Assembly (NCBI RefSeq): GCF_012933445.1
Contig: NZ_JABBNC010000005.1
Coordinates: 62,001-126,000 of the forward strand
Direction: 5' to 3'
From: Actinoplanes sp. TBRC 11911
GTDB taxonomy: Bacteria > Actinomycetota > Actinomycetes > Mycobacteriales > Micromonosporaceae
Length of the DNA: 64,000 nucleotides
The translations under genes and the position numbers were made by a program. A model generated the notes under the pieces. It was given only the letters and a program-made list of their open reading frames with translations, was not told the origin of the DNA and ran no database searches. Shown here piece by piece: positions 1 to 64,000 of the stretch. Numbering within the stretch: position 1 is the first letter of the stretch; the number at the start of each line of letters is the position of its first letter.

Positions 1-323
<323 letters not shown>

Positions 324-328
324 CTAGC

Positions 329-370
329 AAACTAAACCGTGTGGTGTGATTTTACTGAACGGTGTAGTTT
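329..370. promoter_or_regulatory. Inverted repeat between TetR and amidohydrolase genes, probable TetR operator
   Basis: Arms AAACTAAACCGT (329-340) and ACGGTGTAGTTT (359-370) are inverted copies with one mismatch in 12, separated by 18 bp. It sits in the short divergent intergenic region, 34 bp upstream of the hydrolase ATG at 405 and 15 bp upstream of the regulator start. Local base composition is AT-richer than the surroundings. Operator function is inferred from position and symmetry. Confidence 0.55.
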
Positions 371-404
371 GGTTCGGCGGTTGAAGGCGAGTGAAGGAGT
401 GATT

Positions 405-1337
405 ATGCGTATCGATGTGCACGCCCACCTGTGGACCGACGAGTATCTGGACCTGGTGGAGGCGTACGGGCAGAACGCCTCTGTTCATCGGGGTCTCGGC
501 GCGGGTGGCAGCGCCGCGGAGCTGGACGCCCGATTCCGGCTGATGGATTCCGCGGGCGTCGACCGGCAGGTGCTGTCGGTCTCGCCCCGGGTCCCGCATC
601 TGGTCGACGAGCGGGAAGCCGTGCAGGCGGCACGGCTGGCCAACGACACGTACGCCGAATTCACCGCACATTATCCGGAGCGGTTCTCCGCCTTCGCCGC
701 CCTGCCGCTGCCCCACCTGGACGCCGCGCTGACGGAGCTGGCCCGCGCTCTGGACGACCTCGGCATGCTCGGCGCGGCCGTGACCACCGACGTCCTGGGC
801 AAGTCGCTGGCCGATCCCGTCCTGACACCGCTGTGGGAGGAACTCGACCGGCGCGGCACCGTCCTCTATGTGCACCCGGCGGGCGAGTCCGCTCGCACCC
901 CGCTGATCGCCGAGCACCACATGACCTGGATGGTGGGCGCGCCCGTCGAGGACACGATCGCGGTGACCCAGCTGCTGCTCGCGGGCATCCCGAGCCGCTA
1001 CCCGAACGTGAAGATCATTATCTCGCATCTGGGCGGCGCGTTGCCCATGCTGCTGCAGCGGATCGACAACCAGTCCGTCTGGGAAGCCCCCGGCGCCCCG
1101 GAGAAGCCGAGCGACGCGGCACGCCGGCTCTGGTACGACACGGTCGGGCACACCCACCTGCCGGCGGTGCGGGCGGCCGCCGAGACGTTCGGTGCGGACC
1201 GGCTCGTGCTGGGCACCGATTTCCCGTACGAGGACGGGGATCTGTTCCGCCGCGCCGTCAGCTATGTGGGCGAGGGCCTCGGCTCCGCGGGCGCGGACGT
1301 CCTGGACCGCAACGCCGCGCGACTGCTCGGCTTCTGA
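405..1337 (+). CDS. Amidohydrolase family 2 (ACMSD-like TIM-barrel) metal-dependent hydrolase
   Basis: A 310-residue protein starting MRIDVHAHLW, with the HxH metal motif at the extreme N-terminus as expected for Amidohydro_2 enzymes. Further likely metal or catalytic residues are the His of LYVHPAG, the His of ISHLGGALPML, and the Asp of GTDFPYE near the C-terminus. Members hydrolyse or decarboxylate aromatic or carboxylate substrates (ACMSD, gamma-resorcylate decarboxylase, related hydrolases); the substrate cannot be read here. The ATG at 405 follows a clear GAAGGAG ribosome site at 393-399; an in-frame upstream ATG at 339 would run through the operator and lacks such a site. Divergent from a TetR gene, so probably induced by its substrate or a related compound. 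Confidence 0.88.
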   Translation: MRIDVHAHLWTDEYLDLVEAYGQNASVHRGLGAGGSAAELDARFRLMDSAGVDRQVLSVSPRVPHLVDEREAVQAARLANDTYAEFTAHYPERFSAFAALPLPHLDAALTELARALDDLGMLGAAVTTDVLGKSLADPVLTPLWEELDRRGTVLYVHPAGESARTPLIAEHHMTWMVGAPVEDTIAVTQLLLAGIPSRYPNVKIIISHLGGALPMLLQRIDNQSVWEAPGAPEKPSDAARRLWYDTVGHTHLPAVRAAAETFGADRLVLGTDFPYEDGDLFRRAVSYVGEGLGSAGADVLDRNAARLLGF

Positions 1338-1346
1338 GCGCCGGCC

Positions 1347-3344
1347 CTAAAGGTGCGCCGGCGGCTCTAACGGAATGCGGCAGGTCACCGTCGTGCCGCT
1401 GCCGGCCGGGCTGTGCACGTCGAAGGTGCCGCCCAGCGCCTCGATCCGGTCCTTCAGGCCGAGCAGGCCGGTGCCGCGATCCGGGTCGGCCCCACCCACG
1501 CCGTCGTCGTGGACCCGCAGCGTCAGCAGGTTCCCGGACGCCTCCAGCTCGACGCGTACGGCTGCGGCATTGGCGTGTTTGACGGCGTTCGTCAGCATTT
1601 CCGAGACCACGTAGTAGGCACCCACCTCCACCGGCGCCGGGAGCCGGCCGTGCAGGTCGACCTCGATCTCCATCGGCACCGGGGCTCGCCTGGCGAGCGC
1701 TCGCAACGCGGCCTGCAATCCGGAGTCGGACAGGATCGCCGGGTGGATGCCGTGCGAGAGCTCCCGCAGCTCGTCGATGACGGTCAGCAGGCTCTCGGCG
1801 GCGTCCTCCAGCACCTCGCCGCGGCCGGCGGCGGCCGACGAGCGTAAACGCAGGGCCATGGTGACAAGACTCTGCTGTACGCCGTCGTGCAGGTCGCGTT
1901 CGATGCGGCGGCGGGTCTCGTCGGCGGCGGCCACGATGCGGGCTCGCGAGCTGGTGAGTTCGGCGCGGCTCTGCGCGTCGGCCACGGCGGTGGCGACCAG
2001 CTCGGTGAACTCGGACAGGCGTACCTCCAGGTCGGCGGGCAGTCGCCCGTGGTCGGCGCCGACCACGATCATGCCCCAGAGCCGCGCGTTGACCAGGACC
2101 GGCACGGCCACCGCGGACACCACTCCGCCCCGCTCGTAATACTCGCCGCCGGCCAGCGTGCGGTAGTCGTTGACGCGGGCGGGGCGGCCGGTGCGGCGTA
2201 CCGTCTCCAGGATTCCCTCGCGCGGCACCGCCTCGTGCGGGTCGCCTTGCCGGTACGGGCCGGCGCTGCCCTCCTGGGCCACGAAGGTCACCGTGCCGTC
2301 CAGCTCGAAACGGACCAGCCGGGCGGTGCCGCCGCCGTCGCCGAAATGGCGGAGCACCTCCTTGTTGATCGCCGAGAAGATCAGTTCCGGGGGTTTGCCC
2401 TGCGCGATGAGCAGTGCCAGGCGGCGCAGCGAGGCCTGAACGTCCGCCAGTTCACTGAGCTGCTCGTCGGCCTCGGTGTTGGCGATCGCCATGGCGGCCA
2501 GCTCGGTGAAACCGGCGATGCGGGCCTGGTAACCGGGCTGGAAGTCGCCGCGGGTCGCCACCACGACCACGCCCCACGGCCGGGAACCCACCAGCACCGG
2601 CGTGGAGACCCCGGTGCGAATCTCGAGGTCGTCGGCCAGGCCACCGAACGGGCCGCGGTGCATGCCCGCGTTCGACAGCGAGGCCGATTCCCGGGTGTCG
2701 ACGGCGGCGCGCATCATCATGCCCGGTTTGAGCCGCACCCTCATCCCGACCGGCATGACCTCGCGCAGCCGGCCGTACGAGCCGACGATGGTGACCCACG
2801 GGTCGCTGCCGGGGTCGCCGTCGTCGAGGCGGGCCACGCAGCTGGAGTCGGCGCCGATCAGGCCGGCGAGCTCGTCGGCGACCGCCTGGAACACCTCGGC
2901 CGGGCGGGCACCGCCGGCCACCAGGGTCGCCACCCGTCGTAACGCGGCCTGGTCGTCGGCCAGGAGTCCGCGGGCTCGTTCGGAGGCCACGGCGTTGCGG
3001 GCCGCCGTCGTGGTGACCCGGCCGACGATCACCGTCATCGCGATGAGCAGGCCGAGCACGGACAGGGCGGCGGCATTGAGGTCGCGCAGCGGCGGCAGGA
3101 AGAACCAGTCGTACGCCTGCACGGCCGCCACACCGACCGGCAACGCGTACAGGATGCCGGTCATCCGGGCGAGCACCAGCACGGCGGCGAGCAGGATCAG
3201 GCCCAGGACCACGGCGGGCACGTGCAGGTGCCGCGCGGCGACGCAGACGAGGCTCGCCACCGCGAACCCGGCGATCGCGGCGAGCACCGCCAGCACCACC
3301 TCGCCCCAGGGCCCCGGACGCCGATAGCTGAGCTGCACGTTCAT
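1347..3344 (-). CDS. Membrane sensor histidine kinase, DUF4118 + two GAF + HisKA_3/HATPase (orphan)
   Basis: A 665-residue protein. Residues about 12-105 form the compact four-helix membrane unit found in KdpD-type (DUF4118) kinases. Two GAF-like sensory modules follow (about 130-300 and 310-460); then the dimerisation/phosphoacceptor helix ETRRRIERDLHDGVQQSLV with the histidine near residue 483, and a HATPase_c domain with SEMLTNAVKHA (N box) and DDGVGG/GTGLLGLKDR (G boxes). This is the NarL/DesK (HPK7) architecture, but no response-regulator gene is adjacent, so the partner is elsewhere. The start at 3344 was chosen for the GGAAGGTGG site just upstream; a longer reading to 3437 has no such site. 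Convergent with the amidohydrolase gene, 9 bp apart. Confidence 0.9.
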   Translation of the reverse strand: MNVQLSYRRPGPWGEVVLAVLAAIAGFAVASLVCVAARHLHVPAVVLGLILLAAVLVLARMTGILYALPVGVAAVQAYDWFFLPPLRDLNAAALSVLGLLIAMTVIVGRVTTTAARNAVASERARGLLADDQAALRRVATLVAGGARPAEVFQAVADELAGLIGADSSCVARLDDGDPGSDPWVTIVGSYGRLREVMPVGMRVRLKPGMMMRAAVDTRESASLSNAGMHRGPFGGLADDLEIRTGVSTPVLVGSRPWGVVVVATRGDFQPGYQARIAGFTELAAMAIANTEADEQLSELADVQASLRRLALLIAQGKPPELIFSAINKEVLRHFGDGGGTARLVRFELDGTVTFVAQEGSAGPYRQGDPHEAVPREGILETVRRTGRPARVNDYRTLAGGEYYERGGVVSAVAVPVLVNARLWGMIVVGADHGRLPADLEVRLSEFTELVATAVADAQSRAELTSSRARIVAAADETRRRIERDLHDGVQQSLVTMALRLRSSAAAGRGEVLEDAAESLLTVIDELRELSHGIHPAILSDSGLQAALRALARRAPVPMEIEVDLHGRLPAPVEVGAYYVVSEMLTNAVKHANAAAVRVELEASGNLLTLRVHDDGVGGADPDRGTGLLGLKDRIEALGGTFDVHSPAGSGTTVTCRIPLEPPAHL

Positions 3345-3484
3345 GACGTTGCCACCTTCCCGAACGGAATTCTTCGGAGTGACGAAGGTCATAACCGAGG
3401 GTGGAGGGTCGGCCGTGATACGCACTGTGGACGGCAACGTTCACCGTTGTGACGCTTCTCGTGCGGCATTGGAAAGCGCAGCCC

Positions 3485-3508
3485 GCTGAGTTTAATGTTC
3501 AACTCAGC
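3485..3508. promoter_or_regulatory. Palindrome upstream of first SnoaL-like gene, probable MarR operator
   Basis: A 24-bp near-perfect palindrome with 8-bp perfect outer arms GCTGAGTT/AACTCAGC. Its core TTTAATGTTCAACTC is nearly the same as the core of the palindrome at 3936-3955 before the next gene. A MarR gene lies downstream at 4445, so a MarR dimer site is the simplest reading; which regulator binds is inferred. Confidence 0.6.
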
Positions 3509-3554
3509 GGCGCACGCCTGCCGCTGCCAGCCCAGGAAACCGAGGAGGCCCGCC

Positions 3555-3926
3555 ATGCCGGGCAACAAGTCAACCGCGCGCAAGGCCATGGACGAGCTGT
3601 TCAATCAGCGCGACATCACGGCCGTGGAGCGGTACTTCGCCGACGACTACATACAGCACAACCCGATGATCGCCGACGGTCGCGACGGCCTGATCGAACT
3701 TCTGCCGACGCTTCCCGAGGACTTCCGGTACACCATGCTGCGAGCGTTCGAGGACGGCGATCACGTCATCGCACTCGCCCGGATCGGTGGCTATCTCCCC
3801 GACGGCGATGCCGCGGTGGTCGACGTCTTCCGGTTCGAGGACGGCCGCATCGCCGAGCACTGGGACGTCGTCCAGGCGTACGTCCCGGATGATCGAACCG
3901 TGAGCGGCCATCCGATGCTGACCTGA
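3555..3926 (+). CDS. SnoaL-like (NTF2 fold) protein
   Basis: A 123-residue protein of the SnoaL/NTF2-like alpha+beta barrel group. Typical features are the N-terminal helix pair with AMDELFNQRDITAVERYF, the YIQHNP motif containing the pocket histidine, and the C-terminal strand pair DVFRFEDGRIAEHWDVVQ. Proteins of this type include polyketide cyclases, isomerases and many uncharacterised small enzymes; the exact reaction cannot be deduced. The ATG at 3555 follows a GAGGAGG-like site. It is homologous to the gene at 3983 (shared QHxP and AEHWDVVQ/VEHWDVVQ motifs), suggesting a local duplication. Both are preceded by the same type of palindrome and followed by a MarR gene, which points to induction by a small toxic or phenolic ligand. 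Confidence 0.85.
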   Translation: MPGNKSTARKAMDELFNQRDITAVERYFADDYIQHNPMIADGRDGLIELLPTLPEDFRYTMLRAFEDGDHVIALARIGGYLPDGDAAVVDVFRFEDGRIAEHWDVVQAYVPDDRTVSGHPMLT

Positions 3927-3935
3927 TTTTGCCCT

Positions 3936-3955
3936 TGACTTGAATGTTCAACTCA
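3936..3955. promoter_or_regulatory. Palindrome upstream of second SnoaL-like gene, probable MarR operator
   Basis: TGACTTGAATGTTCAACTCA is a 20-bp palindrome with one mismatched pair outside the centre; its core is TTGAA-N2-TTCAA. It shares TGTTCAACTCA with the palindrome at 3485-3508 and the TTGAA-N2-TTCAA core with the site at 21518-21529. It lies 28 bp before the ATG at 3983. Confidence 0.6.
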
Positions 3956-3982
3956 CCGAGCGCGAAGAAGGATTCACGAAGC

Positions 3983-4369
3983 ATGAGCACGACCGATGAC
4001 GACGAGTCGCAGCGCAACATCGAAATCGTCCTGACCGCCATGCGCGAGCTTTTCGCCGACAAGGACGTCACCGCGCTCGATCGCTACTGGGCCGAGCCCT
4101 ACACCCAGCACAGCCCGCAGATGCCCAACGGGCTGGACACGCTGCGCACCATCGTGCCCACCCTGGAGGGCTTCTCCTGGGAACCGCAGCGGATCGCCGC
4201 TTCCGGAGACCTCGTGTTCACGCACAGCCGGGTCCTGGGCTGGGCACCGGGCCCGGTGGTGATCGTCGACATCTTCCGCCTCGAGAAGGGGAAGATCGTC
4301 GAGCACTGGGACGTCGTCCAGGAGGAGGTCACCGCCGACGCCTCGGCGAACGGCAACGCGATGGTCTGA
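3983..4369 (+). CDS. SnoaL-like (NTF2 fold) protein, paralogue of the preceding gene
   Basis: A 128-residue protein with the same layout as the gene at 3555: helix pair MRELFADKDVTALDRYW, pocket histidine in YTQHSPQ, and the C-terminal KGKIVEHWDVVQEE strands. It follows an AAGAAGGA ribosome site. The two genes lie 56 bp apart, each with its own palindrome, so each may have its own promoter. Reaction unknown; SnoaL-like proteins next to MarR regulators often belong to detoxification or redox-stress loci, and assigning that role here is inference. Confidence 0.85.
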   Translation: MSTTDDDESQRNIEIVLTAMRELFADKDVTALDRYWAEPYTQHSPQMPNGLDTLRTIVPTLEGFSWEPQRIAASGDLVFTHSRVLGWAPGPVVIVDIFRLEKGKIVEHWDVVQEEVTADASANGNAMV

Positions 4370-4444
4370 GATCCTTTACCGGTACGGGGGGTGCCCGGGG
4401 CGCGATCGCCGCGGGCACCGGATCGGCATGTCGAGGGGGTCGCG

Positions 4445-4933
4445 ATGGAGCCGCAGCAGCACGACGCGTCGCACGCCCGTGTCGACGACGCGGACGACGC
4501 CGCCCGGGTCACCGCGTGGGAATCGCTCATCCTCGCCGCGCACGTGCTCGACGCCGCACTCGAACGGCAGGCACAACGCGACGGCGGCATCTCGCACGGC
4601 CAGTTCAAGATCCTCGTGCTGCTCGCCGGCACCCCGCGCGTCACCCTCGGGCTCAAGGACGTCGCGGACATCCTGCGCTACTCACTCAGCAGGCTCAGCC
4701 ACGCGCTGGGCACCCTCGAACGCCAGGGCCTCGTCGTCCGCTACCCCGTCGTCGGTGGCCGGCGCGCGCAGGAGGCCACCCTCACGCCGGAGGGACGCAA
4801 GCTGGTCACCAAGGTTCTGCGCAGCCAGCGGAGCGCACTGCGTGACCCGGTGCTCGGGTCGCTGTCCGACGAGGACGTCGCGACCCTCACCCGCCTCAGC
4901 AACCACGTGATCGAGCACGTCGACACGGACTGA
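4445..4933 (+). CDS. MarR family transcriptional regulator
   Basis: A 162-residue winged-helix regulator. A dimerisation helix (VTAWESLILAAHVLDAALE) precedes the HTH: GISHGQFKILVLLAGTP, LKDVADILRYSLSRLSHALG (recognition helix) and the wing GLVVRYPVVGGRRAQEATLT, then C-terminal helices. The ATG at 4445 follows a GAGGGGG site. It is the last gene of the three-gene plus-strand group and is the obvious candidate to bind the palindromes before the two SnoaL-like genes. A TTGAA-N2-TTCAA site of the same kind occurs before the dioxygenase gene at 21550, which may belong to the same regulon. Confidence 0.88.
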   Translation: MEPQQHDASHARVDDADDAARVTAWESLILAAHVLDAALERQAQRDGGISHGQFKILVLLAGTPRVTLGLKDVADILRYSLSRLSHALGTLERQGLVVRYPVVGGRRAQEATLTPEGRKLVTKVLRSQRSALRDPVLGSLSDEDVATLTRLSNHVIEHVDTD

Positions 4934-4936
4934 GAG

Positions 4937-5602
4937 CTACAGCGGCCGGCCGCGGGTCGGCCGACGGTGCACCGGGGGCCGCTGCATCGCGAGGACCAGC
5001 GGCGCGGCCGGCACCGACGGGGGCAACTCGCTGGGCCGGTCGGTGCCGAGCCCGTCGAGGGTGAGCCCGACGAAGCGCGGTGAGCCCTGCGGGAGGTCGC
5101 GGCCGAGCGCCTTCACGATCGCGGCGTTGGCGATCAGCACGAGAGCCATGTCCTCCGGGGTGAAGTCCGCGCGCAGCCGGCCCGCGCGCTTGGCCCCGCG
5201 GATCAGCCGGTTCTGCATGGCGTGCAGGCGCATCTGCAGCTGCGGCAGCCGCGGATAGACCGGCAGGTTCAACGTCAGGACGTCGGTGACGAGCTGGTCC
5301 TCGGCCTGCATCGCGCACATCCGCTGCACGTACGTGCGGAACGCCTCGCCCGCGTCCGGGATCCGCATGCACTCGCGCGCGATCGTCAGGTACCGCTCGA
5401 CCCGGCCGACGAAGACCGCTTCGACCAATTCCGTACGGTCGGGGAAGCGCCGGTAGATCGTGCCGACGCCCACGCCGGCCTCCTTGGCGATCTCGTCCAC
5501 GGGGGCGTGCACGCCGACCTCGGCGAAGACCTTCGTGGCCGCGGCGATGATGCGCTCGCGGTTGCGCTCGGCGTCCTTCCGCAACGTTCCGTCCCGTCCC
5601 AT
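4937..5602 (-). CDS. TetR/AcrR family transcriptional regulator
   Basis: A 221-residue TetR protein. The N-terminal HTH is clear: NRERIIAAATKVFAEVGVH, then VDEIAKEAGVGVGTIYRRFP and a TELVEAVF helix. The C-terminal ligand domain (about 80-190) is the variable helical bundle of the family, followed by a basic, proline/arginine-rich tail (PVHRRPTRGRPL). It ends 3 bp from the MarR stop (convergent) and is divergent from the FAD oxidase at 5734, with a small inverted repeat between them. It probably represses that oxidase or itself; the ligand is unknown. Confidence 0.9.
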   Translation of the reverse strand: MGRDGTLRKDAERNRERIIAAATKVFAEVGVHAPVDEIAKEAGVGVGTIYRRFPDRTELVEAVFVGRVERYLTIARECMRIPDAGEAFRTYVQRMCAMQAEDQLVTDVLTLNLPVYPRLPQLQMRLHAMQNRLIRGAKRAGRLRADFTPEDMALVLIANAAIVKALGRDLPQGSPRFVGLTLDGLGTDRPSELPPSVPAAPLVLAMQRPPVHRRPTRGRPL

Positions 5603-5692
5603 CGTTCCGCCTGCACTGTACGTGACGGCGCTGTGATGCCGCTCGCAGGAGAAGCCTCCGCGCGCTCGGTCAAGTTAGTCTTCAGCCCGATC

Positions 5693-5709
5693 CGGAATCT
5701 TAAATTCCG
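5693..5709. promoter_or_regulatory. Short inverted repeat in the TetR/oxidase divergent promoter region
   Basis: CGGAAT-N5-ATTCCG, two perfect 6-bp arms, in an AT-richer patch 25 bp before the oxidase ATG. Its size and position fit a regulator binding site. The evidence is symmetry and position only. Confidence 0.4.
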
Positions 5710-5733
5710 TTTCTGCAAGATTGAATTGGGGGA

Positions 5734-7119
5734 ATGGCTGTGCGGGAGAACTCCGAGGAACTCCGCGGCGCGGTCGCCGGGCCGGTGCTGCTGCCGGGCG
5801 ACGACGGTTACGCCGACGAGGTGGCCTCGTTCAACCTGAACAATCCGATGGAGCCGGCCGTCGTGGTGGGGGCCACGAGCGCGGCGGACGTCCAGGCCGC
5901 GGTCCGTTTCGCCGTGCGCCACGGCCTGCCGGTGGCGGTGCGGGCCACCGGACATCAGGTCGCCCAGGACGCGCGGGGGGCCGTCCTGATCAACACATCG
6001 AGGATGCAGGCCGTACGCGTCGACGCCGGCACCCGCACCGCCCGGGTCGAGGCCGGCGTGCGCTGGGCGACCGCGGTGGCGGCGGCGGCCAAGCTTGGGC
6101 TCGCGCCGATGAGCGGGTCCTCGCCGACGGTCAGCGTCATCGGCTACACGCTCGGCGGCGGGCAGAGCCCGGTGTTCGGCCGCTCGCAGGGGTACGCCGC
6201 GGACCACGTCACGCGCCTCGAGCTCGTCACCGCCGACGGCGAGCTGGTGCAGGTCACCGCCGACAGCGACCCCGACCTGTTCTGGGGACTGCGCGGCGGC
6301 AAGGGCAACTTCGGCGTGGTGACCGCCATCGAGTTCGAGCTGTTCGAGGTCACCGAGTTCTACGGCGGCGGCCTGCACTTCGCCGGCGAGCGGATGGCCG
6401 ACGTGCTGCGGGTGTGGCGCACGTGGGCGCCCTCGCTGCCGGAGCAGGCGACCACCTCGGTCGCCGTGCAGCGGCTGCCCCCGCTGCCCGACCTGCCGGA
6501 GCCGCTGCGCGGGGCGTTCGTGCTGCACGTTCGCTTCGCGTACCTGGGTACGGCGGAGGACGGCGAACGGCTGCTCGAACCGATCCGCGCGGCCGCCCCG
6601 GCACTGATCGACGGGGTCCGGATGCTGCCGTTCGCGGACAGCCCGCTGATCCATCTGGACCCGCCGGAGCCGATCCCCTACTACGACCGCACCACGACGC
6701 TGCGGGAGTTCACCCCGGAGGCGCTCGACGCGCTGCTCGACTTCGCCGGACCGGACTCGGGCAACCCGCTGCTCAGCATCGAGATCCGCGCGCTCGGCGG
6801 TGCTCTCGACCGGGAGCCCGCGGTGCCGAACGCGGTACCGACCCGCGGTATCCCGTACGTCGTGTTCGGCTTCGGAGTGGGCGGCCCGGACCAGGGCGAT
6901 CCGCTGCGCGGCTGGCTCGACCGCATGACGCGGGTGTTCGAGCCGTGGGCGGTCGACGGGCGCCGCATGGTCAACTTCCTGTCCAAAGAGGAAGCCACCA
7001 CGCCGGAGCAGGTGCGGCTCGCCTACGGCGCGGCGCGCTACGACCGGCTCGCCGAGCTCAAGCGCCGCGTCGACCCGGGCAACGTGTTTCGCGTCAACCA
7101 CAACATCCGGCCCGAGTAG
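5734..7119 (+). CDS. FAD-dependent oxidase, berberine-bridge (BBE)/FAD_binding_4 family
   Basis: A 461-residue flavoprotein. The FAD-binding half has PAVVVGATSAADVQAAVRFA, the histidine of VRATGHQV at the position where BBE enzymes bind FAD covalently, and SVIGYTLGGGQSPVFGRSQG contacting the cofactor. The C-terminus ends with the BBE tail (RVDPGNVFRVNHNIRP). No signal peptide is seen, so it should be cytoplasmic. Family members oxidise sugars, alkaloids or polyketide intermediates with O2; the substrate is unknown. A GGGGG run sits only 1-2 bp before the ATG at 5734, so a GTG start at 5740 with better spacing is a real alternative. Neighbouring flavoenzymes at 7124 and 8488 suggest a small oxidative-tailoring or detoxification group. 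Confidence 0.88.
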   Translation: MAVRENSEELRGAVAGPVLLPGDDGYADEVASFNLNNPMEPAVVVGATSAADVQAAVRFAVRHGLPVAVRATGHQVAQDARGAVLINTSRMQAVRVDAGTRTARVEAGVRWATAVAAAAKLGLAPMSGSSPTVSVIGYTLGGGQSPVFGRSQGYAADHVTRLELVTADGELVQVTADSDPDLFWGLRGGKGNFGVVTAIEFELFEVTEFYGGGLHFAGERMADVLRVWRTWAPSLPEQATTSVAVQRLPPLPDLPEPLRGAFVLHVRFAYLGTAEDGERLLEPIRAAAPALIDGVRMLPFADSPLIHLDPPEPIPYYDRTTTLREFTPEALDALLDFAGPDSGNPLLSIEIRALGGALDREPAVPNAVPTRGIPYVVFGFGVGGPDQGDPLRGWLDRMTRVFEPWAVDGRRMVNFLSKEEATTPEQVRLAYGAARYDRLAELKRRVDPGNVFRVNHNIRPE

Positions 7120-7123
7120 GGGT

Positions 7124-8332
7124 TCACGCGGACAGGTGGGCCTTGATCCGGTCGGCGGCGCCGGCGGCGTCGGTTGCCATGCCGTAGAGCACGCCGGAGG
7201 CGCGATGGGTCAGCCAGGGGAACCCGACGACGTGCAGCGAGCCGTCCTCCGGCTGCGGAACGCCGGACGCGTCGAGCATGTCGTCGGGCAGCCAGCCGGT
7301 GTCCGGCCGCATGCCGGTGCACCACAGCACGGTGGCGACGGCGGACGCGTCCAGCTCGGTGGGGGCGTCCGGGGCGACGTCGAGGGGACGCTCGACCGGG
7401 TCCGTGTCGGGCGGCGGGAACTCGCCGGGCTGGCTTTCGAGGTATTTGTCGATCTGGCCGCGTATCCGGGCCGCGAAATCGTCCGCGAACTTCATGTTCT
7501 GCGCGAGATCGTCGGCGAACAGGAACCGTCCGCCGGCGGTGCCGTTCAGATGGCCCAGCAGGTTCACCCCGTCGCGGGCCAGCTGCTGCAGGGCGATGGT
7601 GTGACCGCCGTGCCCGCCGCTGAGCATGGCCTGGCCGGAACGCCTGATCATCTCGGGTGTCTGGTCCGTCTTCTGGTCGAGGTTGCCGCTCCGGCTCATC
7701 CAGTAGAAGAAGTCCTTTCCCCGATACCGGCGGGGCGCGCGGCCGACCGGGCTGGTCGAGAGGTAGACCGTGCGACCCGCCGCGCGCAGCTCCTCGGCGA
7801 TCTGGCTGCCGGACTGACCGCTGCCCACCACGAGCACGGCGCCGGGCGGCAGCTGGTCCGGCCGGCGGTAGTCGATGGCGTGCAACGCCGTCACCCCGGC
7901 GGGCACCTCGACGTCCGGGATGTGCGGGCGCCGGAGCCCGCCGCTGGCCACCACGACCGCGCGGGTGTGCCAGTCGCCCTCGGAGGTGCTCAGCACGTAA
8001 CCCCCGTCCTCGCGGCGCAGCTTGGTGACCTCGACCCCGGCCCGTACCGGAGCGTTGATCGACCGGGCATACGACTCGAACAGCTCGACGACCGCCTCCA
8101 GCGGGAGGAACCCGTCCGGGTCCAACCCGGAGAGGTCCACCTCCGGAAGGCGGATCCCCCAGGTCGGCGACACCAGCGTGAAGCTGTCCCACCGCTCGGC
8201 GCGCCAGGTGGAGCCGACCACGTCGCGTTCCAGCACGACGTGCTCGATACCGCGTGCCGACAGGTACTGACTGGTCGCCAGGCCGGCCGGGCCGGCACCG
8301 ACAACGACGGCGTCCACGTTCGGAAAGGCCAT
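7124..8332 (-). CDS. Flavin-containing monooxygenase-like NAD(P)/FAD oxidoreductase
   Basis: A 402-residue protein with an N-terminal Rossmann FAD motif (VVGAGPAGLATSQYL, residues about 8-22) and a second nucleotide-binding glycine motif for NADPH (VLVVGSGQSGSQIAEEL, about 165-180). This two-dinucleotide layout is that of FMO/Baeyer-Villiger-like monooxygenases and of the CzcO group; TVLWCTGMRPDTGWL near residue 320 is the usual ATG-like linker of this group. It would add an oxygen atom to a soft nucleophile or ketone using NADPH and O2; the substrate is unknown. Convergent with the BBE oxidase (4 bp between stops) and divergent from the flavoprotein at 8488. Confidence 0.87.
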   Translation of the reverse strand: MAFPNVDAVVVGAGPAGLATSQYLSARGIEHVVLERDVVGSTWRAERWDSFTLVSPTWGIRLPEVDLSGLDPDGFLPLEAVVELFESYARSINAPVRAGVEVTKLRREDGGYVLSTSEGDWHTRAVVVASGGLRRPHIPDVEVPAGVTALHAIDYRRPDQLPPGAVLVVGSGQSGSQIAEELRAAGRTVYLSTSPVGRAPRRYRGKDFFYWMSRSGNLDQKTDQTPEMIRRSGQAMLSGGHGGHTIALQQLARDGVNLLGHLNGTAGGRFLFADDLAQNMKFADDFAARIRGQIDKYLESQPGEFPPPDTDPVERPLDVAPDAPTELDASAVATVLWCTGMRPDTGWLPDDMLDASGVPQPEDGSLHVVGFPWLTHRASGVLYGMATDAAGAADRIKAHLSA

Positions 8333-8487
8333 CGGGATCTCCCTTCATGACGCCGGGCCCGTCCAGCCCGACCTCATGGGGGGAACGTATGACCAGGCGA
8401 TTGCTTCACCCGATCCGGCCCCGCGACGTGTGTTCCCGGACTCAAAGGCCTATTGACCTGGTACGGGACCCGGGTGAGCATCCGTCT

Positions 8488-9861
8488 GTGGAGGTGTTGG
8501 AGGCCGACTATCTCGTGGTCGGCGCCGGGGCGGCCGGGATGGCGTTCACCGACGCGCTGATCGACCACGCGGACGTGCGCGTGGTCATGGTCGACCGCCG
8601 GTACGCCGTCGGCGGTCATTGGCTGGACGCGTACCCGTTCGTCCGGCTGCACCAGGCGTCCGCGTTCTACGGCGTGGCCTCGACGCTGCTCGGCGGCGGC
8701 CGCGTCCAGCGCGACGGGCCCGAGGCCGGGCTGCACGAGCGGGCGACGGCGCCGGAGGTCTGCGCGTACTACGAGCGGGTGCTGCGCGAACGGATGATCC
8801 CCTCGGGCAAGGTCTCCTTCCACCCGAACTGCGAGTATCTGGGCGAGGGCCGGTTCGTGTCGCGGCTGTCCGGCACGCGGTACGAGGTGCGCGGCCGGAC
8901 CCGGGTCGTCGACGCTCGCTACCTCGGCCCGCAGATCCCGTCCCGGACGCCGCCACCCTTCGGGATCGCCGAGGGGGTGCGCGTCATCGCGGCCAACGAC
9001 CTGGTCAACGTGGCCGAGGCGCCGTCGCAGTACGTGATCGTCGGCTCCGGGAAGACGGCGACCGACGCGTGCGTCTGGCTTCTCGGGAACGGGGTCGACC
9101 CGGGTGCGATCCGCTGGGTCCGGGCCCGCGACCCGTGGATGCTCAACCGCGCGGTCGTGCAGCCGGACCCCGCCGTGTTCATCGGCATGGCGGCGGACAT
9201 CCTGCAGGCGGCGGCCGCGGCGAAGTCACCGGACGACATGTTCGCCCGCCTGGAGGACATCGAGGTGATGCTGCGCATCGACCCGGCGGTGACCCCGACG
9301 ATGGCGAAGACCCCGACGCTCGCGCGGTGGGAGCTCGACCGGTTACGCACGATCGGCGACGTCGTACGCCTCGGGCACCTGCACCACGTCGAGCCGGGCC
9401 GGATGGTGCTGCGCGACGGCAACGCCACCATCGCGCCCGACGCGGTCGTCGTGCACTGCGCCGCGTCCGGATTGCAGTACCGGCCCCTGGTGCCGATCTG
9501 GGGCTCTGCGGCGATCACCCTGCAGCCGATCCGGACCGGGTTCCCCTGCTTCGGCGCCGCGCTCGCCGGCTATGTCGAAGCCACCGTCGGCGGCGACGAC
9601 GCGAAGAACGCGTTGTGCCCGCCGTCGCCGTACTCGAACACACCCGCCGACTGGGCGCTGATGCAGGTGCTGGGCAATCAGGCCTCGATGTCGTTCGGGG
9701 CCGACCCGGACATCAAGGCGTGGGCCGACCGGGTCTCGCTGAACCCGGCGCGCATCCCCCCGGACATGGCGGGCGCCGCCGACGTGAGCACCGCGGTGGA
9801 CCGCTTCCGCCGGCACGTCGGCGCGGGGATGAGCCGGATGGCCGAGCTGTCCCGCATGTGA
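8488..9861 (+). CDS. NAD(P)/FAD-dependent oxidoreductase of unknown substrate
   Basis: Read from the GTG at 8488 the protein has 457 residues and begins five residues before the FAD motif DYLVVGAGAAGMAFTDALI, the usual position in this family. It also has MVDRRYAVGGHWLDAYPFVR and a second dinucleotide motif YVIVGSGKTATDACVWLL, where the usual third glycine is replaced. An ATG at 8389 with a GGGGGGAA site 3 bp away would add 33 residues (TRRLLHPIRPRD...) and is a serious alternative. The remaining sequence resembles uncharacterised actinobacterial flavoproteins. The gene stands alone, followed by a strong hairpin terminator. Confidence 0.8.
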   Translation: MEVLEADYLVVGAGAAGMAFTDALIDHADVRVVMVDRRYAVGGHWLDAYPFVRLHQASAFYGVASTLLGGGRVQRDGPEAGLHERATAPEVCAYYERVLRERMIPSGKVSFHPNCEYLGEGRFVSRLSGTRYEVRGRTRVVDARYLGPQIPSRTPPPFGIAEGVRVIAANDLVNVAEAPSQYVIVGSGKTATDACVWLLGNGVDPGAIRWVRARDPWMLNRAVVQPDPAVFIGMAADILQAAAAAKSPDDMFARLEDIEVMLRIDPAVTPTMAKTPTLARWELDRLRTIGDVVRLGHLHHVEPGRMVLRDGNATIAPDAVVVHCAASGLQYRPLVPIWGSAAITLQPIRTGFPCFGAALAGYVEATVGGDDAKNALCPPSPYSNTPADWALMQVLGNQASMSFGADPDIKAWADRVSLNPARIPPDMAGAADVSTAVDRFRRHVGAGMSRMAELSRM

Positions 9862-9865
9862 GAGA

Positions 9866-9891
9866 CCGCCTCCGGTGCTAGCCGGAGGCGG
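9866..9891 (+). terminator. Hairpin terminator after the flavoprotein gene
   Basis: Perfect 10-bp arms CCGCCTCCGG/CCGGAGGCGG around a 6-nt loop, starting 5 bp after the stop codon. No T-run follows, as is common in high-GC actinobacteria. Confidence 0.7.
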
Positions 9892-9977
9892 CCTGCCCCC
9901 CGGAGACTGAGGCTCCCGCGCCGGGCACGCCGCGATTTGACCGATCCTGCCAGGGCCTTTGACCAGCGCTGACAAAA

Positions 9978-10919
9978 CTAGGCCCAGGGAACCCCGGAGT
10001 CGCCTCGAGCACTGCCGGGTGCCACGGTTTGTCCCGTTTCGCCGTGCCGGGCCGCGGACGGGGTCACCCCGTACTGGGCCTGGAACGCTCTGGTGAAATG
10101 CGCCTGGCTGGCGAAGCCCCAGTGGGCCGCGACACCGGCGATGCTGCGATGGCGGAACAGCGGGTCGGCCAGGTCGCGCCGGGCCGCCGCCAGACGCTGG
10201 ACACGAATGTATTCGGTGACCGTGTACGGCTCGTCCTCGAACAGCCGGTGCAGCGTCCGCGGTGACATGTGCAGCGCGGCCGCGACACGGTCATGCGTCA
10301 GGTCGGCTTCGGTCAGGTGCCGGCGCGCGTACCCGATGACCCGGATCCGCTGGGCGTCCGCCGCCGCGTCGTTGTCCGGCAGCCCGGCCGCGCCCAGCGT
10401 TCCGGCGATGAGATGCAGCACCGCCTCGCCGATGCGCTCGGCCGCCGAGCCCATCGAGGGGCCCTGGCGGATCGCCGAGGCGATGAAGCCCGGCAGCACC
10501 GCACCCGGGCCGTCATCGAGGGTGACCACCCGGCGCATCGACCCGCGCAGAAACCGGTCCGGCAGCGAGATGGCCGCGCGTTCGAAGGCGAGCATCGTGA
10601 ACGTCCACGGCTGCGCCAATACCGCCTCCAGCAGCCCGCCGCCGTCGCCCATCACGAGCTGGCCGGGCGACACCCGGACCTGGGAGTCCACCTGACACAG
10701 CAGGCCGGACCCCCGCAGCGGGACGGCCACCAGCAGCAGATCCGCGGACTTGCCCCGGCCGCCACCGCGAATCATCTGTGGCGTGCCGCTCAACTGGTAC
10801 GCCGCCAGCCGGCCGAGCGACGCGCGGGCCAGCATGCCGCTCGGCCGTTCGTCGCTGATCGCCGCGGGCTCCAGGTGGAAGGATTTGCCGAGCGCGGCCG
10901 GCCACTCTTCGGGATCCAC
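9978..10919 (-). CDS. AraC family transcriptional regulator
   Basis: A 313-residue regulator. The N-terminal region (about 20-190) is the cupin-like AraC_binding_2 type sensor domain. The C-terminal 100 residues form the double HTH: DRVAAALHMSPRTLHRLFED in the first and SIAGVAAHWGFASQAHFTRA (with FQAQYGVTPSAAR) in the second, the standard AraC signature. The GTG start at 10919 lacks a strong ribosome site, so the exact start is uncertain. It ends about 115 bp from the flavoprotein stop and is divergent from the kinase gene at 11157. Its target is not clear from the context. Confidence 0.88.
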   Translation of the reverse strand: MDPEEWPAALGKSFHLEPAAISDERPSGMLARASLGRLAAYQLSGTPQMIRGGGRGKSADLLLVAVPLRGSGLLCQVDSQVRVSPGQLVMGDGGGLLEAVLAQPWTFTMLAFERAAISLPDRFLRGSMRRVVTLDDGPGAVLPGFIASAIRQGPSMGSAAERIGEAVLHLIAGTLGAAGLPDNDAAADAQRIRVIGYARRHLTEADLTHDRVAAALHMSPRTLHRLFEDEPYTVTEYIRVQRLAAARRDLADPLFRHRSIAGVAAHWGFASQAHFTRAFQAQYGVTPSAARHGETGQTVAPGSARGDSGVPWA

Positions 10920-11156
10920 GCGAACACAACGCTTGGCCGGCGGCCGGGTTCAGCGCCGAGGTGACCATCTCAGGGTCACCCAAGCGCACCTGTCGATGAG
11001 AGACGAACGAGTCACCGAGCGCACAGGTGACGCTCGAATATCGTGACTCGCCGTGCATGAGAGAACGGGCGTCGAAGGTTGCTCCCCTCCCGTCGGATCC
11101 GGAACATCGGCGAAGCCGAACGATCCCGACGATGCAGAGGAAGGACCGGACATCAC

Positions 11157-12884
11157 GTGCAGTCATCCCCCTCAATGACCGGCAGTGTTCGCGGCGAGGC
11201 CGCCGCCACCGCCGATCTCAGTGGCCGGTGCGTGGGCAACTCGTACGTTCTCGTCTGCCCGGTCGGGCACGGTGCGACCGGCACCGTCTGGCGCGGCATC
11301 GACCGTTCCACCGGCGAATACGTCGCCGTGAAGCTGTTGCACGAAGGACTGCTGAAACAACCGAAGCTGGTCATCCGCTTCGTGCAGGAACGCACGATCC
11401 TGATGATGATGCGGCACGAGAACATCGTCGGCGTCCGCGACCTGTTCAGCGTCGGCGGCTCACTCGCGCTGGTGATGGACTACGTCTCCGGCGGCAGCCT
11501 GCGCGGTCACCTGCAGTCGCTCGGCACTCTCGCCCCGGCCGACGCCGCCGATCTGCTGGCCCAGGTGGCCGCCGCGCTCGCCCAGGCGCACGAGCTGGGC
11601 GTGGTGCACCGCGACGTCAAACCCGACAACATTCTGCTGCAGGACAACGAGGGCCGTCTCGACGTACGCCTCACCGACTTCGGCATCGCGCGCGTCCTCG
11701 ACACCGCGGGCCTGACCACGCCGCAGGCCATCGTCGGCACCCCGCACTACATGGCCCCGGAGGCGATCTCCGGCGAGGCGGTCATCGCGTCCGACGTCTA
11801 CGCGGTCGGTGTCGTCCTTTTCGAACTGATAACAGGCCTTCCCCCGTACGCCGGGGAGCCGATCGCCGTGCTGCGCCAGCACTTGGACGAGGCACCGCAA
11901 TACCCACCGGGCATGCCCCACGATGTGCGCTCGGTGATCGAGTGGTGCATGGCGAAGGACCCGGACGACCGGCCGGACGCCGCCGAACTCGGGGACGCGT
12001 TACGCCGCCTGGCCAAGGAGACCGCCGGGGTGCCCGCCCTCGCCCCGATCGGCGAGGCGACCGAGGTCATCGGCGGTTCGGTCGCCAGCGTGATCGGTGT
12101 GCGGCACCCGTCGGTGCGGCGCACCCCGTCGCGCCGCCGGCCCCGTAACGGCCCGCGCTCGTGGGTGTGGCGCCGCCCGTGGCTGATGGTCACCCTGGCC
12201 GCCGCCGCGGTGATGCTGTCCGGCCTGGGCGGGTACAACGCGTGGCACATGATCGGCGACGGCGACGAGCCCGCGTCGGCGGCTCCGCAGCCGCAGTTCA
12301 TCGGCGGCGCCCCGGCGTCGGCGGGCACCGCCTCGCAGGCCGCGGGGGTGCGGCCGACCGGGCTTCCGTCCGGACCGGCCGCCGGGCTGCCCGCGCTGGC
12401 CGGGGCGCCGCCGTCCGGCGCGGCGGGTGGCGGCCTGGTGGCACCGACCGGCCCGGCGGGCCAGGCTCGCAAGGGCGCCAAGGCCGGGGCGACCGCGGGC
12501 CCGACCGGCGGTGACACCGAGGTGACGTTCGGGCCGTGGCGCTGCGGCGACGAGTACACATGGGACCTCGGGCATCCGGTGCTGGCCCGGCCGTGTCACG
12601 CGCTCGGCCCGACCGTCCGGGTCCTGGGGCAGATGGAGGCGTTCCCGGGCATCCAGGCCGACGTCTCGCTGACCGTGCGGGACGCGAGCAGCGATCAGAT
12701 CGTCGCCGGCCCGTTCGTCTGCAAGGAGTTGATGTTCACCGACTTCGCGCTGAAGCACAACTGCGGCCCGGTGGACATGGATGTGCCGCACGGCGGGCGG
12801 TACGTGGTGGCCGAGTCCTGGGAGTACACGCAGCGGCCGCTGCTGCCCGGCGGGGTCGCGCGCGGCCCGGCGTTCGACTGGTGA
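11157..12884 (+). CDS. Membrane-anchored Ser/Thr protein kinase (PknB-like) with novel-looking ectodomain
   Basis: A 575-residue Hanks-type kinase. Visible kinase elements: glycine loop GHGATGTVW (about 36-44), VAVKLL lysine (about 58), HRDVKPDN catalytic loop (about 150), DFGIAR (about 173) and GTPHYMAPE (about 195). A juxtamembrane Arg/Pro-rich stretch leads to one transmembrane helix (WLMVTLAAAAVMLSGLGGY, about 341-360), a Pro/Gly/Ala-rich spacer, and a 115-residue C-terminal extracellular domain with four cysteines (WRCGDEY, RPCHALG, FVCKEL, HNCGPV). There are no PASTA repeats. The GTG at 11157 follows AGGAAGGA; the later ATG at 11175 has no site. It would phosphorylate cytoplasmic targets in response to an external cue; the ectodomain family is not recognised. 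Confidence 0.9.
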   Translation: MQSSPSMTGSVRGEAAATADLSGRCVGNSYVLVCPVGHGATGTVWRGIDRSTGEYVAVKLLHEGLLKQPKLVIRFVQERTILMMMRHENIVGVRDLFSVGGSLALVMDYVSGGSLRGHLQSLGTLAPADAADLLAQVAAALAQAHELGVVHRDVKPDNILLQDNEGRLDVRLTDFGIARVLDTAGLTTPQAIVGTPHYMAPEAISGEAVIASDVYAVGVVLFELITGLPPYAGEPIAVLRQHLDEAPQYPPGMPHDVRSVIEWCMAKDPDDRPDAAELGDALRRLAKETAGVPALAPIGEATEVIGGSVASVIGVRHPSVRRTPSRRRPRNGPRSWVWRRPWLMVTLAAAAVMLSGLGGYNAWHMIGDGDEPASAAPQPQFIGGAPASAGTASQAAGVRPTGLPSGPAAGLPALAGAPPSGAAGGGLVAPTGPAGQARKGAKAGATAGPTGGDTEVTFGPWRCGDEYTWDLGHPVLARPCHALGPTVRVLGQMEAFPGIQADVSLTVRDASSDQIVAGPFVCKELMFTDFALKHNCGPVDMDVPHGGRYVVAESWEYTQRPLLPGGVARGPAFDW

Positions 12885-12891
12885 CGGAAAG

Positions 12892-12920
12892 GGGCGTGGC
12901 CGGACGGTGGCCACGCCCCT
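12892..12920. terminator. Bidirectional terminator hairpin between kinase and GNAT genes
   Basis: Perfect 11-bp arms GGGGCGTGGCC/GGCCACGCCCC around a 7-nt loop, lying between the convergent stops at 12884 and 12940. Confidence 0.75.
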
Positions 12921-12939
12921 CGCCGTGCGCCTGACAGAA

Positions 12940-13542
12940 TCAGGCGCGCCACATCCGGAAGAAGGGTGTTCCGTCCGGGAGCAGCATCTCGAAGGGATCC
13001 ATGTCGGCGTAGCCGGTGCGCCGGTACAGCCGGACGTTGTTCTCGTTCGTCGCTTCCAGGTACGCCGCCACGCCGTCGCGGTCCAGCTCGTCGTGGACGA
13101 CCTTCATCAGGTGGCTGCCCAGACCGTGGTGCTGGTGCTCCGGGTGGATCGCCAGGAACGCCAGGTGCCAGTGCGGGTCGGTCGGGTGGTTCTTCTCGAA
13201 CAGCACGTCCAGCGCGACAAAACGGTCCAGATACTGCTGGGCCAGCTCGGCGAGGCGCTCGCCGTACCGCTCCGGCTCGGGTGCGTCCCTGGTGTTGTCG
13301 AACCAGACCGCGGTGCCGATCAGGCCCTCGCCGTCCGGGTTGTCGATGACGTCGACCCGGCCGTATTTGAAGGCGTGCTCGGTGTAGAGCGTGAAGAAGT
13401 CGGCCATCACCCGGACGCGGTCGTCCAGCGGCGGCACCAGGTACGCGTTCTGGGGTAAGTCGTTGAACGAGTAGCTGATCAGGTGGCCGACGGCGGGGAT
13501 CTCGTCCTCGCGGGCGGGCCGGATCTCGTGCTGTGTGCTCAC
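12940..13542 (-). CDS. GNAT family N-acetyltransferase
   Basis: A 200-residue GNAT protein. The acetyl-CoA motif A is visible as HLAFLAIHPEHQHHGLGSHL (Q/R-x-x-G-x-G/A), followed by the ATNENNVRLYRRTGY segment typical of motif B. The GTG start at 13542 overlaps the TGA of the permease gene (GTGA), so translation is probably coupled to it. The coupling suggests acetylation of a compound moved by that permease, but this is inference; the substrate is unknown. Confidence 0.87.
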   Translation of the reverse strand: MSTQHEIRPAREDEIPAVGHLISYSFNDLPQNAYLVPPLDDRVRVMADFFTLYTEHAFKYGRVDVIDNPDGEGLIGTAVWFDNTRDAPEPERYGERLAELAQQYLDRFVALDVLFEKNHPTDPHWHLAFLAIHPEHQHHGLGSHLMKVVHDELDRDGVAAYLEATNENNVRLYRRTGYADMDPFEMLLPDGTPFFRMWRA

Positions 13543-15053
13543 TTGGCGTCCCCCTCGTTCGACGACATGGCCGCGGAGAAGCCGCCGCTCGTGGTGTTGC
13601 TGCGGGCGCCGAGCCCGATCCCGGCGTACACCTGGGGCTGGCTGGAGCGCAGGATGAGCGCCCAGAGGATGCCGGCGACCGCGACGACGCCGAAGGCGAG
13701 CGGAACGACCCAGGTGGGAGCGCTGCCCGGCGCCACGCCGAACAGGGTGGCGATGTTGGTGATCGCCAGGTAGCACATGACGAGCAGCAGGATCGTGCCG
13801 ATCACCGGGGCGCCGACCCGGTGCCAGACGTCCTCGCCCTCGGAGTTCTTCGCGAAGTAGCTGATGACCGCGATCGAGGTGAGCGTGATCAGCAGCAGCA
13901 CGCCGATGCCGCCGCCGGTGCCGCCCCAGAAGAACATGTTGACCAGCGGGTCCCAGCCGGCGACCGCGAACAGCACGATGACGACCAGGCCGAGCGCCGA
14001 CTGCAGCAGCGAGCCGTTCTTGGGGGCGCCGGTGCCGGGCACGGTCCGGCCGAACGCCCGCGGCAGCACACCTTCGCGGCCGAGCGAGAACGTGTACCGG
14101 GCGATGATGTTGTGGAACGAGATCATCGCGGCGATCAGCGAGGTCAGGAACAGCGCGTGCCCGAGGTGCAGGGCGGCCGAGCCGAGCCGGTCCGAGGCGA
14201 CGTTGAAGAACAGCTCCGGACCCTCCTGGCCGGCGCGGGCGACGACGTCACCGCCGGCCGCCGAGATCATCGACCAGGACGCGAAGGCGTACAGGATGGC
14301 AATCAACGCGATCGCGATGTAGGTGGCCCGCGGGACCGTGCGGCGAGGGTCGCGTGACTCCTCGCTGAACACCACGGACTGCTCGAAGCCGACGAAGCCG
14401 GTGACCGCCATCGCGAGCAACGCGCCGGAACCCGATCCGACCAGGCTGCCCAGGTCGAGCGGCGCCGAGGACGCGGAGAAGTCCGACGAGAACACGTTCG
14501 AGAAGCTGAACACGACGACCAGCACGATCTCGGCGACCAGCAGGGTGGCGAGCACCTTGCCGTTGACCGAGACGTCGAGCACGCCGAGCACCGCGGTGAT
14601 GGCCCACACCACGAGGGCCAGGACCCACCATTTGACGTCGAGGCCGAACCAGTCCTTGAACAACGGCTGCGCGATGGCGCCGAAACCGCCGTACGCGGCG
14701 ATCTGGAACATGTTGTACGCCACCAGGGCCACCCAGGCCGCGCCGACGCCGAGCGGTTTGCCGATGCCGCGCGAGATGTACGCGTAGAAGGCGCCGGCGT
14801 TGGCGATGTGCCGGGCCATCGCGACGTACCCGACCGCGAAGATCGCGAGCACGACGGCCACCGCGAGGAACGCGATCGAGATGCCGGTCAGCCCGGTGAC
14901 CGCGAGGCCGGTGGGGACGACGCCGGCGACGACGGTCAGCGGCGCGGCCGCGGACATGACGAAGAAGACGACGGCCGCGACGCCGAGACGGTCGCGCGCC
15001 AATGCGTTGGATAACTGGCTTGGTTCGGGGGGTTTGGTTGCGGTCGCGGACAC
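13539..15053 (-). CDS. APC superfamily amino acid/amine permease
   Basis: A 504-residue membrane protein with about twelve hydrophobic helices. The first helix has the APC signature (VVFFVMSAAAPLTVVAGVVP), and GFVGFEQSVVFSEESRDPRR in the middle matches the conserved loop of the family. The C-terminus ends in a cytoplasmic tail. It would import or exchange amino acids or polyamines. The GTG start at 15053 has GGAG 8 bp upstream. First gene of a two-gene operon with the overlapping GNAT gene; the GPP34-like gene lies 30 bp upstream in the same direction and could be cotranscribed. Confidence 0.9.
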   Translation of the reverse strand: MSATATKPPEPSQLSNALARDRLGVAAVVFFVMSAAAPLTVVAGVVPTGLAVTGLTGISIAFLAVAVVLAIFAVGYVAMARHIANAGAFYAYISRGIGKPLGVGAAWVALVAYNMFQIAAYGGFGAIAQPLFKDWFGLDVKWWVLALVVWAITAVLGVLDVSVNGKVLATLLVAEIVLVVVFSFSNVFSSDFSASSAPLDLGSLVGSGSGALLAMAVTGFVGFEQSVVFSEESRDPRRTVPRATYIAIALIAILYAFASWSMISAAGGDVVARAGQEGPELFFNVASDRLGSAALHLGHALFLTSLIAAMISFHNIIARYTFSLGREGVLPRAFGRTVPGTGAPKNGSLLQSALGLVVIVLFAVAGWDPLVNMFFWGGTGGGIGVLLLITLTSIAVISYFAKNSEGEDVWHRVGAPVIGTILLLVMCYLAITNIATLFGVAPGSAPTWVVPLAFGVVAVAGILWALILRSSQPQVYAGIGLGARSNTTSGGFSAAMSSNEGDAK

Positions 15054-15083
15054 GCGATTCTCCAGAGGGGTGTTGGGGTGAAG

Positions 15084-15734
15084 TCAGGCGCGCCGTGCCA
15101 TGACGGCGTCGCCCACCGCGGCCTCGGTATGTCCGACCAGCTCCTGAAGCATCGCGGGGAGACGGCGCTTCAACTGGTCGAACAGCAACCCGCGGCCGCG
15201 GGCGTCGAGGGTGACGAAGACGTGCTGGTCGAGGCCGGTGGCGAGGATGAGGCCGGCCAGGACCAGGTCGGGGATGTCGAGCATCTCGCCGCGCCCGATC
15301 AGGGTGCGGACGCGTGTCGCGGGCCAGCCGGCGACCATCGAGTCGGTGGGTACGAAGTAGACCTTGCTGCTCAGCAGGCCGCGTTTCTCCTGGCGTTGCA
15401 CCAGGCCGGCCCGGGAGAGCCGGCGTTCGACCAGGTCGATGGCGATACCGGTGGCGAGAAAGGAGATCCAGTCGCGTACGGCGCGGTGGTGCCCTTCGCG
15501 CAGGAGCTGGTCGAGGACGGCGGTCGCGGCCGGGTCACCGGTCGGCCGGTCGTCGATGAGAACGATCTTCCCGTCGGCGACGTCCAGGCGTCGCCAGAGG
15601 ACGAGCTCACCCAGCAGCGCCCCGGCCAGTCCGAGGCCCATGGTGGCCGGCGTCAGCAGGGACTTGCCCTTGACGGTGTCGTGGGCGGTCAGGAAGAGAT
15701 CGTCCGCGAGGGGAAGCTGCGGCGTCGAAACCAC
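15084..15734 (-). CDS. GPP34 family (GOLPH3/Vps74-like) phosphoprotein
   Basis: A 216-residue protein matching the bacterial GPP34 family: LADDLFLTAHD at the N-terminus, LLTPATMGLGLAGALLGELVLW in the first long helix, then ATAVLDQLLREG, a KVYFVPTDS loop and a final LFDQLKRRLPAMLQEL helix. Eukaryotic GOLPH3/Vps74 bind phosphatidylinositol 4-phosphate at the Golgi; the bacterial members, widespread in actinomycetes, have no established role that I know of. The GTG start at 15734 follows GAGAGGAG. Upstream is a 1.7-kb non-coding region. Confidence 0.88.
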   Translation of the reverse strand: MVSTPQLPLADDLFLTAHDTVKGKSLLTPATMGLGLAGALLGELVLWRRLDVADGKIVLIDDRPTGDPAATAVLDQLLREGHHRAVRDWISFLATGIAIDLVERRLSRAGLVQRQEKRGLLSSKVYFVPTDSMVAGWPATRVRTLIGRGEMLDIPDLVLAGLILATGLDQHVFVTLDARGRGLLFDQLKRRLPAMLQELVGHTEAAVGDAVMARRA

Positions 15735-16199
15735 TGCGGCACTCCTCTCCGCGCGGCGACTCGCCGTGATGGCTACTCACAGTGAATGCCGCAGACGTGC
15801 GAAACCCGTTACGTTGTGCGTTCTGGCGCACAACCCCGCGTAGCATGCCAGCGGAGGTAGTCACGCGCAACGCCCTTACAAGATCGACTTACCGTCCGAA
15901 GTGGTCAGAATGAGAATGCATTCTGCAGTATCTCTCTTACCTGGTATTTCGTTCATCAAATGCAAGACCGTCTATTTTCAGGGAGATCGCCTCGGGTATA
16001 CGTTTCAGTCCTCGTCGATATGTGTTGCCGGCGCTGTGCATGCGGTCCGCCGCCATGACGGTCCGTTGCGATCTCCACAGCCACTCACACCCAGTGACAG
16101 TCACCGTCGGCGATTCGGGCGGCAGCGACGGACTTGGCCCCGGGCCGCGGCGCTCGCTCCCCTTCGCGATCGTCAGCCGCCCCATGACGATCCGCTGGG
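15735..16199. other. Intergenic stretch with AT-richer core, no supported gene
   Basis: No gene is supported. A hairpin with 8-bp perfect arms GTTGTGCG/CGCACAAC lies at 15813-15834. A perfect 12-bp palindrome AGAATGCATTCT is at 15913-15924. The stretch from about 15890 to 16030 is much less GC-rich than anything around it, which fits either a promoter region for the GPP34 gene or remnant foreign DNA. Possible short readings here lack ribosome sites and family resemblance. Confidence 0.5.
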
Positions 16200-16490
16200 G
16201 CGGTTGACCTTGCCCGCGACCGACCCGCCTGCGACGACCGACCCTGCCCGCGGCCAACCCTCCCCGCGACCGGCCTGCCTGCGACGACCGGCCCTGCCCG
16301 CGGCCGACTTGGCTGCGGCCGACCCCGCCAGCGGCCAACCCTCCCTGCGACCGGCCTGCCTGCGACGACTTGGCTGCGACCGACCCGGCGTGCGGCCAAC
16401 CCTGCCTGCGACCGGCCCTGCCTGACGACCAACAATGCCAGCGACCGACTTGGCTGCGACCGACTTGGCTACGGCCGCGAAGATCGTCCT
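16200..16490. repeat. Degenerate tandem repeats of roughly 60-80 bp
   Basis: The phrase GCGGCCAACCCT recurs at 16250, 16331 and 16392, each time with the nearby words GCGACCGGCC and GCCTGC; GACTTGGCTGCG also recurs several times. Unit length is not constant (61-81 bp). No coding function is credible. Confidence 0.65.
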
Positions 16491-16563
16491 GGTCGCGCGG
16501 CGATCGCTCGTGGCCGGGCCGTCCACTATGTGGGACACCCCAACCGCATCATGGATTTTTGTC

Positions 16564-16610
16564 AACCTTGGAGAGTTGCGCCCACATACGAACCACAACT
16601 CTCCAAGGTT
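16564..16610. repeat. Conserved hairpin element, copy 1
   Basis: Perfect 15-bp arms AACCTTGGAGAGTTG (16564-16578) and CAACTCTCCAAGGTT (16596-16610) around a 17-nt loop. The same stem plus the adjoining TATGTGGGCG word occurs in the opposite orientation at 35256-35314. Nearby sequence (16683-16745) matches, when reversed, part of 20700-20765 before another repeat element. Confidence 0.75.
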
Positions 16611-16757
16611 CACATTCGCCCAGAAAATCCTGCCGGATAAAACCCCTATTTCACGATAGATATACCCTCCACAATGGAGGATGGTCCCACATCGCGGACG
16701 GTGCACCCATAACGTGGACGCGGGTCTCAGCAGGCGGTCGCCCGTTCCACAGTGTGT

Positions 16758-17218
16758 AACTGTTCAGCTGCTTCCGTCGGCCGGGAGTCCCCGTGCGAGG
16801 CGGGGCTGCCAGGCCCGGGCAGGTCCCAGCTCCCCACAGTGGGAGCCCCACCCGGGTGTGGGCAGTAGCGACGCCGGGGAGGTTGTGGTTGCCCACACCG
16901 CGGCCACCCTCACCCACGTGCGGGGAGTCGCGACGGCTGGGAGGTTATGGTTGTCCACACCGCGGCCACGCTCACCCGCGTGTGGAGAGTCGCGACGGCT
17001 GGGAGGTTGCGGTTGCCCACACCGCGGCCACCCTCACTCACGTGCGGAGAGTCGCGACGGCGGGGAGGCTGTGGTTCCCTCAACCGTGGCGACCCACAGC
17101 GGGTGTGGGCACCTGTCACGGCCGGAACCTCCCAGCTCCCCACAGCGACCGGCCTAGCAGGTCCGCCACGGAAGGCCGACGCATCGCAGGGTGAGCGGCG
17201 AGACGGAGCTGAACAGTT
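16758..17218 (-). repeat. Repeat element A: 12-bp inverted ends, 62-bp tandem core (about 4 units)
   Basis: Bounded by AACTGTTCAGCT (16758-16769) and AGCTGAACAGTT (17207-17218), exact inverted copies. The core contains 62-bp units starting near 16882, 16944, 17006 and 17068, each with a GTCGCGAC centre and a CCCACAC word. It is 461 bp long and inverted relative to the elements at 20768 and 35337: its right arm matches their left arm reversed. Readings through it give low-complexity proteins that simply translate the repeat, so no gene is annotated. Confidence 0.85.
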
Positions 17219-17264
17219 CCACAGTGTGGGCGCGCCGCGCGCCGCACCCAGCGGCCCGGCCGCC

Positions 17265-17328
17265 CGGCGATCCGGCGATCCGGCGATCCGGCGATCCGGC
17301 GATCCGGCGATCCGGCGATCCGGCGATC
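17265..17328. repeat. Perfect 8-bp tandem repeat, eight copies
   Basis: CGGCGATC repeated eight times without error, then a partial copy and two nearby ATCCGGCAGGTCA words (about 17325 and 17359). It follows repeat element A by 46 bp. A period of 8 does not preserve a reading frame, which argues against coding. Confidence 0.9.
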
Positions 17329-17466
17329 CGGCAGGTCAACGGCCCGGCGGCCCCACCGATCCGGCAGGTCACCGGAAATGTCGGGTATGCGAAGCATGGT
17401 GGCCGGCTGCGTTCAGTGACTACCTCTAGGACTCTCGTCTAGACGCTGGCCTGATGCCGCCGGGTA

Positions 17467-18084
17467 TCACTCTCGGCGTCGTAACCGTTTGTGGCTCGTG
17501 CGCAGCGCGTCGATGTGGCGGTCGGGGCCGGGTGACCGCAGGGTGTCGATGACGTTCCATGCCTCGACGAGCGCCTGCAGCAGCTCTGCCGTGTGCGCGG
17601 CGTGCTGGCGGCGCATGTCGTGCCGGACCGTCTCCAGCCGCTGCGCCCAGCCAGCGGCGGTGGCGTCCGGAAGCCGGGCGGTGGCGGCGTCCGCGTGCCG
17701 GGCACTGGCGTCGCCGCGCCGAGCGGTGGCGTCGCCGCGCCGGGCGATGACGTCCGCGTCCAGGGCAGTGACGTCCGCGTCCAGGGCAGTGACGTCGGGG
17801 TGCCGGGCCGCGACGTCGGGGTGCCGAGCCGCGACGTCGGGGTGCCGAGCCGCGACGTCGGGGTGCCGGGCCGCGACGTCGGGGTGCCGAGCCGCGACGT
17901 CGGGGTGCCGGGCGGCGATCAGGTCCGGGGGACCGATCGCCGCGACGGGTCGTCCCTGGTCGACGATGAGGACGGTCTGCCGGGTCGCCCGGATCTGCCG
18001 CACAAGTTGTAGAAAGCGCGTACGGGCTTCGTTGACCGGGAGTTCGAGGTGGCTGGGCGCGGGAGTCCTGGCTGGGGCTACCAT
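17467..18084 (-). CDS. Phd/YefM-like protein with in-frame heptad repeat expansion
   Basis: A 205-residue protein in three parts. Residues about 13-52 (LPVNEARTRFLQLVRQI...QTVLIVDQGRPVAAIGPP) resemble the DNA-binding/dimer fold of Phd/YefM antitoxins. Residues about 57-140 are some twelve heptads: six exact AARHPDV, two TALDADV, then variants ending in DA or DV; at DNA level this is a 21-bp minisatellite (exact units at 17791-17916). The last 65 residues form a charged helical region (WAQRLETVRHDMRRQHAAHT). No toxin gene is adjacent, so this is not a proven toxin-antitoxin pair. The ATG at 18084 lacks a strong ribosome site. Repeat count is likely to vary between strains. Confidence 0.72.
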   Translation of the reverse strand: MVAPARTPAPSHLELPVNEARTRFLQLVRQIRATRQTVLIVDQGRPVAAIGPPDLIAARHPDVAARHPDVAARHPDVAARHPDVAARHPDVAARHPDVTALDADVTALDADVIARRGDATARRGDASARHADAATARLPDATAAGWAQRLETVRHDMRRQHAAHTAELLQALVEAWNVIDTLRSPGPDRHIDALRTSHKRLRRRE

Positions 18085-18129
18085 GCGCTCAGCATGACGG
18101 CCGGGTATGACAATTTCGGCCGGCGGTTT

Positions 18130-18735
18130 CTACACGCCGAGCAGTCTCTCGACGCCGCGCCAGAGTCGCTCCTCGGCGTCGCCGTCGCGGAACAGGTGGA
18201 CCGCCATGTTGAAGCCGGTGAACAGGCCCATCAATTCGAAGGCCAGTTGGCCGGGGTCGGCGCCCTCGGGGAGCTCGCCCAACTCCGCGGCCTCCCTCGT
18301 CGCATCGGCCAGATAGGTGCGCCACAACGTCATTCCGTTGAGGATCGCGTCGTGGACCGGGCCGTCGAGTGCGTCGTATTCGAACGTCGCCGTGGTGAAC
18401 AGGCAGCCGCCGGGAAAGCGCTCGGGCTCCGCCGCGATGTAGCGGATCCAGCCCTCGGTCAGCGCGCGCAGCCGGGCCCGGCCGGGAGCCGCCGCGGAGG
18501 CCGGTTCCAGCATGATCTCGGTGATCAGTTCGGCGGCTCGCTGGAGGATCGAAAGCTGGAGCGTCTCCTTGCTCTTGAACGGACCGATCAGACCGGCCTT
18601 GCTCATCCCGACCTCGTCGGCGAGACGCGCGATCGACATCGCCCGCAGCCCCTCGACCGAAGCGACGGCGACACCGCGGTCCAGGATGTGCCGCCGCGCC
18701 GCTGCCGCTCCGGTCATCGTGTTTCGAGGGCTCAT
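18130..18735 (-). CDS. TetR/AcrR family transcriptional regulator
   Basis: A 201-residue TetR protein. The HTH is SIARLADEVGMSKAGLIGPF with a following KETLQLSILQRAAELI helix. The C-terminal half (about 75-195) contains the PGGCLFTTATFEYDALDGP segment seen in the YxaF/LmrA-like subgroup. It lies downstream of, and in the same direction as, the hydrolase/SnoaL-like pair. An 18-bp operator-like sequence upstream of this gene (18773-18790) recurs before the SnoaL-like gene (20583-20600), so it probably controls both transcription units and responds to a substrate of the hydrolase. Confidence 0.9.
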   Translation of the reverse strand: MSPRNTMTGAAAARRHILDRGVAVASVEGLRAMSIARLADEVGMSKAGLIGPFKSKETLQLSILQRAAELITEIMLEPASAAAPGRARLRALTEGWIRYIAAEPERFPGGCLFTTATFEYDALDGPVHDAILNGMTLWRTYLADATREAAELGELPEGADPGQLAFELMGLFTGFNMAVHLFRDGDAEERLWRGVERLLGV

Positions 18736-18772
18736 GGTGGATCAGACTGCCCCGGGCCGACACGGATAACAA

Positions 18773-18790
18773 GCGAACGTACGTGTGTTA
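18773..18790. promoter_or_regulatory. Operator-like site before TetR gene, shared with 20583
   Basis: GCGAACGTACGTGTGTTA matches ACGAACGATCGTATGTTA at 20583-20600 in 14 of 18 positions. Both have dyad symmetry around a 2-bp centre. It lies 38 bp before the TetR start and beside the hydrolase stop at 18795. Confidence 0.55.
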
Positions 18791-18794
18791 ACAC

Positions 18795-19703
18795 CTAGAG
18801 ATGCCGTCGGAAGAAGTCGCGGGCCGAGCTCGATGCGGTCCGGAAACCGGCACCGGCGTACAGGGAATAATGCCCACCGGTGACGAGCACGAGCTCTTTC
18901 GGGGCGGCCGCGGTCTCGTAGGCTGCGAGGGTCTTGACGGTGGACGCCACCACGTCGTCGCTCGCCACGATCATGAGCAGCGGCGTCGGCGCGATCTTCG
19001 GCAGGTACAGGCCGGGCTCGTAGCCGTAGACGAACTCCATGCTGCGCAGGCTGAGCTCGTTGGACCACGCGGGGATGTCCCGGGTGCGCAGCAGTTCCTC
19101 GAAATACTCGTGCGACGCGGCGATCGGCAGCGACGACACCGCGGCCGGGTCGGCCGACGTGATCGGCAACATGCCGGCGGCCGCACCCCGGGCCCGGGCG
19201 AGACGGTCCTGCGCCAGCAGCGCGAGCGTCGGGCCCACCTGGTCGATCCGGATCAGTCCTTCCACCTGGGCGCGGCCGCTGACCACCGGCGCCTGACCGA
19301 CGACCGCCTTCACCCGGGAATCGATGGCACCCAGCACGAACGCGTGACCGGCCGAGTAGCTGGTTCCCCAGACGCCGATCCGGGCCGGGTGCACCTCGGA
19401 GCGGGCCTGGGCGTACGTGATCGCGTTCTGATAGTCGCGGATCTGTTCCCACGGGTCGATCTCCTGCCGGACGTGCCCCGGTGCGACGCCGGAGGTGCCC
19501 CAGCCGCGGTAGTCGAACACGACGACCGCGAGACCCGCCGCAGCGAACACCTCGGCGAAGTCGTCCATGTGCATTTCCTTGGTGGCGGCCCATCCGTGGG
19601 CGAGTACGACGCAGGGGGCCGCCGAGGTGTTTCCGGCGGCCGGATAGAACCAGCCCCGCAGCGGCACGCCGTCCGAGTCGAAGGTGATGTCTTCGCGTGT
19701 CAT
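18795..19703 (-). CDS. Alpha/beta hydrolase (YcjY/dienelactone-hydrolase-like)
   Basis: A 302-residue alpha/beta hydrolase. It has the oxyanion segment VVLAHGWAATKEMH, a FDYRGWGTSG strand-turn, and the nucleophile elbow GVWGTSYSAGHA with the serine in GTSYS. The likely acid is in LLMIVASDDVV and the catalytic histidine in LVTGGHYSLY near the C-terminus. No signal peptide, so probably a cytoplasmic esterase or peptidase-like enzyme; substrate unknown. The ATG at 19703 follows AAGGAAA. It lies 14 bp downstream of the SnoaL-like gene and should be cotranscribed with it. Confidence 0.88.
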   Translation of the reverse strand: MTREDITFDSDGVPLRGWFYPAAGNTSAAPCVVLAHGWAATKEMHMDDFAEVFAAAGLAVVVFDYRGWGTSGVAPGHVRQEIDPWEQIRDYQNAITYAQARSEVHPARIGVWGTSYSAGHAFVLGAIDSRVKAVVGQAPVVSGRAQVEGLIRIDQVGPTLALLAQDRLARARGAAAGMLPITSADPAAVSSLPIAASHEYFEELLRTRDIPAWSNELSLRSMEFVYGYEPGLYLPKIAPTPLLMIVASDDVVASTVKTLAAYETAAAPKELVLVTGGHYSLYAGAGFRTASSSARDFFRRHL

Positions 19704-19717
19704 TGCTTTCCTTGCCG

Positions 19718-20554
19718 TCAGACGAGCGTGAGCCGGTACAGGGTGACGAGGGCGTCGGTGTCGCGGGCGCCGCCGTCCCAGGTCGAGGTCATCCGGGCGA
19801 TCCGGCCGTCGTCGTCCAGCTCCAGCGCCGTGATGCCGGGCAGCGCGCGGCCGGCCGCCGTCCATTCGAAGCCGCCGCCGCGACGCCCCCCGACCACGTG
19901 ACGGATGCTCAGACCACGCCCGTACGGGATCAGCGGCAACGCCTTGTGCAGGAAACTGTGGACCGGTTGCCGGCCGGTCAGGTGCACGTTCAGGGCCAGG
20001 TCGTCGAACTCGACGTCGCCGGACATCAACGTGGCCGCGCGATCCGCGTCCCCGTCGGCGAGCGCGGCGGCGAGCTCGGTCACGATCTGGCGCATCGCCG
20101 GGTCGGCGCGTTCCTCGACGGTGGCCTCCGCCAGGTCGGCGGGCCACTGGTCAGCCGGCACGGACAGGTCTTTCAGCAGGCCGGCCGGCCAGGTGCGGCC
20201 ACTCCAGTAGTCCACCCAGCGCACGATCTTGCCGTCCTCGAAGTCCACCGACGAGATGGTCCGGATCTCCGCGCCGAACATCTCCGCCGAGTCGACCATG
20301 AAGACGATCGCGCCGTCGGTGTCGCCGAGAGTCCGCGTCGCGTACGAGTGAGCGCCTTCCTTCCAGGTCGCGAAGAGCTCCCGGGCGCGCGCCGGGTCCG
20401 CGCCGAGCCGCCAGCCCATCGTGGCGTCGAGGTAGTTGGCCTTCTCCGGCGCGAAGTACCCGACGAAGTCGTTGGCGCCGGACACACCTTGGGACTTGGC
20501 CTCGAACAGGCCGTCCATGAGCTGCCGGAGTTCCGGCGTGGCGAGTGCGTTCAT
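19718..20554 (-). CDS. Two-domain SnoaL-like (NTF2 fold) protein
   Basis: A 278-residue protein that appears to be two NTF2-like domains in tandem, about 1-135 and 140-278. The first has VDFEDGKIVRWVDYWSGRTW and the second ITALELDDDGRIARMTSTWD, the matching C-terminal strand pairs. Such proteins bind small hydrophobic molecules and some act as isomerases or cyclases; the reaction is unknown. The ATG at 20554 is chosen because a longer reading would include the operator at 20583-20600. First gene of a two-gene minus-strand operon with the alpha/beta hydrolase. Confidence 0.78.
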   Translation of the reverse strand: MNALATPELRQLMDGLFEAKSQGVSGANDFVGYFAPEKANYLDATMGWRLGADPARARELFATWKEGAHSYATRTLGDTDGAIVFMVDSAEMFGAEIRTISSVDFEDGKIVRWVDYWSGRTWPAGLLKDLSVPADQWPADLAEATVEERADPAMRQIVTELAAALADGDADRAATLMSGDVEFDDLALNVHLTGRQPVHSFLHKALPLIPYGRGLSIRHVVGGRRGGGFEWTAAGRALPGITALELDDDGRIARMTSTWDGGARDTDALVTLYRLTLV

Positions 20555-20582
20555 GGCGGCGACGCTAGTGGAGTTTTCGCGT

Positions 20583-20600
20583 ACGAACGATCGTATGTTA
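20583..20600. promoter_or_regulatory. Operator-like site before SnoaL-like/hydrolase operon
   Basis: ACGAACGATCGTATGTTA, the second copy of the sequence at 18773-18790, located 29 bp upstream of the ATG at 20554. A common TetR regulator for both promoters is the simplest explanation. Confidence 0.55.
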
Positions 20601-20767
20601 TAGAACCCACAACGATGAATTCTGGCTCTCGCGATATTTTTCGGTGGTCGGGCCGGCATCCTCTGGGCTGGCCGGCCCGGCCGGTAGCGCGCACTCCCAT
20701 TTCATGGGACGGGCGGCCGCCTACTGAGACTGGCGACCACATCCTGGACGCAGCGTCCGCTATGCGT

Positions 20768-21106
20768 AACCGTTCAGCTGGTTCTCGCGCCGCTCACCCT
20801 CCGATGCGGCGGCCTTCCGCGGCTGACCTGAGGGCCGTCGCCGTGGGGAGCTGGGACGTTCCGGCCGTGGCGGGTCCCCACGCCCGCTGTGGGTCGCCAC
20901 GGTGTGGGGAACCACAGCCTCCCCGCCGTCGCGACCCCCCACACGTGGGTGAAGGTGGCCGCGGTGTGGGCAACCACAGCCTCCTCGGCGTCGCGACTGC
21001 CCACACCCGGGTGGGGCGCGCCCACTGTGGGGAGCTGGGACCTGCCCGGGCCTGGCGGCGCCGCCTCGCACCGGGACTCCCGGCCGACGGAACCAGCCGA
21101 ACAGAT
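20768..21106 (+). repeat. Repeat element B: inverted ends, 62-bp tandem core (2 units)
   Basis: Ends AACCGTTCAGCT (20768-20779) and AGCCGAACAGAT (21095-21106) are degraded versions of the 12-bp ends of elements A and C. Units start near 20902 and 20964, exactly 62 bp apart. Total length is 339 bp. The left arm (GTTCTCGCGCCGCTCACCCT, GGCCTTCCG, GGGACGTTCCGGCCGTG) and right arm (GGGACTCCCGGCCG) match element C almost base for base. It fills most of the 608-bp gap between 20555 and 21162; the rest holds the operator above and, at about 20700-20765, a flank shared with element A. Confidence 0.85.
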
Positions 21107-21162
21107 ACGCTGCGAAAGTCCACATAGCGGGGCGCCGCGGCCGGCCGGGGAAGATTGCTGTC

Positions 21163-21474
21163 GTGACTGACAGCACCTGGGACGCCGTGGCCGCCGCCCG
21201 CGCTTGGCTGGACGCGTCCAACGGAACGTCCCCTTTGGAGCTCACCCACCGCATCCTCAAGCTGACCGAGGAAGCGGGCGAGGCCGCCGCCGCCTGGATC
21301 GGCGCGAATGGCCAGAACCCCCGCAAGGGCGTGACCCACACCTATGAAGACGTGGCCGACGAGCTGGCCGACGTCGCGTTCACGGCCCTGGTCGCGATAG
21401 CCAGCCTCGGCTTCTCGCCGGAGGACACCCTCGCCCGCTGCGCCCAGAAGGTCGCAAAACGCCTGCCGCAATAA
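21163..21474 (+). CDS. MazG-like nucleotide pyrophosphohydrolase-type protein
   Basis: A 103-residue all-helical protein. ILKLTEEAGEAAAAWIG provides the ExxE part and YEDVADELADVAFTALVAI the ExxxD part of the Mg2+-binding signature of the MazG/dUTPase-like superfamily. Single-domain members hydrolyse non-canonical or excess NTPs to NMP and pyrophosphate; here only the fold and metal residues can be claimed. GTG start at 21163. It begins 56 bp after repeat element B. Confidence 0.82.
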   Translation: MTDSTWDAVAAARAWLDASNGTSPLELTHRILKLTEEAGEAAAAWIGANGQNPRKGVTHTYEDVADELADVAFTALVAIASLGFSPEDTLARCAQKVAKRLPQ

Positions 21475-21479
21475 CTTCG

Positions 21480-21529
21480 TTGACGACGCAACTAAGCCTC
21501 CCGTAGACTTCGGAAAGTTGAAGTTTCAA
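21480..21529 (+). promoter_or_regulatory. Promoter with TTGAA-N2-TTCAA operator before dioxygenase gene
   Basis: TTGACG (21480-21485) and TAGACT (21504-21509) are an 18-bp-spaced candidate -35/-10 pair. Directly downstream is the perfect palindrome TTGAAGTTTCAA (21518-21529), which has the core of the MarR-type sites at 3485-3508 and 3936-3955. A repressor bound there would block initiation or clearance. Confidence 0.55.
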
Positions 21530-21549
21530 TGGAGACGGAGGTCGTGAAC

Positions 21550-22320
21550 ATGAGCCGGACGCCTGCCCTCTTCCTCAGTCACGGCGCGCCGCCGCTCGCC
21601 GACGACGCGACCTGGGTCGGGCAGCTCAAGGAGCTGGCGAAGACCCTCCCCCGGCCCAAAGCGATCCTGATGGCCTCGGCCCACTGGGAGTCCGCGCCGC
21701 TCATGCTGGGCGCCACCGAGACCGTGCCGCTCGTCTACGACTTCGGGGGCTTCGCGCGCAAGTACTACGAGGTCACCTACCCGGCGCCGGGCGCACCGGA
21801 GCTCGCCACCCGCATCGAGAAGCTGATGCCGGACGCCGAGCCGGTCGCGCGGACCCACCGCGGGCTCGACCACGGCGCGTACGTGCCATTGACCGTGATG
21901 TTTCCGGAGGCGGACATCCCGGTGCTGCAGATGTCGCTGCCGACGCTGGACCCGGACCGGCTGCTCGAGCTGGGCAAAAGGCTGGCGCCGCTGCGCGACG
22001 AGGGAGTGCTGATCGTCGGCTCCGGCTTCACCACGCACGGCCTGCCGTTCCTGCGGGACTGGCGGCCGGAGGCGGTCGCGCCGGGCTGGTCGGTCGAGTT
22101 CGACGCCTGGGCCGCCGAGACGCTCGCCCGGGGTGCGGTCGACGAGCTGGCCGAGTTCCGGACCAGGGCGCCGGGCATGCCGTACGCGCACCCGACGATC
22201 GAGCATTTCGCCCCGATGTTCCTCACTTTGGGCGCCTCGGAAGACCCGGAACGGGCGCCGGATCAACCCATCGACGGCTTCTGGATGGGCCTGGCAAAAC
22301 GGTCATTCAGCACCCAGTAA
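21550..22320 (+). CDS. 4,5-DOPA-extradiol-type (LigB class III) ring-cleavage dioxygenase
   Basis: A 256-residue protein of the LigB superfamily, YgiD/DODA type. The metal-binding and catalytic histidines are in LFLSHGAPPL near the N-terminus, MASAHWES, RGLDHGAYVPL and GFTTHGLPF. Enzymes of this class cleave catechol rings with Fe(II) or Zn(II); in bacteria they are often induced by quinones or catechols. The ATG at 21550 is preferred over one at 21529 because GGAGG lies 8 bp before it and the earlier ATG falls at the edge of the operator palindrome. The shared operator type links it to the SnoaL/MarR locus at 3555-4933. Confidence 0.88.
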   Translation: MSRTPALFLSHGAPPLADDATWVGQLKELAKTLPRPKAILMASAHWESAPLMLGATETVPLVYDFGGFARKYYEVTYPAPGAPELATRIEKLMPDAEPVARTHRGLDHGAYVPLTVMFPEADIPVLQMSLPTLDPDRLLELGKRLAPLRDEGVLIVGSGFTTHGLPFLRDWRPEAVAPGWSVEFDAWAAETLARGAVDELAEFRTRAPGMPYAHPTIEHFAPMFLTLGASEDPERAPDQPIDGFWMGLAKRSFSTQ

Positions 22321-22399
22321 GTGTGATCTTCAGCATTCTCCCAGGGTATGCGGGGACAATTCCAAACGAATGCCCCCGCTTACCGGAGGTTCCGCACAC

Positions 22400-23425
22400 A
22401 TGCTTGAGGTCACCGCGCTCGGCTGGACGCTGACCATCGGTGTCATTGTCGCCCTGCTCGCCCTCGACCTGACCTTGGGTGTGCTGCGCCCGCACGCCGT
22501 CGGCTTCCGCGAGGCCGCCGCCTGGTCGGTCTTCTACATCGCGATCGCGGTCGCCTTCGGCGTCGTGTTCGGCACGGTGGCCGGCTGGGATTTCGGCGCT
22601 CAGTATTTCGCCGGCTACATCGTGGAGAAGAGTCTGTCCGTCGACAACCTCTTCGTCTTCGTGATCATCATGAGCACGTTCGCCGTACCGGAGAAGTATC
22701 AGCAGGAGGTGCTGACCTTCGGCATCATCATCGCGCTGATCTTCCGGGTCGTCTTCATCGCCCTCGGCGCGACGTTGCTGAGCCTGTTCTCGTTCATGTT
22801 CCTGATCTTCGGCCTGCTGCTGATCTTCACGGCGGTGCAGCTGTTCCGGCACCGCGACGAGGACCCGGACATCGAGGACAACGCGCTGGTGCGCGTCAGC
22901 AAACGGCTGCTGCCGGTCAGCGACGAGTACATCGACGGCAAGATGATCGCGCGGGTGGACGGTCGCAAGGTCGTCACCCCGATGCTCATCGTGCTGATCG
23001 CGATCGGCAGTTCCGACCTGCTGTTCGCCCTCGACTCGATCCCGGCCGTGTTCGGCGTGACCGACGAGGCGTACATCGTCTTCATCGCGAACGCGTTCGC
23101 CCTGCTCGGGCTCCGCGCCCTGTTCTTCCTGGTGAAGGGCCTGCTGGACCGCCTGGTCTATCTCTCGACCGGGCTCGCGGTGATCCTCGCGTTCATCGGC
23201 GCCAAGCTCGTGCTGCACTGGCTGCACACCGACATCAGCGACTCGGTACCGGAGATTCCGACCTCGCTCTCGCTGGTCGTCATCGTCGTGGTCCTGACGA
23301 TCACCACGGTGGCCAGCCTGGCCAAGGTACGCAAGGACCCGGATGCCAAAGCCCATGCGGGCAGCATCCGGGCCCGTGCTCAAACTCCTGCCACGGCCGA
23401 CGAGGAACGTCGTCAGCCCAGATAA
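22400..23425 (+). CDS. TerC family integral membrane protein
   Basis: A 341-residue membrane protein with about eight or nine helices. TerC hallmarks are visible: VEKSLSVDNLFVFVIIMSTF (acidic and Asn residues inside a helix), RVVFIALGATLL, and SSDLLFALDSIPAVFGVTDE. A charged cytoplasmic loop (HRDEDPDIEDNALVRVSKRL) splits the two halves. TerC proteins are tied to tellurite resistance and, in Bacillus homologues, to manganese export during exoenzyme metallation. Start ATG at 22400 after CCGGAGG. Its stop overlaps the convergent small gene at 23413 by 13 bp. Confidence 0.92.
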   Translation: MLEVTALGWTLTIGVIVALLALDLTLGVLRPHAVGFREAAAWSVFYIAIAVAFGVVFGTVAGWDFGAQYFAGYIVEKSLSVDNLFVFVIIMSTFAVPEKYQQEVLTFGIIIALIFRVVFIALGATLLSLFSFMFLIFGLLLIFTAVQLFRHRDEDPDIEDNALVRVSKRLLPVSDEYIDGKMIARVDGRKVVTPMLIVLIAIGSSDLLFALDSIPAVFGVTDEAYIVFIANAFALLGLRALFFLVKGLLDRLVYLSTGLAVILAFIGAKLVLHWLHTDISDSVPEIPTSLSLVVIVVVLTITTVASLAKVRKDPDAKAHAGSIRARAQTPATADEERRQPR

Positions 23426-23670
23426 CCGCCCATTCCGGCGGTCGGACGACCGCCGGCGGCCAGCCGGTAGGCGTCGTGGCGGTACAGGATGTCCCGGATC
23501 TGCTCGGTCTCCTCGGCCGTGTGGCGGCTCAGGAGCTCGTCGATCTCGGCTCGCTCTGCGGTTGTGCGGAAGGACGCGAGCTCGTCGGTGAGCTTGCGGT
23601 GCGCGACGCGCATCGTCCGCCGGTTCGCCAGCCCCGTACGGACGTCGCGGAGCTTGGACTTGATCATCAT
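23413..23670 (-). CDS. Small charged helical protein, function unknown
   Basis: An 85-residue protein, mostly charged and predicted helical (MRVAHRKLTDELASFRTTAE, EIDELLSRH, EETEQIRDILYRHDAYRL), with a glycine-rich tail. It has one of the best ribosome sites in the window (AAGGAGAAGGAC directly before ATGATG), so it is almost certainly translated. No domain is recognised. It is convergent and slightly overlapping with the TerC gene. Confidence 0.72.
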   Translation of the reverse strand: MMIKSKLRDVRTGLANRRTMRVAHRKLTDELASFRTTAERAEIDELLSRHTAEETEQIRDILYRHDAYRLAAGGRPTAGMGGYLG

Positions 23671-23840
23671 GTCCTTCTCCTTAACGGATCGTAATGGCGA
23701 AAGGCTTCGTCGCCTTCGGGTACAACGATCCAGGTCCCGGGTGTCATACCGAAATCACGCAGGTAAAAGCCTCGTTATCGAAGTGACGTCGGCCACTGTA
23801 ACGCGGTAATCACGGTCACTCTCTGTCGCCAACGTGCTGG

Positions 23841-26618
23841 TCAGGGGCCTGGTGTGAATTCGGACACCACAGAGTCACTGAGCCGTGACGAGAGCTGGGT
23901 TCGTGAACGCACGCCCAACTTGCGATATACCCGCGTCAACGTCGCCTCGACGGTCTTCACGCTGAGGTAGAGGCGGCTCGCGATCTCTCGATTGGTGGCG
24001 CCGTCGCGGACCAGTGTGGCGATCTTCAGCTCGGTCGGTGTGAAGCCCGGCAGGAACCCGGCGGCCGACGTCCGGGCCAGCGCCAGCGACGTCTGCTCGG
24101 CCCACGGTTTCGCGTCGGCGGCCAGGAAGATCGCCAGCGCCGCGCCGATCGCCACCCGGGCCGCCGCGTAGCGTCGCCGCCGCCGCTCGGCGCCGCCCTG
24201 CACCAGCAGCGAGTGTGCCTGCTCGATCGGCTGGCGCAGCTCTTCGAACCGGCGGGCCGCCGCGGCGGACAGCACGACGGCGGAGTCGGCCTCGCCGCGT
24301 TCCGACAAGACGACGGCGGTGGCCCGGTCGAGATAGGCCGAGACGGCCCCGCCGACGGCCACCCGAGCCTCGGCGAGCACCGCGGCGGCCGCGTCGTGCT
24401 CACCCAGCACGGCAAGTCCCCCGGCCAGGTCGCCGTGCCAGCGCACGATCATCGGATCGGCGGCACCGGTCCCGGCCTCGAGGTCGCGCAGCCGGCGCAG
24501 CGCCTCGACGCCCGCCCGGGTCTCCCCGGCCCGCAACGACGCCTGACCCAGCGCGTGCAGGTTGCGGCGCAGATAGAGCCGGTCACCCTCCTGTTCGGAC
24601 GCTCGTACGCCCCGGCGGGCGAACCCGGCCGCGGCGGTGAGACTGCCGCCGGCGAGTTCGGCGATCGCGGCCGTGTACCAGGTCGGGCCCGGCGACAATC
24701 CGGCGTCCTGCGCGGCGTCGACGGCCCGGTGGGCGTACTGGAGGGCCTCCCGGCACCGGCCCGCCCGGGTGGCCACCTCGGAGAGGCTGCGCAGCACCTC
24801 GACCCGGGCCTCGCCGATCCGGTCGTCCTCGGCGATCGCGAGCAGCGTGAGCAACTCGGCGCGCGCCTCGTCGAGCCGGTCGTCGACCATCGCGAACCGC
24901 GCGGCCATGTAGCGGGGGCCGTAGTGCAGCCAGTCCGGCGACGGGGTGGCGGGCAGCGCGAGCGCCTGCGCGAGGGTGTCCGACCAGGACAGCCCGCGCA
25001 GCCGTTGCACCTGAGCGAGCACGCAGAGCGCCATCGCCTCGGCGGTCGGATCACCGGCCAATCGCGCGGCCGACGCGGCCCGGCCGGCCTCCGCGGACGC
25101 CTCGTCGAGGTCCCCGGCCAGGAACGCCGCCCACGTCAGCCGCAACCGGATCGGTGCCAGCAACGCCGGATCGTCACCCGCCTCGGCCAGCGCGGCCGCG
25201 AACGTCTCGCCCATCTCGGCCAGGCCCTGCCCGGCAAGATCCAGGAGAACAAGCCTTGCCCGTACGCGATGACCGGCGGGCGCGTCCGCCGCGATGACCG
25301 CCTCGGCGGCCCGCCCGGCCAGTTCCGCCGCGCCGCCGGTGATCGCGGTCCGGGCCGCCTCGACCAGCCAGTCCAGCCGCAGCGGCGCGAGCGTGTGCGG
25401 GCAGCGGTCGGCGGCGAGCAGATAGAGCTCGGCGGCCGCGCGCCCGGAGTGCCGTCGCGCCGCGAGTGCCAGCGACCGGGCGACCGTCGCATCCGGACGG
25501 CCGCTGCGCAGGGCCCGGTGCCGCAGCGCCCGCACCGGGTCGACCGCTCCGGTGGCCAGCGCGGCGTGTACCGCGGACCGTTCGGTGGCGCCCGCGTCCT
25601 CGGCGATCACCCGGGCCAGCAGCGGCGGCACGAAACGGATCGCGTCACCGTCCAGGCCGATCACCCCGGCCGCGGCGGCAAGGCGCAGATCCCGTACGGC
25701 GTCCCGGCGGCCCGCGCGGATCAGCAACGTGGTCGTCGCCTCGGTGCCCAGCGCCGCGGTCAGCAGGGTGCGCTGGACATCGGCGGGCAGCGCGGCGAGT
25801 CGTTCGCGCAGCAGTTCCCGGACCGCCTGCGGGATCGGGGCGGGCCGCCACGCCGGGCCGGGGGCGACGGCGCCGCCCAGCGCAAGCGCGAGGAACGGGT
25901 TGCCGGCGCTGGCCTCGTGCATCCGGCTCGCCGTGCGGCACGGCAGGCCGCGTGCCTCGAGCAGCGCGGTCAGGTCGTCGGCGTCCATCGGCGGCACGGC
26001 CAGCTCGAGCACGGGCGCGGGGCACAGCCGAGCGGCCCGACGGATTCCGGCCGCGTCGGAGCCACGTTCGGCCGCGCCGGAGCCACGTCGCGCCGGCGGG
26101 TCGGCGCGCGAGCTGGACGGATCGGGGCGGCGCTGTGCGGCGAGCACCCGCACCCGCGGGCCGGGGCGGCGGCGCATGGCGAAGGCGATCAGCTCCGCCG
26201 AGGCCGGGTCCAGCCACTGGCAGTCGTCGAGCACCAGCAGCACGGGCCGGGTGCGGGCGCAGCGGGCGAGCACCAGCGGCAGCACCAAACGGCGGGCGAG
26301 TGCCGGCGAACCGGCCCGGGGCGGCAGACCCTGGCGGAGGGCAGCCAGCGCGGCACGCTGGGCCCGGGGCAGCGCGCCGACGTCGGGCAGTTGCGTCACG
26401 AGATCGGCGATCCCCGCGTACGGCAGGGACCGCTCGACGCGTACCGGACGCAACCGGACGACCAGATCACCGCGACTCGCCGCCCGCAGCGCGACGGCAT
26501 CGCAGATCGCGGTCTTACCGATGCCGGCCGGGCCGTGCAGCGCGACACCGCCGCCCGTGCCTAGCCGGTCCTCGATCGCCGCGAGAAGCCTTCCGCGCCC
26601 CAGGAGCATGGCCTCCAC
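23841..26618 (-). CDS. LAL-type LuxR family regulator with AAA ATPase domain
   Basis: A 925-residue regulator. Walker A is GPAGIGKTA (about 29-37) and Walker B VLLVLDDCQWLDP (about 123-135), inside an AAA_16-like STAND domain. The middle (about 330-840) is alanine-rich helical repeat sequence of TPR type. The C-terminus has a LuxR HTH: FTPTELKIATLVRDGATNRE, then IASRLYLSVKTVEATLTRVY and RKLGVRSRTQL. LAL regulators commonly activate secondary-metabolite or sugar-use genes; no such cluster is obvious next door. It lies 53 bp downstream of the efflux block in the same direction but is probably independent. Confidence 0.9.
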   Translation of the reverse strand: MEAMLLGRGRLLAAIEDRLGTGGGVALHGPAGIGKTAICDAVALRAASRGDLVVRLRPVRVERSLPYAGIADLVTQLPDVGALPRAQRAALAALRQGLPPRAGSPALARRLVLPLVLARCARTRPVLLVLDDCQWLDPASAELIAFAMRRRPGPRVRVLAAQRRPDPSSSRADPPARRGSGAAERGSDAAGIRRAARLCPAPVLELAVPPMDADDLTALLEARGLPCRTASRMHEASAGNPFLALALGGAVAPGPAWRPAPIPQAVRELLRERLAALPADVQRTLLTAALGTEATTTLLIRAGRRDAVRDLRLAAAAGVIGLDGDAIRFVPPLLARVIAEDAGATERSAVHAALATGAVDPVRALRHRALRSGRPDATVARSLALAARRHSGRAAAELYLLAADRCPHTLAPLRLDWLVEAARTAITGGAAELAGRAAEAVIAADAPAGHRVRARLVLLDLAGQGLAEMGETFAAALAEAGDDPALLAPIRLRLTWAAFLAGDLDEASAEAGRAASAARLAGDPTAEAMALCVLAQVQRLRGLSWSDTLAQALALPATPSPDWLHYGPRYMAARFAMVDDRLDEARAELLTLLAIAEDDRIGEARVEVLRSLSEVATRAGRCREALQYAHRAVDAAQDAGLSPGPTWYTAAIAELAGGSLTAAAGFARRGVRASEQEGDRLYLRRNLHALGQASLRAGETRAGVEALRRLRDLEAGTGAADPMIVRWHGDLAGGLAVLGEHDAAAAVLAEARVAVGGAVSAYLDRATAVVLSERGEADSAVVLSAAAARRFEELRQPIEQAHSLLVQGGAERRRRRYAAARVAIGAALAIFLAADAKPWAEQTSLALARTSAAGFLPGFTPTELKIATLVRDGATNREIASRLYLSVKTVEATLTRVYRKLGVRSRTQLSSRLSDSVVSEFTPGP

Positions 26619-26671
26619 GCGGTCAGCCTAGGAATCGCAGAGGCACTCATCAATGGGTTCGCATCTGACAA

Positions 26672-27331
26672 CTATTTTCGCTGGGTGGTCACCGAGGTCG
26701 CCGTGACGGTTCCGTCGGCGCCGGCCGCGCCCTGCACGGTCACCGGCTGGCCGGCCTTGACGGCGGAGAGCTTGCTCGCGGTGGCGGTGGAGACGGTGGT
26801 CTTGCCGTCGGTCTTGACGGTCACCACGTTGCCGTCCGTGGTCTGCACGTAGATCGTGCTGCCGTCGACCAGCTTGACCGTTCCGGTGGTGGCGCCGCCC
26901 GCCGCGGCACCGGTGGCGCCCGGACCGGCGCCGCCGCGCTGGAAGCCGCCCTGAGCACCGCCGCCCTGAGCACCGCCGCCCTGAGCACCGCCGCCCTGAG
27001 CACCGCCGCCCTGAGCACGGCCGCCTTGCGCGCCGCCTTGAGCGCCGCCGCCGGCCCGACCCTGGCCGCCGCCGAAGCCGCCGCCCGCGAATGCGCCGTT
27101 GGCGAAGCCCGCGCGTCCGGACTGCTGCGGACCCCAGCTCTTCTGCGCCTGCAGGCCGCCCGCGAAGCCGCCGACCAGCAGCACCGCCCCGGCCAGACCC
27201 ACCGTGCCCTTGTTCCACCAGCGGCGTGGCGCGGCCTTGGCGAGCTCGCGCGCCAGCCCGTCACCGGGACCGTCCCCGGGGGCCGGATCCGGGGTCACCG
27301 GCAGCACAGCGGTTTCGTCGTTCATCGTCAT
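26672..27331 (-). CDS. Membrane-anchored Gly/Gln-rich repeat protein with DUF5666-like C-terminus
   Basis: A 219-residue protein. A short cytoplasmic N-terminus precedes one membrane helix (VGLAGAVLLVGGFAGG, about 44-59). Then comes a low-complexity stretch of AQGGG repeats, which at DNA level is a 15-bp tandem repeat (units from 26953, 26968, 26983, 26998). The C-terminal 75 residues (TTGTVKLVDGSTIYVQTTDG, VVTVKTDGKTTVST, QPVTVQGAAGADGTVTATSV) form small beta repeats like DUF5666 proteins. It is the last gene of the efflux operon, 12 bp after the permease. Its role is unknown; its place suggests a surface or adaptor-associated part. Confidence 0.8.
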   Translation of the reverse strand: MTMNDETAVLPVTPDPAPGDGPGDGLARELAKAAPRRWWNKGTVGLAGAVLLVGGFAGGLQAQKSWGPQQSGRAGFANGAFAGGGFGGGQGRAGGGAQGGAQGGRAQGGGAQGGGAQGGGAQGGGAQGGFQRGGAGPGATGAAAGGATTGTVKLVDGSTIYVQTTDGNVVTVKTDGKTTVSTATASKLSAVKAGQPVTVQGAAGADGTVTATSVTTQRK

Positions 27332-27343
27332 CGTGGGAGTCCC

Positions 27344-28549
27344 TTACTCGTAACGCAGCGCGTCGATGGGGCGCAGCCGGGCGGCCCGGCTGGCCGGCAG
27401 GCCGCCGAAGAACAGCCCGATGGCGATCGAGACGCCCAGGGCGAGCGCGATCGAACTGGGCACGATCACCGGTTTGACCCCGACGATCGAGAACCGGCTG
27501 CCGATCAGCGCGGCGGCCACCCCGAGGGCGCCGCCGATCACGCTGAGCAGCGTGGCCTCGATCAGGAACTGGGTCAGGATCACCCGGCGGGGTGCGCCGA
27601 GCGCCTTGCGGATGCCGATCTCGCGAGTCCGCTCGGTCACCGTGACCAGCATGATGTTGGTGATGCCGATGCCGCCGACCAGCAGGCTGATCGCGGCGAC
27701 CGCACCGAGCAGCGTGGTGAACGTGTCGGCGGTCTGCGTCTGCGTCTGGAGCAGCTGCGACGCGTTCTGAATCCGGTACGGGGCGTTCGCCGAGCTGGTG
27801 GTCGGCGCCAGGCCCATCTTCTCGTTCAGCACGGTCGCCACCTCGGACTGGACCGCATCCACTTTGTCCGGGTTCTTCGCCTCGACCAGGATCGAGTTCA
27901 GCGCGCCGTACCCGGTGAGCACCTGCCGCACGGCGGTCAGCGGGGCGATCGCGGTGTCGTTGGAATCCTGGAAGCCGGTCGAGCTCTTCTCCTGCAGCAC
28001 GCCGACCACGGTGAACAGGGCGCCGCCGACGGTGATCTGCTTGTTCAGCGGGCTCAGACCCGGGAACAGCTCCTGGGCCACGGTCTGGCCGATCACCACC
28101 ACCCGGCGGCCCTGCGCCTCGTCGTCGGCGGTGAAGGCGGCGCCGGAGCCGACCGGGGTGTTGGACGCGGCGAACCAGCCCGGCGTGGTGCCCACGAACG
28201 CGTTCACGTCGTGGTCGGTTCCGCCGTAGGTGAGCGTCGTCGAGGTGCTGACCACCGGCGACACCGACTTCACATCCGGAGCAAGGGTTGTGTCGGTGAG
28301 GCCGGTGGCCATGTCCTCGGTGAGCGCCGTGTTCGTCGAACCGCCACGGCCGGCGCTCATCACCGTGATCGTGTTGGTGCCCAGTGCCTCGATGCGGTCG
28401 CTGATCGCCTTGGCCGAGCCGTTGCCGACCGCGACCAGCAGGATCACCGCCGCGACACCGATCAGGATGCCCAGCATGGTCAGCGACGAGCGCAGCTTGT
28501 TCGCCGACAGCCCCCGCAGAGCAAATCGCACAACTTCGTAAAAACTCAC
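27344..28549 (-). CDS. MacB-type ABC transporter permease (FtsX/MacB_PCD)
   Basis: A 401-residue permease. It starts with the cytoplasmic segment FYEVVRFALRGLSANKLRSS and first helix TMLGILIGVAAVILLVAVG, followed by a long extracellular MacB_PCD domain, and ends with three helices around GGIGITNIMLVTVTERTREI and GIRKALGAPRR. This is the mechanotransmission type that works with a periplasmic or surface adaptor. The GTG start at 28549 overlaps the ATPase stop (GTGA), so the two are translationally coupled. It likely exports peptides, lipids or antibiotics; the substrate is unknown. Confidence 0.92.
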   Translation of the reverse strand: MSFYEVVRFALRGLSANKLRSSLTMLGILIGVAAVILLVAVGNGSAKAISDRIEALGTNTITVMSAGRGGSTNTALTEDMATGLTDTTLAPDVKSVSPVVSTSTTLTYGGTDHDVNAFVGTTPGWFAASNTPVGSGAAFTADDEAQGRRVVVIGQTVAQELFPGLSPLNKQITVGGALFTVVGVLQEKSSTGFQDSNDTAIAPLTAVRQVLTGYGALNSILVEAKNPDKVDAVQSEVATVLNEKMGLAPTTSSANAPYRIQNASQLLQTQTQTADTFTTLLGAVAAISLLVGGIGITNIMLVTVTERTREIGIRKALGAPRRVILTQFLIEATLLSVIGGALGVAAALIGSRFSIVGVKPVIVPSSIALALGVSIAIGLFFGGLPASRAARLRPIDALRYE

Positions 28550-29262
28550 CGGGAGTGCCTTCCGGCCAGGATCGGGGACTGCCGGAGGTCCTGGATGACC
28601 CGGCCGTCGACCAGGCGGATCAGGCGCTTGGCCCGGTCCCCCACCTCGGTTTCGTGGGTGATCAGGACGATCGTCCGGCCGGACGCGTTGAGCTGGTCGA
28701 ACACGTTCAGCACATCCTCGGTGGAGCGGCTGTCGAGGTTTCCGGTCGGTTCGTCGGCGAGCAGCAGCGCCGGCTCGGTGACCAACGCCCGCGCCACCGC
28801 GACCCGCTGCTGCTGGCCGCCGGAGAGCTGGTTGGGTTCGTGGCGGGCGCGATCCGCGAGCCCCACCACGTCGAGAGCGGCGAGGGCACGGCGGCGACGT
28901 TCCTTGGGCTTCACTCCCGCGTACGCCAGTGGGAGTTCCACATTCGCCACCGCGGACGTACGGGGAATGAGGTTGAACGCCTGGAAGATGAACCCGATGA
29001 GCCGGTTCCGGGCCAGCGCCAGCTGACGGTCCGCGAGGCGGCTCACGTCGACGCCGTCCAGCAGGTACGTCCCGTCGCTGGGCACGTCGAGCGCGCCGAG
29101 GATGTTCATCAGCGTCGACTTGCCGGAGCCGGACGAGCCCATGATCGCCACGTAGTCGCCGCGCTGGACGGTCAGCGACACGCCACGCAGGGCGTGCACC
29201 GTCGCCTCCCCCGTCCCGTACACCTTGGTCAGATCGCGCACCTCGAGGACCGGGCGGTTCAT
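28546..29262 (-). CDS. ABC transporter ATP-binding protein (MacB/LolD type)
   Basis: A 238-residue ATPase with Walker A MGSSGSGKST, Q-loop GFIFQAFNLIP, signature LSGGQQQRVAVARAL, Walker B LLLADEPTGNLD and H-loop ITHE. This is the LolD/MacB subfamily that pairs with FtsX-like permeases. The ATG at 29262 overlaps the stop of the adaptor gene (ATGA), and its own stop overlaps the permease start, so adaptor, ATPase and permease are made from one coupled message. Confidence 0.94.
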   Translation of the reverse strand: MNRPVLEVRDLTKVYGTGEATVHALRGVSLTVQRGDYVAIMGSSGSGKSTLMNILGALDVPSDGTYLLDGVDVSRLADRQLALARNRLIGFIFQAFNLIPRTSAVANVELPLAYAGVKPKERRRRALAALDVVGLADRARHEPNQLSGGQQQRVAVARALVTEPALLLADEPTGNLDSRSTEDVLNVFDQLNASGRTIVLITHETEVGDRAKRLIRLVDGRVIQDLRQSPILAGRHSR

Positions 29263-30539
29263 CGGCCGCCCCCGCCGGCGCCGCGGAAGCCGCCCGCACC
29301 GGCACCGCGGGCGCCTCCGCCGGCGAAACCGCCACCGCCCGGGAAGCCGCCACCGCCGGGGAAGCCGCCGGTCGCGCCATTGCCCGTGCTGGTCGCGGCC
29401 GCCACCACCTGGACCTGCTGGCCCGCCTGCAGCCCGGAGGTGATCTGGGTGGTCGAGTCGCCCTGCAGGCCGATCTGCACCGGGGTTCGCACGGCCTGAC
29501 CGTTGGTCATCACCGTGACGAAATGCTGAGGGCCGACCGTGGTCACCGCGGCCGAGTTCACGAACAGGGCGTTCGCGACGCTTCCGGTGGTGACCACGAC
29601 GTTGACGGTCTGGCCCACCTTCGCCCCGGACGGCACCTTGTCCATGCTCACCGTCACCCCGTACGTCACGACGTTGTTCGAGGTCGTGGCCGACGGGTCG
29701 ATCGCGGTGACCTTGCCGGTCGCGGTGGTGCCGCTGAGCGCGTTCCAGGTGATCTCGGCGGTCTGCTTGTCCTTGATCTTGGTGGCGTCGGCCTCGGCGA
29801 AGGCCGCGGTGACCTGGAGCTTGGAGAGATCCGCGAGGTCGATGAAACCGTCGCTGGTGCTGGAGGTCGAACTCGCGCTGGAGCTCGATGAGCCGGAGCC
29901 TGAGCCGCCGCCTTGGCGGTTTTGCCCGCTTTGCCCCGAGCTGCTGCCGGAGCCTGAGCCTGAGCCCGAGGACGAGCTCGAACCCGAGCCCGAGCCGGAC
30001 GAGCTGCTGCCCAGCGTCCCGTTGACGGCGGTCACCGTGCCCGACATCGGCGCCGTCAGCGTCGTGCCGTCGACGCCCGCCTGCGCCTCGTCCACCGAAA
30101 GCTCGGCCTGCTCGACGTCGTTCTCCGCGGTGGAGGTGTCGGCGTTCGCGTCCTGCGCCCGGGTCAAGGAGTCGCGCGCGGCGTCGAGGTCGGCGTTGGC
30201 GGCGTTCAGGGTCCGCTCCGCCGCCGCCGGATCGACCTTGGCGAGCGTCTGGCCCTTGGTGACCTTCTGGCCGACCTTCACGTTGATCGCGGTGACCGTG
30301 CCGCCGGTGACGAAACTCGCGCTCGCCGTGCTGGTGCTCGCCACCGACCCCGCCGCGGTCACCGTCTTGATGACCTGGCCTTGCTCGACCGGGGTGACGC
30401 GGGAATCGGTGGCCGCGGCCTCGGCGGCGTGCGGTCCGGACAACGACCGATAGGCCCAGAAACCCCCGGCGGCGATGGCGATGACGAGGACGGCGTTGAC
30501 GGCCACCGAGGGACTTCGCAGGGAGAGGCGCGCTGGCAT
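29259..30539 (-). CDS. HlyD/MacA-like membrane-fusion adaptor with Ser/Gly-rich loop
   Basis: A 426-residue protein with one N-terminal membrane helix (VAVNAVLVIAIAAGGFWAY), a lipoyl-like half (VEQGQVIKTVTAAGSV and VGQKVTKGQTLAKVD), a coiled-coil hairpin (RTLNAANADLDAARDSLTRA), then the second lipoyl half and beta-barrel. A very Ser/Gly-rich stretch (about residues 178-220) is inserted between hairpin and barrel, and the C-terminus is Gly-rich (GFPGGGGFPGGG). In Gram-positives such adaptors sit outside the membrane and assist MacB-type permeases. It lies in an operon with the ATPase and permease, 65 bp after the kinase gene. Confidence 0.88.
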   Translation of the reverse strand: MPARLSLRSPSVAVNAVLVIAIAAGGFWAYRSLSGPHAAEAAATDSRVTPVEQGQVIKTVTAAGSVASTSTASASFVTGGTVTAINVKVGQKVTKGQTLAKVDPAAAERTLNAANADLDAARDSLTRAQDANADTSTAENDVEQAELSVDEAQAGVDGTTLTAPMSGTVTAVNGTLGSSSSGSGSGSSSSSGSGSGSGSSSGQSGQNRQGGGSGSGSSSSSASSTSSTSDGFIDLADLSKLQVTAAFAEADATKIKDKQTAEITWNALSGTTATGKVTAIDPSATTSNNVVTYGVTVSMDKVPSGAKVGQTVNVVVTTGSVANALFVNSAAVTTVGPQHFVTVMTNGQAVRTPVQIGLQGDSTTQITSGLQAGQQVQVVAAATSTGNGATGGFPGGGGFPGGGGFAGGGARGAGAGGFRGAGGGGR

Positions 30540-30604
30540 GCGGACACTGTGGCCGGACCGGCTCGGAGGACCTTCGGGGCAAGCTCGGAGCCAGCTAGGA
30601 AGCT

Positions 30605-32101
30605 CTACTCGGCGTCACCGTCGGTGGGAAGCAACACCCGGAAAGTGGCTCCTCCCCCGCGCGGAGCGTCCAGTTCCACCCACCCTCCGTGACCGTGCAC
30701 GATCGCCGCCACGATGGACAGGCCGAGACCGGAACCGCCGCCCTTGCCCCGGGTGCGGCTGGAGTCGGCGCGGTAGAGCCGTTCGAAGACGCGGGGCGCG
30801 TGCAACGCCGGCACGCCCGGGCCGTCGTCGGTCACCTCCAGCACAGCGAGCGCGCCGGGTTCGCCGTGCGCGGCCGGCGGACCGGAGACGACACTTGCCG
30901 ACCGGGGCGCCCGCGCGGGCAGCCGGCCCACCCGGACGGTGACGGTGGCCTCGGCCGGGGTGTGCTGCAGCGCGTTCGAGACCAGGTTCGTCGCGACCTG
31001 GCGCAGCCCGTGCTCGTCGCCGAGGACGGTGGCCGGTTCGAACGTGTCGGTGTCGTCGCGTAGACCGGCGAGGCGTACCGGGCGGCCGGGCACCCGGGCG
31101 TGCGCGTCCCGGATGGTGTCGGCGGCGATCTCCAGCAGGTCGACCGGGCGCAGCGCGGGCGGGCGCTGCCGGTCCAGCCGGGCGAGCATCAGCAGATCCT
31201 CGACCAGCACGCCCATCCGGCCGGCCTCGGCCTCGATCCGGCTCATCGTCTCGTCCAGGGCCGGGCCGGGGGTGGCGCCACCGCGGCGGTACAGCTCGGC
31301 GAACCCGCGGATCGAGGTGAGCGGGGTGCGCAGCTCGTGCGAGGCGTCCGCGACGAACTGCCGCAGCCGCTGCTCGGAGGCGGTGCGGGCGTCGACCTCG
31401 GTCTCGATCCGGGTGAGCATCGAGTTGAGCGCCAGACCCAGCCGGCCCGGTTCGGTGTGCGGATCGGCGGCGGCCACCCGGCCGGACAGGTTACCGGCCG
31501 AGATGTCGGTGGCGAGGCTTTCCATCTCGGTGAGCGGGCGCAAGCCGAGGCGTACGACAAAAGCGGCGCCGCCCAGCAGAAGCGCGAGCACCAGGACCGA
31601 GACGCCGGCGTCGATCAGCATCAGCTGATCGGTGGTTTGCTCCACCTCGGAGAGTGACAGGCCGATCACGGCGGCACCACCGGTCTGCGCGTCCGGCACG
31701 GCGATCAGGCGCCAGGAGGCGCTACCGTCATGCGAACTGACCGTGTACGGCTTGCCGGCTTGCACACGAGCGACGACGTCGTTGAGGCGTGGCACGTCCG
31801 GCCTGGTCGCGTCGCGTTCCGAGCTGCGCGGGTCGAGTGAGCCGTCCGCGTTCAGCAAGTAGGCGACCTGGTCCGGACCGAGCCGGGGCAGGCGGAAGCG
31901 GAACGCCGTGTTCACGTCGGGGCGTGCGGTCGCGAACGGCCTGGTCATGCCCAGCAGCTGCTGGTCGATGCGGTCGCGCAGGTAGCTGCGGATGAGCACG
32001 AGCCCGGTGGTGTTCGCGATGATCAGAGCGATCGCGGCCAGGGCCCCGACGACGAGCACCAGGCGCGATCGCAGCGTCCAGTGGCGCCAGGCCTTCATCA
32101 T
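30605..32101 (-). CDS. HAMP-containing sensor histidine kinase (two-component partner of 32112)
   Basis: A 498-residue kinase. Two membrane helices (VLVVGALAAIALIIANTTGL and MLIDAGVSVLVLALLLGGAA) flank an extracellular sensor of about 120 residues. A HAMP linker (LRPLTEMESLATDISAGNLS) leads to HisKA with phosphoacceptor DASHELRTPLTSIRGF, then HATPase_c with NLVSNALQHT, DDGPGVP and GKGGGSGLGLSIV. The start is set at 32101, 10 bp after the response-regulator stop; further in-frame starts upstream overlap that gene. It probably senses a cell-envelope cue or the exported compound and controls the surrounding efflux genes. Confidence 0.92.
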   Translation of the reverse strand: MMKAWRHWTLRSRLVLVVGALAAIALIIANTTGLVLIRSYLRDRIDQQLLGMTRPFATARPDVNTAFRFRLPRLGPDQVAYLLNADGSLDPRSSERDATRPDVPRLNDVVARVQAGKPYTVSSHDGSASWRLIAVPDAQTGGAAVIGLSLSEVEQTTDQLMLIDAGVSVLVLALLLGGAAFVVRLGLRPLTEMESLATDISAGNLSGRVAAADPHTEPGRLGLALNSMLTRIETEVDARTASEQRLRQFVADASHELRTPLTSIRGFAELYRRGGATPGPALDETMSRIEAEAGRMGVLVEDLLMLARLDRQRPPALRPVDLLEIAADTIRDAHARVPGRPVRLAGLRDDTDTFEPATVLGDEHGLRQVATNLVSNALQHTPAEATVTVRVGRLPARAPRSASVVSGPPAAHGEPGALAVLEVTDDGPGVPALHAPRVFERLYRADSSRTRGKGGGSGLGLSIVAAIVHGHGGWVELDAPRGGGATFRVLLPTDGDAE

Positions 32102-32111
32102 TCGTCGTGCT

Positions 32112-32864
32112 TTACTCGTCGCCGCGCGGCATTCGCAGCGCGTAGCCGACACCTCGGACCGTGTGGATCAGCGGCGGGTCGGTCTTGTCGATCTTGCGGC
32201 GCAGGTAATAGACGTACGACTCGACGATGCGGCCGTCGCCACCGAAGTCGTAGCGCCAGACCCGGTCCAGGATCTGTGCCTTGCTGACCACTCGGCCCGC
32301 GTTGATCAACAGGTACTTCAGCAGGTTGAACTCGGTCGGGGACAGGTCGATCAGACGGCCCGACCGGCGGACCTCGTGGGCGTCCTCGTTCATCTCCAGG
32401 TCGGCGTAGCGCAGCACGCCGCTGTCCGCCGAGCCCTCCAGATCGGGCTGCGTGCGCCGCAGGATCGCCCGGATCCGCAACACCACCTCTTCCAGGCTGA
32501 ACGGCTTGGTCACGTAGTCGTCGGCGCCGGCCGACAACCCGGAGATGCGGTCCTCCACCGTGTCGCGCGCGGTCAGGAACAGCACCGGCACCCGGCGGCC
32601 GGTGCTGCGCAGCCGTTTGGCCACGTCGAAACCGTCCAGATCGGGCAACATCACGTCGAGCACCACCAGATCGGGATCGAACTCCTCGATCACGGCGAGC
32701 GCGGAATGACCGGTCTCGGCCACCCGCACATCGAACTCGACGAGACGCAAAGTGGCGCTGAGCAGCGCGGAGATGTTCGGCTCGTCGTCGACGACGAGGA
32801 TCCTGGCGGCCCGCGCCGGGGGCTCACTCAGGGCGACGGAGGAACGGGGTTCAGAAAGCACCAC
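32112..32864 (-). CDS. OmpR/PhoB family response regulator
   Basis: A 250-residue regulator. The receiver domain has the acidic pair in ILVVDDEPN, the phosphoacceptor Asp in LVVLDVMLPDLDG, the Thr of FLTARD and the Lys of YVTKPF. The C-terminal winged helix has LSPTEFNLLKYLLINAGRVV, SKAQILDRVW and VESYVYYLRRKIDK, as in OmpR/PhoB proteins. GTG start at 32864. Followed after 10 bp by its kinase; preceded by the second adaptor gene, 60 bp away. Confidence 0.94.
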   Translation of the reverse strand: MVLSEPRSSVALSEPPARAARILVVDDEPNISALLSATLRLVEFDVRVAETGHSALAVIEEFDPDLVVLDVMLPDLDGFDVAKRLRSTGRRVPVLFLTARDTVEDRISGLSAGADDYVTKPFSLEEVVLRIRAILRRTQPDLEGSADSGVLRYADLEMNEDAHEVRRSGRLIDLSPTEFNLLKYLLINAGRVVSKAQILDRVWRYDFGGDGRIVESYVYYLRRKIDKTDPPLIHTVRGVGYALRMPRGDE

Positions 32865-32924
32865 GAAGGAATATCAACGGAGCCTAGGAATTCCCTATGA
32901 GTTCCGCGTGAATCGCCTGGACCC

Positions 32925-34169
32925 TCACCAGCTCTGCGCGACGGTTTCGCCGGAGTTGAGACCATTCGTGATCTCGGTGTACTGGTCACCGCGCAGCCCG
33001 ATGCCGACTTTCACCGGGGTGTCGTCCTTGAGGACGGTCCCGGTGTCCCCCGCCACGTCATGCACCGCCGTGCTCGGCACCCGCAGCACGCCGGCCTTGT
33101 CGCCGGTGGTCACCTTCACCGCCGCGCTCTGGCCGACGAGCAGGTCTTTCGGGGCGTCGACGAAGGCAAGCACGACACCGTAGCGAACCATCGTGCCGTC
33201 GCTGGTCCCGGTCGGGTCCACCTGCACCACGGTCGCCTTGAACTCGGTGCCCGGCTGGTCGGCGAGGCTGACCACGGCCTTCTGGGCGACCGCGAGGTGA
33301 TCCGCGTCGGCCTCCGGGAACTGCGCGCTGATCTGCATGTCATACGTGTCGGCCAGGGTGATGAAGGTCGCCCCGGCACCGACCTGGCTGCCGACGTTGC
33401 CGCCGACGCTGAGGATCTTGCCGGCGATCGGGGCCTTGATGGTGGCGCCGTCCAGGGCATCCTCGGCGTTCTGCAGGGTGGTGTTGGCCTGCGTGAGGCG
33501 CTGCTGGGCACTCAGGATCGAGTCCTGCCCACCTTGCGGGTTCTGCCCGCCTTGCGCGTTCTGCCGGCTGCCGGTGGTGTCGCACGTCTCCTGGCCGCCG
33601 GCCTTCGTCTGCGTGGGCCGGCTCGTGGTGCTCGGACGCGCCTTCGTGGCCGACGGGCTCGGGCTTGCGGTCGGCGACCCACTCGGCCTGCTCGCGCTCG
33701 GCGACGGCGTTTTGCTGCTGCTCACGTACGCCGCGGGAACGTTGCGTCCGCAGTTCGACGGCGCGGTGGTGGGCGGCTTCGAGGCGTCGGACTGCGCCTT
33801 GTCGAGCGCCGTCTCGGCGTCGTCGAGGGCGCTCCGCGCGTTGTCGACCGCCTCGGCCGCGTCGGCGTCGTCCACCTTCGCGAGTACCTGATCCTCCTTG
33901 ACGGTCGTGCCCGCCCGCACCGACACGCTCTCGACCGTGCCCGCCACCGCGAACGACAGGCTGCGCGTCTGCGCCGGCTGGACCGTTCCGGTGGTCGCCA
34001 CCTGTGTGGACACGTCGCCACGGTCAACCATTGCGGTAGCTTGCGCGGCCGGCTTGGCCTCGGCACCCGCGCCGGTGGCGCGTATCACCCCGAAAACGAT
34101 CAGCACGAGCACGACCACGGCCGCGGCAAGCCAAATCCAGCGCCGGCGACCGGCCAGTGCTTCACCCAT
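32925..34169 (-). CDS. HlyD/MacA-like adaptor with Ser/Pro/Thr-rich insertion
   Basis: A 414-residue adaptor with an N-terminal membrane helix (WIWLAAAVVVLVLIVFGVI), lipoyl halves (VQPAQTRSLSFAVAGTVESV; IKAPIAGKILSVGGNVGSQV), a split coiled-coil hairpin and a barrel domain. Between the two hairpin helices there is an unusual insertion of about 90 residues, rich in Ser, Pro, Thr and Gln with two cysteines (SNCGRN and QETCDTT), which could form a disulfide outside the cell. It is the first gene of the seven-gene minus-strand block and a paralogue of the adaptor at 29259. A second ABC pair for it is not present here. Confidence 0.87.
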   Translation of the reverse strand: MGEALAGRRRWIWLAAAVVVLVLIVFGVIRATGAGAEAKPAAQATAMVDRGDVSTQVATTGTVQPAQTRSLSFAVAGTVESVSVRAGTTVKEDQVLAKVDDADAAEAVDNARSALDDAETALDKAQSDASKPPTTAPSNCGRNVPAAYVSSSKTPSPSASRPSGSPTASPSPSATKARPSTTSRPTQTKAGGQETCDTTGSRQNAQGGQNPQGGQDSILSAQQRLTQANTTLQNAEDALDGATIKAPIAGKILSVGGNVGSQVGAGATFITLADTYDMQISAQFPEADADHLAVAQKAVVSLADQPGTEFKATVVQVDPTGTSDGTMVRYGVVLAFVDAPKDLLVGQSAAVKVTTGDKAGVLRVPSTAVHDVAGDTGTVLKDDTPVKVGIGLRGDQYTEITNGLNSGETVAQSW

Positions 34170-34333
34170 GGCCCGGAAGTGTTGCGGCTGGTCCTCGCCG
34201 GAGCCTCGGTCCTGCCTGGGAGTTGCCTAGGAGCGGCCGCTCCCCCGCTCCGAGGTGATTCCGAGGTGAGACCGATGTGGCGGCGAGGTTCGCCCGCTTG
34301 GGTGATGCGACACCGTCGAGGAAGAGGGGCATC

Positions 34334-34927
34334 GTGCCGAGACTCAGTTGGAAGGCGGCGGGTCTGGTCGTGGCGACCGCCGCGGTCTTGCTCGTCGCCG
34401 CGTGTGGCGGCAGCAGCGGTTCGGACTCCGCGTCCCCGAGCGGCGGAAACGGCGGTGGCGGCAACAACGCCTTCGCCGCCTACGTGGACTGTCTGAACAA
34501 GAACGGCGTCACGATCAGCCTCCCATCCGGTGGTCCCGGCCAGCGCGGCGGCCGGCCGTCCGGCGGCCCGCGGAACCGTCCGTCCGGCGGCGCGCGCCCG
34601 TCCGGGATGCCGCGCCCCCGCCCGTCCGGCAGCTTCGGCGGCGGCCGTGGCTTCGCCGGTGGCTTCTTCCAGAAGCCGGCCGACGTCGACGACGCGACAT
34701 GGCAGAAGGCCCAGGACGCGTGCGCGTCGGTGCGGCCGAGCTTCGGCCCCGGCGGTAACCGGCCGGGTGGCGGTGGCGCGCAGAACGCGGCCTTCCAGAA
34801 CTGCATGAAGGACCACGGCGTCACCGACCTGCAGAACCTCTCGACCGCGGACCCGACGGTGAAGAAGGCCCTGGACGTCTGCATGGTGCTGCGGCAGGCC
34901 CGGCCGAGCGCCACACCGGCCGCTTAG
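34334..34927 (+). CDS. Secreted lipoprotein, Gly/Pro/Arg-rich
   Basis: A 197-residue protein with a lipoprotein signal: basic start, hydrophobic GLVVATAAVLLVAAC and lipid-modified Cys at residue 24. Then a Ser/Gly linker, a FAAYVDCLNKNGVTI segment, a Pro/Arg/Gly low-complexity stretch (about 75-115), and FQKPADVDDATWQKAQDACA and FQNCMKDHGVT segments, so four cysteines could pair. The pattern of two short cysteine helices resembles other actinobacterial surface proteins found with MacB-type operons. The GTG at 34334 follows GAGGAAGAGGGG. Divergent from the efflux block; a role in its sensing or assembly is inferred from position. Confidence 0.82.
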   Translation: MPRLSWKAAGLVVATAAVLLVAACGGSSGSDSASPSGGNGGGGNNAFAAYVDCLNKNGVTISLPSGGPGQRGGRPSGGPRNRPSGGARPSGMPRPRPSGSFGGGRGFAGGFFQKPADVDDATWQKAQDACASVRPSFGPGGNRPGGGGAQNAAFQNCMKDHGVTDLQNLSTADPTVKKALDVCMVLRQARPSATPAA

Positions 34928-34931
34928 TTCT

Positions 34932-34975
34932 CGTACCGGTGCCGCCTCGGCCCCCGCGAAGGCGGCACCGGTACG
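34932..34975 (+). terminator. Strong hairpin after the lipoprotein gene
   Basis: Perfect 16-bp arms CGTACCGGTGCCGCCT and AGGCGGCACCGGTACG around a 12-nt loop, beginning 4 bp after the stop codon. Confidence 0.75.
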
Positions 34976-35077
34976 TTCCGCCGGCAGCGCCACCCCGCGA
35001 AGGCGCACCGGGCGGGTCCGCACCTCGACGCCGTCGACCACGCGGCACCGGCACGTTCAGCCAGCAGCGCCGCCCCG
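34962..35077. repeat. Imperfect direct repeat of 36 bp, offset 80 bp
   Basis: GCGGCACCGG-YACGTTC...CAGCGCC occurs at 34962-34997 and again at 35042-35077 with a few mismatches; the first copy overlaps the terminator stem. A weaker related word is found midway. No gene is supported here. From about 35110 to 35180 the sequence carries repeated TGGGAC and CCACAT words like those near repeat elements A and B. Confidence 0.55.
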
Positions 35078-35255
35078 GAACGCCAGACCGCGCCGACCGC
35101 GAAGCCGGCCCACTATCTGGGACCGGCGCCCGCATCCTGGGACCAGCGACCACATCGTGAATCCACGCCCAAAATGCGGAACCCGAGTCTACTGTAGACG
35201 TCGATTAGCCCAGCCATACGGCTTTTGTCCGCCGCGCATTCCCGGCCAAGAGTGA

Positions 35256-35314
35256 ACCTTGGAGAGTTGTGGTCGATATGTGGGTGTCGATATGTGGGCG
35301 CAACTCTCCAAGGT
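35256..35314. repeat. Conserved hairpin element, copy 2
   Basis: Arms ACCTTGGAGAGTTG (35256-35269) and CAACTCTCCAAGGT (35301-35314), 14 bp, perfect. The 31-nt loop contains TCGATATGTGGG twice. The stem and the TATGTGGGCG word match the hairpin at 16564-16610 in opposite orientation. Repeat element C begins 22 bp downstream. Confidence 0.75.
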
Positions 35315-35336
35315 CTCCAGGAAGCCCACGATGCGG

Positions 35337-35923
35337 AACTGTTCAGCTGGTTCTCGCGCCGCTCACCCTCCGATGCGTTGGCCTTCCGTGGCGGACCTGT
35401 GAGGGCCGCCGCTGTGGGGAGCTGGGACGTTCCGGCCGTGACAGGTCCGCACACCTGCTGTGGGTCGCCGCGGTGTGGGGAACCGCAGCCTCCCCGCCGT
35501 CGCGACTCCCCACACGGGGGTGGGACTGGCCGCGGCGTGGGGAACCGCACACTCCCCGCCGTCGCGACTCCCCACACGGGGGTGGGACTGGCCGCGGCGT
35601 GGGGAGCCACAGCCTCCCCGCCGTCGCGACTCCCCACACGGGGGTGGGACTGGCCGCGGCGTGGGGAACCGCACACTCCCCGCCGTCGCGACTCCCCACA
35701 CGGGGGTGGGACTGGCCGCGGCGTGGGGAACCGCACACTCCCCGCCGTCGCGACTCCCCACACGGGGGTGAGGGTAGCCGCGGTGTGGGCAACCACAGCC
35801 CCCCAGGCGTCGCGACTTCCCACACCCGAGTGGGGCGCCCACTGTGGGGAGCTCGGACCTGCCCGGGCCTGGCGGCGCCGCCTCGCAGGGGGACTCCCGG
35901 CCGGCGGAACCAGCTGAACAGTT
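35337..35923 (+). repeat. Repeat element C: 12-bp inverted ends, 62-bp tandem core (6 units)
   Basis: Ends AACTGTTCAGCT (35337-35348) and AGCTGAACAGTT (35912-35923) are exact inverted copies. Six core units start near 35473, 35535, 35597, 35659, 35721 and 35783, each 62 bp. Middle units are almost identical. A unit can fold on itself through GTGTGGGGA and TCCCCACAC. Total length is 587 bp, which is element B plus exactly 4 x 62 bp. All three frames on both strands are open for long distances only because the unit lacks stops; the products are repetitive and not credible genes. Confidence 0.88.
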
Positions 35924-36122
35924 ACACGATGCGGTCCGCGATGCCCACATGGCGGGATTGATCGAGATCAACGTCAGCCCGCCCCGCCGGACGAACCCGG
36001 GCGTCTCGTAGACAACTTCGGGCGGGCCGCTCGGAACTGAATGGGCAGAGCTCACTCCTCGCCGGCGACTCGGATAGTCAGACGCACCCGACCTTGGGAA
36101 TCGCTCGCAAACGCACTCGAAA

Positions 36123-36230
36123 CTCACGACTCGAGCGAAGAAACGCCCCGAGCCCACGACTCGGGCGCCAACGGCATCCCAAGCTCACGACTCGAGCGGA
36201 TCACACGCACCCAAGCTCCACCACTCGCGC
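36123..36230. repeat. Degenerate repeat of about 30-33 bp, four copies
   Basis: CACGACTCGAGCG-like words occur at about 36125, 36155, 36186 and 36219, with drifting spacing of 30-33 bp. It lies in the gap between repeat element C and the GNAT gene; no gene is supported in 35924-36302. Confidence 0.6.
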
Positions 36231-36302
36231 GGCCGAACGCACCCGCGCTCGGTTACCAGCGACTCCACGGACGACGCAAGCTCGACGAGATATCGACCGA
36301 AG

Positions 36303-36746
36303 CTAAACACCGAGGCTCTTGACGAAGCGGGCCGAGGACGCGCATATGTCCTCATAGCCAAGCTGCTGGTAGAACTCGTGGGTTCTCGTTCGGTGGCGGC
36401 TGCTCGTGACCTCCATCTTTACGCAGCCGGCGGTGCGGGCCTGCTCTTCCGTGGCCTCGACCAGTGACTGGCCTACGCCCCGGCCGCGGTAGCGCTCGTC
36501 GACGACCAGCACGAGCAGGCGCCCGAGCTTGCCGGTCAACTCGAGCATCGGGAGGACGCCCAGCGCCGCGACGCCGACGAGATCGCCATCGTCGTCGGCG
36601 CCGATGAGCCAGGTCGACGGGTCGTCCAACCAGTAGTCGAGTCGTTCGTGCACGGCCGCCTCGGTGGTCGGATATCCGAGTTGGCCCAGCAGACCGGTGA
36701 GCCCGGGAACATCCTGCCGCCGAACCGGTCGAAGCTTCACTGACAT
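36303..36746 (-). CDS. GNAT family N-acetyltransferase
   Basis: A 147-residue GNAT protein. Acetyl-CoA motif A is LLVLVVDERYRGRGVGQSLV, and the C-terminal HEFYQQLGYEDICASSARFV matches motif B. Start ATG at 36746 (MSVKLRPVRRQDVPGL, a standard GNAT opening). A much longer open frame in the same phase continues upstream but has no ribosome site and crosses the next gene. Substrate unknown. Confidence 0.87.
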   Translation of the reverse strand: MSVKLRPVRRQDVPGLTGLLGQLGYPTTEAAVHERLDYWLDDPSTWLIGADDDGDLVGVAALGVLPMLELTGKLGRLLVLVVDERYRGRGVGQSLVEATEEQARTAGCVKMEVTSSRHRTRTHEFYQQLGYEDICASSARFVKSLGV

Positions 36747-36886
36747 GCCGGGATCCTGCCATCCCCCGCAACGTTTCGTCCGGCGGGTGCGGTGGCCGGA
36801 TCCGAGCTTGGCGTAGTCGACGAGCCTCGGGTGGCGGGCCGCTGACTCGTAGCCACCCGCCGGCGACCGCGTTTGCTGCCAGCCGT

Positions 36887-37351
36887 CTACCGAGGGCGCT
36901 GCCTGTCCAGGCGGGCCCAGTGGCCCGCCCGCTGCCGGCGGCGGCCGGCTATCAGGTGGCCGGCCAGGATCGCGGGCTGGCCGCCTCGGACGCAGACGTC
37001 GGCGCCGGCGGTCAGGACCCCGGCGACCAAGTCGCCCGGCGCCTGCTCGTCGACCACCGCGACGACCAGCGTGCGCGTGGGCAACACGGACCGCGCGGCG
37101 GCGACCTGGTCGACCGTCGCGCCGGACAGCAGGACCAGCTCGTCGGCGCGGAGGTCGGCCAAATCGGGCGCCTGCCGCATCGTCCAGCCGGCGGGCAAAT
37201 GCTGTTGCAGGGCGGCCACCCGGTTCAGGTGACCGAACACGGCCACGACCGCGGACGGGCCGCCGGACAGGGTCTCCTGGTTTATCGGCAGGTCGGTCGC
37301 GGTGGCGGTGAAGACGTGGTCGGCGGTCTTGCTGTTCAGCTTCACGAGCAT
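36887..37351 (-). CDS. Receiver-like/REC-fold hypothetical protein
   Basis: A 154-residue protein with alternating hydrophobic strands and helices (SAVVAVFGHLNRVAALQQHL, DELVLLSGATVDQVAAARSV, RTLVVAVVDEQAPGDLVAGV, AGADVCVRGG) that resemble a degenerate response-regulator receiver or flavodoxin-like fold, but the acidic phosphoacceptor signature is not evident. The ATG at 37351 is preferred, with GAAGGGGG about 10 bp upstream; ATGs at 37360 and 37384 are alternatives. Function unknown; low confidence in the fold. Confidence 0.6.
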   Translation of the reverse strand: MLVKLNSKTADHVFTATATDLPINQETLSGGPSAVVAVFGHLNRVAALQQHLPAGWTMRQAPDLADLRADELVLLSGATVDQVAAARSVLPTRTLVVAVVDEQAPGDLVAGVLTAGADVCVRGGQPAILAGHLIAGRRRQRAGHWARLDRQRPR

Positions 37352-37452
37352 GGGGTGCATCCCCCTTCGGGAACTCTTGTACACCCCTCACACTCGTCCC
37401 GTGGCCTGAATCACGGGTGTGTCCTAGCTGTGGGTTTCATGTAAGACCATCA

Positions 37453-38859
37453 CTACGCGGATTCGCGGACGATCACCCGCACGAGGTCGGCGACCGGCAG
37501 CGCGGGGGCGGGCTGACCACTCACGGCGGCGACCACGCTCGCGGCCAGGTGCGCGGCGAGCGCGATCTGGTCGGTGGTCACCGTGGTCAGCGCGGGCGTG
37601 GCCAGGCGCGCGGCCGGGATGTCGTCCACCCCGATCACCGCAAGAACGCCGCCCACAAGACCGGCCTGGGTTGATTCCTGGCAAGCGCCGGCCGAAGCCG
37701 GATTCGCCACGCCGGCGACGCGGATGCCGGCCAGGACCGCCAAGGCGACCTCGTCGTTGTAGGCGCAGATGGCCGTGACGCCCTGGGCGCGCCAGCGGCG
37801 TACGGCGTCGGCGGCCTGGGCGGCGTCCAGCGCGACGGTCTCGATCGCCGGAGCGGCCAGGCCCTCGGCGTGACAGACCGCCCGCACGCCCGCCAGCCGC
37901 GGCTCCGCGAAGATCCGCAGCCGGGCGTCGTCGGGCGCGGCATAGCCGATTCGGGTGTGACCGGCGGCGGCGAGATGCTCGGCCTGGCGGCGGCCGATCA
38001 GCTGCTGCGGCATGTCAAGCGATCGCCCCGCGCGTACGCGGAAAGCACTCCCCCTGCTCAGGTCCGGGACGCCCGCCCGCGCCAGCACGTCCAGGCCCAC
38101 CCGTCCGGACCCGGCCACATCCTGATACGCCGAGGTCACGGCAACACCCGATACACCGGCAGCGGCACCCTCGCGGCCTGGAACCCCGGCAGTGGTCGAG
38201 GCGGCACCGGCGGCGGCACGCTCGCGGCCTAGAACCCCGGCAGCGGTCGAGGCGGCACCGGCGGCGGCACCCTCGCGGCCCAGAACCCCGGCAGCGGTCG
38301 AGGCGCCGCCGGCGGCGGACAGAGCGGCGCCCGGCATGGCGACGGCATTCTGGGGGACGCCGACAACACCAGCCGCACGGACACCACTCGGTGCCCCGCC
38401 GAACAGCGCCACCACCGGCGCCACCCCGGCAGCCCGCATCGCGGTCATCTCGGCGTCCGAGAAGTCGTCGAAGGCGATCACCGCCGCCGGTGTGATCGCC
38501 TTCCAGATCTCGCTGATCGGGCGGTCCTCCCGGTTACCGGGGTGCACCACGAACGTCAGACCCTCCCGGGCCAGCGCCGTCGACAGGCTGCCGAGGAGCG
38601 CGCCCACCTCGCTGCCGATCGGCCAGTCCGGCAGCAGGCACAACACCACGTCGGAACGCCCGGTGCGCAACGTGCGCGCCGCGGCCGACGGGGCGTAGCC
38701 GAGCTCGGCGGCCGCGTCCAGCACCCGGCCGCGGGTGAGCGCCGAGATGGACTGGCGGGGAGTGTCGTTCAGCACATAGCTGACGGTCGCCCGGGAGACT
38801 CCGGCCAGGCGTGCGACGTCGGCAGAGGTCACCCGCCGGCCACCGGTCACCGCCATCAC
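37453..38859 (-). CDS. LacI family transcriptional regulator with repeat insertion
   Basis: A 468-residue LacI regulator, about 120 longer than usual. The N-terminal HTH is TSADVARLAGVSRATVSYVL with the NDTPRQSIS hinge region. The effector domain is periplasmic-binding-protein-like (GHTRIGYAAPDD, RWRAQGVTAICAYNDEVALA, VIGVDDIPAARLATPALTTV). The extra length is an Ala/Gly-rich insertion (about residues 165-245) built from three 17-residue repeats, a 51-bp DNA repeat at 38170-38322. It is divergent from the GH3 beta-glucosidase, with two palindromes between, so it should repress that gene until a sugar is present. Confidence 0.88.
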   Translation of the reverse strand: MMAVTGGRRVTSADVARLAGVSRATVSYVLNDTPRQSISALTRGRVLDAAAELGYAPSAAARTLRTGRSDVVLCLLPDWPIGSEVGALLGSLSTALAREGLTFVVHPGNREDRPISEIWKAITPAAVIAFDDFSDAEMTAMRAAGVAPVVALFGGAPSGVRAAGVVGVPQNAVAMPGAALSAAGGASTAAGVLGREGAAAGAASTAAGVLGRERAAAGAASTTAGVPGREGAAAGVSGVAVTSAYQDVAGSGRVGLDVLARAGVPDLSRGSAFRVRAGRSLDMPQQLIGRRQAEHLAAAGHTRIGYAAPDDARLRIFAEPRLAGVRAVCHAEGLAAPAIETVALDAAQAADAVRRWRAQGVTAICAYNDEVALAVLAGIRVAGVANPASAGACQESTQAGLVGGVLAVIGVDDIPAARLATPALTTVTTDQIALAAHLAASVVAAVSGQPAPALPVADLVRVIVRESA

Positions 38860-38870
38860 CCCCGCACGAC

Positions 38871-38906
38871 GTCACTCGCGAGTGACATCCTAACTTACAC
38901 GTGTAA
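38871..38906. promoter_or_regulatory. Two palindromic LacI-type operators
   Basis: GTCACTCGCGAGTGAC (38871-38886), a perfect 16-bp palindrome with central CG, and TTACACGTGTAA (38895-38906), a perfect 12-bp palindrome. Both lie in the 49-bp gap between the divergent LacI and GH3 starts; the second ends 2 bp before the GH3 ATG. Central-CG palindromes are typical LacI-family operators. Confidence 0.7.
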
Positions 38907-38908
38907 CC

Positions 38909-41299
38909 ATGAAGGGCATGACGTCCGAGCACGCCGATCTCATCAAGTCCCTCGATCTGCCGGCCAAGGTGAGGCTGCTCACCGGCGCGTCGGCGTTCAG
39001 CCTGCACGCGGAGCCATCGATCGCTCTGGCCGCGATGAACTTCTCCGACGGCCCTACGGGCGTACGCGGGCTGAAGTTCGTCGGCGGCGCCGTCACCACC
39101 CTCTTCCCGAACGCCACGCTGCTCGCCTCGGCGTGGGACGAGCGCACGGCGTACGAGGTCGGCCGGATGCTGGCCGAGGAGGCGATGGCGCAGCGCATCC
39201 ACGTCGTCCTGGGCCCGACCATCAACCTGCATCGCTCGGTGCTGGGCGGCCGGCTCTTCGAGGCGTACTCGGAGGATCCGCTGCTGACCGGCAAGCTCGC
39301 CGCGGCGTACACGCGGGGTCTGCAGGATCTGGCCGTCGCCGCCTGCCTGAAGCACCTGGTGGCCAACGAGTCGGAGACCGAGCGCAACACGATGAGCAGC
39401 GTCGTCGACGAGGCCACGCTGCGCGAGCTGTACCTGCTGCCGTTCGAGATCGCCGTCGAGGAGGGCCGGGCCTGGTCGATCATGGCGGCCTACAACGACG
39501 TCAACGGTGTGCCCGCGACCGAGCACGAGCACGTGATCAATGAGGTCGTCAAGGGCGAATGGGCGTACGACGGCCTGGTCATGTCGGACTGGTTCGCGGC
39601 GAAGACCGCGGCCGACGCCGCCAACGCCGGTCTGGATCTGGTCATGCCGGGCCCGGACGGTCCGTGGGGCGACGCTCTGGTTGCGGCGGTACGCGACGGC
39701 GCCGTCGACGAGTCGGTGATCGACGACCACCTGGACCGTCTGCTGCGGCTCGCCGATCGGGTGGGCGCGCTCGGCACCCCGCGCGATTATCCCCAGGACC
39801 TTCCCACCCCTTCCTCCCACGTACGCCGTGAGCAACTCACCCGCCTCGCCGCCGGTGGCATCACCGTGCTGAAGAACGACGGTGACGTCCTCCCGCTGGA
39901 CCGTTCGAAGACGCTCGCGCTGATCGGCCGGCACGCCGTGGAGACGATCGACATGGGCGGCGGCTCCGCGCAGGTGAACCCGCCGTACCAGGTCAGTGTC
40001 GCCGAGGGCCTGGCCGAACTGCTCGGCGACAAGGTGACCGTGGTCGACGGCGTCGAGGTGCGCACCCGCCCGGTCCCGGCGCGCGGCGGTTTCCTGTCCG
40101 CGCCGTCGTCGGGCGACGCGGGTATCGAGGTCACCCTGTTCGACGCGGCCGGCAACGAGCTGGAGCGACGGCACGCGGCGCAGTCCAAGACGATGATCGG
40201 GATGGACGACGACTTCGAGGGCACGGTCGCCACTGCGCGGCTGTGCGGCCGGGTGGCGTACACCGGGCCGGTCGACCTCGGTGTGTTCGGCGTCGGCGAC
40301 TGGCGGGTCACGCTGGGCGACAGCATGCACGAGTTCTCGCTCCGGGTCGCGGGCGGCAACTTCGGCGAGGAGGTGCTCACCCCGCCGTACCGCACCGACA
40401 CGTACATGGCGATCGAGGGCGACATCTTCGAGGCCACCGTGGCCCTGGAACCGGGGCCCGGCCTGTTCGGACTGATCGGCCGGGTCGCCTCCCGGGAGAC
40501 CGTGGACGTCATCGACGACGCGGTCCGCGCGGCCGCCGAGGCCGACGTCGCGGTGGTCGTGGTGGGGCTCACCGAGGAGCAGGAGACCGAGTCGGTCGAC
40601 AAGTCCACGATCCACCTGCCGGGCGCGCAGAACGCGCTGGTCGAGGCCGTCGCCGGGGCCGCCCGCCGCACGGTCGTGGTGGTGAACGCCGCGACCCCGG
40701 TGGTGATGCCGTGGCTGTCCCGGGTGGACGCGGTGCTCTGGGCCGGGCTGCCCGGTCAGGAGGGCGGGCACGCCGTGGCCGCGGCCCTGCTCGGCGACAT
40801 CGAGCCGGCCGGCCGGCTGGTGTCCACCTTCCCCAGCGCGGACGAGAAGGCACCGGCCTGGTCGGTCACCCCGGTCGACGGCGAGCTGCGCTACGACGAG
40901 GGCACGTTCATCGGCTACCGCGGGCACTTCGCCGGGCGGGCGCCGGAGCCGGCCTTCTGGTTCGGGCACGGGCTCGGCTACGGCCGGTGGGAGTACTCCG
41001 ACGTGCGGCTGGTGCTGGGCGACGCCCCGTCGATCACCGCGACCGTCACCAACAAGAGCAAACGGACCAGCCGCGAGGTGGTCCAGGTCTACCTGCGCCC
41101 GGTCGAGCGGGACGAGCCGGTGCGGCTGGTGGGCTGGACGGCCGTCACGGTGCCGCCCGGGCAGTCGGCGCGGGTGACCGTCCGAACCGACCGGCGGTTG
41201 TGGCGCAAGTGGACGGACGGCGGCTGGACGCGGATCGCTCAGGGCGGCGAGTTCCTGGTGGCCCGCGGGCTGGGCGACATCCGCGCCCGCGTCTCTTAA
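38909..41299 (+). CDS. Glycoside hydrolase family 3 beta-glucosidase
   Basis: A 796-residue enzyme. N-terminal GH3 barrel: MNFSDGPTGVRG, IHVVLGPTINLHRSVLGGRL, ACLKHLVANESETERNTMSS and the nucleophile Asp in GLVMSDWF (about residue 228). A PA14-like beta insertion (about 390-520) interrupts the C-terminal GH3 domain, which resumes with ADVAVVVVGLTEEQETESVD, and a fibronectin-III-like end (VVQVYLRPVERDEPVRLVGW). No signal peptide, so it acts on imported oligosaccharides. It would release terminal beta-glucosyl or related residues. Controlled by the divergent LacI regulator through overlapping operators. ATG at 38918 is an alternative start. Confidence 0.93.
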   Translation: MKGMTSEHADLIKSLDLPAKVRLLTGASAFSLHAEPSIALAAMNFSDGPTGVRGLKFVGGAVTTLFPNATLLASAWDERTAYEVGRMLAEEAMAQRIHVVLGPTINLHRSVLGGRLFEAYSEDPLLTGKLAAAYTRGLQDLAVAACLKHLVANESETERNTMSSVVDEATLRELYLLPFEIAVEEGRAWSIMAAYNDVNGVPATEHEHVINEVVKGEWAYDGLVMSDWFAAKTAADAANAGLDLVMPGPDGPWGDALVAAVRDGAVDESVIDDHLDRLLRLADRVGALGTPRDYPQDLPTPSSHVRREQLTRLAAGGITVLKNDGDVLPLDRSKTLALIGRHAVETIDMGGGSAQVNPPYQVSVAEGLAELLGDKVTVVDGVEVRTRPVPARGGFLSAPSSGDAGIEVTLFDAAGNELERRHAAQSKTMIGMDDDFEGTVATARLCGRVAYTGPVDLGVFGVGDWRVTLGDSMHEFSLRVAGGNFGEEVLTPPYRTDTYMAIEGDIFEATVALEPGPGLFGLIGRVASRETVDVIDDAVRAAAEADVAVVVVGLTEEQETESVDKSTIHLPGAQNALVEAVAGAARRTVVVVNAATPVVMPWLSRVDAVLWAGLPGQEGGHAVAAALLGDIEPAGRLVSTFPSADEKAPAWSVTPVDGELRYDEGTFIGYRGHFAGRAPEPAFWFGHGLGYGRWEYSDVRLVLGDAPSITATVTNKSKRTSREVVQVYLRPVERDEPVRLVGWTAVTVPPGQSARVTVRTDRRLWRKWTDGGWTRIAQGGEFLVARGLGDIRARVS

Positions 41300-42507
41300 G
41301 CGAGCCGGCGGACGGCCAGCACGGCCACGTCGTCGGTCGGCTGTTCGGTGGCGACGCCCGCCATGATGAGGTTGCACAACGCCTCGGCGGGCGCCGGCGT
41401 CACCATCGATGTCAGCCGTTCCATGCCTTCGTCGATGACGCGGTCGCGCCGCTCGACCAGGCCGTCGGTGTAGCAGACCAGCACCGCCCCGGGCGGCAGC
41501 TCGATCGTCGTGGTCCGGCGCGGCGCGGTGTGCCGGCCCACCCCCAGCGGCGGGTCGATCGGCAGGTCCACCAGCGCGGCCGGGCGGCCGGGCACGGCCA
41601 GCACCGGTTGCAGATGGCCGGCCGACGACAGCATCACTGTCGCGTGGTCCGGCGAGATCATCGCGTAGATCGCCGTGGTCAGGTTCCCGAACTCGAAGTG
41701 GTGGACCTTGCGGTCGAGCAGCGCGAGCGCCTCCGCCGGATCATCGGTGACCAGCGTGTACGCCCGGAGGGCGCTGCGGACCCGGCCCATCACCACGGCG
41801 GACGCCAGGCCGTGCCCGGAGACGTCCCCGATCACCACCCCTAGCCAGCCGGAGGGCAGCGGGATCACGTCGTACCAGTCGCCGCCGATGCCGAAGTCGT
41901 GGCCCGGGACGTAGCGGGCGGCCAGCTCGACGCCGGGCACCGCGGGCAGCCGGGTGGGCAGCAGGCTGCGCTGCAGGGCCAGGGCGGTGGCCTGTTCCAG
42001 CTTCTGGGTGCGGATCCGGCCGGCCACCCCGGCCCGGTCGGCGGCGAGCTGCAGCAGCTGGACGTCGTCGGGGGTGAAGTCGCGCGGCGACAGCGTGCCG
42101 ATGTGCAGCACCCCGACCACGTCCCCGGCCGCGAAGATCGGCACGCCCAGCAGCGACCGGATGCCCTTTTCCAGCAGGATCGGGTTGACCACGACGTCCG
42201 GGGTGACCTCGGGGATCACGATCGGGCCGCGGGTAGCGGCCACCCGCCCGGCGAAGCCCTCGCCGACCGAGACCCGGAAGCCCTGGCGCACCTCGTCCTC
42301 GAGGCCCTTGGCGGCGGTGGCGACGAGCTGGCGCGAGTGCGCGTCCAGCAACAGGATCGCGGCGGTGTCGGCGTCCAGCAGGTCGCGGACCCGGTCGAGC
42401 AGCTCGTCGAGCATGTCGGAGGCGTCGAGCCGGGACAGCGTGGCGTCGGTGACCGACTCGAGGCGGCGCAACCGCTCACCGTCCCCGCTGATCTGCTCCT
42501 CGGCCAC
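41296..42507 (-). CDS. PP2C-type (SpoIIE) protein phosphatase with GAF domain
   Basis: A 403-residue protein: GAF domain (about 25-165; ILLLDAHSRQLVATAAKGLE, FAGRVAATRGPIVIPEV) followed by a SpoIIE/PP2C phosphatase (about 180-400) with metal-binding Asp in IGGDWYDVIPL and VIGDVSGHGLASAVVMG, and LVCYTDGLVERRD near the end. Such phosphatases act on anti-anti-sigma factors in partner-switching systems or on other phosphoproteins. No anti-sigma genes lie nearby. Convergent with the GH3 gene, overlapping by 4 bp. Confidence 0.9.
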   Translation of the reverse strand: MAEEQISGDGERLRRLESVTDATLSRLDASDMLDELLDRVRDLLDADTAAILLLDAHSRQLVATAAKGLEDEVRQGFRVSVGEGFAGRVAATRGPIVIPEVTPDVVVNPILLEKGIRSLLGVPIFAAGDVVGVLHIGTLSPRDFTPDDVQLLQLAADRAGVAGRIRTQKLEQATALALQRSLLPTRLPAVPGVELAARYVPGHDFGIGGDWYDVIPLPSGWLGVVIGDVSGHGLASAVVMGRVRSALRAYTLVTDDPAEALALLDRKVHHFEFGNLTTAIYAMISPDHATVMLSSAGHLQPVLAVPGRPAALVDLPIDPPLGVGRHTAPRRTTTIELPPGAVLVCYTDGLVERRDRVIDEGMERLTSMVTPAPAEALCNLIMAGVATEQPTDDVAVLAVRRLA

Positions 42508-42626
42508 GGGTGCAGCCTATGTGGTGGGGGCCGGTCGTGGAGCCAGGGTGGTCACCTACTCTGTGTCGGACCGCCCGGCGCGGATCGGAACTGGATGATC
42601 GGGTGACGGCGGGTACGCCGACCGGA

Positions 42627-44408
42627 CTACCGGAACCGTCCCGCGGGCAGGAACGCGGACGGCGGCAGCGCCCGCGCGGTGATCCGCACGTCCCCGATCC
42701 AGCCGTAGAACCCCTGGCCGTACGCGAAGTCGAACGAGGTGGCGCCGAGCACGAACGGGCGCCCGGTGGTGGCGATCCCGCGCGACGGCTGCCGGGGGTT
42801 GCGGGCGATCCGGGAGCCGTTCACCCACACCACGGAGTGCTTGCCGTCGCCGACCACGGCCAGGTGCTGCCACTCGCCGGTCGGGATGGCGTGGCTCCAC
42901 GCGGTGGTGTTGGTGTCGCCGTCCGCCGGGTAGAGCACGAACTGCAGGAACCGGTCCGGCGCGAGGTTCATGCTGCAGGTCGGTTCGAGCGTGGTCCAGC
43001 CGCTGTGCTTGCCCGCGTCGCCGCTGCGGCTCTCCCAGCTGAACACGCCCATCCAGGCGTGCTCGCCGACGAACGGCTCGGGCAGCTTCACGAACGCCTC
43101 GATCGTGTACCCGTCGCGGAACGTCATGCTGTTCAGCGCCGCGTTCGCGCCGGTGGCCAGCATGCCGCCGCGGCCCGGGGCGAGCCCGCCGTCGAAGCGC
43201 AGGCTGGCGTGCGCCGGGGCACCCACGTGATGGTCGGTGGTCAGCGCCAGCACCGCCGGCGAGCTGCCGGGTAACCGGCGGACGAAGAGATCGTTGCCGT
43301 GGCCGGTCTGATCGCGCACCCCGGCGCCGTCGGCGACCGACTGGCCGGGGGTGTCGAACCGCCAGTAGGCGACCGTGTCCCGGTCGATCAGCGCGCTCGC
43401 CGGCCGGGGCGGCGGCAGCGGGGCCGCCGGGAAGCGCCGCTCGAAGTCCACCGCGATGCTGAACCGGTCGACGTCGGTGCTGAGCTCGACGTTCTCCGCC
43501 TCCATCGGGGTCGGGTCGGGCCGCGAGCGCAGCCAGGGTGAATACGTCTCGACGTCGATCGCGTCGCGCATCAGGTCGAAGCGGTAGAGCCGGATCATCG
43601 CCGCGCCGCCGTAGTAGCGGTCCTGGTAGTTGGTGCTGTGCACGTGCACGTCGTGCCCGGCCGCGTTGGTCAGCACCACCCGGCCGGGCGGCCAGTCGTG
43701 CCCGTTCAGGGTCAGGAAGACCTGGTCGTGGTCGCGGATGAGCTGCTGCCACAGCCGCTGCCCGTTACGGGACAGGAAGGCGCGCCCGTCGTCGTCGGAA
43801 AACGCCAGGTCGTGGGTGGTGACGACGGTCGGCACGTCGCGGTGCTGGGCGAGCACGCCGCGAGCCCAGGCCAGGCCGCCGTCGGAGGTACGCCAGTCGA
43901 GGGCGAGCACCAGCCATGGGCGCCCGGCCGCGGTGAACCGGTGGGCGCTGTTGTAGCCGTCGGCGCTGGCCCCGACGAAGCTCGCCGCGCTCCGGAACCG
44001 ATCAGGACCGAAGATTCCCAGGTACGGCGTGGGGCCGCGCCCGTCGTCGGTGGTGTAGTCCACGTCGTGGTTGCCGGTGAGCACGCTGTACGGCAGTTTC
44101 CCGTCGACCGCCCGAAAGGCATCCCCGACCAGGGTCATCTCGTCGGCGGTGCCGTGCTCGGTGAGGTCGCCGAGCTGGGCGAGGAAGACGATGTTCTCCG
44201 GGCCGCGGCGCTCCAGCAGATGCGCGAACGTGGCCCGCAGCGGCGCCGGGTCGGCGTTGCCGGCGTCGAAGAGATACTGCACGTCGGGCAGCACCGCCAG
44301 GGTGAACCGCTGGCTCGCCGGGTCGGCCGCGGCGTCCTGGCCGGGCGACCCGATGAGCGGCACCGCGGGCGCGGCGAGCGCCGCCCGGAGCAGATTCCGT
44401 CGTTCCAC
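42627..44408 (-). CDS. Secreted metallophosphoesterase with LamG-like lectin domain
   Basis: About 593 residues. The N-terminus ERRNLLRAALAAPAVPLIG resembles a Tat signal (RRxxLR). The calcineurin-like phosphoesterase domain follows: LPDVQYL, LAQLGDLTEHG, LTGNHDVDY and FLTLNGHDWPPGR supply the metal ligands. The C-terminal 230 residues form a laminin-G/concanavalin-like domain (VAYWRFDTPGQSVADGAGVR, YTIEAFVKLPEPFVGEHAWM, WQHLAVVGDGKHSVVWVNGS). Probably an extracellular phosphodiesterase or phosphatase that binds a sugar polymer. Start uncertain: GTG at 44408 or TTG at 44417. Confidence 0.87.
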   Translation of the reverse strand: MERRNLLRAALAAPAVPLIGSPGQDAAADPASQRFTLAVLPDVQYLFDAGNADPAPLRATFAHLLERRGPENIVFLAQLGDLTEHGTADEMTLVGDAFRAVDGKLPYSVLTGNHDVDYTTDDGRGPTPYLGIFGPDRFRSAASFVGASADGYNSAHRFTAAGRPWLVLALDWRTSDGGLAWARGVLAQHRDVPTVVTTHDLAFSDDDGRAFLSRNGQRLWQQLIRDHDQVFLTLNGHDWPPGRVVLTNAAGHDVHVHSTNYQDRYYGGAAMIRLYRFDLMRDAIDVETYSPWLRSRPDPTPMEAENVELSTDVDRFSIAVDFERRFPAAPLPPPRPASALIDRDTVAYWRFDTPGQSVADGAGVRDQTGHGNDLFVRRLPGSSPAVLALTTDHHVGAPAHASLRFDGGLAPGRGGMLATGANAALNSMTFRDGYTIEAFVKLPEPFVGEHAWMGVFSWESRSGDAGKHSGWTTLEPTCSMNLAPDRFLQFVLYPADGDTNTTAWSHAIPTGEWQHLAVVGDGKHSVVWVNGSRIARNPRQPSRGIATTGRPFVLGATSFDFAYGQGFYGWIGDVRITARALPPSAFLPAGRFR

Positions 44409-44458
44409 GATCGGCAATACTGCCGCAGATGCCGCCGCGGTTCAGTCCTAGATCAGCT

Positions 44459-45022
44459 CTATGCGTTCCAGGCGTCTATCGCGCCGCGCCCGTGTTCGAA
44501 GCCGAGCGTCGACAGCGTCGCCGTGCCCAGCTTGAGGCGGCCGGCGAAGCCCGCGGGCTGGCCCACCCAGCGTGCGCCGACCACGCGCAGCGAATGCCCG
44601 TGCCCGACCAGCGCCACGTCGCCCTCGTACAGCAGGGAACGGGCCCGGGTCAGCACCCTGTCGATCCGTTCGCCGACCTCGTCGGGCATCTCGCCGCCGG
44701 GCGCGCCGTCGCTGAACAGCCACCAGGCCGGGTCGGTCTCGTGGATCGTGGCGGTGGTGATGCCCTCGTATTCGCCGTAGTTCCACTCGGCGAGGTCTTC
44801 GGTGGTCTCGGTCACGGTGAGCCCGGCCAGTTCGGCGGTGCGTAGCGCCCGCTTGCGCGGGCTGGCGATGACCGCCGCGAACTGCCGGCCGGCCAGTCGC
44901 TTGCCGGCTTCGAGTGCCTGCTGCTCGCCCTCGACCGTCAGATCCAGATCGGTGTACGACGTGTGCCTGCCCGTCGCACTCCATTCCGTCTGCCCGTGCC
45001 GAATGAGCACGATCTCGCCCAT
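44459..45022 (-). CDS. Histidine phosphatase (phosphoglycerate mutase-like) family protein
   Basis: A 187-residue protein. The catalytic RHG motif is in VLIRHGQTEWS at the N-terminus, with GRHTSYTDLDLTVEGEQQA, and the second catalytic histidine is in DVALVGHGHSLRVV. These enzymes act as broad phosphatases or mutases; the substrate is not predictable. It is preceded by a gap of about 210 bp with nothing evident. Confidence 0.9.
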   Translation of the reverse strand: MGEIVLIRHGQTEWSATGRHTSYTDLDLTVEGEQQALEAGKRLAGRQFAAVIASPRKRALRTAELAGLTVTETTEDLAEWNYGEYEGITTATIHETDPAWWLFSDGAPGGEMPDEVGERIDRVLTRARSLLYEGDVALVGHGHSLRVVGARWVGQPAGFAGRLKLGTATLSTLGFEHGRGAIDAWNA

Positions 45023-45232
45023 GGTCGTCGACCTCCTCGTCGCCTCTTTTTGTACCCCGAAAAACGTCGAATCAGGCCCTGCTCATGCCTTTCTCACAGG
45101 TGCCGTCAACCACAGGTCAAGATCACAAAGAGGAGGCGCAGGGGTGCGGCAACGCCCGGCGGCGCCCAACGGCCTGGAGGGGACGCTCAGATCGCTCTCC
45201 AGAGCCGGGGACGCCGCCGACGCTCGTACCGG

Positions 45233-45832
45233 TTAATGCAAAAGGTCCTCAAAGCTCGCGGTGAGGGCGAAAGGGTCCGGCACCGAGACCGGCTCGCGGC
45301 GGTCGATCTCGCGGACCAGCTCCTCGGCGCCACGCTTGACGCGGGTGCTGAGCGTGGCGTCGGCGCCGAAGTCGTCTGTCGCGGCGAAGACCGCCGTGGG
45401 GACGACCACCGCACGCAGGTAGGTGAACAGCGGCCGCAGGGCGTGATCGGTGGTCAGCGAGTGCCGGGCGGTGCCCGCGGTGGCGCCGATCAGCACCGGC
45501 TTGTCGGCCAGCGCGTCCTTGTCGACCACGTCGAAGAACGACTTGAACAGGCCGCTGTAACTCGCCGTGAAGATCGGGCTCACCGCGATCAGGCCGTCCG
45601 CCGCCTCGACGGCGTCCAGAGCGTCCTTGAGCGCGCCCGGCGGGAAGCCGGTGAGCATGTGGTTCACGATGTCGTGCGCGAGATCACGCAGCTCGATCAC
45701 CTGCACGTCGAGTTCGATGCCGTGCTCGGCCGCCGCCTGGACCGTCGCCGTGTAGAGCTGGTCCGCGAGCAGACGGGTCGACGACGGCTGGCTCAGGCCG
45801 GCGGAGACGACGACCAGTTTGCGCTGTTTCAT
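45233..45832 (-). CDS. NADPH-dependent FMN reductase
   Basis: A 199-residue flavodoxin-fold protein (VVVSAGLSQPSSTRLLADQL phosphate loop; DGLIAVSPIFTASYSGLFKS; PVLIGATAGTARHSL), matching the NADPH-dependent FMN reductase family, CE1759-like group. Its ATG at 45832 overlaps the stop of the LLM-class oxidoreductase gene (ATGA). It probably supplies reduced FMN to that partner, the two forming a two-component flavin monooxygenase system. Confidence 0.9.
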   Translation of the reverse strand: MKQRKLVVVSAGLSQPSSTRLLADQLYTATVQAAAEHGIELDVQVIELRDLAHDIVNHMLTGFPPGALKDALDAVEAADGLIAVSPIFTASYSGLFKSFFDVVDKDALADKPVLIGATAGTARHSLTTDHALRPLFTYLRAVVVPTAVFAATDDFGADATLSTRVKRGAEELVREIDRREPVSVPDPFALTASFEDLLH

Positions 45833-46917
45833 GCCTTCTGGGTCTCCTTCTTCGCGGCCAGCAGCGAGGCGTGGGTGGGTGCGTCCGGGACGTGCGCCGG
45901 CTTGAGCGACTCGAACTCCTTGCGCAGCACCGGCACGACCTCCTCGCCGAGGATGTCGAGCTGCTCCAGGACCGTCTTCAGCGGCAGGCCCGCGTGGTCG
46001 ATCAGGAACAGCTGGCGCTGGTAGTCGCCGACGTAGTCGCGGAAGCCCAGCGTACGGTCGATGACCTGCTGCGGGCTGCCGACGGTCAGCGGGGTCTCGC
46101 GGGTGAAGTCCTCCAGCGTCGGGCCGTGGCCGTAGACCGGGGCGTTGTCGAAGTACGGCCGGAACTCCTTGACGGCGTCCTGGCTGTTCTTGCGCATGAA
46201 GATCTGCCCACCGAGGCCCACGTACGCCTGGTCCGCGTCACCGTGGCCGTAGTGCGCGAACCGCTCCCGGTACAGCCCGACCATGCGCTGGGTGTGCGAC
46301 GCCGGCCAGAAGATGTGGTTCGCGAAGAAGCCGTCACCGTAGTAGGCGGCCTGCTCGGCGATCTCGGGGCTGCGGATCGAGCCGTGCCAGACGAACGGCG
46401 GGACGTCGTCGAGCGGGCGCGGCGTCGAGGTGAACGACTGCAGCGGGGTGCGGAACTTGCCCTCCCAGTCGACGACGTCCTCGCGCCACAGCTGGTGCAG
46501 CAGCGCGTAGTGCTCGATCGCCAGCGGGATGCCGGCGCGGATGTCCTGGCCGAACCAGGGGTAGACCGGGCCGGTGTTGCCGCGGCCCAGCATCAGGTCG
46601 ACGCGGCCGTCCGCGACGTGCTGCAGCATCGCGAAGTCCTCGGCGATCTTCACCGGGTCGTTCGTGGTGATCAGAGTGGTTGCGGTGCTCAGCAAGATCT
46701 TCTTCGTCTGCGCGGCGATGAAGGCGAGCGTGGTGGTCGGCGAGGACGAGAAGAACGGCGGGTTGTGGTGCTCACCCAGCGCGAACACGTCCAGGCCGAC
46801 CTCGTCCGCCTTCTTGGCGATCGCGATGATGTTCTTGATGCGTTCTGCCTCGGTGGGCGTGGTCCCGTTCGTCGGGTCCGTGGTGATGTCACTGACGCTG
46901 AAGATTCCGAACTGCAT
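45829..46917 (-). CDS. LLM class flavin-dependent oxidoreductase (luciferase-like)
   Basis: A 362-residue TIM-barrel protein of the bacterial luciferase-like family: MQFGIFSVSDI start, DVFALGEHHNPPFFSSSPTT, FAMLQHVADGRVDLMLGRGN, and SFTSTPRPLDDVPPFVWHGS. These enzymes use reduced FMN and O2. The ATG at 46917 follows AGGAG 7 bp away. Translation is coupled to the FMN reductase gene that follows, which fits an FMNH2-dependent monooxygenase. Substrate unknown. Confidence 0.92.
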   Translation of the reverse strand: MQFGIFSVSDITTDPTNGTTPTEAERIKNIIAIAKKADEVGLDVFALGEHHNPPFFSSSPTTTLAFIAAQTKKILLSTATTLITTNDPVKIAEDFAMLQHVADGRVDLMLGRGNTGPVYPWFGQDIRAGIPLAIEHYALLHQLWREDVVDWEGKFRTPLQSFTSTPRPLDDVPPFVWHGSIRSPEIAEQAAYYGDGFFANHIFWPASHTQRMVGLYRERFAHYGHGDADQAYVGLGGQIFMRKNSQDAVKEFRPYFDNAPVYGHGPTLEDFTRETPLTVGSPQQVIDRTLGFRDYVGDYQRQLFLIDHAGLPLKTVLEQLDILGEEVVPVLRKEFESLKPAHVPDAPTHASLLAAKKETQKA

Positions 46918-47000
46918 GACCCGCTCCTGAGACTCTCGGCCTGACTGACTCTGCCCGCAACAACACGTGGTATCGGCCGAGTATTTCAAAATTGTAGGAC

Positions 47001-48044
47001 TTAGGCTGCGGCGGCGGTCACACTCAGTCGCTCGGCGAGCCACTTGATCGCCAGCGGGTACCGGTAGTCGATCGCGCCGTGCCCCGCGTCGAACAACTCG
47101 AAGTGGATCTTCTCGGGCGGCACCCCGACGCGCTCGAGGCCCTGCCGGAACGCGTCGGCACCGAGATCGAGGAACCACTCGTCGTGGGTGCCGGCGTCGA
47201 TCCAGATCGCGCGCTGTGAAAGTAGCGCGTCCCGGTATCGATCGACCATCCGCACCGGGTCCCAGGCCAGCCAGCGGTCCCAGAGCTCGGGAATGAGCTG
47301 CCCGGTGCGCGGGTCGAAGGGCAGCCGCGGCGTGCCGTCCGGGTCGGCGGAGAAGCAGGCCGCGACACCGAGCGTGATCAGCAGCGTGGTGTCGTGCTTG
47401 TTGGTGAACGCGGTCCGCGACCGGAAGTCGGCCCACCACTTCTGCACGTCGTGGTCGAAGTCGCGCAGCGCCCGGGCCGCCTTGCTGAACTCGGTCAGGT
47501 AGCAGTACTCGTACAGGGTGTCGCCGGCGTGCGTGGCCAGCGCGCCGAACAGGTCGGGCCGCAGCATCGGCGTGATCATCGCGCCGAACCCGCCGGACGA
47601 CTTGCCGGCGATCGCGCGCGAGTCGCGGGCGGCGATCGTGCGGTAGTGGGCGTCGACCCACGGGACGACCTCGTCACAGAGGTAGGAGTGGTACTTCCCG
47701 GTGCCGGGCGAGTCGACGAACTGCGAGCCGCCGTACGACGTCCAGGCGTCGACGTAGACGATGATGCAGGGCGGGGCCTGCTCCCCGGCGAAGACGGCGT
47801 CGGCGGTCTCCAAGGGGGTGCGGCGGTACGCGGTGCGGTTGGCCCACATCGCGACGTGCCCCGTATATCCCTGGATCACGTAGATCACCGGGTACCGCCG
47901 GTCGCCGGACGCGTCGTAACCGGGCGGGGTGTAGATCCACAACGGGCGTACGTGGGGATCGCCCAGGGGGTTGTCCCGCAGTAGTCGCGAGTCGATGGTC
48001 TCGTGGTCCACGCGGCCGGCCAGTTCGGGTTCCCAGATCGACAT
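47001..48044 (-). CDS. Esterase of the enterochelin esterase/esterase D-like (PF00756) family
   Basis: A 347-residue alpha/beta hydrolase with LWIYTPPGYDASGDRRYPVI, the nucleophile in RAIAGKSSGGFGAM (GxSxG as GKSSG), and a histidine in FELFDAGHGAID near the C-terminus. No signal peptide. Family members include esterase D, Fes and S-formylglutathione hydrolase-like enzymes; substrate unknown. It lies downstream of a gap of 201 bp before the plus-strand gene at 48246, with which it is divergent, and 83 bp upstream of the LLM gene in the same direction. Confidence 0.88.
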   Translation of the reverse strand: MSIWEPELAGRVDHETIDSRLLRDNPLGDPHVRPLWIYTPPGYDASGDRRYPVIYVIQGYTGHVAMWANRTAYRRTPLETADAVFAGEQAPPCIIVYVDAWTSYGGSQFVDSPGTGKYHSYLCDEVVPWVDAHYRTIAARDSRAIAGKSSGGFGAMITPMLRPDLFGALATHAGDTLYEYCYLTEFSKAARALRDFDHDVQKWWADFRSRTAFTNKHDTTLLITLGVAACFSADPDGTPRLPFDPRTGQLIPELWDRWLAWDPVRMVDRYRDALLSQRAIWIDAGTHDEWFLDLGADAFRQGLERVGVPPEKIHFELFDAGHGAIDYRYPLAIKWLAERLSVTAAAA

Positions 48045-48245
48045 GCGGAACAGTCAATCACTCGTCGGGGCGAAATGGGTTGCGGGTGACGCGCACCCTG
48101 GGCACGTACTCTAATACCGCCGTCGGAGAATTCGGGCAATCCAGCGTGTGGCTGATCGCCATTCGGGGGACGATGTCCTAATGTGCAACGGTCCAACTCG
48201 CCGTCTCGTTGATGCACGTGTCAGCTCGTGAAGCAGGAGGAGTCC

Positions 48246-49028
48246 GTGGCCAAAGGCGATACCACCGGCACGGCGACGAAACTTGTCGCCGACCGGAACG
48301 CTGACGCCCCATGGGACTCGTTCGACTCCGACGCCTACTACAGCCACAACTACGGCCACCTGCGCGCGGACGACAAGCAGATCATCACCCTCGTCGCCGA
48401 CTTCTTCCAGCGCGCGGACCGCCGATACGGTCGCTCGCAGCAGCTGGCCCGGGCGATCGACGTCGGCAGCGGCACCAACCTCTACCCCGCACTGACCATG
48501 CTCCCGTACGCCTCGGAGATCACCCTTTTCGAGCGCGCGTTCTCCAATCGGGAGTGGTTGTCCCACTCCTTGAAACAGCCGCAGGTTTCGTGGGAACGGG
48601 AGTTCTGGGCGGCGATCTCGCGGGGCCGCGACGCGTACGAGAGAATCGGCAAGCCGATCGACACGCTCGCCGGGCTGGCCCAGATCGTGAAGGGCAACGT
48701 CTTCAACCTCGCGCCCGGCCAGTACGGGCTCGGCACGATGTTCTTCGTGGCCGAGTCGATCACCTCACGCACCGACGAGTTCCAGCGTGCGACCCGCAGC
48801 TTCGTCGGCTCGCTGGTGTCCGGCGCGCCCTTCGCCGCCGCCTTCATGTGCAACTCCGCGGGCTACCTGGTGGCCGATCAATACTTCCCCGCGTGCTCGG
48901 TCGACCAAAAGGATGTCGAAGCAAGCCTTGCCCCGGTGGCTCGCATCGAGCAAATTGAGACGGTGGACAGTAACGACCTCCGCGACGGTTACTGCGGGAT
49001 GATCGTGGCCACGGGATGGAAGAGGTAG
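48246..49028 (+). CDS. SAM-dependent methyltransferase, NNMT/PNMT-like (SCO2525-like)
   Basis: A 260-residue protein. The SAM-binding motif I is AIDVGSGTNLYPALTMLPYA, followed by EITLFERAFSNREWL, a layout close to NNMT/PNMT/TEMT methyltransferases; FDSDAYYSHNYGHLRADDKQ near the start and NSAGYLVADQYFPACSVDQK near the end are also typical of that group. It resembles the family that NCBI labels SCO2525 (from memory, not searched). The GTG at 48246 has a GCAGGAGG site 6 bp upstream. First of four plus-strand genes; the acceptor is unknown. Confidence 0.85.
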   Translation: MAKGDTTGTATKLVADRNADAPWDSFDSDAYYSHNYGHLRADDKQIITLVADFFQRADRRYGRSQQLARAIDVGSGTNLYPALTMLPYASEITLFERAFSNREWLSHSLKQPQVSWEREFWAAISRGRDAYERIGKPIDTLAGLAQIVKGNVFNLAPGQYGLGTMFFVAESITSRTDEFQRATRSFVGSLVSGAPFAAAFMCNSAGYLVADQYFPACSVDQKDVEASLAPVARIEQIETVDSNDLRDGYCGMIVATGWKR

Positions 49029-49062
49029 CACAGCCCACGGACGGGTAGGTGACGGACCACCG

Positions 49063-50910
49063 ATGCAGATCCAGCCGCGCCAGCAACTCCTCGACATCTG
49101 GCAGGCGACCGCGCGGGTGTCCTATCGCGACGGTGCCTGGCTCCCCGGCGGACGAGACGGCAGCAACTCGATCAGCGACGCCGAACAACTGCTCTGCATC
49201 ATGGCCCCGGCCACCGAGATCCTGCTGTTCCGGCTGGACCGCCCGGACGCGGTCGCGAACGACGTGCTGGAAAAGCTCAGCGACCTCGGCGACAACCTGC
49301 AGATCCCGCAGCGCCTGATGCGGGCCCTGAGCGCCTACATCGACCGGTACACGGCGCCGGACGGCACCCCGATGTTCTCCGGCGGCAGCTACTTCCGGTC
49401 CGATGTCGAGGGTGAGGAGATCAAACAGGCGCAGCGCGACCTGGACGTCGTCGACTCCTTCTCGATCTCGATCACGTTGATGCTGGCGATCGTGGGCTTC
49501 ACGAAAATCTTCCGGCAGGTGGTCACCCGGGCCACGCTGGTCGAGCAGGTCGACGCGCTGGAACGCAAGGCCAACCGGCGGCTGACCGCGGCCATGCTCG
49601 GGCTGCTGCGCAGCTTCGCGGTCAACGTGTTCAATGCGGACAGCAAGTACGGCCGCGAGCTCATCCGCACCGTCAACCAGGAACGCCGGCCCGCCCACCA
49701 GGTGGTGGAGGAGGTCCGGGAGGCGCTGCTGGAGATCAACGCCAGACTCCGCGACGACGTCCAGATCGGTTCCGGCGCCGCCGAGGGCAGCGAGCTGGAC
49801 AACCCGAACCGGCTGTTCGAGTGCGGCTGGTCCTGGGGCATCGTGCGGGACGCGCCCGAGGTCGAGACGAGCGCCGAGGTCGGCGTGCAGAAACCGGGCA
49901 CCGCGCAGAACGCCCCCTATCTGTACTTCACGACCGTGGCGCTGGACGCGATCCAGGCGCTGTCCTCGGAACGCACCCGGCTGCTCGGCCTGCTCGACTC
50001 CGAACAGTCGCGTCTGGCGCAGTCGTTGCAGCTGCGCTTCGAGCTGACCCGGTCCTACTGGGCCACGATCGGCACGTTCGGCTCCGGGCGCTGGCCGCTG
50101 GAGGACCTCCCGTGGCGGGCCACCGACGGCATCGAGTTCGACTACTTCAGCCTGCTGATCGCCGGCATGGTCATGCAGAACATGCAGTCCGTCCGGGCCT
50201 CCACCTCGGACCTGCGCCGGGTCGGCGGCGTGCTGGAGGAGTTGGCGAACCGCAGCCGGATCACCCGTCGCTCCACCGAACCCGAGGCCGCCGTCGACGT
50301 CCACCACCCGGGCCTGCATTTCCCGCTCGAGGGCAGCGAGGACGTGGGCGGGCCGACGCTGGCGTGGACGGTCGGCGACATCTCGCCGCTGCTCTGCAAG
50401 CGCACGCTCAACCTCGCCCGGATGGTCTCGGACGGCGCCGCGCGCAGCCGCCTGCTCGAGCTCTCCGACACGATCTGGGAGCACCTGCGCGAGCGGATGA
50501 TCCTGGTCGACGACGACCGCGGCCTGTGGGACCGCCCGTCCGGAGCGTTCGAGTATCTGGCCGACGACTTCCACGAGGTGTCCTGGTACTACACCAAGCG
50601 GGTGGTCGACTGCCTGGTCACCGCCGCGCAGGTGACCAGCGAGACGCCACCGGCCAGCGACCTGCTCGGCCGGATCGCCGCCGATCTGCTCAACGAGGCC
50701 GACCACCTGTACGACCGGGAGCTGCTCAACGGCACCACGACCCGCGGCGAACGGCTGCGCGTGGAGCTGGAGCGGATCGGCACCGAGCTGGGCCGGGCCC
50801 GCACCGTGCGCCGGGAGCGGCCGGGCGTGGCGGTGGCCCTGGTCGAGGAGGTCCTGCGACGGCTCGACCGGCTCTCCGCGGCTCGCCGCGCCGACAGCGG
50901 AGTCACCTGA
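49063..50910 (+). CDS. SCO2524-like family protein, function unknown
   Basis: A 615-residue, largely helical protein with no catalytic motif that I recognise. Recognisable segments include QLLDIWQATARVSYRDGAWL at the start, DAEQLLCIMAPATEILLFRL, and long charged helices (EEVREALLEINARLRDDVQI; LTRSYWATIGTFGSGRWPLE; LLNEADHLYDRELLNGTTTR). No signal peptide, but a hydrophobic stretch near residues 128-145 (FSISITLMLAIVGFTKIF) might touch the membrane. It follows the methyltransferase after 34 bp and ends 1 bp before the P-loop gene, so it is in the same operon. It matches the SCO2524 family by gene order and general pattern. Confidence 0.78.
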   Translation: MQIQPRQQLLDIWQATARVSYRDGAWLPGGRDGSNSISDAEQLLCIMAPATEILLFRLDRPDAVANDVLEKLSDLGDNLQIPQRLMRALSAYIDRYTAPDGTPMFSGGSYFRSDVEGEEIKQAQRDLDVVDSFSISITLMLAIVGFTKIFRQVVTRATLVEQVDALERKANRRLTAAMLGLLRSFAVNVFNADSKYGRELIRTVNQERRPAHQVVEEVREALLEINARLRDDVQIGSGAAEGSELDNPNRLFECGWSWGIVRDAPEVETSAEVGVQKPGTAQNAPYLYFTTVALDAIQALSSERTRLLGLLDSEQSRLAQSLQLRFELTRSYWATIGTFGSGRWPLEDLPWRATDGIEFDYFSLLIAGMVMQNMQSVRASTSDLRRVGGVLEELANRSRITRRSTEPEAAVDVHHPGLHFPLEGSEDVGGPTLAWTVGDISPLLCKRTLNLARMVSDGAARSRLLELSDTIWEHLRERMILVDDDRGLWDRPSGAFEYLADDFHEVSWYYTKRVVDCLVTAAQVTSETPPASDLLGRIAADLLNEADHLYDRELLNGTTTRGERLRVELERIGTELGRARTVRRERPGVAVALVEEVLRRLDRLSAARRADSGVT

Positions 50911-50911
50911 C

Positions 50912-51823
50912 ATGATCATCTTCGCGACGTCCGACAAGGGCGGCACCGGCCGTTCGGTGACCAGCAGCAACCTGGCGTACCGGTACGCGCTGCAGGGCAA
51001 GGACGCGTGCTATCTGGACTTCGACTTCGGCTCGCCGACCTCGGGCGCCATCTTCGACCTGCCCGAGGTGCAGGCCGGCGTCGACCGGGGCGGCCTGCAC
51101 AGCTTCCTGATCGAGGGCGCCGAGCCGGTCGAGATCGCGATCTGGGGCACGTCGCAGCGCGAGGCGTTGCGGGTGCGGCCCGGCGGCGCGGGTCAGCTCA
51201 GCCTGATGCCGGGCGACCGCGGCCGGGGCGAGTTCGCCTCCTCCGCCGACATCGTGCGCCGCTGCGCCGAGCTGCTGCTGCGCGCCGACGAAGAGTACGA
51301 CCTGGTGCTGGTCGACCTCAGCGCCGGCCGCTCGTACGCCGCGGAGATCGTGCTGGAGGCCACCGCGAGCCTGCCGGCCAGCGTGATCGCGCGCTGGGTG
51401 GTCTTCCACCGCTGGACCAGGCAGCACATCATCGCGGCGAGCAACCTGGTGCGCGGCCCGCAGGGCATCCTGGACACGGCCGCGCGCAAGGGTCACGACC
51501 CGGTGCTGATGCAGGACCGGATCCGGTTCGTGCGCACCGCGGTGCTCGACCCGTCCGCGCCCGAGCAGGCCGGCCTGCGCCCCGAACAGCTCGCCTGGCT
51601 CGACGTCTGCAACCGGCGGCTGCAGGAGCTGGCCAGCCGGTCCAAGGTCGGCCGCGCCTACCTGCTGGGTGAGGTGCCCCTCGACCCGGTCCTGCAGTGG
51701 CAGGAGCAACTGATCTCCAACGACGACGTGTGGCTGCACCGCACGGCCAACGAGCGGACCGTGAACGCGTTCGAGGAGCTGGCCAAGAAGATCGTGGACG
51801 AGAGCTCCTGGGAGGGGCTGTGA
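50912..51823 (+). CDS. Variant P-loop (ParA/MinD-like) NTPase, SCO2523-like
   Basis: A 303-residue SIMIBI-type ATPase-like protein. The N-terminus IIFATSDKGGTGRSVTSSNL is a deviant Walker A: the signature lysine of KGG is kept but the following GK[ST] lysine is replaced by arginine (GRS). Switch-type aspartates are in CYLDFDFGSPTSG and DLVLVDLSAGRSYAAEIVL. The replacement may weaken hydrolysis or change the nucleotide cycle. Starts 1 bp after the preceding stop and its own stop overlaps the next start (GTGA). ParA/MinD relatives move or position complexes; that role here is inference. Confidence 0.85.
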   Translation: MIIFATSDKGGTGRSVTSSNLAYRYALQGKDACYLDFDFGSPTSGAIFDLPEVQAGVDRGGLHSFLIEGAEPVEIAIWGTSQREALRVRPGGAGQLSLMPGDRGRGEFASSADIVRRCAELLLRADEEYDLVLVDLSAGRSYAAEIVLEATASLPASVIARWVVFHRWTRQHIIAASNLVRGPQGILDTAARKGHDPVLMQDRIRFVRTAVLDPSAPEQAGLRPEQLAWLDVCNRRLQELASRSKVGRAYLLGEVPLDPVLQWQEQLISNDDVWLHRTANERTVNAFEELAKKIVDESSWEGL

Positions 51824-52764
51824 CCGACGTCTTCACCGAGGAGAGCGCACTGCCGGGGGTGCGCTCGGTGGCGTTGTCGCACCTCTCGCTGGAGCTGGGC
51901 CACCTCTACGTGGAGGATTTCGACCTCGGCGAGGCCCGGCTGCGCGAGCACTTCCGCAAGGTCGCGCCCTGGGCCGAGGCCGTGCGCCGGGAGGTCGCCG
52001 CCGAGCTGCCCGCGGGGCGGCGTCCCCGGGTCAGCACGTGCTTTCTCATCGACGACTACTTCACCAAGTTCTCCACCCCGCGCGAGGTGGTGGCGTCGCT
52101 GGTGAGCGCGGCCGCCGAGGCGGGCCTGACCATCGACTACGTGGCACGGGAGTCGGGCTGCGCGCGCGCCGACGGGATCGACCTGGCCACGCTGGTGCAG
52201 CAGCACCTGGCCGAGGAGCCGCCGGAGGGCAGCACCGGCCGGCGGCCGCCGACCAGCGTGACCGGGTGGCTGTCCAACGGCGAGCGCACCCCGGTGACCA
52301 CCGCCGCCGCCATGGAGGCGCGCAGTCAGTGGCGGCCGCCGCGGCAGAGTGCGGTCCGGCACCACTCGATCTTCGTGGACATCGAGCTGTGGAGCGACGG
52401 ACCGGAGGGCCGGCTGTGGTCCTGCCCGTTCCTGGCCGCGGTCTGGCAGCTGCAGCGGCTCGGCCTGCTGCGCCACCAGGGTGACCCGATCGCCGAGCCG
52501 GCCACGGTCGGCGAGATGCCGTCGGACTGGGACGCGATGCCCCCGATCGTGCAGCTCAGCCCGTCCGCGGCGCCGATGCGGGCGTACCGCACGTTCTCCC
52601 CGCTGGACGGCCGGTTCCTGCCGGTCGAGCTCGCCGTGCGCACGATCCTCACGCAGGTCGCGATCGACCCGCTCGTGCTCGACGACATCGCGGCCCGGGC
52701 CGGGAACGAGGGTGTCGCGTTCGCCCGGGAGACGGTCGATCGGGTCGGTTACGCCTTCGTCTGA
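51820..52764 (+). CDS. SCO2522-like family protein, function unknown
   Basis: A 314-residue soluble protein. Recognisable segments: LSHLSLELGHLYVEDFDLGE, VSTCFLIDDYFTKFSTPREV, TIDYVARESGCARADGIDLA, and PRQSAVRHHSIFVDIELWSD. No known catalytic motif. The GTG at 51820 overlaps the P-loop gene stop, with GGGAGGGG upstream, so synthesis is coupled. It ends inside the last 16 bp of the convergent membrane-protein gene. By position and pattern it resembles the SCO2522 family. Confidence 0.78.
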   Translation: MTDVFTEESALPGVRSVALSHLSLELGHLYVEDFDLGEARLREHFRKVAPWAEAVRREVAAELPAGRRPRVSTCFLIDDYFTKFSTPREVVASLVSAAAEAGLTIDYVARESGCARADGIDLATLVQQHLAEEPPEGSTGRRPPTSVTGWLSNGERTPVTTAAAMEARSQWRPPRQSAVRHHSIFVDIELWSDGPEGRLWSCPFLAAVWQLQRLGLLRHQGDPIAEPATVGEMPSDWDAMPPIVQLSPSAAPMRAYRTFSPLDGRFLPVELAVRTILTQVAIDPLVLDDIAARAGNEGVAFARETVDRVGYAFV

Positions 52765-53753
52765 CTCTCCGGCACCGCCGTGCGCAGCTCGCGGGAGACG
52801 TCCCACAGCTCCTCGTAGAGCTGCCAGCACTCCAGGACCCGGCTCTCGGTGAGGACCAGGCGGGTCTCGGCGACCTGGGTGGATTTCAGGTCGCCGATGG
52901 TCGGGACGGTCTCGTACACCAGGATCTGGTCGAACAGGATCAGGTCGCGCACCTGGACCTGCAGCGGCGGCGGCACCGAGGTGCGGTCGAGCAGGCGTAC
53001 GGTGATGCCCATCTTCTGCTGTTCCTCGTACGCGCGCCGCAGGTCCAGGTCGTACTCCATGTCGGGCGAGTCCAGCACGAAGATCCGCCGGACGCGGCGC
53101 CCGGCGTTCGCGGCCCGGCGCTGGGCGTCCAGGTATCGCTGGCCGATCTCGCTCGTCCACAGGTCGTGGTCGACGGCGGCCATGCTGATCGCGTCCACGC
53201 TGACGGTGGCGGTGCGGGTGAGGCCGAGCAGCCAGTCCCGGTCCTCGCCGTAGTAGGTGACCGTGCCGGCCTCGCCGAGCTGCTTGAGGAAGTCGGACAT
53301 CTCCTTGATCCGGGACTGCGCGAAGTTGTAGACGATCGGCGGCGACGTCGCCTGGATCTGGGTGGAGTTGCGCACGAACTGGGTGACCAGATCCGTCTGC
53401 AACGCCGACGCCTCGACCAGCCCGAACAGCTCGGTCGCCTCGCTCATCTCCTTGAACGCGCCACCGACCAGCTGGTTGACGTCGTGCAGGGCGTCGCCGA
53501 CCAGCTTGTGCATCTCATCGGTGGAGTCGCGCTCGAGCCGCTCCACGGCGGCCAGCCGGTTCTCGAAGTCGCGCAGGAAGCGGACCATGAGAATGATGCC
53601 GCCGATCAGGATCGACAGCATTATCGACATCACCGGCTCCTGGTTGAGCGCGTTGGTGACCAGGTAGGTCAGGCCGCCGCTGACGACGGTGAGCAGCACG
53701 GTGCGGATCACGCTGGAGCCGTTGGCGGGCGTCCGCAGCGGTTCGGCGTTCAC
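52749..53753 (-). CDS. Membrane protein with coiled coil and cytoplasmic C-terminal domain, function unknown
   Basis: A 334-residue protein. Two N-terminal helices (VIRTVLLTVVSGGLTYLVTN and MSIMLSILIGGIILMVRFL) are followed by a long charged helix likely to coil (ENRLAAVERLERDSTDEMHK...), and a C-terminal mixed alpha/beta domain (VSVDAISMAAVDHDLWTSEI, YLDAQRRAANAGRRVRRIFV, EQQKMGITVRLLDRTSV, DLILFDQILVYET) that resembles regulatory domains of uncertain function. The GTG at 53753 overlaps the stop of the upstream SCO2521-like gene (GTGA). It might anchor the locus's other products to the membrane; that is a guess. Confidence 0.8.
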   Translation of the reverse strand: MNAEPLRTPANGSSVIRTVLLTVVSGGLTYLVTNALNQEPVMSIMLSILIGGIILMVRFLRDFENRLAAVERLERDSTDEMHKLVGDALHDVNQLVGGAFKEMSEATELFGLVEASALQTDLVTQFVRNSTQIQATSPPIVYNFAQSRIKEMSDFLKQLGEAGTVTYYGEDRDWLLGLTRTATVSVDAISMAAVDHDLWTSEIGQRYLDAQRRAANAGRRVRRIFVLDSPDMEYDLDLRRAYEEQQKMGITVRLLDRTSVPPPLQVQVRDLILFDQILVYETVPTIGDLKSTQVAETRLVLTESRVLECWQLYEELWDVSRELRTAVPESQTKA

Positions 53754-54730
53754 CGCGGCATCGCCGTGGACAGGGCGGCCGTGGCCAGGCCGACGGAGAG
53801 CTGGTCGCGGATGCGGTGCGACAGCGCCTCCCACTGGCGGCTGAACCCGGCGTGCCGTTCCAGCACCGCCCACAGCTTCTCGCCGAGCTCGTCGCCGCCG
53901 GTCGCCGGCATCCACAGATGCAGGATGTGGTCGATCGCGGGCCGCAGGCGGTCCAGCGTCTCGGCCCGCGACGCGATGCCGATCGAGGCCTTGCGGACGT
54001 TCTCGATGAGCGTGGACACCAGCCAGTCGTGCAACGCGACATCCTCGCAGACCGCGGCGAGGCGCGGGGCGATGGCGTACGAGGTGGTCAGGCGCAACAG
54101 ACGCAACCGCCGGTCGTGCAGCGTGAACCGCACCTGCGCGAGCTCGACCCGGTCGTCGATCCGGGCGACCCACCGCAGCTGGGAACGGGCCGCCCGTAAC
54201 GTGTCGGTGCCGCCGCCGCGCGCGGACGCCTGGACCTCGCCGGTGATCCGCCGGGCGACCGCGCCGAGATCGAGCGTGTCCGGCTTGCGGTCCGGGTTGG
54301 CCAGCGAGTCGGCCAGCGTGTCCGGGTTGACCTTGCCGATCGTCTCGACGACACCCGGCCGGCTCAGGTAATGCGACCACGGGCGTCGCGAGCTGCCGTC
54401 GGCGCGCACCACCGTCGCGTACGCCGAGCCCTGCACCACCGCGCCGTCGACGATCGCGGCGCGCTGCATCACGGTGCCGATGCCCCGGGTGTGCCGGCGC
54501 AGGCCGTCGAGCTCACAGTCCACACCGACCGGTCGTTGTGGCGATCGCACGTATGCTCGCGGCCGGGTGGAGACCAGCACCCGTTCACCGGCGACGAGAT
54601 CGACGAGGCGTCGTCCATCATCGCCGGACGCCAGGTCCCGCCCCCGTAAAAGACCGGTGTCCACCTCACCCACGACGAGCACGTCGGGCCCCCTATCCTC
54701 GACGAGGCGGGGAACCTGGGGCGGACGCAC
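53750..54730 (-). CDS. SCO2521-like family protein, function unknown
   Basis: About 326 residues read from GTG at 54730; the start is uncertain and other in-frame starts upstream are possible. The N-terminal part has VLVVGEVDTGLLRG and GERVLVSTRPRAYVRSPQRP followed by VGVDCELDGL; later come the helical segments SQLRWVARIDDRVELAQVRF and WEALSHRIRDQLSVGLATAA. No enzyme motif is recognised. It is the first gene of the minus-strand pair and its stop overlaps the membrane-protein start. Together with the four plus-strand genes it reproduces the SCO2521-SCO2525 set. Confidence 0.75.
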   Translation of the reverse strand: MRPPQVPRLVEDRGPDVLVVGEVDTGLLRGRDLASGDDGRRLVDLVAGERVLVSTRPRAYVRSPQRPVGVDCELDGLRRHTRGIGTVMQRAAIVDGAVVQGSAYATVVRADGSSRRPWSHYLSRPGVVETIGKVNPDTLADSLANPDRKPDTLDLGAVARRITGEVQASARGGGTDTLRAARSQLRWVARIDDRVELAQVRFTLHDRRLRLLRLTTSYAIAPRLAAVCEDVALHDWLVSTLIENVRKASIGIASRAETLDRLRPAIDHILHLWMPATGGDELGEKLWAVLERHAGFSRQWEALSHRIRDQLSVGLATAALSTAMPR

Positions 54731-54960
54731 CGCAGTGCTGGTCCGCGTTGACCGTAACGCCCCAGCGGCGCGTTCCCGCCAGCCTGTCGATTGGAACGCA
54801 AAGGACGGAGGATTGCAACCGTCGGTGATCGCTTGTGGTCGGTGAGTGTCCGTAGCATCCTTCGGACGCGGACGACAACCTCCATGCGCCCAAGTCCGCA
54901 CCGGTCGTATATTTACCTTCCGCCGGGCGATCCCCCATCGATCACCGTTAGCGTCGAAAG

Positions 54961-55932
54961 ATGACCTCCCACCGACCCGATGTGCTCGTCGTCGGCGCCG
55001 GTGTCTCCGGCCTGACCACCGGCGTGCGTCTCGCCGAAAGCGATCTGCGGGTGCGGATCCGGGCCCTCAAGGAGCCGGCCGAGACCAGCTCGGCGGCGGC
55101 CGGGGCGATCTGGGACCCGATCTACGCCAAGCATCCGCGGGTCGAGTTCTGGGCCGCCCGCAGCTATCAGGTGTTCGAGGCGCTGGCCCTGGCCGGGCTG
55201 CCCGGGGTGCGGATGGTCGACGGCGTCGAGGCGTCCCGCACGCCGATCCCCTCCCCCTCCTGGGCGTCCGTGCTGCCCGGCTTCCGCGAGTGCGGCCCGG
55301 ACGACCTTCCGGCCGGGTTCGCGAGCGGCTGGCACTACACGGCGCCCATCATCGACATGCCGCCCTACCTGCGCACGCTGTCCGACCGGTTGCTGGCGGC
55401 CGGGGGCGAGCTGTTGTTCGGCTCGCAGCTGCAGTCGCTGGGCGAGGCGCTGGCCGACGCCGACGTGGTGGTGAACTGCAGCGGGGTGGGCGCGCGCGAC
55501 CTGGTGCCCGATCCGGAGGTGCAGCCGATCCGGGGGCAGCTGGTGGCCGTGCGCAACCCCGGTCTGCAGGAGTTCTTCGCCGAGCACACCGACGAGCTGG
55601 GCGAGATGACGTACCTGCTGCCGCAGGGCGAGGTGCTGCTGCTCGGCGGCAGCGCGGAGAAGGGCGAGGCCGAGCCGGTGCCGGTCGCGGACGTGGCAGC
55701 GGCGATCGTGGCCCGGTGCAGCGAGATCTTCCCGGAGCTGGCGGACGCGGAGATCCTCGGCCACCGTACGGGGATCCGGCCGTCGCGGCCCGAGGTGCGC
55801 CTCGAGCACGAGGATCTGGGCGGCGGGCGGCACATCGTGCACAACTACGGCCACAGCGGCGCCGGGGTGAGCCTGTCGTGGGGCTGCGCGGAGGACGTGA
55901 CCGCGCTGGTCCGCGACATCCTCGGCGATTAG
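54961..55932 (+). CDS. D-amino-acid oxidase-like FAD-dependent oxidoreductase
   Basis: A 323-residue flavoprotein. FAD motif VLVVGAGVSGLTTGVRLAES at the N-terminus, and near the C-terminus IVHNYGHSGAGVSLSWGCA, which fits the D-amino-acid oxidase signature (H-N-Y-G-x-G...G-x-A). YTAPIIDMPPYL and TYLLPQGEVLLLGGS are consistent with that family. It would oxidise D-amino acids to imino acids with H2O2. ATG at 54961; the 230-bp region before it contains the divergent promoter of the SCO2521-like gene. Followed by a double hairpin terminator. Confidence 0.88.
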   Translation: MTSHRPDVLVVGAGVSGLTTGVRLAESDLRVRIRALKEPAETSSAAAGAIWDPIYAKHPRVEFWAARSYQVFEALALAGLPGVRMVDGVEASRTPIPSPSWASVLPGFRECGPDDLPAGFASGWHYTAPIIDMPPYLRTLSDRLLAAGGELLFGSQLQSLGEALADADVVVNCSGVGARDLVPDPEVQPIRGQLVAVRNPGLQEFFAEHTDELGEMTYLLPQGEVLLLGGSAEKGEAEPVPVADVAAAIVARCSEIFPELADAEILGHRTGIRPSRPEVRLEHEDLGGGRHIVHNYGHSGAGVSLSWGCAEDVTALVRDILGD

Positions 55933-55994
55933 GGGCGCCCCGGTTGGGGCCGCCCCTTTTAAGGCGGCGGGGCCGCCCCTTGGCGAGCGGCCCC
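55932..55994 (+). terminator. Double hairpin terminator after the amino-acid oxidase gene
   Basis: First hairpin GGGGCGCCCC-GGTT-GGGGCCGCCCC (one bulge) followed by TTTT (55932-55960). Second GGGGCCGC/GCGGCCCC stem at 55969-55994. Placed just after the stop and before the convergent chitinase stop at 56003; can serve both strands. Confidence 0.75.
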
Positions 55995-56002
55995 GCTTTC
56001 GG

Positions 56003-57349
56003 TCAGCGGCCCTGCAGGCGTTTCACGTTGTCGCCGAACGTCCAGCCCTTCGAGCCGTCCCAGTTGATCGACCAGGTCATCAGGCCCTTGATCGAGCTGA
56101 CGCTGTTGTACGCCTGGGTCACCAGCGACGGGGTCATGTAGCCGCCGCCCGCGCCGGACTGGGCCGGCAGACCCGGGACCTGCTTGTCGTACGGGATCCG
56201 GATCGTGGTGCCCTGGATCGTCAGCCCGTTGTTGAGGCACTGCGTCTGGACGGTGAAGCCCTGCACGGTCCCGGCCGAATACGAGTCACCCGAGCAGCCG
56301 TACATGCTGCCGTTGTAGTACTGCATGTTCAGCCACCACAGCCGGCCGTTGTCCAGGTACTTCTTGATGATCGGCAGGTACGAGCCCCAGATCGACCCGT
56401 AGGTGACACTGCCACCCGTCACGTACGCCGTCTCGGGCGCCATGGTCAGGCCGAAGTTCGACGGCATCCGCGCGAGCACCCCGTCGATGATCCGGATGAG
56501 GTTGGCCTGCGACGTGGACAGCGTGCCGATGCTGCCGCTGCCGGTCAGCCCGGTCTCGATGTCGATGTCGATGCCGTCGAAGTTGTACTGCTTCAGGATC
56601 GGCACGATCGTGCTGACGAACTTGTCGGCGACCGCGCTGGAGCTCAGGTCGATCCCGGCCGCGGCCCCGCCGATCGACATCAGGATGGTGGCGCCGGACG
56701 CCTTGGCCGCGCACATCTCGGCGGGTGTGGACACCTTCACCCCGGCGTCCATGCCGTTCTCCCAGAGGACCGTCCCGTCCGAGCGGATCACCGGGAACGC
56801 TGCCATCAGCACGTTGTAGCCGTGCTGGGCCATCCGGCTGTCGTTGATCGGGATCCAGCCGAGGCCGGGGTGCACGCCGTTGGAGGAGCCGTCCCAGTTC
56901 TCCCAGTAGCCCTGCAGCACCTTGCCCGTGGGCCGCGACTTGACGGCGCAGGTGGTGCCGCCGGGCGGGCTCGTCGGCGGTGTCGTGGGTGGAGTGGTCG
57001 GCGGTGTCGTGGGTGGCGTGGTCGGTGGTGTCGTGGGTGGCGTGGTCGGTGGTGTCGTCGGGGGTGTTGTCGTGCCGCCGCCCCCGGTGCACGCGCCGAG
57101 GTCGCGCCACAGCGTCGGCGTGCTCGACGGCGTCCAGCCGGCCCCGGCCCACGCCGTGTGCGTCACCAGCGCCTGGTAGTTGTGACCTTGGTAGGTGACC
57201 TGCTGCCCGACGGTATACGTGGGGCCCTCGGTCCAGGTGACCGCGGCACAGGCGACCGCTGCCACGCCCGCGGGCGCGAACGCCACCGCCGAGCCGAGCG
57301 CCAGCACCGCCCCCGCGACCAGCGCAAACAATCGACGTCGGACTCTCAT
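56003..57349 (-). CDS. Secreted GH18 chitinase with CBM5/12 chitin-binding module
   Basis: A 448-residue secreted enzyme: signal peptide (RRRLFALVAGAVLALGSAVA), a CBM5/12 module (about 30-90; VTWTEGPTYTVGQQVTYQGH, WTPSSTPTLWRDLGAC), a TTPP repeat linker (about 95-135), and a GH18 domain with the catalytic motif FDGIDIDIE (acid Glu), SIGGAAAGIDL and MTWSINWDG near the end. It hydrolyses chitin outside the cell. The linker is encoded by a 12/24-bp repeat. ATG at 57349. Palindromes lie just upstream (57368-57407). Confidence 0.93.
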   Translation of the reverse strand: MRVRRRLFALVAGAVLALGSAVAFAPAGVAAVACAAVTWTEGPTYTVGQQVTYQGHNYQALVTHTAWAGAGWTPSSTPTLWRDLGACTGGGGTTTPPTTPPTTPPTTPPTTPPTTPPTTPPTTPPTSPPGGTTCAVKSRPTGKVLQGYWENWDGSSNGVHPGLGWIPINDSRMAQHGYNVLMAAFPVIRSDGTVLWENGMDAGVKVSTPAEMCAAKASGATILMSIGGAAAGIDLSSSAVADKFVSTIVPILKQYNFDGIDIDIETGLTGSGSIGTLSTSQANLIRIIDGVLARMPSNFGLTMAPETAYVTGGSVTYGSIWGSYLPIIKKYLDNGRLWWLNMQYYNGSMYGCSGDSYSAGTVQGFTVQTQCLNNGLTIQGTTIRIPYDKQVPGLPAQSGAGGGYMTPSLVTQAYNSVSSIKGLMTWSINWDGSKGWTFGDNVKRLQGR

Positions 57350-57367
57350 GGCCTACCCCCTCGACAC

Positions 57368-57407
57368 GAACGTGATGTGCGGCACCCACATCATGAAACT
57401 CACGTTC
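57368..57407. promoter_or_regulatory. Nested inverted repeats upstream of the chitinase gene
   Basis: Outer arms GAACGTG (57368-57374) and CACGTTC (57401-57407), and inner arms TGATGTG (57373-57379) and CACATCA (57387-57393), all perfect. They lie between the chitinase ATG and the stop of the winged-helix gene. A regulator site or transcript structure is likely; the regulator is unknown. Confidence 0.5.
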
Positions 57408-57414
57408 ATAAATA

Positions 57415-58497
57415 TCAAGGGTTGTTAACAGTGAGCGGCACTCCCAGATAGGCGGCGAACGGTTTCAGGGCCTTTTCGGCGAATGCGAGATCGAACTCGG
57501 CCAGCGGCAGCACGGTGACCGTCACGCCCTTGCGGGTCAGCGTCCGCTTCCAGGTGGCCATCACGCGACCGTCGCGCACGATGGTCGACTGGAAGACGCC
57601 GTTGCCGCCCGGGATGATCGCGGCGAGCTGCTCGGGAGTGGCCATCAGCGAGCGGTCCTTGTAGCCCAGCATGTATTCGTCGAAGCCGGGAAGCGCGCGC
57701 CAGCCCCGGAAAACGCTCGGCTCCGCGTCGGCCGCCATGATCATCTCGACCCCGTCGACGTCGACCGGGGTCAGCGTGTCGCCCGCCTCGGCGATGCCGG
57801 CCTTGCAGTCGGTCATCGGCAGGCCCGTCCAGCCGGCGAAGTCCTTGCGGGTGGCCGGGCCGTGACTTCGGAAGAAGCGCAGCGCCATGATGCCCAGCGC
57901 CTCCTCGCGCGACGGACGATTCGGCGCCGGGACCCAGTCGTCGAGCAGCACGAACGTCTGGTCTTTGCCGACGTGCGGCGCTATCGCCGTCACGGCACGC
58001 TGCGACGCATACCACAGCAGGTGGTAACCGCGCTGGCCGGTGACCTCGACGCCGCCGTCGGTGAGGGTGGCCAGGCACTCGGCTCGCGTCATCCGTCCGC
58101 CGCCGGCGAGGGCGGAGCCGAGGATCTCGACGGCGCGCTCGACCGTCTTCTCGTCGAGGCCCAGCGTCTCGCGGCGCTTGGCGGCCCCGGCGAGGGTGCG
58201 CACGCCCATCAGATCGAGCATCCAGTGCGCGTCGGCGGCGGGGACGAAGTGGACCGTCCCGCGCATCGGCCACGTGCGTAGCACGGTCCGTTTCTCCAGC
58301 GCCGCGTTGACGTCGTCGAGTGACGACCCCGGTAATCGGCAGCCGAGCGACCAGAGCGCGCTGTTCACATCCTGCGCCTGCATCGCGCCGAACCACTCGA
58401 CGACGCCCGCGACGGTCGACGGGCCGCCGCTTCCGCTTTCGCTGCGGCGCAGCAGCAGGCTTGTCATCCGCAGGCCCAGGGCCGTCCTCGCATCCAT
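57415..58497 (-). CDS. Winged-helix DNA-binding protein of the AlkZ-like (HTH_42) family
   Basis: A 360-residue protein of PF06224. The N-terminal part holds GAMQAQDVNSALWSLGCRL with the Q-A-Q motif corresponding to the catalytic QxQ of AlkZ, a DNA glycosylase that unhooks interstrand crosslinks (established for AlkZ; E. coli YcaQ has QxD). Other parts: TVLRTWPMRGTVHFVPAADA, DEKTVERAVEILGSALAGGG, and LPGFDEYMLGYKDRSLMAT. It could repair bulky adducts or be a non-catalytic relative. It stands alone between pgi and the chitinase. Confidence 0.85.
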   Translation of the reverse strand: MDARTALGLRMTSLLLRRSESGSGGPSTVAGVVEWFGAMQAQDVNSALWSLGCRLPGSSLDDVNAALEKRTVLRTWPMRGTVHFVPAADAHWMLDLMGVRTLAGAAKRRETLGLDEKTVERAVEILGSALAGGGRMTRAECLATLTDGGVEVTGQRGYHLLWYASQRAVTAIAPHVGKDQTFVLLDDWVPAPNRPSREEALGIMALRFFRSHGPATRKDFAGWTGLPMTDCKAGIAEAGDTLTPVDVDGVEMIMAADAEPSVFRGWRALPGFDEYMLGYKDRSLMATPEQLAAIIPGGNGVFQSTIVRDGRVMATWKRTLTRKGVTVTVLPLAEFDLAFAEKALKPFAAYLGVPLTVNNP

Positions 58498-58530
58498 GGA
58501 CAGACCCTAGGCCCGGGGTACGACACATTT

Positions 58531-60162
58531 TCAGCCGCGGCGAAGCGACCGGTACAGCTTGATCAGGTTGTTCGTCGAGGAGTCCCCGTCGGCGGCCGGA
58601 TCCGACGACGCGGTCAGTTTCGGCGCCAGCTGGTTCGCCATCACCTTGCCGAGCTCGACACCCCACTGGTCGAAGGAGTTGATCTCCCAGATGGTGCCCT
58701 CGGTGAACGTGATGTGCTCGTACAGGGCGATGAGCTGGCCCAGCACCGACGGCGTCAGCTTCGGCGCGATGATCGTCGTGGTCGGGTGGTTGCCCTGCAT
58801 GACGCGGTGCGGCGCCACGCTCGCCGACGTGCCCTCGGCCTCGACCTGCTCCAGCGTGCGGCCGAAGGCGAGCGCCCCGGTCTGCGCGAAGAAGTTCGAC
58901 ATGAACAGGTCGTGCATGCCGTCGATGTCGTGGTTGGGCTGGCCGAACCCGATGAAGTCCGCCGGGATCGTCTTCGTGCCCTGGTGGATGAGCTGGTAGA
59001 AGGCGTGCTGGCCGTTGGTGCCGGGCTCACCCCAGTAGACCTCGCCGGTCTGGTACGTGACCGGGCTGCCGTCCAGGCGCACCGACTTGCCGTTGCTCTC
59101 CATGGTGAGCTGCTGCAGGTAGGCCGGGAAACGGTGCAGATATTGTGAATACGGCAGGATGGCGTGCGACTGCGCGCCGAGGAACGTGTCGTACCAGACG
59201 TTGATCAGGCCGAGCAGCGCCGGGACGTTGCTCTCCACCGGCTGGCTGCGGAAGTGCTCGTCGACGGCGTGGTAGCCGGCGAGCATGTCGGCGAACTGCT
59301 CCTTGCCGATCGCGATCATGACGGACAGGCCGACCGCGGAGGGCAACGAGTAACGCCCGCCGACCCAGTCCCAGAAGCCGAACATGTTGGCGGTGTCGAT
59401 ACCGAAGTCGCTGACCCGCTGGGCGTTCGTGCTGACCGCGACGAAGTGCTTGGCGACGGCGGCCTGCTCGTTGCCGAGGCCGGCGAGCAGCCAGTTGCGG
59501 GCCTCGGTCGCGTTGGTCAGCGTCTCCTGCGTGCCGAACGTCTTGGACACGATCACGAACAGCGTGGTCGCCGGGTCCAGGTCGTGCGTCTTGTCGTGCA
59601 GGTCGGTGGGGTCGATGTTCGAGATGAAACGGCACTCGATGTCGTCCGACTTGAAGGCCTTCAGCGCCTCGTACGCCATGACCGGCCCCAGGTCGGAACC
59701 GCCGATGCCGATGTTCACCACGGTCTTGATGCGCTGGCCGGTGTGACCCTTCCAGTCGCCGGAGCGCACCCGGTCGCTGAACTGGCCCATCCGGTCGAGC
59801 ACCTCGTGCACGTCGGCGACCACGTTCTGCCCGTCGACGACGAGCTGGGCGTCGCGCGGCAGGCGCAGGGCGGTGTGCAGCACCGCGCGGTCCTCGGTCA
59901 CGTTGATGTGCTCACCGGCGAACATGGCCGCCGTACGCTCCCGCAGCCTGGCGCGTTCGGCCAGCGCGATCAGCGCGCTCATCACCTCGTCGGTGACCAG
60001 ATTCTTGCTGTAGTCGACCGTCAGGTCGGCGACCTTCGTGGTGAGGCGCTCGCCGCGCCCCGGGTCGCTGCCGAAGAGGTCGCGCAGGTGCACGGCCGAG
60101 AACTTCTCCGCGTGCGCTTGAAGGGCCTGCCATTCGGCACTGTCGGAAACGTGTTCGCTCAT
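58531..60162 (-). CDS. pgi: Glucose-6-phosphate isomerase
   Basis: A 543-residue enzyme, standard length for the family. Conserved blocks include [57 protein letters not shown], and [20 protein letters not shown], with catalytic residues in these. It interconverts glucose 6-phosphate and fructose 6-phosphate in glycolysis. ATG at 60162. A small membrane-protein gene lies upstream in the same direction; no operon partner with related function is evident. Confidence 0.97.
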
Positions 60163-60310
60163 TGGCCTTGTCTCTCGATCGAACCCGGACTCTCGTCCTC
60201 ATCCTGGCACGAACCGGTGGGCTCAGCGTGAGAGACGCCGGACAGGCGAGGCACAAGCCACATTCCCCGTACGCGACGGCTCGGCCCCCGGCCCGGGAGC
60301 ATGCCGCGAG

Positions 60311-60580
60311 TCATTCGAAAAGCGAATGGTCCTTTCCGTCGCCCTCACTGCGGCGCCGCGCTCGCCGCCGCATCTGCACCACGATCATGTCGACGACCGC
60401 GATGGCCGCCCACGCGAGCAGCAGCCACCCGGGAAGGATCTGGTCGATGGTGAACAACCAGATCCCCAGCACCGTGCACACCACGAAACCGAACGCGGCC
60501 AGGATCAGCCGCAGGTTCAGCGGGCTGTAGGGCTCGCCGACGGTTCCGCGGCGGCCGGGCGGCTGTGGACCGATGGGCAT
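60311..60580 (-). CDS. Small two-helix membrane protein (DUF6343-like)
   Basis: An 89-residue protein with two membrane helices (LILAAFGFVVCTVLGIWLFT and GWLLLAWAAIAVVDMIVVQ) and a charged cytoplasmic C-terminus (RRRARRRSEGDGKDHSLFE). The PYSPLNLRL lead into the first helix resembles actinobacterial DUF6343 proteins. Start ATG at 60580 chosen because further upstream is Gly/Arg-rich sequence without a site. Function unknown. Confidence 0.72.
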   Translation of the reverse strand: MPIGPQPPGRRGTVGEPYSPLNLRLILAAFGFVVCTVLGIWLFTIDQILPGWLLLAWAAIAVVDMIVVQMRRRARRRSEGDGKDHSLFE

Positions 60581-60612
60581 GCCGCACCGTACCCCCGCCC
60601 GGCCCGCCGAAA

Positions 60613-61395
60613 CTAAGACACCTCCCGTCGCGTCGTACGCCACGCCCCGGCCAGCAGCGGCAGCAGCACCCAGACCGCCGCGGAGACGCCCAGACGTGCG
60701 TACTCACCCGAGGTCATCGACGGCTCGGTGAGCTGGTTCCCGGTCGCGTTGAGATCCAGCCACCCGGCCGCCGTCTTCAGCGCCGTGATCGTCTCGCCGA
60801 GCACCGACCAGAGCGTGGGCAGCGCCGCGTACGTGACGATGGCCAGCGGAGAATTCAGCAGGAGGGCACCGAACCCCATGCCCATCAACACGAAGATCAC
60901 CTGCCCCAGGAGCCCCTGCCAGAGGAGGCTGCCGTCGGCCCGCCAGCCGCCGTCGCCGCCGAGCGCCATGCCGAGCAGGTTGGCCGCCGCGCTGAGGGCC
61001 GCCGTGGCCAGCACCGACGCGAGCGCGACCAGGCAGCCGGCGAGGATCTTGGCGACGAACACCCGGCCGCGCGCCGGGACCAGGGCAAACGTGGTGACCG
61101 CGGTGCGCTGCGACCATTCGCTGGTCATCGAGAGGATGCCCAGCACGGGCAGCAGGAAGAAGCCCGGCACCAGCCCGAACTCGAAAAAGTTCGAGAAGGT
61201 CTGCTCGTTGCCGGGAGCCCAGCCGAGAATCACCGCGGACGTGCCGGCGGTGGCCAGGCCGATCACGATCAGCAGCCAGAGCCCGGCCCGGGTGTCGCCG
61301 AGTTTGCGCAGCTCGACGACCGTGAGCCGGGTCATCGGGACGGGCTTGACCGGCCCACTGAGCTGCCGCACGCCGGCGGTCGCGACGGCGGTCAT
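60613..61395 (-). CDS. ABC transporter permease (ABC-2 type)
   Basis: A 260-residue membrane protein with six hydrophobic stretches (LWLLIVIGLATAGTSAVILG; GFFLLPVLGILSMTSEWSQR; ILAGCLVALASVLATAALSA; FVLMGMGFGALLLNSPLAIV; AAVWVLLPLLAGAWRTTR). RLTVVELRKLGDTRAG precedes the first helix. The ATG at 61395 overlaps the stop of the ATPase gene, so both are coupled. Substrate unknown. Confidence 0.9.
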   Translation of the reverse strand: MTAVATAGVRQLSGPVKPVPMTRLTVVELRKLGDTRAGLWLLIVIGLATAGTSAVILGWAPGNEQTFSNFFEFGLVPGFFLLPVLGILSMTSEWSQRTAVTTFALVPARGRVFVAKILAGCLVALASVLATAALSAAANLLGMALGGDGGWRADGSLLWQGLLGQVIFVLMGMGFGALLLNSPLAIVTYAALPTLWSVLGETITALKTAAGWLDLNATGNQLTEPSMTSGEYARLGVSAAVWVLLPLLAGAWRTTRREVS

Positions 61396-62291
61396 CGGAC
61401 GGCCTCCTGCACGGACTCGCCGGCGGTCAGGGACAGGAACATCTGCTCGAGGCCGCCGGAGCCGGCCGGACGCAGCTCCAGCAGCACGACGCCGGCCGCG
61501 GCGGCGGCCCGGCCCACCGATTCCGCGCCCGCCTGCACGATGACGCCCCCGTCGGTCGCCCTCGTCCCGGCCAGGCCGGCCCGCCGCAGCGCCGCGTCGA
61601 GCGCCTCCGGATCGAGCGCGCGCACCAGCGTGCCGGAGGTGGCCAGCAGCTCGTCCTTGTCGCCCTGCGCGACGACCCGGCCCGCGCCGATCACCACCAG
61701 GCGGTCGGCGACCGCCTCCACCTCGCGCAGCAGATGCGAGGAGAGCAGCACCGTGCCGCCCTTGTCGGCGAAGTCGCGCAGCAGCCCGCGCATCCAGAAG
61801 ATGCCCTCCGGGTCGAGGCCGTTCGCCGGCTCGTCGAGGATCAGCACCGACGGGTCGCCGAGCAGCGCGTGCGCCAGCCCGAGCCGCTGGCGCATGCCCA
61901 GCGAATAGGCCCGGACGCGGCGCTTGGCGGCGGCCGCGTTGAGGCCCACCCGGCCGAGCGCGCGGCCCGCCTCGCTGCGGTCCACGCCCATGGTCAGCGC
62001 CGCGACACTGAGCACCTCGCGGCCGGTGCGCCCGGCATGCTGGGCCGAGGCGTCGAGCAGCACGCCGACGTGCCGGCCCGGATTGCCCAGGCGCTGGTAG
62101 GGGACGCCGCTGATCGTGGCGTGGCCCGCGGTGGGCCGGGTGAGTCCGCAGATCATGCGCATGGTGGTGGACTTGCCGGCCCCGTTCGGGCCGAGGAAGC
62201 CGGTCACCGTGCCGGGCTCGCACGTGAACGACACGTCGTCGACGGCCGGGTGCCGTCCGTATCTCTTGCTGAGATGTTCGACCGCAATCAT
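61392..62291 (-). CDS. ABC transporter ATP-binding protein
   Basis: A 299-residue ATPase with Walker A FLGPNGAGKSTTM, signature YSLGMRQRLGLAHALL, Walker B VLILDEPANGLDP and H-loop LSSHLLREVEAVAD. The C-terminal 80 residues form a regulatory tail common to antibiotic and lipid exporters of the DrrA/CcmA type. The ATG at 62291 is chosen because the preceding in-frame sequence is Pro/Arg-rich. Translational coupling with the following permease (ATGA). Confidence 0.92.
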   Translation of the reverse strand: MIAVEHLSKRYGRHPAVDDVSFTCEPGTVTGFLGPNGAGKSTTMRMICGLTRPTAGHATISGVPYQRLGNPGRHVGVLLDASAQHAGRTGREVLSVAALTMGVDRSEAGRALGRVGLNAAAAKRRVRAYSLGMRQRLGLAHALLGDPSVLILDEPANGLDPEGIFWMRGLLRDFADKGGTVLLSSHLLREVEAVADRLVVIGAGRVVAQGDKDELLATSGTLVRALDPEALDAALRRAGLAGTRATDGGVIVQAGAESVGRAAAAAGVVLLELRPAGSGGLEQMFLSLTAGESVQEAVR

Positions 62292-62418
62292 GCCGTTCAG
62301 CGTGCCGGGGCCGGGTGGCCGCGCGCGTCGGCCATGAGTCGATGGCCGCAAACTTTGGTCCATTCATTTCATCGACTTTGGTCGGTATCGGCGCGACGGC
62401 CCTGAGCCGTACCTTTTC

Positions 62419-63609
62419 TCAGCGAGCCGGCACCGACGGCCACAGGGGTTCCTGGGCCGCCCGCTCCGACTCACGCAGCACACGAAGGATATTGCCGCCC
62501 GCCAGTTTGTCGAGGTCCCCCGATGACCAGCCCCGTGCCGACAGTTCCGCCATCAGCCGCGGATAACCGCTCACGTCCGTCATGCCGGTCGGCATCTCGA
62601 CCGTGCCGTCGTAATCGCCGCCCAGGCCCACATGATCGATCCCGGCCACGTCACGCGCATGGTCCACATGGTCGGCGACCTCCGCCGCCGACGTGGACGG
62701 GCGCGGGTGCGCCGCGAGCCACGCGCGGAACGCCGGCGCGTGCATCGGGTCCGGCGCCCCCTCGACGTCCGGTGCGGCCACCGGGTCCTCGGCCGGGCGC
62801 GGCGCCCGCTGCCACGGCTGCTCGGGCAGCGGCCGGAGCCCGAGGCGCTGCCACTCGGCCTGCGCGGCCCGGTTCCAGTCCAGCACGGCCGCCGAGATGA
62901 ACGGCTCGACGAAGGTCAGCTGGATCACGCCGCCGTTGCCGCGCAGGCGGGTCAGCACGTCGTCGGGCACGTTGCGCGGATGGTCGGTCAACGCACGCAC
63001 ACTGGAGTGACTGAAGATGACCGGAGCGAAAGCCGTGTCCAGCGCGGCATGCATCGTCGCGGGTGCCACATGAGACAGATCGACCAGCACGCCGATGCGC
63101 TGCATCTCGCGCACGATCGCGCGGCCGTCGTCGTTGAGGCCGCCCACCGTGGGCTCCCGCACGGCGCAGTCGGCCCAGGACGTGTTCTCGTTGTGCGTGA
63201 GGGTCACATAGCGCACGCCGAGGCGCGCGAACGCCCGCAGCACGCCCAGCGAGTTCGCCAGGCTGTGGCCGCCCTCGATGCCGATCAGCGAGGCGATCCG
63301 TCCCGCGGCGATGGCCCGCTCGACGTCGTCCGCGCTGTAGGCGATAGCGAGGTCGCCGGGGTGCGCCGCGACCATCCGGTAGACGGCGTCGATCTGCTCC
63401 ATGGTCGCCACCACCGACTCCGGCTCGCCCAGGTCGGCGGGGACGAAGACCGACCAGAACTGGCCGCCGACGCCGCCCGCCCGCAGCCGCGGGATGTCGG
63501 TGTGCAGTCCGGGGCGCGTCTCGTCCAGGCCGTCGACCCGGGAGGCGAAGCGGGCCCGCAACTGCATGGGCAGGTCGTTGTGTCCGTCGATGATCGGCAT
63601 CATGGTCAC
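62419..63609 (-). CDS. Membrane dipeptidase family (M19) dipeptidase
   Basis: A 396-residue metalloprotease-like protein. The metal site starts with IIDGHNDLP (HxD), followed by the Glu in LIGIEGGHSL and histidines in LVDLSHVAP and VIFSHSSVRAL; HVGLGGDYDG near the C-terminus completes the site. M19 enzymes cleave dipeptides, including some with D-residues, and some hydrolyse beta-lactams. No signal peptide. Start GTG at 63609 or ATG at 63603. Confidence 0.91.
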   Translation of the reverse strand: MTMMPIIDGHNDLPMQLRARFASRVDGLDETRPGLHTDIPRLRAGGVGGQFWSVFVPADLGEPESVVATMEQIDAVYRMVAAHPGDLAIAYSADDVERAIAAGRIASLIGIEGGHSLANSLGVLRAFARLGVRYVTLTHNENTSWADCAVREPTVGGLNDDGRAIVREMQRIGVLVDLSHVAPATMHAALDTAFAPVIFSHSSVRALTDHPRNVPDDVLTRLRGNGGVIQLTFVEPFISAAVLDWNRAAQAEWQRLGLRPLPEQPWQRAPRPAEDPVAAPDVEGAPDPMHAPAFRAWLAAHPRPSTSAAEVADHVDHARDVAGIDHVGLGGDYDGTVEMPTGMTDVSGYPRLMAELSARGWSSGDLDKLAGGNILRVLRESERAAQEPLWPSVPAR

Positions 63610-63784
63610 TGGCTACCCGGAAAGTGTGCGCGTGCGCAACTAGGCGTCCGCTCCGACCTTTCCGCGCCCGGAAACAGGCAACCGGGTGGCACCCGTGCGC
63701 TCACTGGGCGTGCACCATCGGACCAGCAATCTCTTTCGCATGCCCGGCCGAACGGCGGCCGGACAACGCGGGGGAGATCAGATT

Positions 63785-64000
63785 TTGCGTCGCTCGAAGC
63801 TGCTCGGCTACAGCTCCGTCCTGACCGCAGCGCTCGCGGGGGCGAGCGCCATCGTTTCCGGCCCGGCCTACGCCGCCGGTGGCTCGCTCACCCTCAACGC
63901 GACCGAGGACACGTACGCCTCGAGCGCGCGCACGTCGACGACCTTCGGCACCGAGGACAAGCTCGTCGCGGGCGTGCTCGGCAACGACGTGAAGACCGCC
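63785..64000 (+). CDS. Secreted protein with DNRLRE-type repeat (3' end cut by window edge)
   Basis: The first 72 codons are visible from TTG at 63785, after GGGGGAG. They encode a signal peptide (basic RRSKLLGYSSV, then TAALAGASAIVSGPAYAAGG) and the start of a beta domain (LTLNATEDTYASSARTSTTF, KLVAGVLGNDVKTA), which matches the DNRLRE/CBM96-like pattern. Divergent from the dipeptidase gene. The rest is outside the window. Confidence 0.72.
   Translation, partial: MRRSKLLGYSSVLTAALAGASAIVSGPAYAAGGSLTLNATEDTYASSARTSTTFGTEDKLVAGVLGNDVKTA

Follow-up and report, generated by a model that had tools for sequence, protein, structure and literature searches.

A length-variable MITE with a 62-bp tandem core in extragenic palindromes of an Actinoplanes genome, likely mobilized in trans by a resident IS66-type transposase

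The window analyzed here, a stretch of 64,000 nucleotides from Actinoplanes sp. TBRC 11911 numbered from its first letter, contains three dispersed repeat elements, each with 12-bp inverted ends and a core for which Tandem Repeats Finder reports a 62-bp period. The elements, their cores, and their flanks are located as follows.

16756–17220, − strand: element 1, with terminal GG (17219–17220) and AC (16756–16757), read on the − strand, beyond the 12-bp inverted ends
16749–16755, unstranded: target duplication on the right side of element 1, ACACTGT on the − strand
17221–17227, unstranded: target duplication on the left side of element 1, ACACTGT on the − strand
16851–17159, − strand: core of element 1, divisible into five unit-like stretches of ~62 bp, the outermost (17098–17159) being a degenerate arm unit
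20766–21108, + strand: element 2, with terminal GT (20766–20767) and AC (21107–21108); ends decayed
20759–20765, unstranded: left target copy of element 2, GCTATGC, equal to the right copy at 4 of 7 positions
21109–21115, unstranded: right target copy of element 2, GCTGCGA, decayed
20827–21011, + strand: core of element 2, with three unit-like stretches that start with a degenerate arm unit
35335–35925, + strand: element 3, with terminal GG (35335–35336) and AC (35924–35925)
35328–35334, unstranded: left 7-bp target duplication of element 3, ACGATGC
35926–35932, unstranded: right 7-bp target duplication of element 3, ACGATGC
35459–35830, + strand: core of element 3, with six units spaced at exactly 62 bp, of which the four central ones are almost identical to each other

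Measured with the 12-bp inverted ends included, elements 1, 2, and 3 are 461, 339, and 587 bp long, respectively. When they are set in one orientation, both arms align and the differences consist mainly of whole 62-bp units: element 3 exceeds element 2 by exactly four units (587 − 339 = 248 = 4 × 62), and element 1, whose core is about two units longer than that of element 2, exceeds it by 122 bp (461 − 339 = 2 × 62 − 2). The coordinates, inverted ends, relative orientation, and lengths given in the initial annotation of this DNA are thus all correct. Elements 1 and 3 are flanked by perfect 7-bp duplications, and the middle copy, in which the ends are mutated (AACCGTTCAGCT / AGCCGAACAGAT), retains a GT-form start beside a decayed duplication. 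The elements had been described as lacking a transposase, and indeed no transposase domain was found by Pfam (E 0.1) in the 9 scanned of the 21 listed open reading frames (≥60 aa) over the three elements. A coding array was also considered and rejected, 62 not being a multiple of 3 and the nine tested frames being devoid of any domain. Other tandem repeats occur nearby: a perfect 8-bp repeat (CCGGCGAT × 8.6) near element 1 (window 17264–17332), high-identity 21-bp repeats at 17673–17918, and a degenerate 32-bp repeat directly past element 3 (36110–36244).

In the genome, a 9.66-Mb draft assembly of 97 contigs, the end pattern AACTGTTCAGCTG (at most one mismatch) occurs at 146 places versus 3 for the reversed control pattern, and longer end patterns occur at 74 right-end and 71 left-end places. 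Matching of both arms over the window and 73 stretches fetched around end-pattern places yielded 69 complete copies, the window's three included, and left 7 left and 4 right ends without a partner. The family has at least 69 members; confinement to this window, which the initial annotation had named as a refuting result, was not observed. Copy lengths range from 282 to 834 bp, and 63 of the 69 fall within 5 bp of 339 + 62n (12.2 expected), the commonest numbers of extra units being one (23 copies), none (13), and two (13); the proposal that the core varies in whole 62-bp units therefore holds for the family. Orientation is balanced (33 on the + and 36 on the − strand), and the GC content of the element is 73%. 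The copies possess terminal inverted repeats, the 12-bp ends being exact on both sides in 44/69, on the left in 52/69, and on the right in 53/69. Because the left repeat is preceded by GG (67/69) or GT (2/69) and the right repeat is followed mostly by AC (59, with CC in 9 and AT in 1), the element is best written as (G)GAACTGTTCAGCT...AGCTGAACAGTTAC. The ends are not all recent, since the last 60 nt are 87% identical in the median pair (mean 79%, ungapped, 69 copies) and the flanking duplications are imperfect in 29 of the 69 copies.

Two further arrangements were observed among the copies. Head-to-tail pairs, ~11–33 bp apart, are found at three places (G000:C15:122201-123017, C19:104359-105195, and C45:50423-50941, one copy of the last pair being truncated), with shared target-like sequence between the two members. 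A second dispersed repeat, consisting of 43-bp hairpins (CCTTGGAGAGTT...AACTCTCCAAGG), is present in the window at 16566–16608 and 35257–35313; 55 hairpins were counted in the fetched loci, 51 of them exactly 43 bp long, versus none in reversed sequence, and 24 of the 69 elements have one at most 60 bp away.

The target duplications that the initial annotation suggested looking for are present. The 7-base flanks are equal at all seven positions in 40 of the 69 copies and at six or more in 60, compared with 62 and 299 (6.4%), respectively, of 4692 cross-copy flank pairs. In a column test, positions L-3 to L-9 matched R9 to R3 far above shuffles and L-1, L-2, L-10, and L-11 did not; the duplications are accordingly best read as 7 bp, a 10-bp reading having been dropped after this test. 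The perfect duplications comprise 32 different 7-mers, and the flank is therefore not a fixed part of the element. It could be supposed that recombination or gene conversion, without any transposition, dispersed the repeats as a structural satellite, as the tandem core, the local homogenization of its units (see below), and the head-to-tail copies at three places would suggest; the copy-specific flanking duplications, in 32 different sequences, together with the precise ends and the exact insertion points within palindromes, make this very improbable. The structural array that had been offered as an alternative is thus unnecessary, and the prediction of one dispersed non-autonomous mobile element is borne out by the 69 complete copies with their inverted ends and flanking duplications.

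The elements are mostly inserted at a fixed point, the center of CC-N7-GG palindromes, outside predicted genes. This motif is present at 40 of the 69 rejoined sites versus 1.2% of the intergenic background (1496/125153 positions), and its looser form, YYR-N5-YRR, at 63 of the 69 versus 1.8% of intergenic positions. None of the 69 copies falls within a gene predicted by our own codon-usage script, a crude gene finder covering 70% of the fetched sequence. Palindromes recur in intergenic DNA at a pitch of 20–21 bp (82 and 40 pairs versus 16 and 7 in reversed sequence), and the genic part, nearly three times larger, has 18 and 20 such pairs. The arrays that they form are intergenic, ~100 bp long, and composed of five degenerate palindromes, often with a T-run at the end; they serve as landing sites of the MITE, an example being the sequence to the left of element 2 (window ~20697–20766). 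A profile built from 13 of these arrays gave 57 matches in the MITE-excised loci, and 18 of the 69 insertion sites lie inside such matches, a count that is not independent because the seeds came from the same loci. After excision of the element and one duplication, the five-palindrome match spans the junction at these 18 sites, and insertions within the matches fall at recurring model positions. A 16-base target pattern occurs at 21 places in this genome and at 0–4 in each of 66 congeners.

With respect to the core, 324 units were cut at a common anchor, 255 of which are not the first, arm-like unit (one 833-bp copy was only partly recognized). Inner units are more alike within a copy (identity 0.904, 255 pairs) than between copies (0.798, 16,950 pairs), the highest value in 1000 permutations being 0.814, and therefore the units multiply or homogenize locally. 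Expansion or homogenization of the core arrays in place is thereby supported by sequence comparison, in keeping with the first half of the original proposal that the core expands and contracts; the contraction half found no support. The most conserved parts of the unit are the inverted segments GTGTGGG / CCCACAC, and the whole element folds better than shuffled sequences on both strands (z −4.6 and −3.9), as expected from its inverted repeats. A unit hairpin acting as a conserved RNA was examined and rejected: among 215 distinct units, the pairing rests on near-invariant columns with no convincing compensatory change, and only 60% of them can pair at the sole variable pair of positions (22/50). 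These features bear on the possibility that the copies, having arrived by transposition, are now kept as regulatory or transcript-shaping modules of the host, as proposed for BOX elements. The location of all 69 copies outside genes predicted by our home-made finder, the folding, and the conserved inverted segments are in agreement with such a role, which we nevertheless regard as unlikely, given that the intergenic position follows from target choice, that the variable pair behaves as described, that no bias is seen in the orientation of neighboring genes (19 convergent, 14 divergent, and 30 codirectional among the 63 copies with both neighbors), and that Rfam has no family matching window 16500–36300.

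A candidate partner for the element resides in the same genome. It is an IS66-type insertion sequence of 1512 bp (G000:C45:50972-52483), 9.5 kb upstream of the window and adjoining a MITE copy, which was located from one further place with the same end, leading into the gene at L139 3581-5038. Its single intact open reading frame fills the element and encodes an IS66 transposase of 485 aa containing PF03050 (153.1 bits; cut-off 23.1), zf-IS66 PF13005 (33.8 bits; cut-off 27.3), and DUF6444; the other listed open reading frames overlap this gene in other frames, consistent with a single-ORF element without tnpA/tnpB. The ends, GTAACTGTTCAGCTGG / GTGACTGTTCAGCTGG, are flanked by the perfect 7-bp duplication GCATCGT (8 bp would be possible were one end one base shorter), and the target, CC-GCATCGT-GG, is the same CC-N7-GG as that of the MITE. 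Starting with GTAACTG and GTGACTG, the ends fit the GTAA / GTRAC of ISBst12-like IS66 elements, and from its sequence the insertion sequence would be classified as single-ORF IS66-type (ISBst12-like). Among IS66 relatives whose loci were fetched with the transposase as query, 9 of 38 have related GTRAC ends (GTAAAC in one) and perfect 8-bp duplications. The best relative of the transposase in the database is 87% identical (among the best 120 of 7944 matches), and the next-best within the 250-genome family sample is 50% identical. A solo 3′ end of the insertion sequence (28-nt match, L109 3445-3472, G000:C17) was also noted near another copy of the MITE, at a distance of some tens of bases.

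On the basis of these results, it is highly probable that the three repeats represent one non-autonomous transposable element (MITE), for which the transposase of the resident IS66-type insertion sequence, whose ends match, likely acts in trans. The insertion sequence is regarded as the likely motor because it shares with the MITE the end core, the 7-bp duplication, and the CC-N7-GG target, and because no gene of the genome other than its transposase gene matches PF03050. In the predicted mechanism, the transposase would bind the ends common to both elements and insert the MITE at CC-N7-GG palindromes, after which further units may be added to the core through replication slippage or unequal recombination, in a process separate from transposition. 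Against IS-driven mobilization count the limited extent of the common inverted-repeat core (only ~15–17 terminal bases), the second base (T in the insertion sequence; G in 67 of the 69 MITE copies and T in 2), and the 8-bp duplications documented for IS66-type elements (ISDge4 and the 9 of 38 relatives). Alternatively, a different transposase may have spread the MITE and since been lost, or be absent from the draft assembly, in which case the present insertion sequence would simply have similar ends. One insertion sequence versus at least 69 complete MITEs leaves room for such a lost partner, and the GG start, the decay of many copies, and the division of the assembly into 97 contigs point the same way; however, the shared terminal repeat, duplication length, and unusual target, together with the absence of a second PF03050 gene from the genome, render this explanation rather improbable.

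Apart from short matches, no further member of the element family was detected in the congeners, the family sample, the GTDB end-pattern search, the plasmids, or the phages. In 66 congeners, with at most 13 candidates scored per genome, six short weak matches were obtained (E 8e-5 to 8e-4), and at least 15 of the 249 other genomes of the family sample gave short matches (~25–52 bp, best E 3e-6) in a search that scored 2 candidates per genome and may miss weak remnants. At the inspected match (G040), no IS66 gene was seen. The 20-base end pattern occurs in 6 records of GTDB genomes from unrelated taxa, approximately as often as we estimate for chance, in a search whose output may exclude the genome of the window itself. 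A phage or plasmid origin was considered and rejected, element 3 having no match in either collection.

The initial annotation stated that no named family fits these repeats, a view now superseded by the match of their ends to the resident IS66-type (ISBst12-like) insertion sequence and by their resemblance in build to the pneumococcal BOX element. The single-ORF IS66 group is little studied: a 2026 paper on ISDge4 of Deinococcus geothermalis describes what it observed as the first case of active transposition in this group (PMC12898284). ISDge4 belongs to the ISBst12 group and has the ends GTGACTACTCAGCA / GTAACTGCTCAGCA with a repeat of 8 bp (PMC12898284). The local insertion sequence (GTGACTGTTCAGC / GTAACTGTTCAGC) resembles ISDge4 in its single-ORF transposase and in imperfect ends of the form GTGACT.../GTAACTG.TCAGC, but differs in the duplication, which is 8 bp in ISDge4 (PMC12898284) and is best fitted by 7 bp here if the ends are taken at full length; the accessible text of that paper does not mention palindrome targeting for ISDge4. 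The MITE further differs from the ISBst12 group in having a tandem core and no transposase gene.

Repeated precise insertion into short intergenic palindromes is shared with the REP-targeting insertion sequences, for which a 2006 survey reported the families IS3, IS110, IS4, IS256, and IS5 (PMC1525189), IS66 being absent as a term from its main text; if our reading is correct, IS66 would join the families that choose extragenic palindromes. Like the bacterial MITEs Nezha and MITECca01 (PMC3049150, PMC9769881), the present element is short, lacks a transposase, and has the ends of a resident insertion sequence and target duplications, but, unlike them, it is GC-rich (73%) and built on an expanding satellite. 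In the accessible text of PMC12888890, PMC3281130, and PMC9769881, no IS66-derived MITE is described, and our literature search for MITEs of Actinoplanes or Micromonosporaceae found nothing pertinent.

By comparison of architecture, the closest relative appears to be the BOX element of Streptococcus pneumoniae, in which two fixed end modules surround a variable number of tandem modules (boxB), and which is likewise intergenic and non-autonomous, with inverted ends and target duplications (PMC3049150). The likeness is in architecture alone: sequence, host, and GC content differ, and the core unit here is 62 bp. BOX-like elements are puzzling because their motors are uncertain; mobilization of BOX by an insertion sequence with similar ends (ISSpn2) has been proposed (PMC3049150), whereas the partner here is IS66-type with clearly matching ends, and insertion occurs in extragenic palindromes. 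Because a single genome contains 69 complete copies of the element, the family of target sites, and, as the candidate motor, one intact gene of IS66 type, mobilization in trans becomes testable. If true, the proposed history would show how a mobile element can seed minisatellites that afterwards change in length at their sites, which would make them useful as strain markers. Finally, we are evenly divided on a broader reading, in which an IS66-type transposase acquired the habit of targeting extragenic palindromes and its parasite, combining IS66 ends with an expanding 62-bp satellite, scattered dozens of minisatellites of variable length over intergenic sites where insertion is safe; the element would then represent an independent origin of the BOX-like modular design in a high-GC actinobacterium, and its motor would be known.
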